64,000 nt of DNA from Tribonema minus (Eukaryota > Sar > Xanthophyceae > Tribonematales > Tribonemataceae), in assembly GCA_017506865.1 (NCBI GenBank), contig JAFCMP010000058.1:186001-250000 (forward strand), in the 5' to 3' direction. How positions within the stretch are numbered: position 1 is the stretch's first letter; every line of letters begins with the position of its first letter. Below the pieces are notes generated by a model. The model made no database searches and was not told the DNA's origin. It worked only from the letters and a program-made list of their open reading frames with translations. The position numbers and the translations under genes are program-made. Below, in pieces: positions 1-64,000 of this stretch.

Positions 1-233
1 ACGCCACCCCGCTGCGTGCACACGCAGCTGAGCGCTTTGCGTCGCAAGCCCCTCCCAGGGCGCGTGCAATGCCAGCTGGTGTTCTACTCACGCAACAGCG
101 CCGCCAACTCACAACATACATGCATACCCATCTCTTTCACTTGACGCTGTGGGTGAGACAGCTGCTGCCGCCGCTGATGCCTGCCGCCGCCGCTGCTGCT
201 GCTGCCGCCGCCGCTGTGGCTGCGTCCGCGCAG

Positions 234-3200
234 CCGCGAGCTCACGCGCAAGGACCTGCTCAAGAAGCACCTGACGCGCGCGATGGCGGCAAGCGCGCGG
301 CACGCGCGCGAGTTTCACATCATGCCCCAGACGTTCGTGCTGCCGCACGAGTACACGGCGTTCGTCGCGGCGTTCTACGCTGCCGCAGAGGCTGCTGCTG
401 CTGCCGGCGGCGGCGGCGGGGATGGCAGCGGCGGCGGCAGCAGCGGCGCGGCGGCGCCTGAAGGCGGCGAAAGCGGTATGTACGAGAAGTTGAAGTTCTC
501 CTATGTCTTTTGTTTCAGAGAGGCGTGGGTGAATATGCAACAAGCAGTCGCTTTGCAGCAGCGTTCAGCATCACCATGCCGCAGATGCGGCAGAGCCAAG
601 CGGCATTAGAATTAGGGCGAAACGTGAGCGTTAAGGTTAGAGTGGGGGTCAGGCGCTTGACTCATGAGCGTGCAGCTCTAGCAAGGCGTTATCGCATCCA
701 CACAGCGCGCAACCTCCCCAATATTCAGCTTCTTGCAGTGCTACACCACGCAGCAGTAGTGACATGTGGTGTGTGCCAAGCTTGCGCGCGAACAGTCTCA
801 AGCTCCTGTGCCCTAACCCTATCCTCGGCCGCTCTTGCTGCTATCGTCAGCGGGCAATGGTGCAGCTGGGGTTCAAGCAGCCTCTGGCGAACGCCCCTGC
901 TCGGCTGACAGGACCAACATTTGGATCATGAAGCCCGTCGGGCTGAGTCGCGGGCGCGGAATTGAAGTTATCGACGATGTCAGGTGCGTTGTACATCGAA
1001 CACTCGCCATGTGCTCCCTCCTTCGCGATGCGTCATGCTTTGCTTGTGCCGGCGACACAAATTTGGCATAACTGGCATAAACGTACATCTAATGATACAC
1101 TTCTATTTGTATACACATGACAGTGTAGTGATATGTATGCACAATAGCGGCTTGCGGTGATGCGCCAATCTGCACTCTCACAGTGCAACACTTGTGTGTC
1201 ATGTAGCAAAGCAATGCGCCTTTCAGAATGCAGTCGCCTCTCTGGTGCGCCAAAGGGACGCAGTAACAAAGTTGCACAGAAGATGAGAATGAGTAATAAG
1301 TACTCGAGGAGTACTACTCCCGATAGAGCTGAAATTTACATGAGTGCTACAGTACAACTCCTGTTTCAAATATAAATTACATGAGTTCCAGAGTACTGCC
1401 CTCCTTACCATTGAAAATGTACACGAGTCCAAGTACTGTACCCGAGTAGGTAATCGACGAGAACTCGAGTAGTCCACGAGTCCCATGAGCAAAGAGAGCC
1501 AAGCGTGCTCAAATGTTCCACAGAAAGCTTCTTTTAGCATGTTTCGTTCCTCTTGCTGGAATGAGTATGCATTGTGCATGGCAAGCTGCAGCACTCTGAA
1601 TAATTTAACGTCAGGACGAGCAAGTATTCGTAGAGTGTTCCTTTGGAACTCCAGAATTGTGCATGAGTACTTGAGAACTACTTCCATCATATTGAAAATT
1701 TACACGAGTACATGAGGACCACTCCTGTAAATGTTATTAAAGTTTACACAAAGCATCGACCACGTCTCCTTGTCTGGCAACGAGCAGTACTCTTACTCCT
1801 TAAAAGTACTCGTGTTCGTCCTGTCTGTGCAAGGTTGCTGTGAACAGGAAAACTGAGGCTCATGGGTATGCACGTACACATACACGCCTGCCCATCTCTT
1901 ACCCTGAGCCAAGTGCACTATGGTTACTTGCGCCAGAAGCAAAGAAAAAAAAGGCGGCAGTTGAAGATGCATATACCAATGTGTGATTGTGTGGTACTCA
2001 TGCGGCGGCAGTGCGGCTGGTGTGCTACAGCCGCAGCGTTGTCGTGCAGCACTATGTGCAGCCACACCACTTCGCATCCTGCGCGTACTCCTCACTTAGC
2101 GGTAAGGGTAGCGTTAGGGTCACTTATCCCTGTTGCACGTGCACGCAGCATCCGCAACACCATTAAGGACATTCTTTATGCGTGCCTGCGCATTGCGCTG
2201 TTGTGTTGTGGGTAGAGCGTTCGGTGCGCTACAGTGACCTCATCGCCGCGCAGCACTGCTACCGCACCGCTGCGCACCCGCGCGCAAACTGCGCACGTGC
2301 GGCAGACCCAGCACTTTTACAACCAAGACTTTGAACTTGAGCTTATCGTACACTCCTGTTCTTGTGACGCGCTGTCTGCGAATGGCGGCACCGCCGTGCG
2401 CTACAGCGACAGCATCGTCGTGCAGCGCCTCTGTGTACCTATGCGATCACGCCGCTCTGCATTTCATCCATGACCTCTGCGCACACATCGCGCTCGCGTC
2501 TCCGACCAAGCATAAACCACGCTCAAGACCTGATCACGTACTCCTGCTGTCACGATGCGCCGTTCCGGTTCTGAACTTTTGCCAAGTAGGGAAGGTTTAA
2601 AAACTCTGAAGTGAAGTTTGAACAGGGCTCAGTGCTCATCACGGATTACTCACCAGCTGCAACACCAGTCCCTTCACCTCATAAACCTCGCAACGCGGCG
2701 CGCTACAGCAACGGCGTCGTCACTGTGCACACAGTCACGCCGCTCTGCACTTGACTATGACCTGTGCACACACGTCGCGCTCCCTTCTTCAACTGTGCAT
2801 ACTTGAAGTATATAACTCACGCCGCTCAGGACCTGACCATGTTGCCGCCGCGATGCTCTGTTCCACCGCCGCAGCGCCGTGCGCTACAGCGACAGCGTCG
2901 TCGTGCAGCGCTACGTCGGGCGCCCGCTGCTGCTGGGCGGCTACAAGTTCGACCTGCGCCTGTACGTCCTCGTGACGTCCTTCAACCCGCTGGAGGCGTT
3001 CCTGTATCGCGAAGGCTTCGCGCGCGTGAGCACGCGCGCGTACGACGTAACTGCCGAGGGCCTGCGCGACCGCTTCGTGCACCTCACCAACAGCAGCATA
3101 CAGGCAAGTGGGTGACTCTCCTCTGCGCGGCAATGTCCCTGTGCAGTAGCGTGCGTGCATGCAGGTGTAAACTGTAAGTACTTTGCAGTATCTTTGTGTT

Positions 3201-6200
3201 CATGATGGCCATCGCGTGGTGATTGAATTAGTACTATGAAAAGGGCCGCTTTGTGCACCTCACCAACAGCAGCATACAGGCGAGTGGTGACGCTCCTATG
3301 CGGCACGGAAGTGTGCGCATTTAGGTGCACACTGCAACTACTTCGTAGTGTCATTATGACCATGGTGGCCATCCATGATCATGATGGTCACTGAATCGGT
3401 GCTACACAAAGGTCCGCTTTGTGCACCTCACGGACAGTGGCATATGTTCTAGTGGTGACGCTCATGCACTTGGTGATGCTCTTATGCAAGCCGAAGCGTC
3501 CGTATAGAGGTACATGCACACCATGGGCGGTCCCTGACGAGAGCTGAGGCCCATTTGATTGGGGTTAGGGTTAGGTTCAGGTCCAGGCTGTGGTGCCAAG
3601 CTTGAAGTTGATCTCCTAGGATTTTCGGCTCTGGGGCGGATGTTCCAGGAGTGCTTAGAGGTGCTCATGTGGCGCCATCACTTAGGGTTAGGGTTAAGCA
3701 ATTGCCCATCTGCCGTCGGTATCCATTGCACCTCCCATTTCCAGCGATATGCACACGTAATGCCCTGCGCAGAAGCTCAGCAAGGCACGCATGCATGACC
3801 TGCGCAGATGCTCGACAACACGTGTAGATGTATGAACCGCGCAACAGCTCAACAAGGCAAGTCACCTTTGCAGAAGTTCAACAAGGCGTTGAAGAACGAC
3901 CTGCACAGAAGTGAGGTCTGCACATATAACCGGCGCAGACTCTCAACAGCGCATGTATATACTTCGAAGTACTTCGAAGTATGATTGCGCGAGACTCATT
4001 AGGGCATGTATGCATGAAGTGTGCAGAAGTTTGACCAGCTGTGTATGTATCATGACCCGCGCAGAAACTCAACGAGGAGGGGGCAGCGCGTGACTCTCCC
4101 CTGCTCGACGGCGAGCTGCACGAGACGGGCGGCACCAAGGTAACTTCAACCCTACATAGGTGGTGCAGGCCACACCCTATGCTTTCTGTTCGCGGTTTCG
4201 TAAGTTTGTTGCAGGTCACTGACAACATGTGTTACTGTATACATATACAGAACGTTCACATTCAAAAGCCACATATTATTGCACCGCGCGTCAAGACATG
4301 TGCTGTTTGCTGTAACCGCGCGCACTGAGCCCGACTTGGTGCGGTACTGTGAGCCAGATCATGCATGGCACGCAGCGCCGCCCGCGCTCATGCGCCCCAC
4401 TTCGCTCCCATCCCCATTTAAAAGTACGGCTGCCGTCATGCTGTGTCCTCGTTGACTCTTCTCCCAGCCCGTGCCACAAAACTTTGGTGCCGTCGCTCAC
4501 CTACCTGCAGCTCTGCTCGGCCACCCTAACCCTAACCCTAACCCAAACTTCAGTCACTGCACAAACACCGTCCTCGGCGTATCGACGCGTATTACCCTGA
4601 CCTGAGCGCTAAAGCTCATGTGCGCCGCCGCAGGCATCGCTCAGCTACCTGTGGCTGTGCCTGGGGGTACGGGTGACCCGCGCTCCAACAACCGGTTTGT
4701 GTGCTTCCATCTTGCACCGTCAGTTCCCCGCATTATCCTCTTCATTGACATGAAGTGTACAGCTAACCTGAGCGCTGCAACGAGTGCGCGCTGCAGGCAT
4801 CGCTCAGCTACCTGTGGGCACGCCTCAGACGCGCGCGCGTGCCGGTGGACCGCCTGTGGTCCGACATCACTGATTGATCCTCTTCCTTGACTTGAAGTGC
4901 ACACCCTCTTCCTTGACTTGAAGTGTACGGCTAACCTGAACGCTGCCACGTGGGCGCCGCCGCAGGCATCGCTCACCTACCTGTGGGCGCGGCTGCGACG
5001 CGCGCGCGTGCCGGTGGATCGCCTGTGGTCCGACATCACCGCGCTCGTCGTCAAGGCGCTCGTGGCGTGCGAGCCGGGCGTCCCTGCGCAGCCCAACGCG
5101 TTCGAGCTGTTTGGCTTCGACGTGCTGGTGGATGCCGCGCTGCGGCCGTGGCTGCTGGAGGTCAACGCGTCGCCGCAGATGGACCGGGACCACGCGCTCG
5201 ACCGGCGCGTCAAGGAGGCGCTCATAAGGGTATGCAGCGCTAGGCGCGTTGTTGCTTGCTCACGGCGTGAAAGACCCAGCTGATCAGCGTCAAGCGAGGG
5301 GTTAGGTGGATCGTGTACTTTGTGCTCGACTGGTAGGTACCGTCGTGTCCGAGTTTAAGGACACAGTCCGACAAATGCGGTGTGGCAGCAAAAAAGGTGG
5401 GGGTGACCGCCAATTTGAGATGGCCAGTTAAAGGCTGACCTACATTTGTCGAATAGGCTCACAACGCATCGCCAGGCATCATCAGATAGCATCGGGAGCA
5501 CGAGCGAGCGACAACTTCAACTTCAAATAACATTGCCGAAAAATGTGCGCGTTGGTACAGGCAGGCCCCGTGCCCTCAAGGGCCAAGGCGGTTGCCAAAG
5601 CAGCTAGCTGTATTTGCCGACAAGCAACGCAAATTCAGCTTCTTCTGCATCTGTCTAGCTGCTGCAGCACACGCGTAGCGTAGTAGAGCCAAGAAGCAGT
5701 AGTGGGATGTGGGGTGGTGGCGGTGGTGGCGGGGGCGATCATCCTAAATCATCAACGCACAGCAACAGCAACGGTAATAGAGAGCCTACCGCGATCCTGC
5801 CCCTCGCGAAGATCATAATGCCAACAGTCGGCAGGAGATTTTGCTCGGCCGAGCGGAAGGCTTAATGTGCTGAAAGAGCTTGCTTGCGCAACACAACTTG
5901 TACGTTCACACAGTCGTGCAGTGAAGTGTCTGGTACCGTCCTGGCGAAAGCTGAGGCGATATGCGACGAAGTGTATGTACCTCAAACCCCCCCTGACCAA
6001 CAATTTGGAATGGCCAATTACCTAAAGGGTGACCTATAAATTGGGTGGCTTAGTTGGAACTGACGCATTAGTCGGACAGTGTCCTTAAATTCGGACAAGA
6101 CGGTAGAAAAGCTTGTGGTTGGCGCGGCCCGGAGGCGCTCATCAGGGTGCGCGCTGTGCGGAGCGCTGCTGCAAATTGTATGCAGCTTATTGCCATGACT

Positions 6201-6758
6201 CTGTGCCTGAAGTACCTGTGTTGGCGGTTGAGTATTGTGCTGCTTCGACCGGACGATGCGTGGTTAGCACAACCTTGTCCACACTCTCCTTCAAACCTGT
6301 CCTGTATCCGAATCATCGATCATACTCGGCACAAAATCGCAGGCATCACGGACTGCACACACGCACCTGAACCCCCCCCCCCCCCCCCCCCCGGATCCCC
6401 GCCCTCCCTCCATCAACAGGACACCATTCAGCTAGTAGCGCCCGTCCCCTTTGACCGCGCGGCCCTCGTGCGCGTTCTAGAGCGCCGCCTGGTAGACCCC
6501 CCCCCCCGTGCCCCCCCCCCGAACCCCCAAGCGGGCCTCGAGGAGGACCTCCGGGGGGTCCTTAGGGGGGCCCTCCCCCGGCGCTACGGCGAGATGCCCC
6601 GCAGCATGGGCGACTTCGTTCGCATCTGTCCGGGAACGGCCGCGTTTGACCGCGCGGACGCGCTGCGGCGTAGAGCATTCCCGCGCGCCAACGCCGTCGG
6701 TGCCGCCGCCGCCGCAGCAGAGGCAGAAGCGGCAGCGGCGGCGCCTGCTGCGCCTTGA
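234..6758 (+). CDS. Tubulin tyrosine ligase-like (TTLL) protein, 5' partial
   Basis: Exons 234-475, 851-983, 2875-3103, 4065-4139, 4966-5229 and 6420-6758 join in phase to give about 426 residues; the true N-terminus lies before the window. TTLL enzymes are ATP-grasp ligases that add Glu, Gly or Tyr to tubulin tails in cilia and cytoplasmic microtubules. Visible motifs, in order: an early block with PQTFVLPHEYTAF, the ATP-binding NIWIMKPVGLSRGRGI, KFDLRLYVLVTSF, HLTNSSIQ, a GGTK turn, and FELFGFDVLVD followed by LLEVNASP (Mg/ATP-binding Glu and Asn). The fourth exon is tiny (25 codons). The third exon ends CAG|GCAAGT, a GC donor. The tail is Ala-rich and ends at a TGA. The SRGRGI signature points to the polyglutamylase/TTLL10-like side, but I cannot assign a subtype. 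Its introns hold echo arrays and one TIR element. Positions 1-233 look like intron with a pyrimidine/CTG tract before the first acceptor. Confidence 0.85.
2218..2915. repeat. Echo copies of TTLL third-exon 5' edge
   Basis: The exon start GTGCGCTACAGCGACAGC at about 2879 is echoed upstream in the same intron near 2222, 2393 and 2697, with increasing divergence. The 2390-2480 and 2695-2790 copies share further matching sequence (CACGCCGCTCTGCA...), so the unit is about 180-300 bp. The rest of intron 984-2874 shows no gene. Confidence 0.75.
3070..3465. repeat. Echo copies of TTLL third-exon 3' edge and donor
   Basis: The exon end GTGCACCTCACCAACAGCAG (about 3078-3097) and the bases after the donor recur at about 3253 and 3420 inside the intron, spaced about 170 bp. 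The first copy is almost exact (including CATACAGGCGAGT); the second is decayed. Confidence 0.8.
3764..4075. repeat. Array of acceptor-like units before TTLL fourth exon
   Basis: The junction CGCGCAGAAACTCAACGAGG (from 4058) is preceded by about seven degenerate copies (CTGCGCAGAAGCTCAGCAAGG at 3763, then near 3800, 3837, 3868, 3928, 3978 and 4022), spaced about 33-50 bp. Each copy keeps a CGCAG- or TGCAG-like acceptor. Confidence 0.65.
4523..4543. repeat. Interstitial telomere-like run (CCCTAA)n
   Basis: About three and a half CCCTAA units inside TTLL intron 4140-4965. Confidence 0.9.
4617..5035. repeat. Echo copies of TTLL fifth-exon 5' edge
   Basis: The acceptor plus exon start GCAGGCATCGCTCACCTACC (4962 on) is echoed near 4630 (short) and 4786-4872 (about 85 bp, covering the bases that encode ARLRRARVPVDRLWSDIT). 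Intervening units with TTGACTTGAAGTG are also repeated. Confidence 0.85.
5338..6105. mobile_element. Non-autonomous DNA transposon/MITE with 42-bp TIRs
   Basis: Positions 5338-5379 and 6064-6105 are inverted repeats matching at 38 of 42 bases by eye (left: TACCGTCGTGTCCGAGTTTA...). Both ends carry TA, consistent with the TA target-site duplication of Tc1/mariner-type elements. Inside, 5416-5453 and 6001-6040 share a direct subterminal repeat (CAATTTG..ATGGCCA..TTA..). No transposase frame is present. It lies in the last TTLL intron. A stray echo of the previous exon end (GGAGGCGCTCATCAGGGT) sits just outside at 6130. Confidence 0.7.
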
Positions 6759-8017
6759 CTGTGTGGGGTGGCGCGCTGTGGCGTCGCTGCAGCGCTGCTC
6801 AGACACTAACCTGTTGTTTCTGTTGTGTGGTTGATGGTGGACGCCGAGTTGCGCCAATTCTGTGCGGCAGACTTTTGTCGCCGTGCTGCTGCCGCCGCCA
6901 TTGTCGTCTACGTACATGTGTGAATGAAATGATTTGGGCAATGCTCAATCTGATCAATGTAATCATGTCTTCTGGTTGTGTCTTCTGCGGGCATCAGGCT
7001 TTGAACATGCAGATGAAACCTCCAAGCAGTGCATGACCTGGCGCAGTATGCATTGCTCCCATCGTTGGTAACAAATATGGAGACAGTGATGGGTCAGGTC
7101 AGGTGCTGATGTTTTTTGCGGCAATTCTGACAGTGTGATGAACATTCCGCAACGGTCATTGAATATAAATGCGATAATGACAAGATCAAACTACACAGCC
7201 TCAAGATTGGCCACTTCGTATCACCAGAGTTCACACATCAATTGTTAGCTTGCATGTGTAGAACCCCGGCGTGCCCTCGTTTCGCTACATGACGTCACAG
7301 TTGCACCACCTTAAGGAGGCAAGCATATGGTTGCTCTTCGAATCCTGCCCTGCAACACCTGCTTCTTCCACAGTGGTTGGCTGTGTCACAACGTGCATTT
7401 GGTCCGTGTGCTTGTCAGCTGCGTACAGAGGCAAAGTCCATTATGACTTGAGCGGTTGTGGTGCAATATCGCTGCAACTCTCTCCATGCTGCCCGTATGC
7501 TGTTCGTGTTGCCCACAGGCAACAAACATGAGCTAGCCCTGTGAGAGTCGGTTGCATACAACAACCTCGCGAGCACACATCTGGATACAACAGCCTCTCG
7601 AGCACACATCGGAACATTGAAACATGCTGCTGCCGTGCCGCTCGCGCTCAACAACACGCCGCACAACACCATCATCAAAGTACAGTACAAAACACACTCC
7701 ATCACGCAAAACATGTGAAGAACCGCCAAAATCAGGGGTCACGGGTTTTCCATTACGCAGAGACACTCAACAGGAAATGCGCCATCGTGCGCCATGCGTA
7801 CCAGCCGCTCGCTCAGGTAAAAGAAACTGCTCTCACTCACGCACACGCGCCGCGGCGCGCGGCCCGAAGCGCCAGCTGCCGAACAGCGGTGGGGGGGACG
7901 TACGGTAGGGTACAGCTAGGGGGCCCGGAGGGGGGTGGGGCAGGGGGGGCCTCAGCGCACTGTCTCCCCCCGTGCCCCACTACTTCAATTCGTGACATGC
8001 CTCCCTCTGCTTGAAGT
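6759..8017. other. Convergent intergenic spacer
   Basis: Lies between the TTLL stop and the DEAD-box helicase stop. No supported gene. A G-rich stretch at about 7890-7960 and a few short repeats are all I see. Both 3' UTRs must lie here. Confidence 0.6.
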
Positions 8018-12308
<4,291 letters not shown>

Positions 12309-12469
12309 GATGCTGTGTGAGTGTGAAGGGTAGTAGAGAGCAGTCCTGCCTTGGCACAGATGCGGTCACTAGGGGCTCGCCGCTGGTGGTGGCTGGAGAG
12401 TGCAGAAGTGATTTTGTCAGTGTGTGTGTGTGTCCTTTCAAACAGCCACCCGTTGTCCCCCGGCGGGGG

Positions 12470-12535
12470 GTTGTCGGGGGGGAGGCGACCCCCGAGTTTT
12501 TGCTGGGGAGGCGACCCCCGAGTTTTTGCTGAGCA
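12470..12535. repeat. 26-bp direct repeat
   Basis: GGGGAGGCGACCCCCGAGTT followed by TTTGCT occurs twice in tandem, upstream of the DEAD-box start. Confidence 0.85.
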
Positions 12536-12890
12536 TCACCCACCCTCACCTGATGAAACTAAAAATAATCCCAAGCAAGGCAAGTCAAACTTCATGTGAC
12601 CCACATTGCAGCGCGTAACAAGCATGACGATGCTTGCGCTGTCCTATGACCAGCTCAAGATTTGACCTTGTGCGACCAGCCACTGCACCGTTGCACTTTC
12701 TTTCTGCTGCTAGGGTATGGAGGGTTTAATGAGGTTTTTCCTTGACTCCTGTGGTTCGGTGCTCAGCAGCATGGCTCAGCATACTTCATGGTCAGCAGCC
12801 TATTTAAGGCGTGCATGAGTGCATGCGATTGGTCGGTAATGTGGTGGCAACAATGCAAAAGACTCAACATGCCTTGGCAGCCATCACTGT

Positions 12891-13318
12891 CATACGACAT
12901 GTAGATTCCTTACAGCTAGATGCCAATCATCTGGGCTTTTTCGCGCCCTGAGCGAAAATTAATAAAAAGTACACTGGACATGGATGCCATTCATCTGGGC
13001 TTTTTCGCGCCCTGAGCGAGAATTAATAAAAAGTGGTTGTCGTTGAGACACTTTCAGAAGTCACACGACATGCAGATTCCGTACAGCAGCATCAAGTTAG
13101 ACCATCATCTGGGCTTTTTCGCGCCCTGCGCGAGAATTAATTAAAAGTACACTGGCGCGAGGACCCCGAGATGCCATTTGGCGGCGGCGGCGTTTGAGTG
13201 GTTGTCGTTGCAACACTTTCAGACTGTCATACGACATGTAGATTCCTTACAGCTAGATGCCAATCATCTGGGCTTTTTCGCGCCCTGAGCGAGAATGAAT
13301 AAAAAGTACACTGGCGCG
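12891..13318. repeat. Four-copy repeat carrying an E2F-like TTTCGCGCC box
   Basis: Copies at about 12919, 12983, 13101 and 13255 share CATCTGGGCTTTTTCGCGCC followed by CTGAGCGAGAATTAATAAAAAGT. The first and last copies also share about 30 bp upstream (ACGACATGTAGATTCCTTAC). The core TTTCGCGCC equals the E2F/DP consensus TTTSGCGC. Related dispersed copies are near 28085 and, inverted, near 42770-42807. Confidence 0.8.
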
Positions 13319-14399
13319 CATATGCTCTGCTCTGTCGGCAGCGCTCCACATGGCGTACTCATTGCATGTTATGACAAACATGGCGGAATGTAGGGGGGGA
13401 CAGATGGACTAGGACTTAGAGGGAGCGGAGATGCCATTTGGCAGTGTCGTTGAGAAGTAATCGACAATGCGCATTGAGACACTTTCATATGGCCACAAAT
13501 AACACGAAATCGTACATTCCAGCAGCAAACCGGGCATCCACAAGTAAGCTTTTGCACCCTATGTGAGAATTCACCAAGAGCACGTGTGTACTGTGTACTG
13601 TGCGGAGTCGTAGGCTCGCGGGGCCGCGGCAGTGCATAGTCGTAATGCTGCAGAAGTGTAAGTTTGTACTGCCAAGTCCAGCAATGGCAAAAACAGCGCA
13701 CAGGTAGCATGTCAGCTACCTCATCAACTTGTCACTGAACATGCATACAGCACACTGAACTCAAACAACAGCTGTGGATGCAGCACAGAGTGAGCAATGG
13801 CAGGTTGGAAACCAATAAGCCATCAGTAATCAAGTACTTCGAGGTATGCACTGATGATTGAACTATTGGTAGTCGCACAGTGTGAGTAGACAAGGAATGC
13901 AACACTACACTCACACTACAATAAGCTTGCTACAAACAACCTCTTCGTTTATACACCCACTCACTGGACGACTCGCTGTTGTGAAGAACTGCAACGAACT
14001 TCCTCACGTGGATGAGTGGCAGCCCTGATGACATGGCTACGTGCGGTAGCTTGCTACCGCTGTGTGCACCGCAGTGGTGCTTTGAATCTGCAATCTGCGC
14101 AAGGCACCGACTGCAGATGCCCTGCAGACGCACCTTGCTATTTGTGTGACCTTTGTGTGACCGGGTCACTGATGCTCTTGCGAGCACCGGCAGGGGAGCG
14201 CTGTCTGGACTCGCCCCCCCTCCCCCCCCCCCCCCCCCCCAGTCAACCCGCCCGCATACCTGTAAATTAAATTCGGGAGACAGTTCACATGGTGGCCTGC
14301 TGGCTTGGTGGTGGTGGTGCTGCCACCATGCCAAGTATGCCCACCGCCTGCAGTAAACCCAGCGAGGAGCGCGTTTGTCAAGAGCGCGGACGCCGTGTG

Positions 14400-14640
14400 T
14401 TGCAAACCCTAGCCCTAGGGCTGCAGTGCTCATGGTGGCGTGAACCACCGGGGGAGCGCAGGGCAGTAGCCCCAATCGCAGGCGCCATATTATTGCCAAA
14501 CCCTAGCCCTAGCGGTGCAGTGCCGACCGCATCTGCTCGCCGCATCGCGCGAAAGAGGGGAGCGAAGGGCAGTAGCCCCGACCGCGGGCGCGCTGGACCG
14601 CCAAACCCTAGCCCTAGGGTTGCGGCGCTCACAGCGGCGG
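14400..14640. repeat. Three-copy ~100-bp tandem repeat at MBOAT 3' end
   Basis: CAAACCCTAGCCCTAG recurs at about 14403, 14499 and 14602 with shared flanks (GGGAGCG.AGGGCAGTAGCCCC). The last unit reaches the stop codon of the MBOAT gene (14629). Confidence 0.8.
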
Positions 14641-17600
14641 CGCGGGCTCGTGCAGAGGGTCCAAGACAACCATGGGGATCAGCTGCCCAAAGGCTTGGAA
14701 CACCTCGGCCTCAATCCATGGGCGCGTGAACCACTGCGCCGCGAGCAGCCCCGGCAGTATGGTCGCGACGGTCAGCAGGGGGCGGCACCACGGGTGCTCC
14801 TGCGTGGGACAAAAAAGCGGTGCGGTGCAGCGGGTCATGCATTGTCGCAGCAACGTGGGGGAGCAGGAGCGCATGCAGCCGTGCATGACGATAAGCACTG
14901 ACGCTTGCTTGCGGCGCCGCCATTACGAGGTGCCACCGACTCCGCGTTGAAGCAAGCGCGGCTGTGTCATGGGGATTTTCCGCATCCACGGTATAATCTG
15001 AGCACTTCCATGGCAAAGGTACCGAAATGCTGTGTTCTTGACGCTCCCACTACGTGAGAAGGCCCCAAAAGCTCTTCCAAACGTAGTGATGTTGATGACC
15101 TGAGTAGGCTGTCCCCCGCCTGTAGCTGATGCTCATGCACACATTGAGGTACTGATACGGTATGTATGTCCTTGTTGCAGCGCTCACCTTAACGAGGCGC
15201 TCCGCGTCCGGCCACGGCGCGCAGCACAGCGCGAACATGAGCGCAAAGAACCACAGCACCTCGCCGAAGCGGTACACGCCGCGCGGCGCGCCGTAGAACA
15301 TCATGTTCCACTTGAACTCGTGGAACAGGCCGCTCACGCAGAAGGCCGCGGCCGCGCCCGCCATGGCCTGGTGGTGATGAGCAGCGCGTATGGCAGGTAC
15401 GTATGAGTTGATGTGTGCTTACTTCAGAATACTTCATGTTTGACGCAGGACGCTAAAGTAGGGATTGAAACTTGTCGCGTGCTTGCGCGCGCTGCCGCAT
15501 CAGCAACAGCGCCACACGCACGATGGACTTGCAAGGCGACCAGCGAAGCGCACAGCGCGACAGCGTAACGACAATATCTCACTCAAAGTCGTGGCGGCCG
15601 CCGCCCACAACTTCAACTTCAACACCTGCGCGCCCCGGGGGCCCTGCGTGTGGACTCACCCCATACCGCTTCGACACCGGGCGGCTGTACGTGCGCTTGA
15701 GTATGCCGTGGATGAGCAGGTTCCAGCGGCGGCCCCAGAACTCGCGCGGGCTCAGCGAGAGCAGCAGCGGGTTGCGCATGACGTCGACGGGGCGGTAGCC
15801 GACCGCGCACATGGCGGCGCTCATGAGCTGCGCGCGCGCGGACGTACGTTTGCGCAGAGAGAGACGGTTGAGCGGTGTGACGGTGACGCGGATCTGCCAA
15901 GGGTGACGGGCCGGTGCGGCGGTGGTACTTTGCGGTAGCCGACCGCGCACGTGGCGCAGCGCTCATGAGCTGCGCGCGCGCGGACGTACGTGGCGCAGAG
16001 AAAGGGGGTTGAGCGATGCGGCAGCGGCGATGGCGGCGGCGCCGAGCGTGACTGCGGGTGGTGATCGGTTGCGGACTGGGCGAGGAGCGATGCAGATTGC
16101 GCACAGCAGCCCGGGGGGCTGAGTCGTTGAGCACTGTCGCCCAAGTGCGCTGCGCTCATGGCAGCGCTCATCATGAGCTGCGCGCACGGGCTCGTTAGCG
16201 CAGGAAACGGGGGTTGAGCGGTGTGACGGAGGAGCGAATTTGCAAAGGATCGTGGGTTGGTGCGGCAATGGTACTTCGTACGGCAACGGCAGAACAACGC
16301 AGCATCCTACGCTGCGCCTCAGCGGAGAGGACACGGCAGGCCGGGGGGTTGAGTTGCTGAGCTCTGCCGCGTAATGGCGCTGTACGCATGGCGGCGCTCA
16401 TCATAAGCTGCACACGCAGAAACGTCAGTGCAAAGAAAGGGTTGAGCGCTGTGACGGAGGAGCGGCCGCGGCTGCGCGGAGCCATCACAGGTCAGCGCGG
16501 ACATCATGCTTTGATGTATAGCACGGCAGTGCTGTGGGCGAGAGGTAACGCTTAAAAGAGGATACTGGGTGGCTGGGCGACGAGTCCTGTTGACCGCTGC
16601 CTTGCACGTTGCACCGCGCAAAGTTGGCAGCGCTCAGCGCCTGCGAGCAGCGCGGAGCGTGCAACGGCGGCGCGCGCAGCACTTGCAATGCACGCGCACC
16701 TTGCCACATCTGCCAGTGCTCTCAGCCGCTATGTACAGAGATCAGCAACACGCAAGCGCGCCATCGACCGCCGGCCGGCTACTGACGCATCACCGCCCTC
16801 TACCGTGCAGCGTTGTCGTTTGCAAGGCACTCAGTGGCATGCAGCAGGACGAGAACGCAGCAGGACCACTGTCGCGCATCACCATCCGCATTGCTGCGCG
16901 GCGCTGCCTGCTGACTGCCGGTTAAGCGCATGTGTACTCACTTTTTCAACCGCTCTCTCACATCGACCGACGGCCGACGACTGCCGCATCACTGCCATCT
17001 ACCCTGCAGTGTTTGCTGTTTTGCTGCGAATACCAACTTTTTCTCTACCGAGACCTCACGTTTGCGAGGGTTCCCAGGAGCACGCAGATGATGGCCGCGT
17101 GCAGCGCGTTGTTGCCCATGCGCAGCGCGAGGCAGCGCCAGAAGCCGCCGCCGCACGCGCCGTCGAACGTCGCGCCGAACGGCATGAGGGGGAGGGGGCC
17201 GCTCAGTCCCAGCGTCATGAGCCCCGAGAACAGCGCCGCTGCGAAGATGTGGCAAGCATGCACACATACATGCGGGTTGCTGAGCATGCGTTATGGGGGG
17301 GGGGGCAAGGGTGATTTCATTGCTTGCGTATGCATTCTTTCTGTGCCCGAATAATGGCGCCGCTGCGACAGGGAGCAGCCGGCACCGTAGATATGCGCAC
17401 ACGCGCTGTGTTGAGCATCACCACATGAGGGGGGGGGCTCAGCCCAGGGGGGGGCTCAGCCCAGCGACATCATGGCCTCGAGAACAGCGCCGCTGCGACA
17501 GGAGCTGAACGGTAAAGGTATGCGCGCATGCGCTGTGCTGAGCATCACTGCACAAGGGGAGGGGCCCTGAGATCGAAAGCAGCTGCCATGCATCACCGAC

Positions 17601-19986
17601 TCCGCATTGCAGACTGCGCCATTGGCCGCGCACGACTTTGAAGTGAAAGCAGCAGTTGCCGCATTTGCTGTACTGCCAATGAACTTCAAAGTGCAGACCA
17701 CTCATGCGTGGCATGCCATGGAAAAACTGCAATCGGTGATACGTTGCAGCGCTCACCTTTGCACAGCATGAGCCCAACGTGCTGCAGCAGCTGGCCGGGC
17801 AGCGGCTTGCACGGGCGGCCGTTCTCATAGATAGGCTCAATGACGGCGCCAAAGTACACCTGCAAAGCAGATGGCGTACCGTCAACCATTGCTGTGCAAA
17901 ATACAAGAGGTACTGAGCGACGTGCACAAACACCGGTGATCACAGCAGCCACGCGCCCCGCCCATACCCCCCCACCCCCCCGTCCCTCCCATGGTCCCAT
18001 AGCACCGCTGTGGTCGCCCCGGACAGTCATGCGCGCGGTGGCATACGGCGACAGCAGCCGGCGCCCGCTGCTGCATGTGACGCAACGCTCAGCGCCGTGG
18101 TACATAGCAACGCAGCAGCGCGCGCAGCTGGTCTCCTCGCGTGAAGTCCCGGTGCACAATCTTTGCGGATGGTGCCTCGCCGTACCGCCGTCAAGCAGCA
18201 CCGGCGCGTGCGGTACGCTTTCGAGGGTTCTGCGCAGAACGCTGTGCAGCAGCGCTCAGCTCACTCCGCCGCGCTCCAGGTGAGCGAAGTTGGTGCTACG
18301 ATCTGTGTCCGTCAACGCACTCCTAAACACGCTGTCCGCGACTGCACGACCAATGTAACGTTATAGCAGTACTTGCTCGCATGTCAGTTCCACACTTAGC
18401 CAGCGACTGTCCTGTGGGCACGACACGGGCCGGGCCGCAGGGCGAGCAAGGGCTCTGCCATGCGTGATCTGCGCACAGGTGTGGGTGTGCAACGCTGTGA
18501 GTGCATCACAAGCCTACTACCCCGATGTTCTCAACAGAGGCCCCCTTACTGGATCGCAAGCAAATCTAGAGGCAGCGGGCCATTGGGCTGCGGGCTTCTG
18601 ACACCGGTTGCCCGAAAGCGACGGAAAACTTGCTCATGCAGTGACGCGTTTGCCATCCAAGCAATTAAGAGGCGCAAAGGCTTTGTGCGGAGTCTTACAC
18701 ATACGGGAAGGCACACGTCGTCCACGCAGGGGTACGTATGCATGCTTTAGACTCACCAGCCAGTTGCTCAGGGTATCCAGAACTCCCGGCGGCGTCGTGC
18801 CGAAGATAGCCTCTATCTGCACCGCAACGCACCCAAGTATGTGCACAAGTCGCTCAGCGCACTCCTGCATGGGGCACTGTCACCGCAGGGGCGGCTGCCT
18901 AGTTGCAGAGGCCTTTGACTTGGCCATTGAGTCAGTTAATGCATGCTGCTTAAGTTCTCGAGTGCATTTGTCACCTGTGAATGCTATAGAACCTGAGACA
19001 ATTGTCCCGCAGCACGCCCATTGCCTGTCTGTCATGCTTGACTAGCCGGCAACTGCGGTAACCTGACAGGCAACTTTCCAACGTTTGTCAAACGTCCACA
19101 TGCCACTTTAACAACTCCAGTGCCACTTGCCAAGCTGTACTGGATCACGAGGTGTATCATGAAGACAAATACACTCTCAGCCAGCATGTGAGTCTGTAGC
19201 TGACGAGCATTGCACTTGGAGACAGTCATGCATCAGACACAAGCAACTGCGGTAGCCACTCGCGCCAGACGGTCATGCGGTAAACACGAGCAGCTGTGGC
19301 AGCTACGTGCGCTTTCAAACAGTAATTTAATGTGTGTTTTGAAATATACAGTGCACGTGAGTGATTCGCAAGGGACAACATGTGTTCCCTTTGCCTCCCT
19401 GTTCGTCGACAAACAACAACATCAGTACACAGTTCAGCGACACAGGGCTAGGACAGTATACGTTTGAAGACGGCTGAACGTTACAAACGTCAGGTATCGC
19501 GCTTAGATGTGCTGTAATTCTTAAGCTTTGACATTGAGTTGCACATGCGCGCGTCTGCTGCTGTCCCTCCACCGTCATGGCACGGGTACTGAGTCATGCA
19601 CACCGTCATAGGCGGCCGCCACCATGCAATCGCAGGAGATGCCCTGGCAACAGCGACTCATGAGGAGCGCATCGCCAATCGCGTTGCTCATTTGATAGGC
19701 TTTACAGACTTGCCTGCTTGAACATGGCGAGAATGCTGAACACCGCCAGCACCAACCGCAGCACGTAATTGGTGATCCCCCCGAAGACCAGAAACAGGAA
19801 AGGCGCTGCCACTCCGCACGCCCACAGCAGCCACAAAGTGACCTCCCGCGCCAGGCTCCCCGGTCTCATGCGCTTCAACGTATAGAACGTCAGCGTGCCG
19901 AGAGTCAGTAGGTACCCAGTGAGGACCACCAAGAACTGAATGAACATGAACCAGCACTCTCGGCTGGCCAGCAGGACCTTCACCAT
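14629..19986 (-). CDS. MBOAT acyltransferase, wax synthase-like (MBOAT_2)
   Basis: Exons 19986-19714, 18816-18757, 17859-17757, 17238-17060, 15827-15660, 15367-15188 and 14799-14629 join in phase to about 377 residues. This polytopic ER family transfers acyl groups from acyl-CoA to long-chain alcohols or other acceptors (wax esters, neutral lipids). Hydrophobic segments run throughout. SPREFWGRRWN (about 230-240) is the wax-synthase FW.RRWN signature, and FCVSGLFHEF places the putative catalytic His at about 277. Length fits plant wax synthases (about 340-380). The start is the first in-frame ATG before a strongly hydrophobic segment; an upstream exon cannot be excluded. The first exon ends CAG|GCAAGT, a GC donor. 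The 20-codon second exon (IEAIFGTTPPGV...) is the least certain. Two introns carry echo arrays. The acyl acceptor cannot be read from sequence. Confidence 0.82.
15790..16440. repeat. Echo array upstream of MBOAT fifth exon
   Basis: On the minus strand the exon start CTCATGAGCGCCGCCATG with its acceptor (15827) is echoed near 15970, 16170 and 16395, together with adjacent intron text (GGTTGAGCG.TG.GACGG). Units are about 150-230 bp and increasingly decayed. Confidence 0.75.
17220..17560. repeat. Echo array upstream of MBOAT fourth exon
   Basis: The boundary text AACAGCGCCGCTGCGA (17229-17244, plus strand) recurs near 17350 and 17483, followed each time by ...TGAGCATCA or TGAGCATGCG. That is three units of about 125 bp including the true exon edge. 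Confidence 0.75.
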
Positions 19987-20703
19987 GTTTGTTGAAATGC
20001 AGTCAACAGCAGGCTGGTGAAGCACGTCGGCCTAAAATCACAGACAATTGTCTTTCCCAGACACCGGCACGACAGCTGTCCAGCAAAAGAGCAGGTTTGT
20101 GTGTTTCACTCCTTGTCTTCCCAGGCCCCGGCACGACAGCTGTCCAGCAAAAGAGCAGGTGTGTTCCCTCCGACAGAGTGCTTTACCGCGAACCAGCCGC
20201 CCTATTACTGCGCAGCGCTCGCAAAAAGTCGTCTCCGTGCCGACGTTTACGACTTAAGCGGCACCGCACACCGTTTGTCTACCTCACGGTGCCACTTCAA
20301 CTGTTGAAGTGAACTGTTGAGGTGACGAAGAAGTTGGCTTCAGCTCTTGATCAAATTTAAAACTTTTGTGCCCATCAGAGCTGTTGACCACATGCGTATT
20401 ATCCGCCCCCATGTGTCTTGCGTTCATTTATGTGTCTGCTGTCGATGAAATTATCATACAGCGTATAAGTGGCCTCCGTGAACATTGGCGTCATGTGTGA
20501 CAGAGAGCAGCAACAGATCCATGTAGCAGCAAAGTGAACTGAAGCACCAGCAAAGTGGTACAGGAAGCGGCAAGAAGCTGCAGGCGGTGTTCACCTAGTG
20601 ATAGCCGATGCACCTTCGTATTGACCACTTGACATCCAGCACTGTCGAACCGCCCGACTGCAATCATACACTCGTCTCCCTCTGGCACTGCTTTTGCTGA
20701 TGA
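19987..20703. other. Intergenic spacer with 65-bp duplication
   Basis: Lies between the LRR stop and the MBOAT start. CCGGCACGACAGCTGTCCAG followed by CAAAAGAGCAGGT occurs at about 20063 and 20129. No gene seen; it must include the MBOAT promoter. Confidence 0.7.
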
Positions 20704-21903
20704 TTACCACCTAAATATGCGCTCTGGCCCATCTGGCAGCGGATGCTCGTAAAATTCAAGATCGAGACCGAGTGTCTGCAACCCTGGCGGCAGTAGTGCT
20801 GCAAGCTCAGGATGCCGGTAGCCCCGACCCAAATACAAGCGCTGCAAACCCTCCGGCAGTGCGCCGAGCGGACCTCCAAACCTGCATAGTGGGTGGAACT
20901 TGAGCACGCGGAGCGTCGGCGGCAGCGCTCCCACGCTCGCGTCAAATGACACGCAGTCCAACTCCAGCTCCTGGAGTGCGGCAGGGAGCGGTCCCAGCGA
21001 GCGCCGCCCCCAGTTGGGGCACGACAGCGTCACGTGCTTGAGTGACGCGGGCAGCGGCGGCAGCGCGACGAGGTGTTTGTGCACAGCGCCGGCGGCGACG
21101 CGCATTTGCCGCAGCGCGGGCGGCAGCGCCGCGGGGAGCGCGCGCAGCTTGCCCCTTGTGGCGATGCTCAGCGTCTCCAGCGCCGCCGGCAGCGCGTACG
21201 AGGAGAAGTCGGTGAGGCACGGCACGTCGCGCGCGTCGGCGTTCGCGCCCGTGACTTCCAGGGCTAGGTGGAGGAGGGTCGGCGGCAGCGCGTACCTGCA
21301 CGCCGCGTCTCTGATGGTGAGCGCCGTCAAGCTCGGCGGCCACGCGGGCGCCTGCGGCCGCTGCAGCGAGCCATCGTCTAACTTCTCCTCCGTAAGGCTA
21401 ACGTCACCGTCTAGCGTCAGTGAGGTGACGGACGGCGGCAGCGCCGCCAGCGCCGCATCGAAGGGGGGATCGTGGTGCACGCGATGCAGGGTCACGCTGG
21501 TCAGCCGCGCGAGCAGTGCGCTCTGCCGCACGTCACCGGCGAAGCCCCCCGACAGAGTCAGTTGCTCGAGCTGATCAGGGAAGGCGAGGACATGAGCTCT
21601 GAAACTTCCGCACAGTTTCAGCCGGACGACGTTAGGCCTCGTCAGCAGGCCAGTGACAGTCCGTGGATGTGGTCTGAGTGGATTGCAGGTATCAATGCAA
21701 ACAGCAATGGCAGGTTGCACGTCCTGCCGGCAGCGCTTGTTGAGGCAGTAAGCCGTTTTGGGGAGGCGGCCGATGCGCGCGATGATCTGCAACACCTGGA
21801 CTGGGTCCGCATGCTGGCGAGGGGTCTCTCTGAGCCGTTTGACGGTGGAAGCGGCGGATGCATCTGTATCCCTGGTACTGCTTCGCAGAGCACCTGCCTC
21901 CAT
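20704..21903 (-). CDS. Intronless FNIP/LRR-like repeat protein
   Basis: A single uninterrupted frame of 399 residues from the ATG at 21903. From about residue 95 it is built of roughly 22-26-residue repeats of the form LPPSLxxLTLxxxxx or LPAALxxLELxxxx. These match the FNIP/LRR type common in protists and giant-virus-rich lineages; solenoids of this kind usually bind proteins. The N-terminal 90 residues lack repeats and may be an F-box-like or linker region, but no F-box motif is clear. No signal peptide or membrane segment. Being intronless beside intron-dense genes could mean retrogene or later expansion of a single-exon family. The upstream GTG-initiated extension of the frame was not used because the ATG is in good position. 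Partner unknown. Confidence 0.75.
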   Translation of the reverse strand: MEAGALRSSTRDTDASAASTVKRLRETPRQHADPVQVLQIIARIGRLPKTAYCLNKRCRQDVQPAIAVCIDTCNPLRPHPRTVTGLLTRPNVVRLKLCGSFRAHVLAFPDQLEQLTLSGGFAGDVRQSALLARLTSVTLHRVHHDPPFDAALAALPPSVTSLTLDGDVSLTEEKLDDGSLQRPQAPAWPPSLTALTIRDAACRYALPPTLLHLALEVTGANADARDVPCLTDFSSYALPAALETLSIATRGKLRALPAALPPALRQMRVAAGAVHKHLVALPPLPASLKHVTLSCPNWGRRSLGPLPAALQELELDCVSFDASVGALPPTLRVLKFHPLCRFGGPLGALPEGLQRLYLGRGYRHPELAALLPPGLQTLGLDLEFYEHPLPDGPERIFRW

Positions 21904-22832
21904 GTGAGAGAGCAAGCAGGGAACTCGAACGACCACTAGCGGCACTTCAACAACAACTTGAATTTCTTCAGTCTTACGGTGTGTACGTACGACGAGGTTC
22001 TCACTTTATACTACTGCAGCAGCCAGATTGCAGCAGCGGCCAGATTGGTCAGCGCATTACAGCGGGATTCAACCTGTCAGGCAGGCGGCCGCCATCTTCA
22101 TTCGAGTGTATCGATGAACCGAGGATTTTGTCCAAAAATATGGGCAGCATTGCGCATATAGCGCAGCGCAGCACGCAGCGATCAACTGCGCGACTCATGG
22201 GGGGCAGGCAATGCAGTGATTGTTTAGAAAAAGGCTAGCCCTGGGGCCGCTCGCATCGATGTTAATTGAGGTCCTGACACCACCTCCAAAACATAGCCTA
22301 AGGTTTTTGAGCGCTGCGAGTTCTGTGCTCGCGTACCCGCTGGTGCCGTTGCACCGCGTCAGCGTGCGTTGGGACGGCACTGCTGCAGCTTGAGCCCTGA
22401 GGTTGGGCCCAGGCGCTTGCGCAACCATTATCGCGGTGGCTGAAGCGCAGGGCGTGCCAGTGCAGCTGCCACTGTCCCTTAAGTGCCTGAGCTGTGGCAC
22501 AGAGGCAATCATCGCCAAAGGAGATGATGCCAAGCGGAGTTCAAGGCACCCATGTGCGGATTCAGTGAAAGCTTGGGGCGTGCGCATGGACCGTCTGAGC
22601 ACGAGTCTGCTGCATCAGCATCGACTCATAGCATGTAGACGATGCTGGACCATGCTTGGTGCATACATGTGGCAGCAACTTGAAGGCTGCCAGTGCGGGG
22701 TTGCTCTACAGCATCATGGCACGCTGCGACATGCCATCTGAGAGGGCAGAGCTGCTGCGGCGGTGGCAAAAGCGTCCAGTGCAAGCGGACGCTGCCCCAA
22801 GCACACAGCTGTTGTGTCAGCAACTGCCGCTA
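21904..22832. other. Intergenic spacer
   Basis: Lies between the DUF616 stop and the LRR start. No supported gene, repeat array or RNA seen; it should contain the LRR promoter. Confidence 0.6.
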
Positions 22833-25800
22833 TCAGGCCGGCTCCTCCTCCTGCTGCTCGTCCGCTGGCATCTGCTCTTGCGGTTCGTGCTGCGCGGCGT
22901 GCTTGGCGCGGTGGCGGTGCTTGTGGCCCTGGTAGCAGGGGCCGTAGGTTTTAAGGCGCGCGCCCTGCCGCAGCGCGTCGGGATACAGGATATCGCATAC
23001 CTGTAGAGCAGACGGCGCAGAACCAGTGTCATGATGAGCTCAAATGAGTACATAGTATTCTTGTCATGGGGGGGGGGCAGGGGAGAGCTCGTTTGCGGGC
23101 TATGCTCTCTTTGGATATTGAGCAAGGTATCCATGCAGACCGAGATGAATGACGCATTTCGAGCTGGAAGTAACAAACCCTGCAACTGCGCATTGACCGG
23201 GACGTGGCGCTGGGCTGTCGTTTTGGCAGCATTGCATTGGGTACAATGTCCAGCCATACTCTACATGCCAGTGGGCACAGCGGCGCTCGGCTGATCTACT
23301 TTTAAAAGTTTACTCCAGAGGCAATAATTACCTGAGGGTTTGACGATAAGGCACACCACAGAACAAGTTGTTGTGATGCGTTGCTACAAATGTGCTCTTT
23401 TATGTGGCCACCTGTTGCGTAGGCAGCATTCTGCTGCGCTGATCCATGCCCGTGCGCCACATGACGAAGGCCATGCTCAGCTGATCCTGTATGCTCCAGG
23501 TCTGTATCTCCCGCCACCACTCTGTCATGAAGGCCTGCATGGGGCGCCAAATGAGGCAATGCAGCTTTGAAGGCCAAGTTGAGTCACAATGCTTCTAAAT
23601 ATATGCAAGTGCAGAACTTCTTGCGAAGAGATCCCCCCTACTTGTGAAAGTTTGGTCATGCAGGGAAGACAGCAGTGGCAAAGGGCGGAGCTGGATGCCT
23701 CTCTGGCCCTCCACCAGACCCCTGCAAGCGCTCTGTGACAGCTGCTGCACGAAGCAGAGTCTGGCGTGACGCCATATGCTCCGGTGATACAGGCAACATG
23801 AATGGCTCTTGCTGCTGGCGGCCAGCGCGCACAGCGCGTGGCGGTGGCGCAGAGCACTGCTTTGGCCTCATTGTTGTGCTAACACACACTGCAAAGCATA
23901 CTGCAGCCAGTGAGACCATTCACTCAGGACCTGGTGAGCTGTGGTAGACACAAATGCCTCGGCATTTGTTGGATGCACTGACACAAGTCGGAGAAACCGG
24001 TCCCCTGAACCCCCGCGGAGCATCATGATCTGCCAGCTTACGCAGTCCGTGCAAGCTCTTCCATGCCAAGTTCGGGAACAGTTGCAGAATTCAAAGTCCG
24101 CATCTCCAGTCGATGGGAAGTCACACCTCTCCGAACGCTGAAGTGTCAACACTTGGTTGGAAATCTGGCTATGCAGGCAGGCAACCGTTGCCAGTGCACA
24201 GCAGCAGAGGAAAGTGGAAGAGCTGGGGTGCGTAAGGAGAGAGGTGATCATTACACCAAACCATGCAAACACAATTGCTTCCCCTTCGGTGGGGGCACAA
24301 ACTTCCTCAGAAAATGACAGAACCTTCCAGAACTTGCAAAGAAGCTTCCAAGATCAACCAAGTTTGAACCAGTGCTTCCAAGAGCAACCTGCGAAAGATC
24401 CTGCGCTCTTCCTGAACTACCGGTCATAACCCCATAACCCTACACTTGGGGTTAGGATTAGGGCTAGGGTCAGAGTTATGGTTAGGGGTAGGATTGGAAT
24501 ACAGTCGGGGTTAGGGTTCCGCTCAGGGCAGCCTTTCATTTCCATTGGTCAGCGCGCTCCTCCCGCACGGCTCAGCAGTGCAGACGCGCACAGCGCTGAG
24601 CTTTGGGGGCGTAAGTATGTCTGCGAGCCCGCTCACCTGCACTTGCGCATCCCAGGCATCGTAGATGAACATGCCGCCCATGCGGATGGGGGCGTCACCG
24701 GGGCACCCCATGTCGTGCATGTAGTGCTGAACCTGCGCGCGAGCGGCGACAGAGAGGCGTAAAAATAGGGCGGCGGCACCGCGTTCAGCATGGACATAGT
24801 ACGCAGAACGCGACAGCAGAACGCGGCAGGGTCCAGTACACTCAGCTGCAGGACCTCCTTGGAGACAATGGATAGCTGCTTTCTCAACCGGGTGAATATT
24901 GCTCAGAAATGGCAAGCGTACTTTGAAATGTGTACACTAGCCACATGCTGGGAGTGCAAAGTGGCAGTGTGTTGTGCTTTTTCTATTTGCAGCCACGTCT
25001 GTGTGCAGCCCAATGCCCACATCTGTGCTATCCTCTCTTGAGCACTGATACACGTACATACCTCCAATGAAGTCAAAGCATACATACTAAAGAGACACGG
25101 TGATGACACACAATGGTTTTCTTGAGAGAGCCAGGACGGAACGGAGCCCTTGCCTTTGATAGTGGCCTTTGATAAGCTGTGTCTCAATGCGCACTGATGC
25201 TGCATGGTAGGCTCGAGAGAACCTTGTGTTGTCGACGACCAACTTGTGGCTGTATTATACAATGCACTTTTTTGAACTGTGTCCTCGGTGCAGGTGCAGT
25301 ATCCGCAAAGGCAGCACTGGCAAAACGGACCCCCCCTCCTCTCTCTGGTCCCTCAAACCCGCCCCCTCAAAAAACTACATACATGGCAGCATAGTCGATA
25401 TCCACGAGTTCGCACCTGCGCTTCGACGCCGTCCTGCGCGTAGCGCTCCACGCGCATGGAGCTGTGGAGCTCGGACAGCAGCGTCGCGCGCTTAGGGTGG
25501 CGGAAGTTGACGATGCCGGGTGACGCTCCGCCGCGAATCATCTCCAGGACGACGCGGCGATACAGGTCTGGGTTGCCCGCAACGAAGCTGGCGTCGTGGT
25601 AGATAATGTAGCGGTACGCGCGCAGCTGCGGCACGCGCCACGCCATTACCTGCGCTGACAGCGAGGCGGGGGCGCTGTTAGCTGCGCCTTGGTTGGATGT
25701 TGTGGTGGACACCGGTACCTGATTGAATTTGCAATACGTGCTGTAGCGTTGCGCTTGTTGACTTTCTTGCGGAGCTGCGCGCTGTGGCATGAGCGAGTGC

Positions 25801-26640
25801 AGCATGTGTGAGCAGAGAGTGTGGTGGAGAAGTGCTGTTCTGCGGTTCTGCGCACACATGTGCATCTGCCGGACCAGCGGACGGAGACAGCACGCAGCGC
25901 ACAGCTCAGAGCTCTGTGTGATGCGGATGTGCATAATACTGCACATGTGGTGACTTGTGAGCCTTGGATCGCAAGAGACACTATGTACTAAGTAGTGTCG
26001 CAGGCAGTTGTCACGCTTTGAAAAGTTTATGGATTGCGAGTAACCGAGGTCCAGGCACGCATACGCTCAGAAGCCGTGCGCAGCACCTCGTCTTACGCAC
26101 CCAGTGACTCTGCCCACTGCAGTGGGCAGCATGTGTTGCGACGCGCGATGGCTACTGGTACACCGCAAGAGCCAGTGCGCACCCGTCTGAAATGATTACC
26201 TTGTAGAACTTGCTTGCCATCATGTCTTGCCCGCTTGCGCTCAAATTAGCATTAGACAGTGAGTTTCTAGCTCCCTCCAAATTGACATTTGCCAGGTCTG
26301 TATGATGACCACGTCGATCTACTGTGGTGTGGACCAGCGTCACGTTATCGCGGGTGAAGAAGAAGTAGTCGAGTCTGCCACTGGTGTCGGCCACATCTGG
26401 ATCTCTGGGGCGGTCATAGTCTCCGAATGAGGTCGTCACCACCGCTACACGTGGAGGCGACTTGCCTGACAGCAGCCGCTCCAGGCGCAGGGCATCGCGC
26501 TCGTCCGGCGACAACGGGCGCCAGCTAACTGAAGCCCAAGTCCACAACACCAATACGGTAAGTGCACTTAACAAAATCAGTCTACCAGCATTCTTGAGAG
26601 CATTGGTGGTCCTACATCCAAGGCCATGACCGCCCATCAT
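22833..26640 (-). CDS. DUF616 glycosyltransferase (TOD1/MUCI70-like)
   Basis: Exons 26640-26200, 25649-25416, 24732-24637, 23534-23412 and 23000-22833 join in phase to 353 residues. DUF616 proteins are Golgi type II membrane proteins; plant MUCI70 takes part in pectin/mucilage polysaccharide synthesis, and TOD1 is described as an alkaline ceramidase. Visible features: a single membrane anchor (about 21-40, LILLSALTVLVLWTW), then VAVVTTSFGDYD, SGRLDYFFFTRD, SKFYKVMAWRVPQL, YIIYHDASF (the family's IWIDAS-like acidic site), FRHPKRATLLSEL, and TEWWREIQTWSIQDQLSMAF, matching the family's WW...RDQLSF block. The C-terminus is acidic with QQEEEEP. Length is near the core-domain size, so this is a compact member. 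The start at 26640 is preceded by a 4-codon uORF. No echo arrays in its introns. Confidence 0.87.
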
Positions 26641-26654
26641 TACCGATTCGCCAT
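26640..26654 (-). promoter_or_regulatory. 4-codon uORF overlapping the DUF616 start
   Basis: Reading minus, ATG GCG AAT CGG TAA ends with its last A being the A of the main ATG (TAATG). A likely 3' splice site (TTTGCAG) lies just upstream at about 26665, so this is probably 5' UTR. Such stop-start overlaps allow termination-reinitiation. Confidence 0.45.
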
Positions 26655-27369
26655 CGAGGGGGCCTGCAAATTTGATCACACAAGGGAATGTCAACTTCCA
26701 ATTTGAACAAAGAGAAGTTGAAAGTTGTGCGCTTCAAAAAAGCTTCGTGTGGCTCTGTGCAGCTGCTGTCAGCAGGTGAGTCACAGTGGTGTTTGCGACC
26801 TCTTGTCAGTGACTAGCAGCGAGCGTCTCGGAGCTTGTGTTGCCAGCAACGGTTGGGAGTTCGCTGCCGGAATTCATTGGTGTCTCAACACTGGTCGCCA
26901 GGCTGTAGTGGCGTTCTTCTGCTGATTGCAAGGTCTTGGAAGGTGATGTCGCGCCTAGTCTCTGGCGCTATGCTGAGCGAGCTTTACTGCAGGCCAGTGG
27001 TACAGGTCATTGAGCGCGCCGGAATTGGTCCGTTTGACGAGCCACTTGGCCACATTGCACGGTGTGCCACTGCATTGAATGCTTTGAATTGCAATCACCC
27101 TGTGACGTGAAAACCTGAATAAACTTTGGCGCACCAGCAGCATTAAATCCCTTGCTGTCGCTGCAAGCACCCACGGATTCGCACCACCTTTAATCGTTCG
27201 GAGTGGGTATCGTTCAGGAACACGACAGAGCACAATCAATCACTCAAGTTAAACCCCCACCGCCCACCGGCGCCAACATCACTGCTTACTCTCAGTTGCT
27301 CTTTTGCCACTGTCTGCTGCCGTCCACAGTGCCAGAGCAGGGAGCAACAGCACCTAGCGCGGTTGCTGG
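26655..27369. promoter_or_regulatory. Divergent intergenic promoter region
   Basis: About 715 bp separate the DUF616 start (minus) from the helicase start (plus), so both promoters and 5' UTRs lie here. I see no TATA-like box I trust and no gene. Confidence 0.5.
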
Positions 27370-30300
27370 ATGTACGGTCCTTCCAAAGGAGGCTGGGGTG
27401 GCAAGCCATATGGTGGTGGCGGCGGCGGCTATGGTGGCGGAGGAGGCAAGGGCAGGAGCGGGGGGGGGAGGCGTTCCGGGGGGGGCGGTTTCGGGTTGTT
27501 GAAGAAGGGGGGCAGGTCGCGCGGGGGTGGGGGGTCCTCGGGCTTGCAGCATCTGTCTAAGGGCAGCGCTCAGCTCCTGAAGACGATCCGCATGTGCTGC
27601 GACCCGGGCTCTAATGGCACTCCTGAGCAGGTGAGTTACTCTTGTGCGGATGGGGCTTGTACTTAGAGGTATCGTAATTGGCAACCGGCAACACATTGCA
27701 TCATGTAGGGCAGTGAGCTCGCAGTTGAGCGACCCGCAGTTGAGGACGGTTGCTGGTTCAGTTGGGTCTTCTTTATTATTGAAAACAACTCTGACGGTTT
27801 ATCCACATGCGCTGCCACAAAGGGTGCACATATTCATTTGGGTTGGGTAGACGCAAACTGTACATACGGTGGCAGTCGTGGGAGTCGTTCAACGACTGCC
27901 ACCAAAATATTTCATAAGTACAATGTCTATGGAGCAGTTGAAGAGGAGAGAAGGGTCAAGTGTCTGAGTCTGGTGTGGAGGTGGAGATGCCATATGGCAG
28001 TGACAGTTGGCAAAGTACAACATTTTGTCGTTTTTGTGACCAGACACTGGCTCCTCTGGTAGCAAGCGCAACGTTGATTTTCTGTGCCTTTTGCGCCCTC
28101 AGCGAGAAATATTGTTATACTATAGTATTTTACAATGTTTGCCTTGCATCAGTGATCATCGATATGGTGCAATGTGTTTCAGGTGCAAAGATGCGTCTAA
28201 CACAACCATCTTCTGAACATAGCATAAGGTTTGCCCATCCAATGTCGGCATGTCCGATTGCGCCGCCAGCGGTCACAACGACCGAACATGCGCAGCGCCG
28301 CACGGTGAGCGGTCGCTTGCACTGCCACACGCACGCAAGGCGGTAGCAGCGATGGTGTCGGTGCACTGCTGGGAAGCAAGGTCACAGCACATCAACTACA
28401 AGTTGAAGTGTTCAACTAGAAGTTGAGGCGCTGCGCTGCACCAGTGTGGAGTCAGTGCGAGTAGCAGTTTCCCACCTCGCTCAGCATGCAGAGCCGTTGC
28501 ATCAAACGCGGCGATGATGGCAGCCTAGTCGAGCCGCCTTTTTGGAACACCTGGGGCCATTGTAGCATCAGCAGGTAGTTGATGCACATTAATGATGGCT
28601 GTTGACAGTCACGATGATCAGAATCTTGCCCCGCTTTCAGCCAGTACAGGGTGGCGTGGTTATCACACAAATGGACAGCATGAAACGTTGACTTTGAAAG
28701 TATAACTCCCCTAGTCATTTCTAGCAAAGGTGGCGGCAGACATCACGAAACTTTGTATTGAGCCAAGTTGATTGAGTGAATGTACCTTACATGTTGTGGT
28801 GCTTCAAGAGCGGGTTGATGTGGGGGGGGGGCGGGGATTGCGGCGGCAAGCATGTAAACGTATGCGTGCCCGTGAATGCGAACAAAGCGGGGATTGCGGC
28901 GGCAAACGTATGCGTGCCCGTGAATGCGAACAAAGCATAAATCATATTCCCGTACTGGACAGGTAAAATCTTCGTGCTGGCACGTGATGAGCTTGCGTAG
29001 TGCAGGTAAACTAGTATGGCCCCAAGCTTCGGCAATTGGTCATATTATGCCTTAATCTGTGCCAGTCAAATGGGCCATGCAGAACCAGAAGTGATGCTTT
29101 TGTAAATGAAAGTATCCTTCATACCATCAGCTGCGGCCGTAACATTACTTGCACATGACGACATGGCGCCAGCTATGATGGCACCGCTGCTGCCGGCTCT
29201 CGCTGCCGGCCAACCGAAACGATGCCACCACGCTGTTGACCGCCATGCCACACATTTCCCTGTCAAACCGTCGCCACAACGATGCTGACTAAATCATTGC
29301 TGCCGGCAGGCGATACACGCCTTTGAGGAGGCGTGCGAGCGCGGCGCGAGCTTCGACGGCGTCACCATCAACGGGTACGTGGGTATGCTGCTAGGCCGCA
29401 ACGACCTGAGCGACGCCACGCGCGCGCTGCAGCGACTGGACGAGGTGGGGCAGTGCCCGCTGAATCCGCAGCAGCTCAGCGCGCTGGTCGTCGGCATTCC
29501 GCAGGTCAGTGGTGTACTCTCTGCGAAGTACAGTATGCATTCGAAAGTATTCGTTGAACCCGCAGCAGCTCAGCGCGCTGGTCATTGGCAATCCGCAGGT
29601 CAGTGATGTATGCATTCACTGCAAAATGTGTTTACAGTTCTTGTATATGTCTCCATAGTACACGCTTGTAGAAGCATGTGTTTGTCTGGTGTGTGAGGTA
29701 CACAGGCTGTCTAGCAAACTATTGCGCGTACTTCTAGTACTTGAGGTCAGTGATATATTTGCTTACAGTTCAAAGTATTTCGATGGGTGCTTCATAGTAC
29801 TTCCACGTGCTTCTGTGCGCGTACTTCTACTACTGGTACATGAGGTGTATGTCCTGTCTAGCAATCAATGCGTGTACTTTTGGTTCTTGAGGTACATATT
29901 CTGTCTGTCGACTCTTGTTCAGCGACGGCGCATGCTTTTCTGGTGATGCACTTTTCGATGTTGAACCTAATGGTGCGCCTCTACACCATGCAAGTACCTG
30001 GAAGTGAAGTTTGTGACTTCCGTGGTAGGTATCGTCACTTCAAGTCTACACATTGCAGGAAAGGCTCACAATGGCACACGCTGTCACTTGCAAAGGCCTC
30101 AACACGGGATGAACCTTCACATCACCCTGTGCTGTTGTAGCCAGTGCTCAGCCCACCCCCAACTCCCCTCCCCCCGCCCCCCCCCCGCCCCTGCATCCAC
30201 TTCCAACAACGCAGACGTACTGTTGCCAGTGCTCAGCGCTCAGTACCCCCCACTTCTCCCTGCATTCGACGCAGTCGTGCTGTTGCCAGTGCTCAGTACC

Positions 30301-33300
30301 CCCTCCCCCCCCCCCCCCCCCCCCCTAACGACGCAGACATGCGTGCTGGACCCCGTGGACGTGGCGGCCTTTGTGGACGCTGCCGTTGTGTGCACGCGCG
30401 GACTGGTCCACGGCGAGTTCTTCCGGCGGCGCGCGCGCTGGGCCGCGCTCGAGTTTGCGTCTGAGGCGCAGGCGGCGCTCGCTGATATAGCGGGGCGCGA
30501 TCCGCAGAGCCTCGCGCGCCAGGGGCGGTGCATCTTCGGCTGCACGCTGGACTCTGGGTCGAAGGCCGGCGAGGTAAGCTGACATTGCCGAAGTTGAGAG
30601 GTGAAGTTGGATTATAAAGTGAAGTTGAAGTTGAAGGTTGCTTCCTCAAGGGGACGGTAACGCGTGTTGACATTGCGGGGCGTAACCCGCAGAGCCTTGG
30701 GCGCCAGGGGCGCTGCATCTTTGGCTGCATGCTAGACGCCAGCTCAAAAGCCGGCTAGGTGGACTGACACCGAAGTTTACATTGTTGGACGTTTTAAGGT
30801 GCAGTTTAAATTTGAAGCACTGAGCAGGTGCAGCAGGAGGAGGGTTGCGACAACAGTTGTTCGGCATTGTTTCATGACGTTATTGCCACATGAATGCATT
30901 TGAAGTGGGGAATTGAAGCATTGAGCAGACGTTGACCCATGTATCCATCCGCGTTGCATGAGCACCTACACAGCGGCAACGGTGTGCATCAAGTGTACAG
31001 TACACAGTATACGGAGGGACTGTATTACAAACCTGTACCGCGCTAAGGCTGCTTCTGCGCTGCCGTTGTAGACCCCCCTATGCGAATCTGCTCTTGAGGT
31101 TGCACTTGCAAGCGCTGTGTGCGCTGCTGTTGCTTATTTCTCCGATGTGAACGCTGCAGTTGAACTTTCATTTGACAGTACCGCTTTGCTCGCTCTCGTG
31201 CCTCGGGCGCGCACAGGTTGTTTTGAGGGGAGGCAACGACGGCGGCGGCGATGCGCGGCGCAACATCATGAAGGGAGACTCGGTGGCGCTGGCGCCGATG
31301 GACCAGGTAATTCTGCGCGGCGCTCGGTTGAGCCTGTACGTATTTTAATTGAAGATGAATCATACGGCAGTGCTCTGCGGATGGGGTTGCCGGGGCCAGC
31401 GCTCGTCCACTTCAACTTTGAAGTGGCATGGCGCGACATGATGAGAGCTTACTCGGTGGCGCTGGCGCCGATGGACAAGGTGACGCATCGTACACAGAAC
31501 CTGCACCTGAGGTACAAAGTTGTTGTGTTAACATGGGAAGGGCGCGGCGGCACGCTGCGGACGGCGTTGGAGGATCAGCTTCATAGTGCGAATGCTAATA
31601 GGGCAGCTCACTCAACAGAGCTTCATTGCCGGGCGGTGGCAACGCCGCCGCATCCGAAATGGTGCCGAGCGATGCAAGCCATGGAAGGCAGTGTCACTCA
31701 TTCATATTCCCCACCAAACGGTTCAGATACATGTCAACAAAGGACGTGCGTGCGTGATTACGCAATTGTTTGCGCACAGTGATGTCGACCAGCTTGCCAT
31801 GAACGCGATGGTATTCACACTTCTAGAGGCAGCTTCGCTACGGCATCAGTGACAGGGTACCTGGCGTGTTCCCACTGCTGTGTGTGTGCGCGCTCCGCCG
31901 GCACGGCAGCAGTCGTGCGTCTGCCGCAGCCACAGCTGCGGTTCGTCTTGCTCCGTTGGCGTGGTGCACTCAATCATGTGCATGGGGATGCGCAAGTGCC
32001 ACGGCTCAGTTGCTGTTCGCGCTCGACGCCGCTGATAGGGTGTTGTCGTGCATACGCCCCCCCCCCCCCCATATGCTGCACAAGCAGAATACATTTCTGA
32101 GCTGTGCGTGTCAACTTCAGGCAGCATGCAACCCAATCCCTTCCAAACGCCAACCCGCATGCCGCCTCTGCGCTGCCGCCGATCGCAGACATTCCCTTCC
32201 CAGGCGCCGCCGCTCCCGTCTGCATGGCAGCAGCAGCAGCAGGGCGGCGCGGCGGCGATGGGTGGCGCGTACGGTCCCGGAGCGGGGCAGCAGCAGCAGC
32301 AGGGGTCGAGCGGGCTGCTGCTGGTGGAGGCGGAGGTGCTGAACCTCATGCCGCTGGTGATCAAGGTGCGCGCGGAAGCTCCTGTTTGAAGTTGAGGTTA
32401 GGGGAGTAGGGCTTGGGAGGAGGTTGGGGAGCAGGTCGCGATTGCGTTCAAGGGGCGTACAAATCTGGGTTGGGAGCTGTTGTGTAGGTATGGCTGCACG
32501 GGCCGCAAATGATGGCGCTGCAGCAGACGGCGGCGGCGGCAGCGGAGGCAGCATGGGCTGGTGGACAGCGTTGGGCGGCAGCGGGATCGCTGAGCAAAGT
32601 GTCGTCGTCAATGCGCGTCTGTAGCTCGCTGTGCACGCCTTTGCAACTCGCCCGAGTCGCGTTGAGGGACGCTGGATGCTGCCGGTTCCACGCCGCCGCC
32701 GCGCGCTGAGAATGCCGCGCAGATCTCGGACAAGCGTGCACAGTTGCAGGTGATCACGCGCGGCAGCGCACTGGCACGTTTGCCCCGCTGCTGCACGCGG
32801 GCTTCTACTTGAACTTCAAAACTACCGGGGACTTGTATTCTCGTACTGCACATGCGACCCGCCCGCTCATCGTTTGCTGTTGCCGCCGCGCGCCGCCGTG
32901 CGCCGCCGCCGCAGTAACTGCCGCAGATCGCGGACAAGCGCGCGCAGTCGCAGCCGCTCGCGCGCACGTGCAGCGGCGCGGGCGCGCGCTGGCGCATCTG
33001 CCTAGCTGCTGCACACGCGCTTCTATCTGAACTTCAAAACTATAGGGGACTTGCATTCTTGAACTGCGCATGTGACCCGCCGCTCGTCGCCGCCGCGTGT
33101 GACTGCAGATCGCGGACAAGCGCGCGCAGTCGCAGGTGCTCGCGCGCGCGCGCGGCGGCGGCGGAGGCGTGCGCTGGCGCATCGACAAGCTCGCCAACCG
33201 CATCTCCTTCGAGCGCGCGATCGCGTCGCTGCACCTGCTGGCGACGGCGGCGCGCGACGCGGACGACGGCGGCGGCGGCGGCGGAGGCGGAGGCGGCGCG

Positions 33301-36300
33301 CGGCGCGGCGGCAAGTACGGCGGCGCGGACCAGGGGCCTGGCAAGGGGGAGCTGCGGCCGCACGACGCGATTGTGGCGGCGGTCACGGCGCCCGCGCCGG
33401 GATCGGTCCCTGGTGAGTGTGACGCTCCTCTGAGTTTGCTATTTAAGTCGGGTCGGGTTTGGGGCGGTTGCGGCAGCGGAGGTAGGAGGAGCTGCGGGAT
33501 GCACGGGGGGGGGGGGGGGAGCTTTCTGTCCAGGATGTGTTGCACGCAAGTCGTTGAAGTTGTGAGGGACTTGGGGGGCCGAGGAGGCAGTCAAAGTCGG
33601 CGAAAGCCTGGGAAATGTGGTAGAGCGGGGACACTGCAGGGAGATCATCCAAGGGTGACTAGTGGGCGCCGGCTGGGTTTCAGCGCTGCCTGCATCAGGA
33701 GGTGCGCGCCCAGTAGGTGTAGTAGGGAGGAACGGGTGAAACTGCCATGCGCATGCCACCGAGGCGCTGATGCCACACCAGTGCCGCGTTCGCTCGACGA
33801 AGAGTGTCATCAAATACAAGTATTTATACTTGGAAGTATGGCGGTTTCCATGCAGCAGCCGGGAGTACATGCGCCATCACTTACCACGCAATACGGACAC
33901 AAGCACCGTGCAATCATGACATGAAAGTACTACAAACTGAAATTGCGCACCAGAGTTTTGCCAGCGAGACTCACTTTGCAATCGCTTGCTGCAGGCGTCG
34001 CTGTGGATGTGGCGCAGTTCTGCGGGCGGCCCTGCACGACGCCAGACGGGCGGCGCGTCGATGCTGCAGACGACCGAGGACGCAGGACGGTGAGCGCTGC
34101 TGCTGTTGAAGTAGGAATGCGTTTACGAGTTGTATTAGGGTCAGCTGGGGTTAATGAAAAACGAATCAAAACATTGTAGAGCTCTAGATGATAAGGGATG
34201 GTTAGCCGCAAGTGCCGCTGCTGCAGCGATTGGCCACGAGTCAAACAGTACCACCATATCCACAGTAGTCAAAAGACTTCTGTGTGCAAGCTTTTTTAGC
34301 GTTCGAGGCATGTCAGGGTTAGGGTTAGTGTAGTTTTGAGGTAACTGTCGCGCCTATCATGTGCACGACGCTGGACTCGCGGCGCGTGGACGGTTGCAGA
34401 CGACCGAGGGAGAAGGACGCTGAGCGCTGCTGCTGTTGAATTAGGGTTAGAGTTGGATTAGGGTGCGTGATGGCGAGCGCTGCTGCTGTCGATCATGGGG
34501 ACGTGTTCGCGGTCAGCATTAGGGCAGTCAGGTTTGCTCGATAACCTGCCTAGTACTGCACCTATCACATGCACGAACGCCGGACGGGCGGCGCATCGAC
34601 GCTGCAGACGACGGAGGGCGAAGGACGGTGAGCGTTGCTGCTGTGGAAACAGGGTTAGAGTTGAAGTAGGGTGCAGCGCTGATGAAGCGGGTGTGCTTAC
34701 ATGGCAAGGGTTAAGCGAGTCACTTTTGAGTTACTGCTGCATCTGTCGCCTGCACCATGTCGGGCGGGCAGCGCGTCGATGCCACCGGCGACTGCGTACG
34801 CAGGACGGTGTGCGCCGCTGCTGTTGGGTTAGCTGTAAGGGTTAGGGTGAGGGTTAGCTCAGGGTCAGGGTATTGGTCAGGGTTCACTGTAGCATCTGGT
34901 GCCTGCACGACGCCGGACGGGCAGCACGTGACACCAAGGACAACGGCGCATTTGCGCCAGCAGCAGAGCTGACACGTTCGTTTGATGCGCATGCATACCG
35001 TTGCAGATACGTCCACTCGGCGCGCGCGCATGCTCTTGCAAAGATGGGACGAAAGAAAATGGTGGCGGACCACGTTTTGCAATGCAGCGGGGAAATTGAG
35101 TTCTCTCGGGCCTGCCACAAAGAACCTGCTGGCAGTCGGCTATTTGAGTTTCCACAGTGCCAATTATTGCAACATCTCGTCAGCATCTCAATATATAAGT
35201 CATTGAGAAAATCAGTGACTCACCGTGTGTTCACTTTGAGTATGTGATACATGAAGTGCGTTTTATTGAGAGTGGCCAAATGACAACTTCAAACCCCGGT
35301 GTGACTGCAGGGAGGCATGGAGCTCAACCCCTCGCAGCACAGGGCGGTGCAGGCCGCTACGAGCAGGCGTCTGACGGTGAGCGCGTCTGCAACTGCTTTG
35401 TAATCAGTAGCATCAAATACACCTCCGTATGTATGCACAATCATATTTTTCTGAACGAGCGGTACAGGCGGCCACGAGCAGGCGCCTAGCGGTGAGTGCG
35501 CCCAAAGCGCTCCGCTGCTTGTATGTAACTGCTTTGTAATCAGTAGCATCAAATACACTGCCGTATGTATGCACAAACATATACTTCGATGTATATTTTT
35601 GTAGCATCAAATACACTGCCGTATGTATGCACAAACATATACTTCGATGTATATTTTTTGAATTCAGCGGTACAGGCGGCCACGAGCAGGCGCCTAGCGG
35701 TGAGTGCGCCCAAAGCGCTCCGCTGCCTGGTAATCAATAGCATTGAGTGTAACGCCGCATGTGTGCACAAACTTCTTTTCAGCAGGCGGTGCAGGCGTGT
35801 GAGGGTGAGCGCTCCGCTGCTTGGCGAGCAATACCAGTAGCATGAAGTACAATGCCGCATGTATGTACAAACTAATTCATTTGAGCGAGTGGTGCGAGCG
35901 GCATCTGACGGTGAGCATTGCGATTCTTGGTAATCGATAGCATTGAGGATAACGCCGTATGTATGCACAACCTTTTCTTCTGCGGGCGGTGCAGGCGTCT
36001 GACGGTGAGCGCGTCCGCAGTTCTCCTCTGCTGCGCGTTCAATACTAGTAGCATCCAAGTATGATGCTGCATGTATGCACAAACTAATTCATTCAAGCGA
36101 GTGGCAGGCGGCGTCTGGTAGTGAGCGCTGCAACACTGGGGTGCTTGGCGATCAATACCATTTAGAAAGTATGATGCCGCATGCATGCACAAACCTTTTT
36201 TTTTCAGTGAGCAGTGCAGGCAACGACGAGCAGGCGCCTATGGTGAGCGCGCCTGCAGAGCTACGCTGTTCGATGAAAACAGCATCTTGTATGTATTGTA

Positions 36301-38279
36301 TCTCTGAAGTACACATTCATATATGTACACGCTCAACAATTTATGCTGTACCTAGCCCAACAATCAATGCTGTCTCTAGGGTTGGGGTCAGGGTCTTGTC
36401 GTTAAGTTAACGACAAGACCCTTGCCCTGCCCAATGTCAATTGTTTGTACGCACCCACTTGCGGTGGATGGCGGCGGTGCTGCATCAATTTGTTACAAGA
36501 GCACAATGTTCTGGAGCGTGGAAGACCCATTGTCTCATCTGGTGACACGCAATCCTGAAGTTGATGTGTTGAAGTTCTAATTGCGTCTTTCATTGCGTGC
36601 TGTCATGTGCCAGTATGCTCTGAGACTGCAGCGCTGGCGGTGGCACTGCCCATGATGTTGCACATGTGTTCATGCTCGAGTTGCCATCATCAACCATCAA
36701 TTATTGTTGTCGTTCCGCCTTACGTGCATCAGCTGCATCGTCAGTGGCGCATGCTTGTTGCGTCTCATCCATGAGCCGCCAGGCACAGGCACACAATTCA
36801 GCTGATTCATCTGATATGCTTCATCTTCATGATGATGATTCGTCATCATCATATGCTTTATCTGTCTCACTGATGAACCATATTGTAGGGTTGCGGTCTC
36901 GACGCAGTGTGACAGCTTCCACTGTAGCACCGCTAGGCATCGCCATCACATTCTCGTGCTGAAATTGCCATCATCATCATGGTGTGGGTTCGTGTCTGTT
37001 GCGCGCTGAAGCATTGTCTGACGCGCACTTCCACTGGGCTGCGGCTTGTGCAGGTGATTCAGGGCCTGCCCGGAACATGTGATTCATCGCTCATCACCCC
37101 GCATTCCTGATGTTGGATGTATTGAAGTTCTTGATCGCTCTCCGCCTGAATCGCTGTCATCACATGATCAGAGTTTGTTGATGTGTTTGGCGTGCATTAG
37201 ACGCCTTGTCTGATGCGCACCTTTGTTGTGCTGCTGCAGTTGATCCAGGGGCCGCCCAGAACACATGTCCCATCGCTGATGACTCGCGTTCCTGAAGTGA
37301 ACATGTCAAAGTTCTCGACCGCTCACGCTTGAGTCGCTGTCAACACGACATCAGATTCTGTCTTGGTTATGGTTGGCGTGCATTGGACGCATTGGCTGAT
37401 GCGCACCTTCGCTGCGCCGCTGCAGTTGATCCAGGGGCCGCCCGGCACAGGCAAGACCGCAGCGTCCGTCAGAATCCTGCAGCACTGGGCGCAGAGGTGA
37501 GTGGGGTTAGCCGCGCATTCATACTTTCATGTATACTTCCAAGTATGTTTATTGTGCCACATTCATTTGGAGGTAGGGTTGGTCAGGGCCGCCGTTGAGC
37601 GCCGCTGCCACACTGTTGCCGTGACAGTAGTGCTGTTTTCTGAAGTCCAACAGTTCAGTGTTATGGTATCACGCTGATGATAGGATCTTGAAGTGTAGAC
37701 CAATTTTTGAGTTCAGACTAAGTGTCAGGTCAGCGTTTTGCGGGAGTCTCAGCTTGCCGCTTTGTGGCGGCAGTTGCGCGGGGCCCTCTGCGCTCAGCTG
37801 ATGCACAGGCCAATCTTTTGCCCGCGACTGTATGCTACCTCGAGTTACGTGTCCAGGAATTTCGGTCACGGACACTGACGAATACTTAAGCTGTAGGCCT
37901 CATTGATTTGACAAGGCTGCTCGCATGCAATGGTTGCTGTGACTGTGCGTGTGTGGCACCCCGTTCCCCCCGCCCTCCCGCGCGCCGCTGCCGCCGCCGC
38001 TCTGCCGCTGCTGCTGCCACCGCCGCCGCCGCCGCTGCCGGCGTCAACGTGGCCTGGGCACCTACACCCTGCGCTCTGTGATGGCGTCGGTGGCATGTTC
38101 CGCTGGCGCTCCCTTGCTGGTGGCGCCTGCGCCGCCACTGCCGCAATTGGGCAGTGCGCTGCTGCCGCTGCCGCTGCCGCCGCCAGCGGCAAACGCGCAT
38201 GTATCGCGGTTTCTGTGGCGGCTGTGGCGGTGCTGGCCGCATGCGTGTGTATGGCACGCTGCTGCTGCTGCTGCTGCTG

Positions 38280-38311
<32 letters not shown>

Positions 38312-41300
38312 CGCGCCGCGGTGCAGCACGCTCAGCAGCAGCAGCAGCAGCGGCGTGGTTGCTGTGCTGCTACCGCACTCGCTGCGGGTCAGCGGTGCGG
38401 CGGCGGCGCGGCGGCGGCGGCAGCAGTGGCAGCGCAGCGGCGGTGGCAGCAGTGAAAGCGCGGCAGCGGCGGCAGCAGTGCTGGCGTGGCGGCACAATGG
38501 CAGTGGCAAAGCGGAGGCGGGTGGCAAAGGCAGTGGCGGCGTGGCACGAAGGGGCGGCGGGGAAGCGGGGGGGGGGGGGGGGGGGCAGGTGCGTATCATT
38601 TGTCCCCCTGCATCTATTGACTGGATAATATCGCCAAAGAACTGTACTCTGCCATGGTGCTGCAGTAGTCATTAGTATCGCAAAGCCGATCGCTCCTCCG
38701 AGCTTATCACAAGGAGCAAGGAGACAGCGGGGGGGGGGCGGAGGGCGTTGGCGGTGGCGAGGAGGAGGCAGCGCGGCGACGAGATGTGCGCTGGCGCCGG
38801 TAACAATGCCAGCGCTGATGCGGGTGATATTAGTGCCGGTCTAACCGTATCAAAAGCCCGCTTTACGCCAGCTGCTCGAGCGGGCTCGAGCAGCTCAAGG
38901 CAGCAACGAGCTCGAGCAGCTGGCGTGTAGCGGGCTTTTAATACGGTTAGACCGGCACTAGTCTCACCCGCATCAGAGCTGGCGTCGTCACCGGCGCCAG
39001 CGCACATCCCGTCGTCGAGCTCCCGCCTCCGCCTCGCCACCGCCAACGGCTGGTGCAGGAGGCCCGGCAGGCTCCTTTGACGACTTGGACTTAGGGTTAG
39101 GGTTAGGGTTAGGGTTACTTCTTCGCGGGCTTCCCCGGCTTGTCAGCCGGCGCCGCATCAGCCTTGCCCTTGGGGCTGGAGTCTATCAGCTGTGCACAGC
39201 TGCCATCAGTTGTGGTTTGCAGTCGTTAGTCTGCTCAAGTGGATGTTCGCATGCGCGTTTGTGATGGTTTGGCGGGCATTGCGGTAGCGATTGTCTCCGC
39301 TGTCGCCGTTCTGTCCAAGTGATGCGTTTGGAGCGCGCGCACACATAGCAGCGCATTAGCTGCAGCACGGGTACTTCTGTGCAAATACATCTGTAGTTCA
39401 AGTGGCGACTTGCCTGCAAGCTGGCGGTGCTGATGATGTGCTGCTCACTGCCCTAAAAAGAAACCATGACCACTTGAAGTACATCCAAGTTACAGAGGTG
39501 ACGCATTCATCAGCCTGTGATTCTGATCACCTCTCCGGTACGCCCCTGACTCTCCTGCTTCCCTACCCGTACCTACCATTACCTACGCAACAGCCGGTGC
39601 CACGGCGAGCAGGTGCTCGCCTGCAGCGATTCCAACATTGCCGTGGACAACCTGCTAGAGGGGCTGCTCAAAGCGGGCGTCGCAGCGGTGAGTGCAGTGT
39701 TGCACCTCATGTTTGCGCGTCGTTGTCAGTTGAGGTATGAGTTTACGCCTGTGCATGAAGGGCTGTAGAGCTGCTGCGTGACAACCTGCTAGAGGGGCTG
39801 CTCAAAGCGGGCGTCGCAGCGGTGAGTGCAGTGTTGTACTTCATGGCTGAGATACGAATCGCGCCTGTGCGTGGAGGGCTGTAGAGCTGCTGCATCATGA
39901 CAGCACGGCTGCTGGTGGACACCTGAGTGCTTCACATCATGATCCTGCTTGTGAGGTTCATCGCACGCACCTCGCGCGCTGGCCCTGCACTGCCGGTCGC
40001 TACTGTCCGATTCGCGCTATCTATGCCTGTTACCAATGCGGACCATGCTTGGGTTAGGGTTAGGGTCAGGGCCACACATCCCCTTCGCTGGGTGGGTGGA
40101 GGGGTGGGGGGGGGGGGTGCTGGTAGTGGCGTACGGCGTGATGTGTGAGCGTAATGACGTAACAATTGCATTCCGAGACTGCTGGTGCCGGGGTTGCAGC
40201 AAGCGCGCACACTCACATCGCTGCCGCCTGTTGTGCGGGGCGTTGAACTATGATTTGAAGTTGCAGGGCCGAGCGCTGATCTGCATCGCGCGTGTCCTCT
40301 CGTCGCGCATCTCGCCACCGTCTGTTGCACGGGGCTTCGCGCGACGACTTGAAGTTGAGGTGCCGGGGGGGGGGGTGACTTTTGCTACTGGTGGGCATTG
40401 AGCGATGACTTGAAGTTTTGGGGCTGAGCGCTGCTGCCCGCTGCGCTGAGCAACGATGCAGGTGCGCGTGGGGCGTCCCGAGAGCACGCGCCCGGAGCTG
40501 CTGCAGTACTGCGCGGACGAGATGGCGCAGCAGGTGACGCTCCGCGCTTTGTGCATACATGAAGCTCGCCGTATCACGTACATGTATACTTTAAAGTACT
40601 TTTGAATCTGCAAAAAGAGTACCTACGATCAGCGTACAAATAGCATACAATTATTAGTGTGGCAGGTGATGCTCCGCACTGTGCATACATGAGGCTCACC
40701 ATATTCACCTACATGTATAGAAGTATACTTTGATAGTACTTTGAATCTATCACAGAAGTACCTGCGTTCAGCATGCATTTGGCAGTGTGGCAGGTGATGC
40801 ACTGCGCTGTGCGCTTACACGAGGTTCACCATGTTCACCTACACGTGTAAAGTTCTGAGGTACTTTGAATCAAAACAACAGAAGAACCTATACATTTGGC
40901 GGACAAGGTGGTGCAGCAGGTGACGGTCCGCGCTTTGTGCATCAGCACATGTGTACCTATACGCATAGAAGTATATACGTGTGCCTACCTTCAGCATACA
41001 ATTGAAAGTGTGGCAGGTGACGCTCCGCACTGCGCATGCATGAGGCTCACCACATTTACCTACGTGTATAGAAGTATACTTTGGAATTACTTTGAGTCGG
41101 CAACAAGAGCATGTACCTATTTTCAGCATGTAGTTGGCAGTGTGGCACGTGACATGCCACGCTCTGCTTGCATCAGGCTGTGTACTCACCATATCCCCCT
41201 ACACAAACACTTTGAATCTACACGAGTACCTACGTGCAGCATATAGTTGGCAGTGTGGCACATGACGCACCGCGCGCTACATATACCAGGCTGTGTACTC

Positions 41301-44300
41301 ACCATGTCCGCCGATGCATATACGAAGTTTTTGGCATTTTAGCACAAAAAGAGCCAAAAAACTACACTAGGAACCAGCCAAGGGCCGTTGAAAAGGGCAG
41401 CGAGTGCCACATGCAGCACCAGCCACCACTCATACATACATACATGAGACACATATGGACACACACCAGCTGTTCGCCTGCCCCACGCCAGCTTGCGCAG
41501 TGCTGAATGCACTCTTGCATGTCACTCTGTCAGCGCCTCCCTTCGGGTGATTTCGTACGTCTTCCAGTATGAGTTTATCAAGAAGTACTTGATGATGCAT
41601 GAGTTTGCGTGCTGCAGCTGGGAGACCGAGGATCGCCTACTTCAGTTCGCAGACCAAATCGCTGCTCACCTGTTTGTTTCATTGCTGACCTATTTGCGTC
41701 GCAGGCAGCGCGCCTGGCAGATCCAGGCAGCGCCAAGCAGGCCGCGCATGACGCGCGCACGCGCGCGATACGCGCAGCCCGGGTGAGTTCACCGTGTACT
41801 ATGATAGTACACACACACATAGTACTACTTCTGCTTGATCCTTCGAAAATGGTGTGCTCGTTGCTCCCTCAAATGGTGTGCGCAACGCGAGTCGGCTTTT
41901 GGGCATGCTGCACTGCTGTGCCTTCACTGTACTTGAAGTGATGTCAACCAAAGAATAAATACTTGGAGGCGAGCTCCTTCCTTGCGGCTTCTCATTTGAG
42001 CGCCTTCTGCGCCTGCCGCGACCACATACGCCACCTCTCTCAACACAGGAGCGTTGCACTAAGCCGGCCAGCAGGTGGTGTGCGCAACATGCATCGGTGC
42101 GGGCTCGGGCACGCTCGACAACTTTGAAGTAGTCTTTTGAATCATCAAAGTGTTGTTCAGAGAAACTGCCTTCTCCTCGCCCTGCATTTGAACACTGAAC
42201 GGTGCCTCCTCAGAAACACACGCCAGCTTCAACAATGCAACACTGTGCTGATCGGCGCGCAGGTGGTGTGCGCGACGTGCGGCGGCGTCGGCGCCGGCAC
42301 GCTGGACAAATGTCGCTTTTTGCTATGTCGATGCTTGCAGTACTTTCAACCAAACAAGATACAAAGCACTTGAGAGAAAACCGCATTCTTCTCAGCTTCC
42401 AGTCGTGCGCTCTACGGCACCTGCTCAGACACATACTCAACATACGAACCATGTGCTAACTGGGCTTGCAGGTGGTATGCGCGACGTGCGTCGGCGTCGG
42501 CTCCGGCACACTGGACAAGTACCGCTTTGGGGGCGTGCTTGTGGACGAAGCGAGCCAGGCCACGGAACTGGTGAGCCAGCGCCTGAGCACTGCTCCCAAT
42601 TTTTTCCCTTCTGCTCGCGTGTCGCAGGTTGATTTTGTCAGTAATACTCGTGAATACACTCGAGGGGCTATCTTTCACACGGAGGACGACGGTTGCGCTG
42701 GGTCATGTGCAAATGTGAAATCGCCTCGATGCGCTTTGATGATCACTGCAAACGTGTAGAGGCACCTTTTATTAATTCTCGCTCAGGGCGCGAAAAATGT
42801 GTACTCCAATGCAACATGATGTCGCAGCTGAAGCTTGAAAAAAAGAGTCAAAAGGCGACAGAGGGTTAGGGTTAGGGTCCGGCATGCTGACAGCACACCG
42901 CGCCGCGCTTTCGCAGCTTGCAACAAGGCACGCTTTCGTGCAGCGCATTGCTTACATGGAGCCCGCGGCGCACGTCGCCGAAGACGTGCATTGCAGCACA
43001 TTGCAGCATCGCTCTGCATTGCAGCAGCGCTCAACTGCCTGTCCCTTCTGCGTTGCGCGATGCCCCCCCCCTTTCTGCGCAGGCGACGCTGGTGGCCACG
43101 ACGCGCGGGTGCCAGCAGCTGGTGCTCGTGGGTGATCACTGCCAGGTGATTTGGCAGGCTATGCATGTATGCCAGTAGGTACATATTTGTATGCAGATGC
43201 AGTATGCATCAGTATAAATGTATGGCATGCCAATGCTGGTGGGCGACAGCATTGCCAGGTGAATAGTGCCAGGGTTGGCATGTATGTATCTATGCAGGTA
43301 TGTATGTATGTCAGTACATGTCAGTGGTGTAGGTGTGCTGGTGGGCGACCACTGCCTGGTGATTTGAGCTCAACGATCTTTTGATTCGTTTTTCATTTAG
43401 CAGGGTATGCATGTATGCCGTTAGGTATCTATGAATATCATGTCAGTACATACCGGTGTGTATGTTTGGCACGCCAATGCTGTGGACGAAAGCACTGCCA
43501 GGTGAATAGTGGCAGGGTAGGCATGCATGCCATATAACTTGCATCCGGCTTGTGGCAAAGATGCAGTGCTGTATCTGTGGCCGCGGTTGTGCCAATGTAC
43601 AATTTGGGCTGAAGGTGGTGCAGGCACTGCAGGTGCAGTTTCCACACGACCGTGGTGCACCTGGCTGCTTCCGTCCTGAAAAGGTGTGTGGCGGATATAA
43701 ACTGGTTGGTGCTGCCAACAGTGACCGTTGCAACTGCTGGGCCGCCGGTCGCAGCATGCACGCATCTTGCATGTGGTGAGCGAGACTTCCTTCAAGTAAT
43801 GGCTGCAAAAACATTCGCAGATATATCATAAGCTCTGCGATCTTTTGATTCGTTTCCACAAGGTTTACATTGCTGTGTCAGCTGCGACTCATGCAGTATT
43901 TTGGAGAGAGAAGGTCGAGCTTGACGGTCGTCGATGTGCAAAGACTCCATGTGTGAAGTCAACACGACCATTGCATCAAGTCATTGAGTCAATTCGACAT
44001 GACCATTGACACTGCGTCATCCTAACCGGTGTGCTGTCCTTGTGTCTTGCTGTCCCCCCCTTTCTGGCCGACAGCTGCCGCCCACGGTGGCGTCGGAGGT
44101 GGCCGCAGCTGAAGGACTGAGGTATGCACATTGTCGATCATGCATGCCTGTCGTGCTATACTACTGCAACCTGCTGCGCTTCGCTACGCTTCAGGCTTTT
44201 GTTGAACCGCAGAGAAACATCTACTTAGTTCAAGTTTTGGCATGAAAGTGACTCGCCAAGCCCTGTTCTGCTGGGTCAGCATCGGCAGCATCGCCCCCTT

Positions 44301-47300
44301 GCTCCGTCCACAATCACGGATGCCATTGGTATCGCCTGATTCACCGTAAAGTGCCCATTTCAATTTCTAGCGGTGTAGGCACAGTGGAGGCCATTGCCAA
44401 GACAGCTTCAACACCTGTCTAGCCCGCACCAAGTCTTGAGTCGCTGCCGCTGCTGCTGTCTGCCCGGCAGCGCCGGCTCTGTGCCGATCATCACACTTCA
44501 ACTTAAAATGGTGCAACATCTGCTGCCCTCGTTGTTCTGCCGCTTTCGCGTCTCAGCGTGAGCCTGTTCGATCGGCTGGTCCAGGCCGGTGTGTCGCCGT
44601 TCATGCTCGATACCCAGGTGGGTTTGGCTAGGCGCTGACATTCTTGCCTTGGGTAGGCTGGTGTGCTCCTGCTGAGTTTGCCTGAGCACCGCCTCACATC
44701 TACTTGCTGCTGCATACTTGTTGACATCTTTGTTTTAGTGTTTGAGGGAAACTGACTGTCCCGTTTGGTGCGCATATGGTGATGCGCTCCTGATGTGCGC
44801 TGTGTTGGCATCTTTTATCAGAGCGCTAGGTAGACAACAGGTAGAGCGCAGACGACACTGTTCCACTTGACAGTCAGGGCTGACCGCGCTGCCTCTGACG
44901 CCTGGCTACCTAACCCTAACCCTAACCCTAAGTTTTTCTTTCAAACCCTAACCCTGACCCTAATGCTGTTGCATCGCAGTGTCGCATGCACTCGGTAGAT
45001 CTGATCGTCCTTTCGGTTACCAGTGTGCATACTTTATCTGTCGTTTCCCCAGCGCGGAAGCGGGTGTTCTGGAGCCCCTTTTGCGACCGTGATTGACCAC
45101 GCTGCTATGGTCCCGCGCATGTATGTATTGCAGTACCGCATTGCACCCCCGGGCCATCTTCATGTTCCCCAGCGACTGCTTCTACTTGGGGACCCTTGTT
45201 TTGCCACCATGGCTGACTGCGCTGCTATGTATGTGTATGTATGTATCGCAGTACCGCATGCACCCAGCCATCTCCATGTTCCCCAGCGACTGCTTTTACG
45301 GTGGCACCATCGCAGACGGCATAGTGGCGGCCGACAGGTGCGCAGAGCCTCACCACCATAATGATAAAATTGCTGGTCCTTTTTCAAATGAATGCTTGCA
45401 GCTACGCACCCATTCGGGGAGTTGCGGAGGTGACGGTCTATGCCGTCGGCGGCCGACAAGTGCACAGGCACCACCACCATAATGAACAACTTTGCGCGTC
45501 TTTGATGTGTGCTTGCTTGTAGGCGTTGCGCATGCTTGTTGCCGTTGCGGGGACTGGGGGAGTACAAGCTTATATAAATTGGGACCTAACCTTGAGAGGG
45601 TCCCTGTCACATGTCTCCATTGCAACGTCAAGTCGTTGCTGGTGCAACAGCCAGCGTCGCGTGCAAGAAGCCATAACATGTGCTCCCGCTTGCCTGGTGT
45701 GAACCAGGCCAACTGTGGCAGGGATATCACATTGCATTGCTTGAATCAGGCCGTTTCTGGCTATAATGACGATTGTTGTCGCTTGCGTGGTGTGAACCAG
45801 GCCGACGCTGGCAGGGTTCAACTGGCCACGTCCGGAGTGGCCCGTGGCATTCCTCAATGTGCAGCACTCGCGGGAGGAGACCGACGGACCCAGCAAGCTC
45901 AACAGGGTGGAGGCGCAGGCAAGAGCGCGCCGCAAAAATAATTAGGGCTAGTTTGGAGTGAGGGTTTGGCCTCATGCGGCAGCACCCGCGCAGCGTGATG
46001 CTGCGCAGCGCATTGTGCGTAACTGGTGCAGAGAACACCCCAAATAGCAGCTACATTTGCACTACTGTTACTGTCATGTCAGCCTACAGGGAGCCCGCGC
46101 CAACATGACACAGTGCAGTGGCCGTTGCGTCGCTTTGAAGTACGCCTTGAAGCGTGGCGGTGCTCTGTGATGCGCCACCCTGGGCCGGAGTGCACGCATA
46201 CCACTGCAGTATACGTATTATCACTGCCGCGAGGAGCATCTGCACGCTCATTAGATTGTAGCAGGCGTATGCACGTGTTCACAACGGCCTACGCGAAACG
46301 GAACACCCTGTAGAATGCAGGTGCGTCGCTCCTCAAAGTATGCCGTTGCTGCGTGGCAACCTGACCTCACCTGCGCGCTTCGTGTTCCGCACTGCCGAAC
46401 TGGAGTGCAGACATGCGGCTACGCCCATGCATCTGCATTGCCATGCCCATACCGACCCACATGTCTACTGCGGCCAGAGCTGCATGTCCATGCCACTCGC
46501 CGCGCGCAGTGAACACAGACGTATTTCAGACGTTCACAACGCGTATTTAGCCACCCTGTGCTGTTTGATCACGCACTTGCCCCCGGTGCCTCATCTCGTG
46601 CTCGTATGCTGCAGCAGCCTGTTCTGCGTAATTGCTCTGTGATCATTATGAACCCCTGGTGCTGTGTCCGCTGTTGTGTCAGGCGGTGGCGAGCGTGGTG
46701 AAGGGACTGTTGGACGGAGGCCTCACGCCTCTGCAGATTGGCGTCATCACGCCGTACGCCGCACAGGCAAGTCACACAGTTGAAGTTTATTCGCCTCGTT
46801 CGTCACGCCATTGTAATGCTGATGCGCAGCGGCTGCGCGCTCTCGCAGTGGCTGCAGCCTGCTGAGTCACACAGTTGAAGTATAATCATCACGCCACTTT
46901 TTCCGCCGCGGCCGGTGCGCTGCGGCTGCGCTTTTGTAGTCACTGTACCCGGCTGACCATGCCACAAGCGCCGTGGTGAATCATGGTCGTCGGGCGCCGC
47001 TGGGAGAGGTAACGAGTGCAGCCGATAGCGCGGAAGGCAAGTGGGAGTTCCTCTCACGCAGGGGTGGGTGTCACTAAGAACGCATTCAAGCACAATGGAA
47101 AAAGCATTGGGAGAGAAACGTCGTCAATACTCTGAGCGCGTCACCATCAATGAGCATCTCTCTGCTGGCTGTCTGCTCAGCCCCGCATGCGACACGATGA
47201 TCGCCTCACCCAATCCTAACCTAATCTTGACCATACCCTCAAATTCGCATGTCTCCATGGCGCGCTTGTTTTGCAGGTGCGCGTGCTGCGCGGCCTGCTT

Positions 47301-50300
47301 CGACACGTTGGCAGGGAGCTGGAGATCAGCAGCGTGGACGGCTTTCAGGGACGCGAGAAGGTGAGCTTTCGAAGTTCAACTCTTGAAGTACAACCCTAAA
47401 TTCCAAGTCTTCATGCTCGACAATTGAAAGAAGGACCGCCCGCACCTTCTGCGCACCCGTGGAGCAATGAGACCCGCGGGCACTTGTCAGAGCTATGGTG
47501 CGGAGCGTTCGCTGCACCTATCACGTCGCTCCCGCGCAGGCCTCAAGCCGCGCCGCGGACTAATTCATTGTTCTGCGCCATATATTGCATATCCGCTATG
47601 CGGCGCGCCGCATCAAACATGCTGCCACTCGGACGAGCACGTAGCATGCGCTGCAATGCCATTGTGCGGGGACATCTCGCCATCGCGCTGCAGGTCACAA
47701 GGCGCGCACCTCTTGCCCGTGGGCGCCCGTGATGCTGCGCACGAGACGGGGGGGGGGGGGGGGCAAGGGGGCATCGCAGGCTTTGTCCTTGCCGTTCTGT
47801 GGCAACACGCTGTACTCGGGGCGGGCAGGAGAGCGCTGTTCCTGCTGCACTTCTGTCTGGTGCTGAATAGGCCAATGGCGCTGCCCCTATCGCCTGTGTT
47901 GTTGATTTGGTGCTAGGGACGCGTTGTCGCAAAGCCTGCAAGTCACCCAGTTGCGCACATGCTGGTGCGGATTGCGAGCCAGTCAGCTGGCCAAGAGAGG
48001 CTTCGAGTCCATGAAAGTTCTACCATGACCAGCAGATGCTCTCTGTTCACGTCGGTTCCTTTGCGGGCCCCCTGCACATTGCAGACAATGTGTTGGTACA
48101 TAGCACTTCAACTCTCGGCGACGCTCCCTGTTCAGGCTCAACAGCCACGGTCTCCAGGGCAGGGCTCGTGTGAAACAATCAATGGTCGTATTGAAGTTTC
48201 AAACGTTGACTCTTGTTCTTTGGGTGACGCTCCCCCTTCAGGCCGCCATGGTGGTGTCCACAGTGCGCGCCAATTCGGGCGGCTCTGTGGGCTTCCTGCA
48301 GGACTGGCGCCGTGCAAACGTCGCTCTGACACGCGCTCAGAGAGGTATGTAGCAAACATGTGCTCAAACCACCAAGATGCATGTACCCGAGCCCTCTCTG
48401 TCCTGGAGTCACAATGGCCAATGCTGCACCACAGTTTGACGCGTTCCGACGCAATTTGCGTCGTCGAGCTCGGCGCATCGCAGCTGTTCTGAAGGGGGTT
48501 TCTGCTGCTGTTTGCTGCTCCCGCTGCTGCCATTGGTTGACGTGTCCATGGAATGTACGCATGGAAGTATATATCTTTTGATTGGTTTTCATATATATAC
48601 ATGCTTATTTCCTGTTTAAGCGACTTGAGGATCGTGTCCTTTGGTGACATTTTTTTGTAGAGTCGATACCTGTACAGGCAGGCAACTCAGGACCTCCTCC
48701 TCTTGCTGCTGCTGCTGCTGCTGCTGCAGGTCTTGTTGTGGTTGGCCACGGCGCGACGCTGTCCTCTGAATCGCGATCGTGGCGCCCGTGGCTGCTGTGG
48801 GCGTACGACATGGGCATTGTGGTGAGTGCCCAGCGCTCAGCGCGCATGCGTTCACCTCATGCGATTCACAATGGTGATCCCATTTTTGTCCCTGGCTCAC
48901 CAAAAAGCCATCTCACGCTCACCTGCTGTGAGGCAGCATGTGATGGCTCAATACGCAGAGCCCCTTTCCAAATAATTAGGGTAGTGTGTCACTGCTTGAG
49001 TGTTTCATCTGAAAGACTTGCATTGTGGCTGTTGCGTGGTTGATGCAGTGCACTGAGTGAGCGCTTCCGTTTGCTCACGTAGCATATCCCCTGTGTACTG
49101 CGCAAATGCCAATGAGCAGGAGCATGTGCGCATCGAGCTTGTCTTGATGTGCTGACTTTTGTCATTGCCATGCCTTTTGTAGGTAGGAGGCAGGACGAGT
49201 TTGCTCGGGATTGTTTGCACACCTGCTTGCTGCGCCTGTGCAGTGCAGTCGCAACATGACACAGTGCAGAGCACCAGCTTTTGCTGATGCATGCAGCAGG
49301 TCCGTAGGACATCAGGCCTATGCAAATGTAGCCTGCACCTTCACCAATGCATCAGCAAAATAGCAAGTCTGACTTTGCATCTGACTGCATAATCTTCTTG
49401 CAGGTCGTCAAGGCCAAGTCTTCAAGCACCCATGTTGAAGTATGATTAGCGTGCCTCCCGCCGCCCCCTTCCTATCGTCGCGCGCGTATCGCTCAATTTG
49501 CAGCTGCATGTTTGTACAAGTCTTTCAACCCCAAGCTCCGCGTCTCGATGCCTTCCCGCGTCAGGTCGGAGAGAGCAGGGTCAAGAACGCGTACGATCAG
49601 GAGGCTACACGCAAGCTAGCGGACCTCCGCCACCATCCCCTGCCGGCGCCGCTGGGGGGGGGCGCGCCGCAGCTGCAGTTCGCGATTCAGAACGGCAGCT
49701 CTCAGTACGGTCCCGTGGAGAGCGCAGTACACGGCCCAGCGCAGGCGCCGAGCAACGGCTTACCGTCGGCATCTGCGTACGGACCGCTGCAGGCAGCGGG
49801 GTCGCAAATGCGTGGCGCGAACGGCGACACTGCGGAGGCAAAGCGGAGAACTTCACGGTCGAGGTCGCCCGCAGCGAAGGCGAATGGCGGAGATGAAGAG
49901 GACAGAGGGCGCCGCCGCCGCGGACGCAGCGCAAGCGGCGGCGGCAGCGACCGCAGCCGCTCGCGCAGCCGCCGCCGCCACCGCCGCAAGCGCAGCAGGA
50001 GCCGCAGCGGCAGCGGCGGGCGCAGCCGGCACCGCCGCCGCCGCCGCCGCAGCGGCAGCAGCAGCGGCGGCAGCGCGCGCCGCAGCCGAGACAAGTCGCC
50101 TAGAGGCAAGGCCCGGCGCGACAGCCGCAGCCGCAGCAGGCACCGCCAGCGCTCTGGCAGGCGGCATTCGCGCTCGCGCAGCGACGACAGCGCGCGGCAC
50201 CGGCGGCACCGGCGCCGCCGCAGCACCAGCAAGAGCGGCAGCAGAGCCAGCGGCGGCGGCGGCAGCGGCGGCGCGCGGCGCGGCGGCGACAGGAAGCGGC

Positions 50301-50584
50301 AGCAGCGCAGCAGGAGCGGGGAGCGCGCGACCCGCGGCCGCGATGGCAGGCGCCGCAGCGCCAGCGCCTCGCGAAAGAATGGCGACAAGGCGAAGGAGAA
50401 TGGTGACAAGGGGAAGGACAACAGTGACCGTCACAGCGGCCGCCGCCGCAGAGACAGGAGCGCAAGCCGCAGCAGGAGCTCCACGCGGCACAGCGAAAAG
50501 GGGGAAGGGGACGAGAAGAGGGAGGAGGGGGGTGGCGGCAGCCCGGGTCGATGGAATGGGGGAGGTGACGCAGAGTCGGTGTGA
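27370..50584 (+). CDS. SF1B helicase, IGHMBP2/SEN1-like, with RS-rich tail
   Basis: Twenty-three exons join in phase to about 1193 residues: 27370-27630, 29310-29504, 30337-30573, 31217-31306, 32204-32365, 33109-33412, 33995-34089, 35311-35376, 37426-37496, 39594-39687, 40462-40533, 41705-41782, 42472-42570, 43083-43145, 44075-44121, 44557-44617, 45252-45337, 45801-45918, 46683-46766, 47277-47360, 48242-48344, 48730-48821, 49565-50584. Motifs: [11 protein letters not shown] (471-481), [32 protein letters not shown] (near 600), [49 protein letters not shown]. This group includes UPF1, SEN1 and IGHMBP2, RNA/DNA helicases in transcription termination, R-loop removal and translation. The N-terminus is GGY-rich, then weakly PPR-like. 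[15 protein letters not shown] precedes the core. The last 250 residues are RS/RRRR-rich, typical of nuclear-speckle factors. GC donors follow 45918 and 46766. Early exon connections before 33109 and the 49565 acceptor are least sure. Confidence 0.85.
29470..29605. repeat. Echo of helicase second-exon 3' edge
   Basis: CAGCAGCTCAGCGCGCTGGT and the following ..CCGCAGGTCAGTG occur at 29470 (exon) and again at about 29563 in the intron, 94 bp apart, keeping the GT donor. Confidence 0.85.
30485..30760. repeat. Echo of helicase third-exon 3' edge
   Basis: About 100 bp of exon end (GCGGGGCGCGATCCGCAGAG... to ..GCCGGCGAGGTAAG) is echoed at 30675-30765. The copy has an in-frame TAG inside it. Upstream, AGCCAGTGCTCAG-type units near 30141, 30217 and 30283 are copies from the acceptor side. 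Confidence 0.85.
31270..31490. repeat. Echo of helicase fourth-exon 3' edge
   Basis: ACTCGGTGGCGCTGGCGCCG then ATGGACCAGGT (exon, 31278 on) is repeated at 31452-31482 as ATGGACAAGGT. Confidence 0.9.
32700..33140. repeat. Three-unit echo of the DKRAQ exon 5' edge
   Basis: CAGATCGCGGACAAGCGCGC (33106 on) is echoed at about 32717 and 32931. All units share the downstream string CTTCAAAACTA..GGGGACTTG as spacer, giving a unit of about 190-215 bp. Confidence 0.9.
34030..34935. repeat. Five-unit echo of exon 33995-34089 3' edge
   Basis: ACGACGCCAGACGGGCGGCG...GGACGGTGAGCG (exon end) is echoed near 34365, 34573, 34757 and 34908. Most copies keep a ..ACGGTGAGCG-like donor and are followed by GCTGCTGCTGTTGAA and TTAGGG-rich text. 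Confidence 0.85.
35340..36250. repeat. Eight-unit echo of exon 35311-35376 3' edge
   Basis: The exon end GCGGTGCAGGC..ACGAGCAGGCG.CT.ACG and donor GTGAGCG recur with donors at about 35492, 35700, 35805, 35911, 36005, 36121 and 36242. Units are separated by CCGTATGTATGCACAAAC-type spacers. Two units (35462, 35668) remain nearly intact. Confidence 0.88.
36390..36422. repeat. 33-nt perfect palindrome
   Basis: AGGGTCTTGTCGTTAA, one base, then its exact reverse complement. It is preceded by a telomere-like CTAGGGTTGGGGTC and lies in intron 35377-37425. Confidence 0.95.
37005..37450. repeat. Echo copies of the Walker A exon 5' edge
   Basis: TGCAGTTGATCCAGGGGCCG (37421 on) is echoed at about 37048 (GTGATTCAGGGCCTGCCCGG) and 37235 (TTGATCCAGGGGCCGCCCAG). 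Each is preceded by TG(A/T)CTGA.GCGCAC. Period about 187 bp. The Walker lysine is lost in both copies. Confidence 0.9.
38262..38585. repeat. CTG microsatellite and G/C homopolymer tract
   Basis: A (CTG)n-rich run at about 38262-38310 and GGC/GCA-rich text end in an 18-20-base G run near 38567-38586. The long open frames across this tract are low complexity only. Confidence 0.8.
38746..39047. repeat. 300-bp inverted repeat (hairpin)
   Basis: Left arm 38746-38880 and right arm 38911-39047 are inverted copies of about 135 bp with few mismatches (shared: GATGTGCGCTGGCGCCGGT and AGTGCCGGTCTAACCGTAT). The 30-bp loop itself contains CTCGAG palindromes. It lies in helicase intron 37497-39593. Confidence 0.9.
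39091..39117. repeat. Interstitial (TTAGGG)4
   Basis: Four exact TTAGGG units directly right of the hairpin. The following 39115-39183 reads on the minus strand as a Lys/Ala/Pro-rich C-terminus ending in KPGKPAKK-stop, a possible captured gene tail. Confidence 0.9.
39640..39832. repeat. Near-exact echo of exon 39594-39687 3' edge
   Basis: GACAACCTGCTAGAGGGGCT through GCAGCGGTGAGTGCAGTGTT (39645-39700) is repeated at 39779-39834, identical over about 55 bp, donor included. Confidence 0.95.
40515..41300. repeat. Seven-unit echo of exon 40462-40533 3' edge
   Basis: CAGCAGGTGACGCTCCGCGC (from 40528) recurs as ..GGCAGGTGATGCTCCGCAC.. at about 40660, 40788, 40908, 41014, 41140 and 41255. Each copy is followed by ..GAGGCTCACC and a CTTTGAAGTA-like string. 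Period about 105-130 bp. Confidence 0.88.
42065..42330. repeat. Echo copies of the DEASQ exon 5' edge
   Basis: GCAGGTGGTATGCGCGACGT...CACTGGACAA (42469 on) is echoed at about 42073 and 42260, each with a CAG acceptor and about 45 bp of exon-like text. Confidence 0.9.
43100..43510. repeat. Echo copies of the VGDHCQ exon 3' edge
   Basis: GTGCTCGTGGGTGATCACTG then CCAGGTGAT (43120-43148) is echoed near 43215 (CTGGTGGGCGACAGCATTGCCAGGTGAAT), 43335 and 43475 among ATGTATGC-rich spacer. Confidence 0.82.
44905..44968. repeat. Interstitial CCCTAA runs
   Basis: CTAACCCTAACCCTAACCCT at 44909 and AAACCCTAACCCTGACCCTAA at about 44945, in helicase intron 44618-45251. Confidence 0.9.
45050..45330. repeat. 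Echo copies of the YRMHP exon
   Basis: TTGCAGTACCGCATTGCACC...TTCCCCAGCGACTGCTTCTA (45126-45192) copies exon 45252 onward; a weaker copy (CCCCAGCG) sits at 45046. The first copy has a 1-base change of frame after YRIAP-like text. Confidence 0.85.
45440..45830. repeat. Echoes on both edges of intron 45338-45800
   Basis: The donor side GGCGGCCGACAGGTGCGCAG...CACCACCATAATGA is copied at about 45450. The acceptor side GCGTGGTGTGAACCAGGCC is copied at about 45690 and, weakly, at 45740. One short intron thus carries copies of both neighbours. Confidence 0.82.
46767..47000. repeat. Tandem echo after exon 46683-46766
   Basis: GTCACACAGTTGAAGT and downstream TCACGCC..GCGGCTGCGC occur at 46770 and again at 46865 (95-bp period), starting right at the GC donor. 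Confidence 0.75.
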
Positions 50585-52061
50585 GTCTTGGTCGTGCTGA
50601 GGCACGCTGTGAGGCACAACACATTGCGCAACACTGCCTCAATGCACGGTGTTTTCAGACGAAGCTTTTGTGCGTTTGCTCAATGCACGGTGTTTTCAGA
50701 CGAAGCTTTTGTGTGTTGGCTTGTTTGCGTTTTGCTTGTGCGCACGGTACCAGCACACTTGAGAACTGCCAAATCATCCGGGTCCTGCTCTGAGCCAAGC
50801 CAGTTGTGCAGCGACACATCTGCCATGCGTCTGTCTGCCGCTGCCGCTGGAAGCAGTGCCTCTCTCATTCGCCACGCGGCTGTGGGTGCGCACCATGTGC
50901 AACTACGATGTGTGACTTCGAAGTCTGTTTTTCTCACAATGCTCTACAGAAGCACCTGCTGAGCAACCATCTGCGGAGGTTACACTGCAGCTTTGTCTGC
51001 CATTACACACATGAGCCTTCTGTCCCCCAGTCACATGCCCTCCCCGCTCGTCATTACCAATGGCAGACGACAGGACATGACATGTCACGACAGGACTGAC
51101 CAGCAAAAGTACAGCATGCATACATCAGCTCCATTGCACAACGGCGTTGTCACAACAGGAACTCAACGAGAACTGTCGCGATACCGCCGACTTGACGGCG
51201 ATAGGTGCATGACACCGTCGCGACAGCATTTATGGCTCGCATATGACAAGCGACCTGTCAACTACAACATCACCAGATGCATGCAGTGCGGCGGCCCCGC
51301 CAGAGGTGTCTGCAGAGGTTGAAATTTCAGTTGGCCGATGGCTGGCAATGGCTTGGCTGCTGGGGGCGGGGTCTGCGCCTGCTGCTGTGCCTGTTGCGCT
51401 TTGAAGCAGGCCATGCCGCGCTCTTCGATCGATGGCGCCCTGGCTGGGGTTGGCCTCGATGGGAAACTGGGTGTAACCATGATCGCATGTATACCAACTA
51501 AGAAGGCTTGATTGTACATCCTCTCTAAATAGGCGTCCAACCCTAGGGCTACTTTGCCAGGTGAATGTACTTTGCATCGGTTCTCACACAGCGCGGAAAA
51601 AAACAGGTGGTGGATGTCCATGGACCTGCAACCAGTTTCTACATGTGCCTTTGTGCATACCTTGAACATGTCTCAATGCGGTTTGCCAATCACTTCTAAA
51701 CGACGTCGCCACATGGCAACTCTTCCCTCTGTTTCAAAGTCTTCAACCATCTGCCCCCCTTACACTCCGCTATGTGCGTCATAACACGCGAAGAGTACGC
51801 CATGTGGAGCGCTGCCGACAGAGCTGAGCGCCGCAGTGAGCGGATGCGCGCCAATGCTACGCCTTTTAGGGCTATGTACCACATGCATAAATTCTGAATT
51901 GTGAATGCCCACCAGGCTCGAGCCTAAAAGCCAATTGCAATGGCCGCATGTTCAACACATGTACACAATGTCCTCAGCCTTCAGATGACAATGAAGATGA
52001 CCGAACATCGGCATCATGAAAGCAAAACTGAAGATTCGACTGTTTGAGTGACGTGTGCCAT
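50585..52061. other. Convergent spacer after helicase
   Basis: Contains a 43-bp tandem duplication at 50639-50716 (CAATGCACGGTGTTTTCAGA then CGAAGCTTTTGTG) in the likely helicase 3' UTR. Apart from the weak ORF at 51262-51669, no gene seen. Confidence 0.6.
51262..51669 (-). CDS. Hypothetical ORF, 135 residues
   Basis: ATG-initiated frame with a Cys/His-containing first half and a Pro/Gln/Ala-rich second half (AQQAQQQAQTPPPAAKP). No family recognised. It lies on the same strand as, and downstream of, the H3-tail-like ORF and could be part of that locus or chance. No splice context supports or excludes it. Confidence 0.25.
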   Translation of the reverse strand: MFKVCTKAHVETGCRSMDIHHLFFSALCENRCKVHSPGKVALGLDAYLERMYNQAFLVGIHAIMVTPSFPSRPTPARAPSIEERGMACFKAQQAQQQAQTPPPAAKPLPAIGQLKFQPLQTPLAGPPHCMHLVML

Positions 52062-52645
52062 CTACATGGTGATAAAACACGACATGTGCGGCACGTCAGT
52101 GCGAGCACCAACGGCACGCAGAGCCGCCCTCTTCATGTACCCAGACCCCTTGGTGTCGCCCGCACTGCTCTTGGGCATTTCGATGCTGAGAGGATTCCTG
52201 ATGGAAAAGCTGAAAAGCCCAAGTTGATCGCTGCTGACATCCTGGCCTGGCTTACTGTGGCGCCTCTCCACCTTCCCGTTGTCAGCTGTTCCGTGAAATG
52301 TGAAGGGGTGCGTCTTGCTGTCACGGCTGAAGATGTAAAAGGAGTAGTCGCCTTTCTCAATAGCCTCCATGACTTCATATCTCCCAAGCCCTTGCTCTGT
52401 CCACGGACGAAGGCTAGGATCATGCCATTGCTCTCGCGGCGCTCGTCCTTGTAAACCGCCCCATACTTCCGGTTGCCGATGTCATCTGATGTCGTGAAGA
52501 TCGCAATGCCCTTGCCTCCCTCGGGGAGTCGAGGGATAGTCTTGCCTGGAGACCCGGTGATCTTGATCTTCTGATCTGGGCACAAGCGCTTCCTGGGTCT
52601 TTTACTGCTAGTCATAATGCGAGCAGTCGTCTTCGTCCTGACCAT
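52062..52645 (-). CDS. Protein with histone H3-tail-like N-terminus, frame-broken
   Basis: The ATG at 52645 opens MVRTKTTARIMTSSKRPRKR, which aligns without gaps to the H3 tail. RTK, TAR, T, K and PRK are kept; the H3 K9 position is Ile. The body is not a histone: it continues KIKITGSPGKTIPRLPEGGK and IAIFTTSDDIGNRKYG. That frame runs to 52133 (170 residues), but from about 52410 the adjacent frame reads more naturally (GRYEVMEAIEKGDYSFYIFS, SKTHPFTFHGTADNGKV) to a stop at 52062. A single-base indel, a missed intron or ribosomal frameshifting would explain this. FxIFSR..(T/H)PFxFHGxA loosely recalls nucleic-acid-modification reader domains of restriction-like proteins, which is inference only. 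Base composition is less GC-extreme than neighbouring exons. It may be a degenerating or foreign gene. Confidence 0.45.
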
Positions 52646-54583
52646 GTCGTCGCCCCCTTAGTGTTGCACACAGAGCCGGTGCTGTCGCCTATGGGGCAGC
52701 GGCGTACGGAGGATGAACGGCACTGTGCCTCGCCATTTGCGTGACTCGCCATGCAGATTCCAGAACCGGTTAAGCTCCGGCTAGCCGGTGTAGCCGGTTA
52801 ATCAGCAGCGCCAGCAGTGTTGCTGCCGCCGGCCATTTTCTGTATGCGGGGAATAACCAGGGACATCTCATGTTGCCACTGCAGCGGCCACACACTCTAA
52901 CCTCAGCAGCCCTCATCGCGGCGGACCCTAAGCAAGCCATTCTCACCTGTACAGTCGCTGGAGCCTTGCCTGGCACACCGGCACAGCAAGCTGCTGCGCT
53001 CTCCGCATCGTATCTTGTGTGAGAGAGAAGGCGCTGCATGCAATTTGATGGGGCGCATGACCTGGGAACTGAACTTGCAGCTGAGAGGTGCAACTGAGGT
53101 CACGCGCATGACCACCTGGGAACTGAGCCTGCAGCTGAGAGGTGCAACGAGGTCACCGGTTTGATGTGCCAATGACTGAATCCTACGAGTGAGGTCCAAC
53201 TCGACCTTCATTTGATGTGCCCTTGTGTGCAACTGGCTTGTGTGCTGTGCGACCAAGGCCACACACATTTAGAATCATGGCATGGATAAACCAGCCAGCG
53301 CCACTAGGGAGGAGGCTCAAGCATCAGCCCTCAGGCAGAGTTGATGAAATCACCACACAGAGCACATACTGTATTGTATTTATGTACATTTGTCCAAGTG
53401 CTCTCACTGAAAGAGCCGCATTTGCAATCAGCTTACTGGTATGCCAGCACGGCAAGTGGATGTGCTGTAGCTGCAGCTTGACGCACTTTTTGTGTCGCGC
53501 ACTATTATCGCTCGTCCAAAATTCACGCCGTACGCTCAGCAGTGTCAGCAACTTCTGGCTGCTGCATCAGTGCCAGCAGGAGGCGGCATTGCTCAAACAA
53601 TCAGTGAGTGCACGGCACATGCCTCCTCGCAAACAGCACAATGCACCAACACCCACTCCACACATTCCACACTCATTGAAATGACGGGGCAAATTCCGCA
53701 AATTCAACAGAACCTGCATGTGCACTCTCACATCCTTGTTGAGGTGGCATGACACATGCGGCAAAATGCACACAACCTCTGAGAGGTGTCAAGTAGGAGA
53801 AGTCGATTCACAGAGCACTGCGCAGCGCAGCGAAGCAAATGTGGTGCCGGCCGTCTCTATTAAGACACACAGCGGGACGATGCTTGTGCAGCATCGCCAT
53901 CAACATCGTTTAAGTTCAACGTCGCCACAGCGCCACAGCAATACAAGAGCGCACAAAGCTGAGAGGTTGCTGAGGTGCATCGCTCCAGCCAAGCCCGCCA
54001 GCACATGTGCAAAGCAGTTTAACTGCGGCAGTGCAGGCCAGCAAGCCTGCTGAAGCTGCCGCTCGAGAAGCTGCTACTGTACCTAGCGGGCTACGGGCAT
54101 GGAGTACGTCACATGCTCCTGCGAGCATGTACTGCCTGAGACAACTCCGGGTGTGCTAAGGTGGGTCGCAGTTCCATTGGGCCGGCGCGCCGCTGCTGCA
54201 AGCAACGCTCCACAGCAGCAGCAGCGCTCCACAGCAGCAGCAGCGCTCCACAGCAGCAGCAGCGCTCCACAGCAGCAGCAGCGCACCACAGGGCACCATG
54301 CGGCAGCGCTCCGCAGCAGCTTGCAGCAACGCTCAGCTCCACACAGCAGCGACGCTCTGCGTCACTGCGCGGCGGCGCTGCGGCCCATCGCAGCAAGTGC
54401 TCCACAACCCATCAAACAGCAGCGCTCAGCATCGTCATGCAGCAGCGCTCCGCGCCATCCGCGCGGCACAGCGCTCCGTGCCATCAAGCACCAACGCTCT
54501 GCTGCGCGCTCACGCAGCAGCGGCAGTCAGCAGCAAGCGCGGCGCGACGCAGCCCCGCCTAACCCGTTCGCCCCCCATGCGCA
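52646..54583. other. Spacer downstream of SKIP
   Basis: No supported gene. Holds a short duplication near 53060-53150 (GCATGACC.CTGGGAACTGA..TGCAGCTGAGAGGTGCAAC twice), an AGCCGGTGTAGCCGGTTAA run near 52785, and a four-copy 19-bp VNTR at 54207-54282. Confidence 0.6.
54207..54282. repeat. 19-bp VNTR, four copies
   Basis: GCTCCACAGCAGCAGCAGC repeated exactly four times, followed by degenerate CAGCGCTC units to about 54500, downstream of the SKIP stop. Confidence 0.95.
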
Positions 54584-57500
54584 CTATTTCTTGCCGCCCT
54601 TGGTCGCCTCCTGTAGGAACGCGTCAAGACCAAAGGGGTCGGCCTCCTCCGCGTCCCGCTCAAACTGGACGGGCTCCGCGCCGCGGTGGCTGACGCCGGC
54701 TTCAGTGCCCTGTTGTACGACGAGCGGCAAAGGAGGAGGAGCGGATGTTGAGGGCGCTGTGCGTGTAAGAAATGGGAATTAATCATTGATGATATGCACA
54801 GCGCAGTCGTACCGGCGTCAGCACGAAACCTTGTGATACGGGTATATACTTGTGACGCCGGGTGCCCTGTTCACCGCTGAGCAGCTTGTGGGGTGTTTGA
54901 GAAACCTCTACCTGAGTGTTGAAAAGCCCTGACCGCGGACAAGCGGCAGTGAGACCGCAAACTAGTGAGAGCATGGACTTCATGCCACCGACGCGTGCTG
55001 TAGCATGTCGAGTACACTAGCAGCATTCGCGAAGGACCACAGAAAGCTGCTGCAGCCATCCACTGCGGACATGACTCTTCGAAACATGTGCACTTTTCAA
55101 AGAATAAATGCATCGTCGTACGGCTACAGTTCGGGTTCGAGTTAACCCTTCGGAATTGGAGGGTTAACTCTCATCTTAACCCACTTGTACACAACAGCAA
55201 GTCACTGAAGTCAGTGGTCGTGGCAGATGCCAAGACCATACTGCGTGTCATGTAGCACAGCGTGGCGTGCTTGGAGGCCGCAGACGGCCTTGCACCTGCT
55301 ACCGCCCCAAGTTATGATACAAAATCAACTGTACTATGCAACTTCAAATTGGAGCTTAGCGCCCCCCACCCTGCATACCTTGGAGCCGCGGTCTGCCTTG
55401 CACCTGCTGGTGATAGTCAGCCGCTTCATTTACTGATCTGCCGCGCCGACCCCTCATAAGATATGTGCAAAACATACTTCAAGAGCTCAGGTGCGTCAAT
55501 GCCATCAGCTTATGTACACACAACAGCACGTCAGTACTCGCAGCACTCTCCAAATTTGAAGTTGACCTGCTAAAGTCCCTTGATTTACAGCAGCGCACCT
55601 TGAAGCCGCGGTTTGCCTTGAACCTGCTGGTTGAAGTTAGCTGTTTCATCTGCTGCGCATCGCCGAAGGCATCAACGAACTACTTTCACCTCCTAAACTT
55701 CAAACTTGATTTACAGCAGCGTACCTTGAAGCCGCGGTCTGCCTTGAACCTGCTGGTTGAAGTTAGCTGCTTCATCTGCTGCGCATCGCCGAAGGCATCA
55801 ACGAACTACTTTCACCTTTTAAACTTCAAACTTGATTTACAGCAGCGTACCTTGAAGCCGCGGTCTGCCTTGAACCTGCTGGTTGAAGTTAGCTGCTTCA
55901 TCTGCTGCGCATCGCCAAAGGCATCAACATTTGAACTACTTTCACCTCCTAAACTTCAAACTTGATTTACAGCAGCGTACCTTGAAGCCGCGGTCTGCCG
56001 TGAACCTGCTGGTTGAAGTTAGCTGCTTCATCTGCTGCGCATCGCCAAAGGCATCAACATTTGAACTACTTTCACCTCCTAAACTTCAAACTTGATTTAC
56101 AGCAGCGTACCTTGAAGCCGCGGTCTGCCTTGAACCTGCTGGTTGAAGTTAGCTGCTTCATCTGCTCCTCCGCATCGCCGAAGGCATCGCCATCGCTCTT
56201 GCGCGGCCGGTATATGCCCGCGCCCTCGCCCCTGTCGAGCATGGGCCTGAACGCACGCGCGGCGAGCGCAGAGAGGGGGTGAGCAATGAGATAAACCACA
56301 ACGAGGGCATGAGTGAACCAACGGACTTGAAAGCACTGGGCTGATCAGTGAACGTAATGGAGTGCGGTCGGTCAAGGCTGCGAAATGATCGCCTCTGGCA
56401 AGCATGGGCCTGAGGCGCGCGCAGCGAGTGCAGAGGGGCGGCGAGGATGAGCAACGAGGTATACTGAGAAATTTCACAACAATGAGGCATATAACAACGA
56501 GGGCTTGCATGCTCCCATAGACTCATTACACATAAATCTGGCATCCCACTGTGGATGTGTGAACATGTCTGTGGCAGTTCCACCGCGTGGTGGCCGTGCG
56601 TTCCCCTTTTGATGAAAGTTCTCCCTCGCCTCTGCCTGAGCATCGCGAGACGCGCCTAGCGATGATGAGCAGTGAGGCAATGAGAATGAGACACTGCGTG
56701 AACCTGTGGACTTGTGTGCACCGGCCGTGGGAGTGAAGTACATGGAGTGATAGGGGTCAGAGCTGCAAAGTTCACGCGCGATGTGCGCAGGCCAGCGCAC
56801 CTGCGGCCGTCCCGCATGCGTACATTTGAAGATGGCATCAGAAGGGACATTGCGCTCCGCTCGCAAAGGCATGCAACGCAGTACACTCAGCTTGCACTCC
56901 TAGTTCCCAACTACACAACACATGCGGTTGCCGATCACCATCCAGGCCAGCGGAGCGTCGACGCGGTGACTTCTGGAGTTGAAGTTCATGGTAAAGTGCA
57001 GCAGCGCTCGGCACTTACTTGGAGTACAGGTTGTAGTCGGACTCGTCGCCGAAACCGCTCGACATTCCCGCGCTCTGGTTGAAGAGGCGGCTGTCGTAGA
57101 GGCCCTCACCACCCGCGCCGCCGCCGGTGCCCTGCGAATAGGCGACGAAAGGAGCAGGTGGGTATTGATATGCGCAATGCAGCGCGAAGAGGGAGGTGTA
57201 GAGCAGTCAGCACTCGTCGTCAGGCTTTGCCAAGGTCGTGGTGCATAATCTCCGTGTGGAGTGCTGCGCAAGCGAAACCCTAGCTGATGCCAAGCACTCA
57301 CCCCAACCCTGCCGCTAACCTTAACCCTAACCCCAATCCTAACCCCCACGACACGCGCCACGCGCGACAGCCACTACACGTTTGAGCGGTCCGCACCATG
57401 AATTAGTATTAGGGTTACAGTTAGGCCCCGCGCGCGCACTCGCCACATGGCAGCCCAGAACAAACGTCTCAGGCGGCACACGTCATCGGGCGTCGCCAGA

Positions 57501-60500
57501 GATGGCGATCTCAACTGCGTGAACGCGCGCACGCGCCGCAGCACCTCGCGCACGCCGCTGCGTCGCTGAGCCAAGGTGACATGCGCGCACGCATACATAC
57601 ATACATGCGCACCTTGAGCTGCCCCAGCGCGATCTTCTCCGAGATGTCGCGCTCGCGCTCGACCTTGCCCTTCTTAAAGTTGCCCTTCATGGACTCCAGC
57701 CGCAGCTCGCGCTCCCTGTCCTTCTTGCGCTCCGCGCGCAGCCGCTCGCGCTGCTGCGCCGCCACCCTCTCATCCTCATCCCCCGCCCCCCCACCCCCCT
57801 GCACCCCCCCCTCCTCCCCCTGTACACCCCCCCCCGCTGCAGCGGCCAGCGGAGCGCTGATGCCGGCGCGCTCCATGCGCGCGCGCGCCGCGAGCTCGCG
57901 CAGCTCCCCCTCCTTGGCCTCCTTCTCCTTGAGCGCGAGCGCTTTCGTCATGTCGGCGCGCAGGCGCGTCTCCTCGCGGGCCTTGCGCTCCGCAATGTAG
58001 AGCGACTCGCTGAGCGTCGCGAAGTTGTGCGAGACGGTCGCCTCGACGAGGCCGCGCCCGTCCGCCGCGAGGCGCTTGTCGAGCGGGATCGTGTAGCCGC
58101 GCGCGTTCTTCCAGTTGGAGATGCACGGCGGGATCTTCCACGCCGCCTGGTCCGCGACGGTTACCTGCAATGCGGCGCGGCGCAGGTGACGAGCGGCAGC
58201 GGTCAGAGTCACGAGTCGAGTTACGAATCATTTAATGATCTTTCACGCCGCCTGACCTGCATGACGCGGGGGATGGGCAGCAGTGCTCAGTCAGTCAGTG
58301 CGCTGCGAGTCAAGAGTCGAGTCATGAGTCATCTGACGATCTTTTACGCCGCCTGGTCCGCGACGGTGACCTGCGTGGGGATGGGCAGCAGCGCTCAGAG
58401 TCAGTCAGTGCGCTGCAAGTCAGGAGTCGAGCTACGAGTCATCTGACAAGCCTTCTACGCCGCCTGGTCTGTAACGGTGACCTTCATGACGCGGCACGGG
58501 CATAGGCAGCGCTCAGTCAGTCAGGGGCTGCGAGTCACGAGTCCTGCAACAAGTCATCTGATGGGACAGCAGCCCTCTGGCATGCAGGGAGCGTGCGTGT
58601 GCGCGCGCGAGAGAGGGACGCAGCGGGTCTCGGGTGGCGAGGGATGCGCGGGGTGCCGCTCATGAGCTCAGGCATGACGGGGCGACGACTCTCGGCAGCG
58701 CGCGCGCCGCGCCAGCAACTTTTGATATGATGTCCAGCAGACGTACCCACTCTGTTGCACCACCTGGGTCACAGATAAGGTTAGAGATAGGGTCACGCGC
58801 GACCACACACACTCGCCCCCGCGCTGCAAGTGGTCACGGCGAGCGTCGCCTCAGCTTTTGCGGCCAAGTACAGCTACGCTTTATGGTTGTAAGTTCAAAC
58901 TTGAAGTTACCTTGCGCGGCGGCGAGTGCAGCACGGGCACGGGGTCGTCAGGGGGCCCCCGCGGAACCTTCTTGTGCTTGTGCTTGGGGGGCTCCAGGGG
59001 GTCCTGCTGTACCTCCACCATGCGGATGACGCGCTGCTTGGCGGCGGGGTTGAAGCCGGGGGCGTTGGGGTTGGGCGTGTATCTCACAAACTCCGCCTCC
59101 TTCGTCTGCAAGAGTCAAGCGGAGAGGACGGGGGGGGGGGGAGGGGGGTCAGCTCATGGGGAAGGGGGGGGGGTAGGAGCAAGGGGAGAGTCACGAGTGG
59201 AAGTGTGCGCTGGAGTGCAGGGGAGCGTAGGGGTTGAACAGAGCATCGCCGGTAGGGCAAAGGCTCCTGCCGCAGGGCGCCCATGTAGGCAGTGCACGCG
59301 CTCCAGGCGTCTGCTGTGTGGGAGCTCTGTATCCAGCTCGACGCGCTGCACGCGCTGCTCCGCATTGACGTGCGAAGGAGTCGGCATACGATCGAAGCAC
59401 GCTTCGCCACAAAGACTCTCAGTGCTGATTGAAATTTGTACCGTGCGCACTTGCCGCTAGCTGCTGCGAGTTCATGAACTCCAAGCAGCGGCTGCTAACT
59501 GTGTGTGTACTTTGCATGCGCCCTTGCTTGAGGGGCAAATAAGTCCGCATACATTAGTGCTCATACCCAACCCCACCGTGTGTGCGCACTTGCCACCAGC
59601 TGCTGCGATATCATGGCAGAAAAAGGCCGCATACAATTGATGCACACCTCGCCACAAAGGGTCAGTTTATGTGACTATGTCTCAGTGCTAACTGACAATC
59701 GCACCGCGCGCGCACTCACCGCGAGCTGCTACGAGATCATGAACTTCTCCCAGCAGGGGCTGCTGCCTGTGTGCAAGACAGTGTGTTCATGCCCTCGCTT
59801 TTGAGGTTGCGATCATGTAGTCCAGGCAGGCTGCTGAAGGGGTGCACTATTCATACATCCTCGCTTGTTGAAGTTGCACACTTGCTGCCGGCTGCTGTGA
59901 GATCACGCTCACCGAGAACAGGCCGCATACAGTCGATGCACCCCGTCACGAAGACTCTCAGTGCTCACTGACAGTGCGCGCTTACCGCGAGCTGCTACGA
60001 CATCACGTAGTCCAAGCGGAGGCTGCTGACTGCGTGCACGACAGCGCATTCATATCCTCGCTTTTGCAGTTGCGCACTTACCGCGAGCTGCTGCGAGATC
60101 ATGCCCGCCGGCGTCGCGGACGTGACCTTTACGCCCACAATCTTCTCCAGCGCGAGCCGCGTGCGCTCCGCCGTCGCAATCTCCTCGTCCTCCGTCGGCA
60201 CGGCGAGCTTGTCCGTGTCGCCCGCCTGCAGCGCGACACAAGGGGGGCAGGGCAAGAGTGAGCTACACACGTTGTGTACATGTGTGCTACACGCGTGTGT
60301 ACGCATGTCCGAATCGCCCGCCTGCAGTAGGACACAAGAAGGGCTTGACACGAGTGACCTAGCTACACGCGTGTGTGTACGCACAAGCAGCGCGCGCGAG
60401 AGCTGTACGATCTCTGATGCACTGCGCCTCGTCGCCTATGCGGGTGAGTGCCTGTTGGCGGTCGTTGCGAACGGCGATGACAGCGCCAGCTGCGCTGCCG

Positions 60501-61390
60501 CGGCAAGGGCCCGTCATTGGCCACAGCCGACACGTAAGCGAAGTACCATCCACAAGAAACTGCAGAAGAGACTGACACAATGGACTTGTCACTAAAAGAG
60601 CATTGTGCCATATATTGTGGTTCCACACTCTGGTGCTGCGAGATGCGCGGGGCAAAAGTGGCTGTCGAGCAGCAATATAAGATGCATCTGAAGCTGTCAG
60701 TTGCCTGGGAGCCTGAATTATGGTCACGATCCTGCACGTGGCCACGATCCTGCACGTGGCAGGCATTCGACACAGTAATCCTTCACTCACAAACCGTTGT
60801 GCCTGGGCTAGCAGGGCCGTTGGTGTTCGCTGAAAGGCGCAAGCCAGAAGCACAGAGTGCTGATACACACCACTAGTAGAAGCCGATACGCAAACAGGGC
60901 ATGCAGTGCAGCCTGCTGATGCTTGCGACACAACAACTACCAATGCGCCCCCACCTAGCAACGCCTGCTGGCTGTAGTGCATGACGCATGTATAAACCAA
61001 ACTCACCTTCTCCTTGACGTTGTTCAGCTGCGTCTGCACCAGCTTGTCCCGGTTGGTGCCCTGCTTGACGATGGCGTCGTGCTTCACCTTCCCGCTGGCA
61101 TCCACATCCACAGCGACGATGGCGCTGCTGTTGGCTCCGCCCCCCCCCACTGCCCCCGCCGCCGCCGCAGTATTCGCCCCAGGCTTCCCCATCCCCAGTG
61201 GATATTGGGCGACATGCACCTCCGGGTAGGCACCGCCATCGCCGAAGTCCGCCATCGTCCGGGGGACGAACTTCTGCCTCTGTCCATAGGGAGGTATGAC
61301 GGGTTTGGGCCTCGATGGCGCCGTGGGGATGGCGCCTCGGTCATCCCGCACAGCGTATTGGTGTCGTGGAGCAGGTAGAAAAGTGGCCAT
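54584..61390 (-). CDS. SNW/SKIP domain splicing factor
   Basis: Exons 61390-61007, 60225-60082, 59105-58911, 58164-57613, 57131-57019, 56246-56111 and 54709-54584 join in phase to 549 residues, close to human SNW1 (536). SKIP/Prp45 is a core component of the catalytically activated spliceosome and a transcription coregulator. Visible blocks: PPYGQRQKFVPRTMADFGDG and YPEVHVAQYPLGMG in exon 1, EPPKHKHKKVPRGPP and PVLHSPPRKVT across exons 3-4, then IPPCISNWKN (SNW at about 257-259) and GYTIPLDKRLAADGR. An ERERDISEKIALGQ helix, YDSRLFNQSAGMSSGF, IYRPRKS, FKADRGFKG and DPFGLDAFLQEA complete the family C-terminus. A Gly/Glu insert lies in exon 4. Reading past the fifth exon's donor (AA|GTAAGT) gives an immediate stop. 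Introns carry at least three strong echo arrays. Confidence 0.93.
55139..55170. repeat. 11-bp perfect inverted repeat, 10-bp loop
   Basis: GAGTTAACCCT ... AGGGTTAACTC in the SKIP last intron (54710-56110). Confidence 0.9.
55570..56180. repeat. Five-unit echo of SKIP sixth-exon 3' edge
   Basis: Units start (plus strand CAGCGTACC) at 55591, 55717, 55843, 55973 and 56103, the last being the true exon edge. Periods are 126-130 bp. Copies differ at only a few positions. On the minus strand each keeps the coding text for LTSTSRFKADRGFK, a GTACGCTG donor, and a GATGCGCAG potential acceptor 54 nt upstream, so each could act as an 18-codon in-phase exon. Confidence 0.95.
57300..57350. repeat. Degenerate CCCTAA run
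   Basis: CTAACCTTAACCCTAACCCC-type telomere-like text in SKIP intron 57132-57612; a TTAGGGTTACAGTTAGG string follows at about 57407. Confidence 0.85.
58139..58570. repeat. Four-unit echo of SKIP fourth-exon 5' edge
   Basis: ACGCCGCCTGGTCCGCGACG plus (G)TTACCTGC (true edge at 58139-58170) recurs at about 58245, 58346 and 58457. Shared spacer is CAGTCAGTGCGCTGCGAGTC.AGAGTCGAG. Period about 102-111 bp. Confidence 0.93.
59440..60330. repeat. Echo arrays flanking SKIP second exon
   Basis: 3' edge: GCGCACTTACCGCGAGCTGC (60073 on) is echoed at about 59447, 59584, 59710, 59878 and 59976, several retaining a minus-strand GTGAGTGCG or GTAAG donor. 5' edge: CGCCCGCCTGCAG and ACACAAG.GGG.. (60219 on) is echoed at 60316. 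Both sides of one exon are therefore copied outward. Confidence 0.88.
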
Positions 61391-61812
61391 GGCGCCCCCT
61401 GCTTGCGAGCTCGCTTAATTTCCTGAGTGCTGCCGCACTTATGATGATACTATTACCTATGTCGGTGTATCAGCGCGACCGAGGTCAAACGAAAGCTTTG
61501 CAGGAGGTCGTGTACTGATGATTGTCGTCGCCAGCAGAAACGCCCTGGTGATCCCTTCTGCAGCCCTGCGGCCGTCTGCTTTACTGAAAGCTAATACTGC
61601 AGAGGCAGCCTCTCCACGTCTGACAACAGCAGGCTGTTCCTCCGACGCAGAGTGGTTCTATAGCTCATTGCAGCTCAGGCGACTTGAAGTTGTGCTCCAA
61701 GCACGTGCAGCAAGCAACAAGCACAGGAGGAAGCCAATAGCAAGCTGGCTGGGGAGGCCAATAAACATCAGGCATCAAGCGCAGGATCAGGCAGAGAGAG
61801 ACACAAAGAAAC
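61391..61812. promoter_or_regulatory. Divergent promoter region SKIP / unknown gene
   Basis: 422 bp between two divergent ATGs, so both 5' UTRs and promoters lie here. No distinct box recognised. Confidence 0.5.
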
Positions 61813-63686
61813 ATGTCAAGCTTCGACGAAGCCAGCTTCATGAGAGCCCTGTCGCGGTACCCGAAGATCAGGAACTCAGATTTCTATTTGCCGCTGGAGG
61901 AGAAGCCCAAGTCACTGCTGATCGCCGCATCACGTGACGCCAGCAGCACCGCCACAGCAAAGGTGTGTTTACCTTGCAGGCTTTAAGTGTTCGCTCTGAT
62001 TCAACACCTTATTTGCGATCGCCCCCTGTCAACTACCGGGAGATATTGGTTGTGGTGATTGGAGCAGCTTATCGCTCACGGCATCCTTTGCGCAATAACT
62101 CATTGGCAAGCCTGCAGCAGTCCAACCTCAGCAGCTCAGCAGCATATGCAGCAAATGTTGCAGCAAACACTCGTGTGCGCCTGCTGCGAGGGCATCACAG
62201 ATCAGAACGCCCTGCCTACCTCGGCACTAACGCGCGCGCATCAGCTGCCCCTCTTGCTTAACTAGTGTGATCTGCGCCTTGCGGTGCAGCGCGTGCCATT
62301 AACACCGGAGGAGCGGGCGGCGCAGGAGGCGCAAAGAGCAACGCAGGCCAACAGCAAGGGCGCTGATAATAGTAGTGCAGCAGCAGCGGCGGGGGGAGAC
62401 GCGAGCACAGGCGAGACTGCAGGCGCCGTGGCAGCAGACAGCGCTGACTTTCTTAAGGTGCGTCCGTGTTTACTCAGCTGTGGCTTTGCAACGGGTATGC
62501 ACATCAAAACTGCTTTTCTATGCGCACGCAACTGTGGCTTTGTGAGGGCTGTGCGGCTCTGACTGTCCCCCAGGCGCAGACTGTACACTTCCTGCCGGTG
62601 CATGAAAGACTGCAGCAGCAACCGATCGCTGTGTCAGCAAGACCCTGTCAGCAATGCATGCAGGAGGCGAGCGGGAGTCACCATTGCTGGTGCATCTGCA
62701 GCGGCGGAGGCGACAGGGGCTTATGTGCGACAGAAGCAGCGAGCAACAGCAGCAGCAGCAGCAGTAGCAGCAGTACACCAATGCTTCAACCAGCGGACGC
62801 TCTGTCTAATACGTTCAGCTGCTCCCGCTGCTCTCTGTGCTCTTGTAATGCCCCTCTGCGCCGCTGATGTTCGTGCTGAGTTGCAGTGTGTCGTGCACCA
62901 ACAAGTAAAAGACGTCGAGGATGCAGGCGAGCAAAAAGCCGGTCCTTATGGTGCAAACATGCCATACCTGCGGCTTTGAACTGCCCCGTCGTGCTCTACC
63001 TTGCCCCCCCAACCCTAATGAGTGCAGCTTTGAACCGCTTTTTTGAGCCTATGATTGGCGCCTGCAAGCGCGTCCAATAGCAAACACCAGCGCAATTTCA
63101 CGCAATGGCAGTGCGGCCAAGCCACCCAGCAGCCCAGAATCCCCCTGCGCGTGACCCCGGACCCGGCACAATGCTGGCGTACATACATACTCCACGCATG
63201 CACAAATGGCAAGCAACCTTTGCTGCCAGGGTTCAGCGTCAGAATGCGTGGACGCAAATGCACCAGCACAGTGCTCAGTCAGACAGCGCCGGCACCCTGC
63301 CATAGACACGCGGGAGTGGCAGACAGCGGAGGGCGCCCGCTTTCAAAACAACATTTGGGGGGGGCACACAGTGACGGCACCCTGCTCAAATATGGCCCTC
63401 TCTGTGAACATCGTGCTGACGGCCCCTGTCCGCATCGTAGAGAGATTGGGGGGGCGGGGGAGACAGCGAAGGCAGCTTACTCAAGTATTGCCGTCTTCAA
63501 GCACCGCGCTCACTGCCCGCGCCGCCCGTGTTCACGCAGGTTTTTGATGCGTGGGTCGACTCGCAGTGGCCGGATCGCGCAACTGCGACCAAGGTCAAGG
63601 TCGCGTTTCGGCGCGAGCACAAGCGGCTAGTGGCGTCCCTGAACCTGGAGGAGACGGAGGAAATAGCCGAGGCGCTTGCGCAATAG
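61813..63686 (+). CDS. Unrecognised multi-exon gene (incomplete model)
   Basis: Exon 1, 61813-61962, opens MSSFDEASFMRALSRYPKIR and ends at a GT donor in phase 0. Downstream in-phase candidates are 62290-62457 (RVPLTPEERAAQEAQRATQ..., ends AAG|GTGCGT), one starting at 62574 (AQTVHFLPVHERLQQQPIAV) and a last exon 63540-63686 (VFDAWVDSQWPDRATATKVK ... TEEIAEALAQ, stop). Between exon 1 and 62290, a CXCC-containing segment (QQTLVCACCEGITDQNALPT, 62140 on) is attractive but runs into a stop with no donor I trust. The product would be small, soluble, with a Cys-rich middle and a charged helical C-terminus. I do not recognise the family, and the exon set may belong to more than one transcript. Confidence 0.45.
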
Positions 63687-64000
63687 TACATTTATGTAGT
63701 CATTCCGCAGATCCAGGTGCTGGCTCGTGTGTGCTGCTGCGACTGTGTGTCAGTGCTCTGTTGCCCGCTGTGCCCGTAGTGCCAACACTGACATTCATGG
63801 TGATACAGTTGCTGACTGCCATTATTGACGTTCATGGTGATGTATGATTCCTGCATTCCTGGTATTCTGCATCCACTCTGTGTACTCCACCCAAATTTGA
63901 GGCACATGGTTCGAGCGCCATGACCTGTCAATCTGGCGCTCACATTGACGACTTGGCGTCTGCCACAGCATTTCTCTTTGTTTTTTGAAGCATGCGTCTG
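63687..64000. other. Downstream flank
   Basis: No gene supported; a short direct repeat of TTCATGGTGAT (63794, 63830) is the only structure seen. Confidence 0.5.

Follow-up and report, generated by a model that had tools for sequence, protein, structure and literature searches.

Exon edges and their echoes in the window

The window, by which we mean the whole 64,000-nucleotide stretch of Tribonema minus DNA analysed here, carries several genes that can be named. Profile matches identify a TTLL gene (TTL domain, PF03133), an MBOAT gene (MBOAT_2, PF13813) and a SKIP/SNW gene (PF02731, SKIP_SNW), together with an SF1 helicase close to UPF1, which has an AAA_11 domain match and hits human UPF1 at 2.3e-31. 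Joined at the outer exon edges, this UPF1-like protein can be aligned with human UPF1 from exon C to exon J, and in its spliced form it requires no new spliced intron. All four genes have introns that contain copies of the neighbouring exon end (Table 1), here termed echoes. This is what the initial annotation had reported, and the near-identical copy that it had singled out at 39779–39834 is indeed faithful to the true edge in every exon base.

Table 1. Edge arrays and related repeats in the window (window coordinates; edges as predicted)
Feature	Position	Strand	Details
TTLL acceptor-edge array	2009..2911	+	copies near 2009, 2213, 2385, 2687; true exon start 2875
TTLL donor-edge array	3070..3463	+	true exon end 3103 (GCAAGT donor); copies at 3246, 3414
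TTLL acceptor-edge array	4597..5039	+	true exon start 4966; copies begin 4634, 4797
Tandem duplication inside DEAD-box helicase intron (contrast)	9387..9613	-	115-bp, 99%; without exon contact
MBOAT acceptor-edge array	15792..16465	-	three copies; true exon start 15827
MBOAT acceptor-edge array	17193..17565	-	true exon start 17238
Unnamed gene, donor-edge echo	29458..29610	+	exon end ~29504; by eye
Unnamed gene, donor-edge echo	30483..30777	+	exon end ~30573; by eye
SF1 helicase acceptor-edge echoes	32694..33183	+	exon start 33109; outside 59-intron set
SF1 helicase donor-edge array	34031..34824	+	copies +329, +537, +718; true exon end 34089
SF1 helicase donor-edge array	35344..36268	+	six copies computed, seven by eye; true exon end 35376
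SF1 helicase acceptor-edge array	37008..37449	+	one copy computed, an older one by eye; true exon start 37426
SF1 helicase donor-edge copy	39646..39893	+	42/42 exon bases identical; true exon end 39687
SF1 helicase donor-edge array	40513..41312	+	true exon end 40533; six copies by eye, one passing when compared with the true edge
SF1 helicase acceptor-edge array	42039..42528	+	two copies; true exon start 42472
SF1 helicase donor-edge array	43122..43532	+	two to three copies; true exon end 43145
SF1 helicase later exon, both edges echoed	45079..45485	+	acceptor 45079-45299, donor 45326-45485; by eye; outside 59-intron set
SKIP/SNW donor-edge array	55373..56188	-	126-130 bp unit, 4.7 copies counting the true edge, one further older copy; true exon end 56111; outside 59-intron set
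SKIP acceptor-edge copy	56226..56445	-	true exon start 56246
SKIP acceptor-edge array	58132..58561	-	true exon start 58164
SKIP donor-edge array	59384..60110	-	at least 5 copies; true exon end 60082
SKIP acceptor-edge copy	60207..60380	-	true exon start 60225

How widespread the echoes are

Every exon edge used here is predicted, the splice models being inferred from homology and the GT/GC-AG rules. Modelling left out adjacent family matches that were separated by over 14 profile positions or had no GT/GC-AG solution in frame, and two loci (L039 and L040) with no usable splice model; it produced 62 introns, three of which were dropped for poor length fit (introns 1 and 2 of L028, intron 0 of L038). 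The resulting 59 introns belong to five genes of the window and, outside it in the 158-Mb genome, to genes of the kinesin, dynein and TTL families. Thirty-four of them lie outside the window, in genes chosen for their family matches, irrespective of echoes. A search of the genome for the light-harvesting family gave 92 exon-level matches, which points to a photosynthetic organism; among them are paralogues in which corresponding matches are spaced roughly 350 to 900 bp from each other.

Degenerate copies of the edge, splice site included, are present at one or both ends of 34 of these 59 introns, so that 40 of the 118 edges are echoed (17 donors and 23 acceptors). More than half of the echoed edges (21 of 40) have a single copy when compared with the true edge, while the largest arrays reach about eight. 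In all, 17,974 of 53,227 intron bases (34%) fall within recognizable copies of the intron's own edges. The initial annotation had limited the phenomenon to four genes; it was right about these genes and understated the extent, since 19 of the 34 introns outside the window are echoed as well.

With a threshold of at least 40 bits, the window holds 98 direct repeat pairs at 30–2000 bp, against seven beyond 5 kb; some 0.5 near pairs would be expected from the area ratio, and a locally shuffled window, a control that had been proposed at the outset, contains none. A comparison of introns with their own flanks, proposed likewise, was run on the 59 introns and their exon flanks, and gave 161 direct pairs within single introns versus 2.5 inverted ones. 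Together, these figures rule out a chance origin. Cross-gene matches in the same set number 67.5 on the plus strand and 14.5 on the minus strand, over about 50 times the search area, and their likely source is paralogous kinesin, dynein and TTL exons.

Introner elements are dispersed families that build intron sequence by repeated copying, and repeated copying is common to both situations. Repeated units in many introns might thus bring to mind an introner-like mobile element, or else an assembly artefact, an account that we find barely credible. Where an introner places one element in many unrelated genes, the 1.6-kb array piece 34900–36500, the one array of 40 searched genome-wide, is private to its own edge: across 158 Mb it matches only itself, plus one 33-base inverted match inside itself. 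For that array, the earlier claim of a match restricted to its own boundary stands. As for artefacts, edge arrays are present on 11 contigs and most listed pairs diverge by 5–35%, unlike stacked read errors, with a few near-identical exceptions such as L034 intron 1 and the DEAD-box intron. As read from the sequence, many introns have grown through repeated local copying of the adjacent exon edge with its splice site, so that rows of similar splice sites stand next to the real one.

An excess of duplications at exon edges

Among 53 duplication clusters in the 59 introns, 40 lie at edges, with 17.7 expected, both null models for this excess being simple geometric ones. It could be argued that a purely neutral filter is at work, without any edge bias, edge copies being easier to detect because their exon arm does not decay. 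Detection is certainly helped in this way, similarity in 54 pairs being 0.90 for exon parts and 0.77 for intron parts. Yet the excess survives both a doubled detection rate (25.8 expected, p=2e-5) and the masking of exons (28 of 40 clusters, 13.0 expected), and we regard this account as quite improbable. When the detection rate is tripled, the excess becomes weaker (p=0.004). Genes outside the window behave similarly, with 24 of 32 clusters at edges against 11.1 expected, or 16.0 with doubled detection (p=0.0025). Clusters comprising several pairs are also concentrated there (24 of 40 at edges versus 1 of 13 internal, p=0.001). At eight loci picked irrespective of genes, 16 of 27 clusters are coding-associated, compared with 10.4 obtained by shifting (p=0.008), a moderate effect. 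The coding predictor recovered 9 of 14 known exons; at a looser setting, 19 of 28 clusters overlap coding sequence, this time without the shift control. Edges carry more duplications than a filter of frame and silence alone predicts.

The excess after masking also agrees with a mutational mechanism directed to edges by transcription, splicing or chromatin (R-loops, nucleosome-edge nicks or border-primed repair), which would copy the border itself, so that echoes would not be a filtered sample of random duplications. The anatomy of the copies fits as well. Their exon stub is held to 18–74 nt on donor and acceptor sides alike, as measured on arms spanning the edge (one cluster of L037 intron 0 has, in addition, an arm extending 91 nt into the exon), a range far tighter than could be expected of uniform breakpoints (log10 P -10.5), and several high-identity copies terminate 4–14 nt into the intron. 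However, 13 of the 53 clusters are internal duplications of similar spacing (74–305 bp), in-frame duplications occur inside predicted coding segments, and donors and acceptors are hit alike, a pattern not expected from a single splicing intermediate. Mutation directed to edges seems to us unlikely.

Spacing, age and decay of the copies

The nearest echo lies at a median of 174.5 bp, and within 93–254 bp in 36 of 40 cases, these being offsets of gapped alignments, some of them distorted (102 is reported for one array with a true spacing of 161). The acceptor of L034 intron 1 is an example. Five copies follow each other at exactly 161 bp, their intron parts 97–99% identical to that of the real edge; a sixth keeps the same spacing at 80% identity, and an older copy is found farther out. 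Such fresh copies beside older ones bear out the proposal that copying acts repeatedly on existing introns. Head-to-tail local units of this kind, with the 161-bp spacing present six times in succession here and units of 126–130 bp in the SKIP/SNW gene, are those of an intronic minisatellite.

The copies also contain the decoy splice sites that had been anticipated, judging from their dinucleotides: 46 of 52 pairs retain the acceptor AG, and of 33 donor pairs 24 retain GT and 8 have GC. This retention might mean that echoes are functional, being exons and splice sites kept by selection for alternative or regulatory use. Two further features go in the same direction: between echoes, exon stubs are better kept than the adjacent intron flanks (0.81 versus 0.61 alike), and changes private to echoes lean towards the third codon position. 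A first tally by codon position, from which one array without phase was excluded and in which the phase of TTLL intron 3 was assumed, gave 44/36/57 echo-only changes and 0/2/9 changes private to the true edge; misaligned rows of L034 intron 1 contribute 9 of the 137 echo changes, and without them the counts are 40/35/53. Stricter ungapped rows, leaving out 4 or 12 of 49 echo rows, gave 31/31/49 and 1/1/9, or 9/12/20 and 0/1/6. The echoes thus change often at positions 1 and 2 (80 of 137; 62 of 111 with the stricter rows) and the true edge almost never, several copies contain stops and frameshifts, and what is copied is part of an exon, unlike tandem or mutually exclusive exons. With spacings that are multiples of three no more often than by chance, functional echoes appear very improbable.

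Copies decay, and the true edge retains its coding constraint. An earlier doubt, that the stubs were too well kept for neutrality, is partly resolved, as the codon pattern fits a free echo and a constrained parent. The lean to the third position in echoes would be produced by serial seeding from a drifting exon, and by weak constraint too. The low similarity of flanks stays partly unexplained, with gene conversion from the exon as a possible contributor.

Reading frame matters inside exons. Each of the eight pairs lying wholly within one predicted coding segment has a spacing divisible by three (five independent loci, four of the pairs coming from one locus), compared with 69 of 190 pairs with one arm in coding sequence and 52 of 149 outside it. 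Length is affected as well, as the initial annotation had supposed: introns with edge echoes have a median of 922 bp, versus 674 bp for those without (p=0.0003).

A proposed explanation: unspecific duplication filtered by selection

These observations are probably best accounted for, though with some reserve, by unspecific tandem duplication of about 100–250 bp filtered by selection, with edges perhaps reseeded by the conserved exon. Short tandem duplications, mostly in this size range, would arise across the genome. Those falling inside exons would be removed unless in frame, and those crossing one edge with a short exon stub would be silent, presumably by exon definition, because only the outermost copy joins the exon body and pairing of sites by the spliceosome takes place across the exon. 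Being silent, edge copies would stay in place, diverging almost neutrally and making the intron longer. The exon copy, which selection preserves, would remain available to its echoes as a recombination partner, and arrays would be regrown through unequal exchange or conversion, whereas in purely intronic pairs both members would degenerate until neither had a partner left. The concentration of multi-pair clusters at edges and the fresh 161-bp array beside older copies speak for such regrowth. We assume that selection acts against longer stubs; an edge-directed mechanism would give the same limit. A further difficulty is that the contrast between flanks and stubs goes beyond simple neutral decay of whole units.

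A stronger statement, which we offer tentatively and hold to be doubtful, would make exon edges the growth points of introns: an edge-centred process would copy the stub and the adjoining intron, would account for at least one third of intron length, and splicing would tolerate up to about eight near-intact decoys. In either form, the evidence is for intron growth rather than for intron gain.

The arrays amount to a natural experiment on splice-site choice, with near-identical donors or acceptors in a row, where the exon-definition rule could be tested directly in vivo, since only the site joined to the exon body could make the known protein. They would also be a trap for gene finders and could raise the number of false calls of alternative splicing.

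Relation to known systems

Boundary-crossing duplication has been described before, and the earlier statement that no description existed was too strong. The potato RdRp gene PGSC0003DMG402000361 has one tandem duplication across an intron-exon boundary, said to yield a new spliced intron (PMC4974935). There, the 3' end of the intron is copied in tandem together with the beginning of the next exon and keeps parental splice signals, as in the 23 acceptor-edge arrays seen here. The potato case is one event in one gene, whereas here both sides are affected and the intron is lengthened; a tandem duplication crossing a boundary with its splice site is found in 40 edge clusters of 59 introns. Searching the open-access literature, we found, among the matches listed, no report of a pervasive edge-copy pattern, and it is this scale that would be new, single cases being known.

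The intron-gain model invoked by the initial annotation shares local tandem duplication with splice signals; in that model, an exonic AGGT unit is duplicated and creates an intron (PMC3443670). The edge units analysed here are not exonic, nor is the intron itself the unit: they cross an existing edge, with intron on one side and the short exon stub on the other, and are therefore not such a gain. Duplicated donor sites are also a feature of [D] stwintrons, where duplication of the donor element is proposed to arise in the repair of a staggered break (PMC7138796), but with very short duplications and nested introns. The edge units have yet another parallel. Internal gene duplications, reportedly treated by Gao and Lynch in 2009, are said to be local and able to include intron sequence; they are alike in being local, and what sets the present case apart, by description, is degree, edge bias and repeated arrays. 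Intron growth is usually attributed to transposons. Here, the extra length of echo-bearing introns is accounted for by the arrays, as their median, once each array is cut down to half a unit, falls to 557 bp, below that of introns without echoes.

Local repeats and gene models

The local repetition that the initial annotation had read in these introns survives a shuffled control: self-comparison of the window at a threshold of 40 bits yields 98 direct repeats whose two arms are 30-2000 bp apart, and none once the window is locally shuffled. Beyond 5 kb there are 7 such repeat pairs, in a comparison about 14 times larger than the near one. In the window sequence many repeat clusters straddle an inferred exon edge, in two layouts: the exon end and its donor recur downstream, or the acceptor and exon start recur upstream. 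The process is tandem duplication on a local scale. One array was compared with the whole genome (158 Mb, 554 contigs), and it matches only its own location; orientation is overwhelmingly direct (161 pairs against 2.5 inverted in our set of 59 introns). By eye, a motif around CTCGCTCAGGGCGCGAAAAA, probably a dispersed repeat, lies in tandem on the other strand beside the MBOAT gene (12886-13318) and singly in an SF1 helicase intron (about 42768-42800). The window also holds an uninterrupted 433-aa frame (20704-22005, minus strand) with an FNIP repeat match (PF05725) and no local duplications in the self-comparison, and a long arginine-serine rich frame (49439-50584, plus strand) without a Pfam match, its composition resembling an SR-type splicing protein.

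The identities proposed earlier for the four genes carrying arrays are borne out by matches to TTL, SKIP/SNW, MBOAT_2 and SF1 helicase domains. When the SF1 protein is spliced at the outermost array edges, residues 33-222 of the resulting 222-residue sequence align to human UPF1 (E 2.3e-31); the alignment spans exons C to J and has two gaps, of 4 and 9 residues, near two joins. As a result, the outer copy is likely the true edge for arrays within the aligned part, which does not include the array at the exon B end. Elsewhere in the genome, multi-exon kinesin, dynein and TTL genes were taken from a family search, splice sites being inferred as in-frame GT/GC-AG joins between adjacent family matches. 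Three of 62 introns were left out for poor length fit, giving 25 in the window and 34 outside, all from conserved multi-exon genes. GC-AG introns are inferred in such genes, also at edges with echo arrays (window 3104; intron 0 of locus L034). Across the genome, some members of the three families keep almost the entire domain in one frame and others are split over many exons; one unsplit TTL locus (L009) has no local duplications.

Prevalence and preference for exon edges

Copies of the neighbouring exon edge with its splice site (edge echoes) occur in 34 of the 59 introns, 19 of them among the 34 outside the window; five introns have internal duplications only and 20 have none. They affect 40 of 118 edges (17 donors, 23 acceptors), and their arrays fill 17,974 of 53,227 intron bases. 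Eight 10-kb stretches chosen without regard to genes, two of them beside the window, contain 27 clusters. Of these, 16 overlap predicted coding sequence, where random shifting gives 10.4 (p=0.008), with a predictor that recovers 9 of 14 known exons; a looser setting gives 19 of 28.

Edges hold 40 of the 53 clusters in the 59 introns, where 17.7 are expected under a simple geometric null in which units are placed evenly and may cross one edge, and 11.5 under a stricter rigid-body null. To be sure, edge pairs could stay detectable twice as long because their exon arm does not decay. Doubling the edge rate raises the expectation to 25.8 (p=2e-5) and tripling it to 30.7 (p=0.004). With all exon bases masked, so that only intron-to-intron similarity counts, edges still hold 28 of 40 clusters (13.0 expected). 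Genes outside the window, taken alone, give 24 of 32 (11.1 expected; 16.0 after doubling, p=0.0025). Multi-copy clusters make up 24 of 40 at edges and one of 13 internally (p=0.001).

The distance from an edge to its nearest echo has a median of 174.5 bp and falls within 93-254 bp at 36 of the 40 edges, these distances being gapped-alignment offsets that are sometimes distorted (L034 intron 1 gives 102 for a true spacing of 161); internal clusters have similar spacing (74-305). All 40 edges have an exon stub, the copied piece of exon, of 18-74 nt (mean 43, measured on arms spanning the edge), the lower limit being partly that of detection; more exon room was present at 35 of them, and even breakpoints would give such a limit with a log10 probability of -10.5. 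In the cluster of L037 intron 0 one arm also extends 91 nt into the exon. Stubs this narrow could be the signature of a mutational process directed at edges, the main rival account of the echoes, which we hold to be less likely; the same narrowness could instead reflect selection against longer stubs competing in splicing.

Fate of the copies

Echo and parent stubs differ at 70/903, 65/906 and 160/937 sites of codon positions 1, 2 and 3, with 27 gap positions. Polarised over 16 arrays, changes private to echoes number 44/36/57 (40/35/53 with one misaligned array removed) against 0/2/9 private to the true edge; stricter ungapped rows give 31/31/49 against 1/1/9 in 15 arrays, and 9/12/20 against 0/1/6 in a 10-array version. 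Echoes thus vary freely at positions 1 and 2, and the true edge hardly does. Their lean towards position 3 would be expected from serial seeding by an exon drifting at silent sites; weak constraint may be an alternative source. The intronic copies are largely free of coding constraint and add length, and within predicted exons duplications are frame-filtered: of 190 pairs with one coding arm, 69 are spaced by a multiple of three, not above chance; of the eight pairs lying wholly within predicted coding segments, from five independent loci, all are.

In-frame tandem duplications inside predicted coding sequence (eight pairs, five loci)
Locus	Positions
L019	4859-5545
L021	8671-8842
L024	4754-4993
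L026	3195-3312
L016	4467-4627

Neither clear retention nor clear purging of splice dinucleotides is seen in the echoes of 52 acceptor and 33 donor pairs, though most still have them: AG is present in 46 of 52, GT in 24 and GC in 8 of 33, some of the GC donors being inherited from GC parents. The intron flank resembles its parent less (0.63) than the stub does (0.88; 69 pairs), and the same holds between echoes (0.61 and 0.81; 54 pairs), unrelated flanks standing at 0.50. A constrained parent accounts for part of the first gap, not for the second; the remainder could come from units seeded from one exon at different times, or from the exon converting the stub.

Telomere-like short runs of the CCCTAA type occur in introns (window 44911-44950 and 4523-4545; L036 intron 0), and in the L036 array immediately upstream of several acceptor copies, where CTAAC could act as branch point.

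Mechanism and published relatives

Under exon definition, splice sites are paired across the exon. Echoes would then stay silent, since a partner site at exon distance would be available to no copy but the one contiguous with the rest of the exon. The exon would be the one copy that selection preserves from decay, so that continuing recombination with its echoes could regrow the array, and a purely intronic pair would lose its likeness on both sides; the excess at edges may arise because the undecaying exon keeps regrowing its array.

Gao and Lynch reportedly treated internal gene duplications in 2009, a work that PMC4974935 and PMC3443670 both cite. No report of a genome-wide pattern of edge copying is among the matches listed from the open-access literature. 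The closest published case found there is a single potato gene in which tandem duplication across an intron-exon boundary created a new intron (PMC4974935). The AGGT duplication model (PMC3443670) and stwintron donor duplication (PMC7138796) are related to the edge arrays described here, yet different.

Intron growth

Introns with edge echoes have a median length of 922, against 674 without (p=0.0003); subtracting the arrays except half a unit brings them to 557 (p=0.09 against 674). L034 intron 1 has five copies every 161 bp, with intron identity of 97-99% to the true edge, a sixth that keeps this spacing with a 98% stub and a flank of about 80%, and beyond it one further copy whose stub is shorter and whose flank identity is close to background. 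Such differing identities indicate that the same edge was used more than once.

A search for the light-harvesting family gave 92 exon-level matches in the genome, which is probably that of a photosynthetic organism. Some of these genes have identical scores on separate contigs (C70/C489 and C296/C490), possibly separated haplotypes, which, if truly so, could reveal allelic copy-number change in echo arrays.
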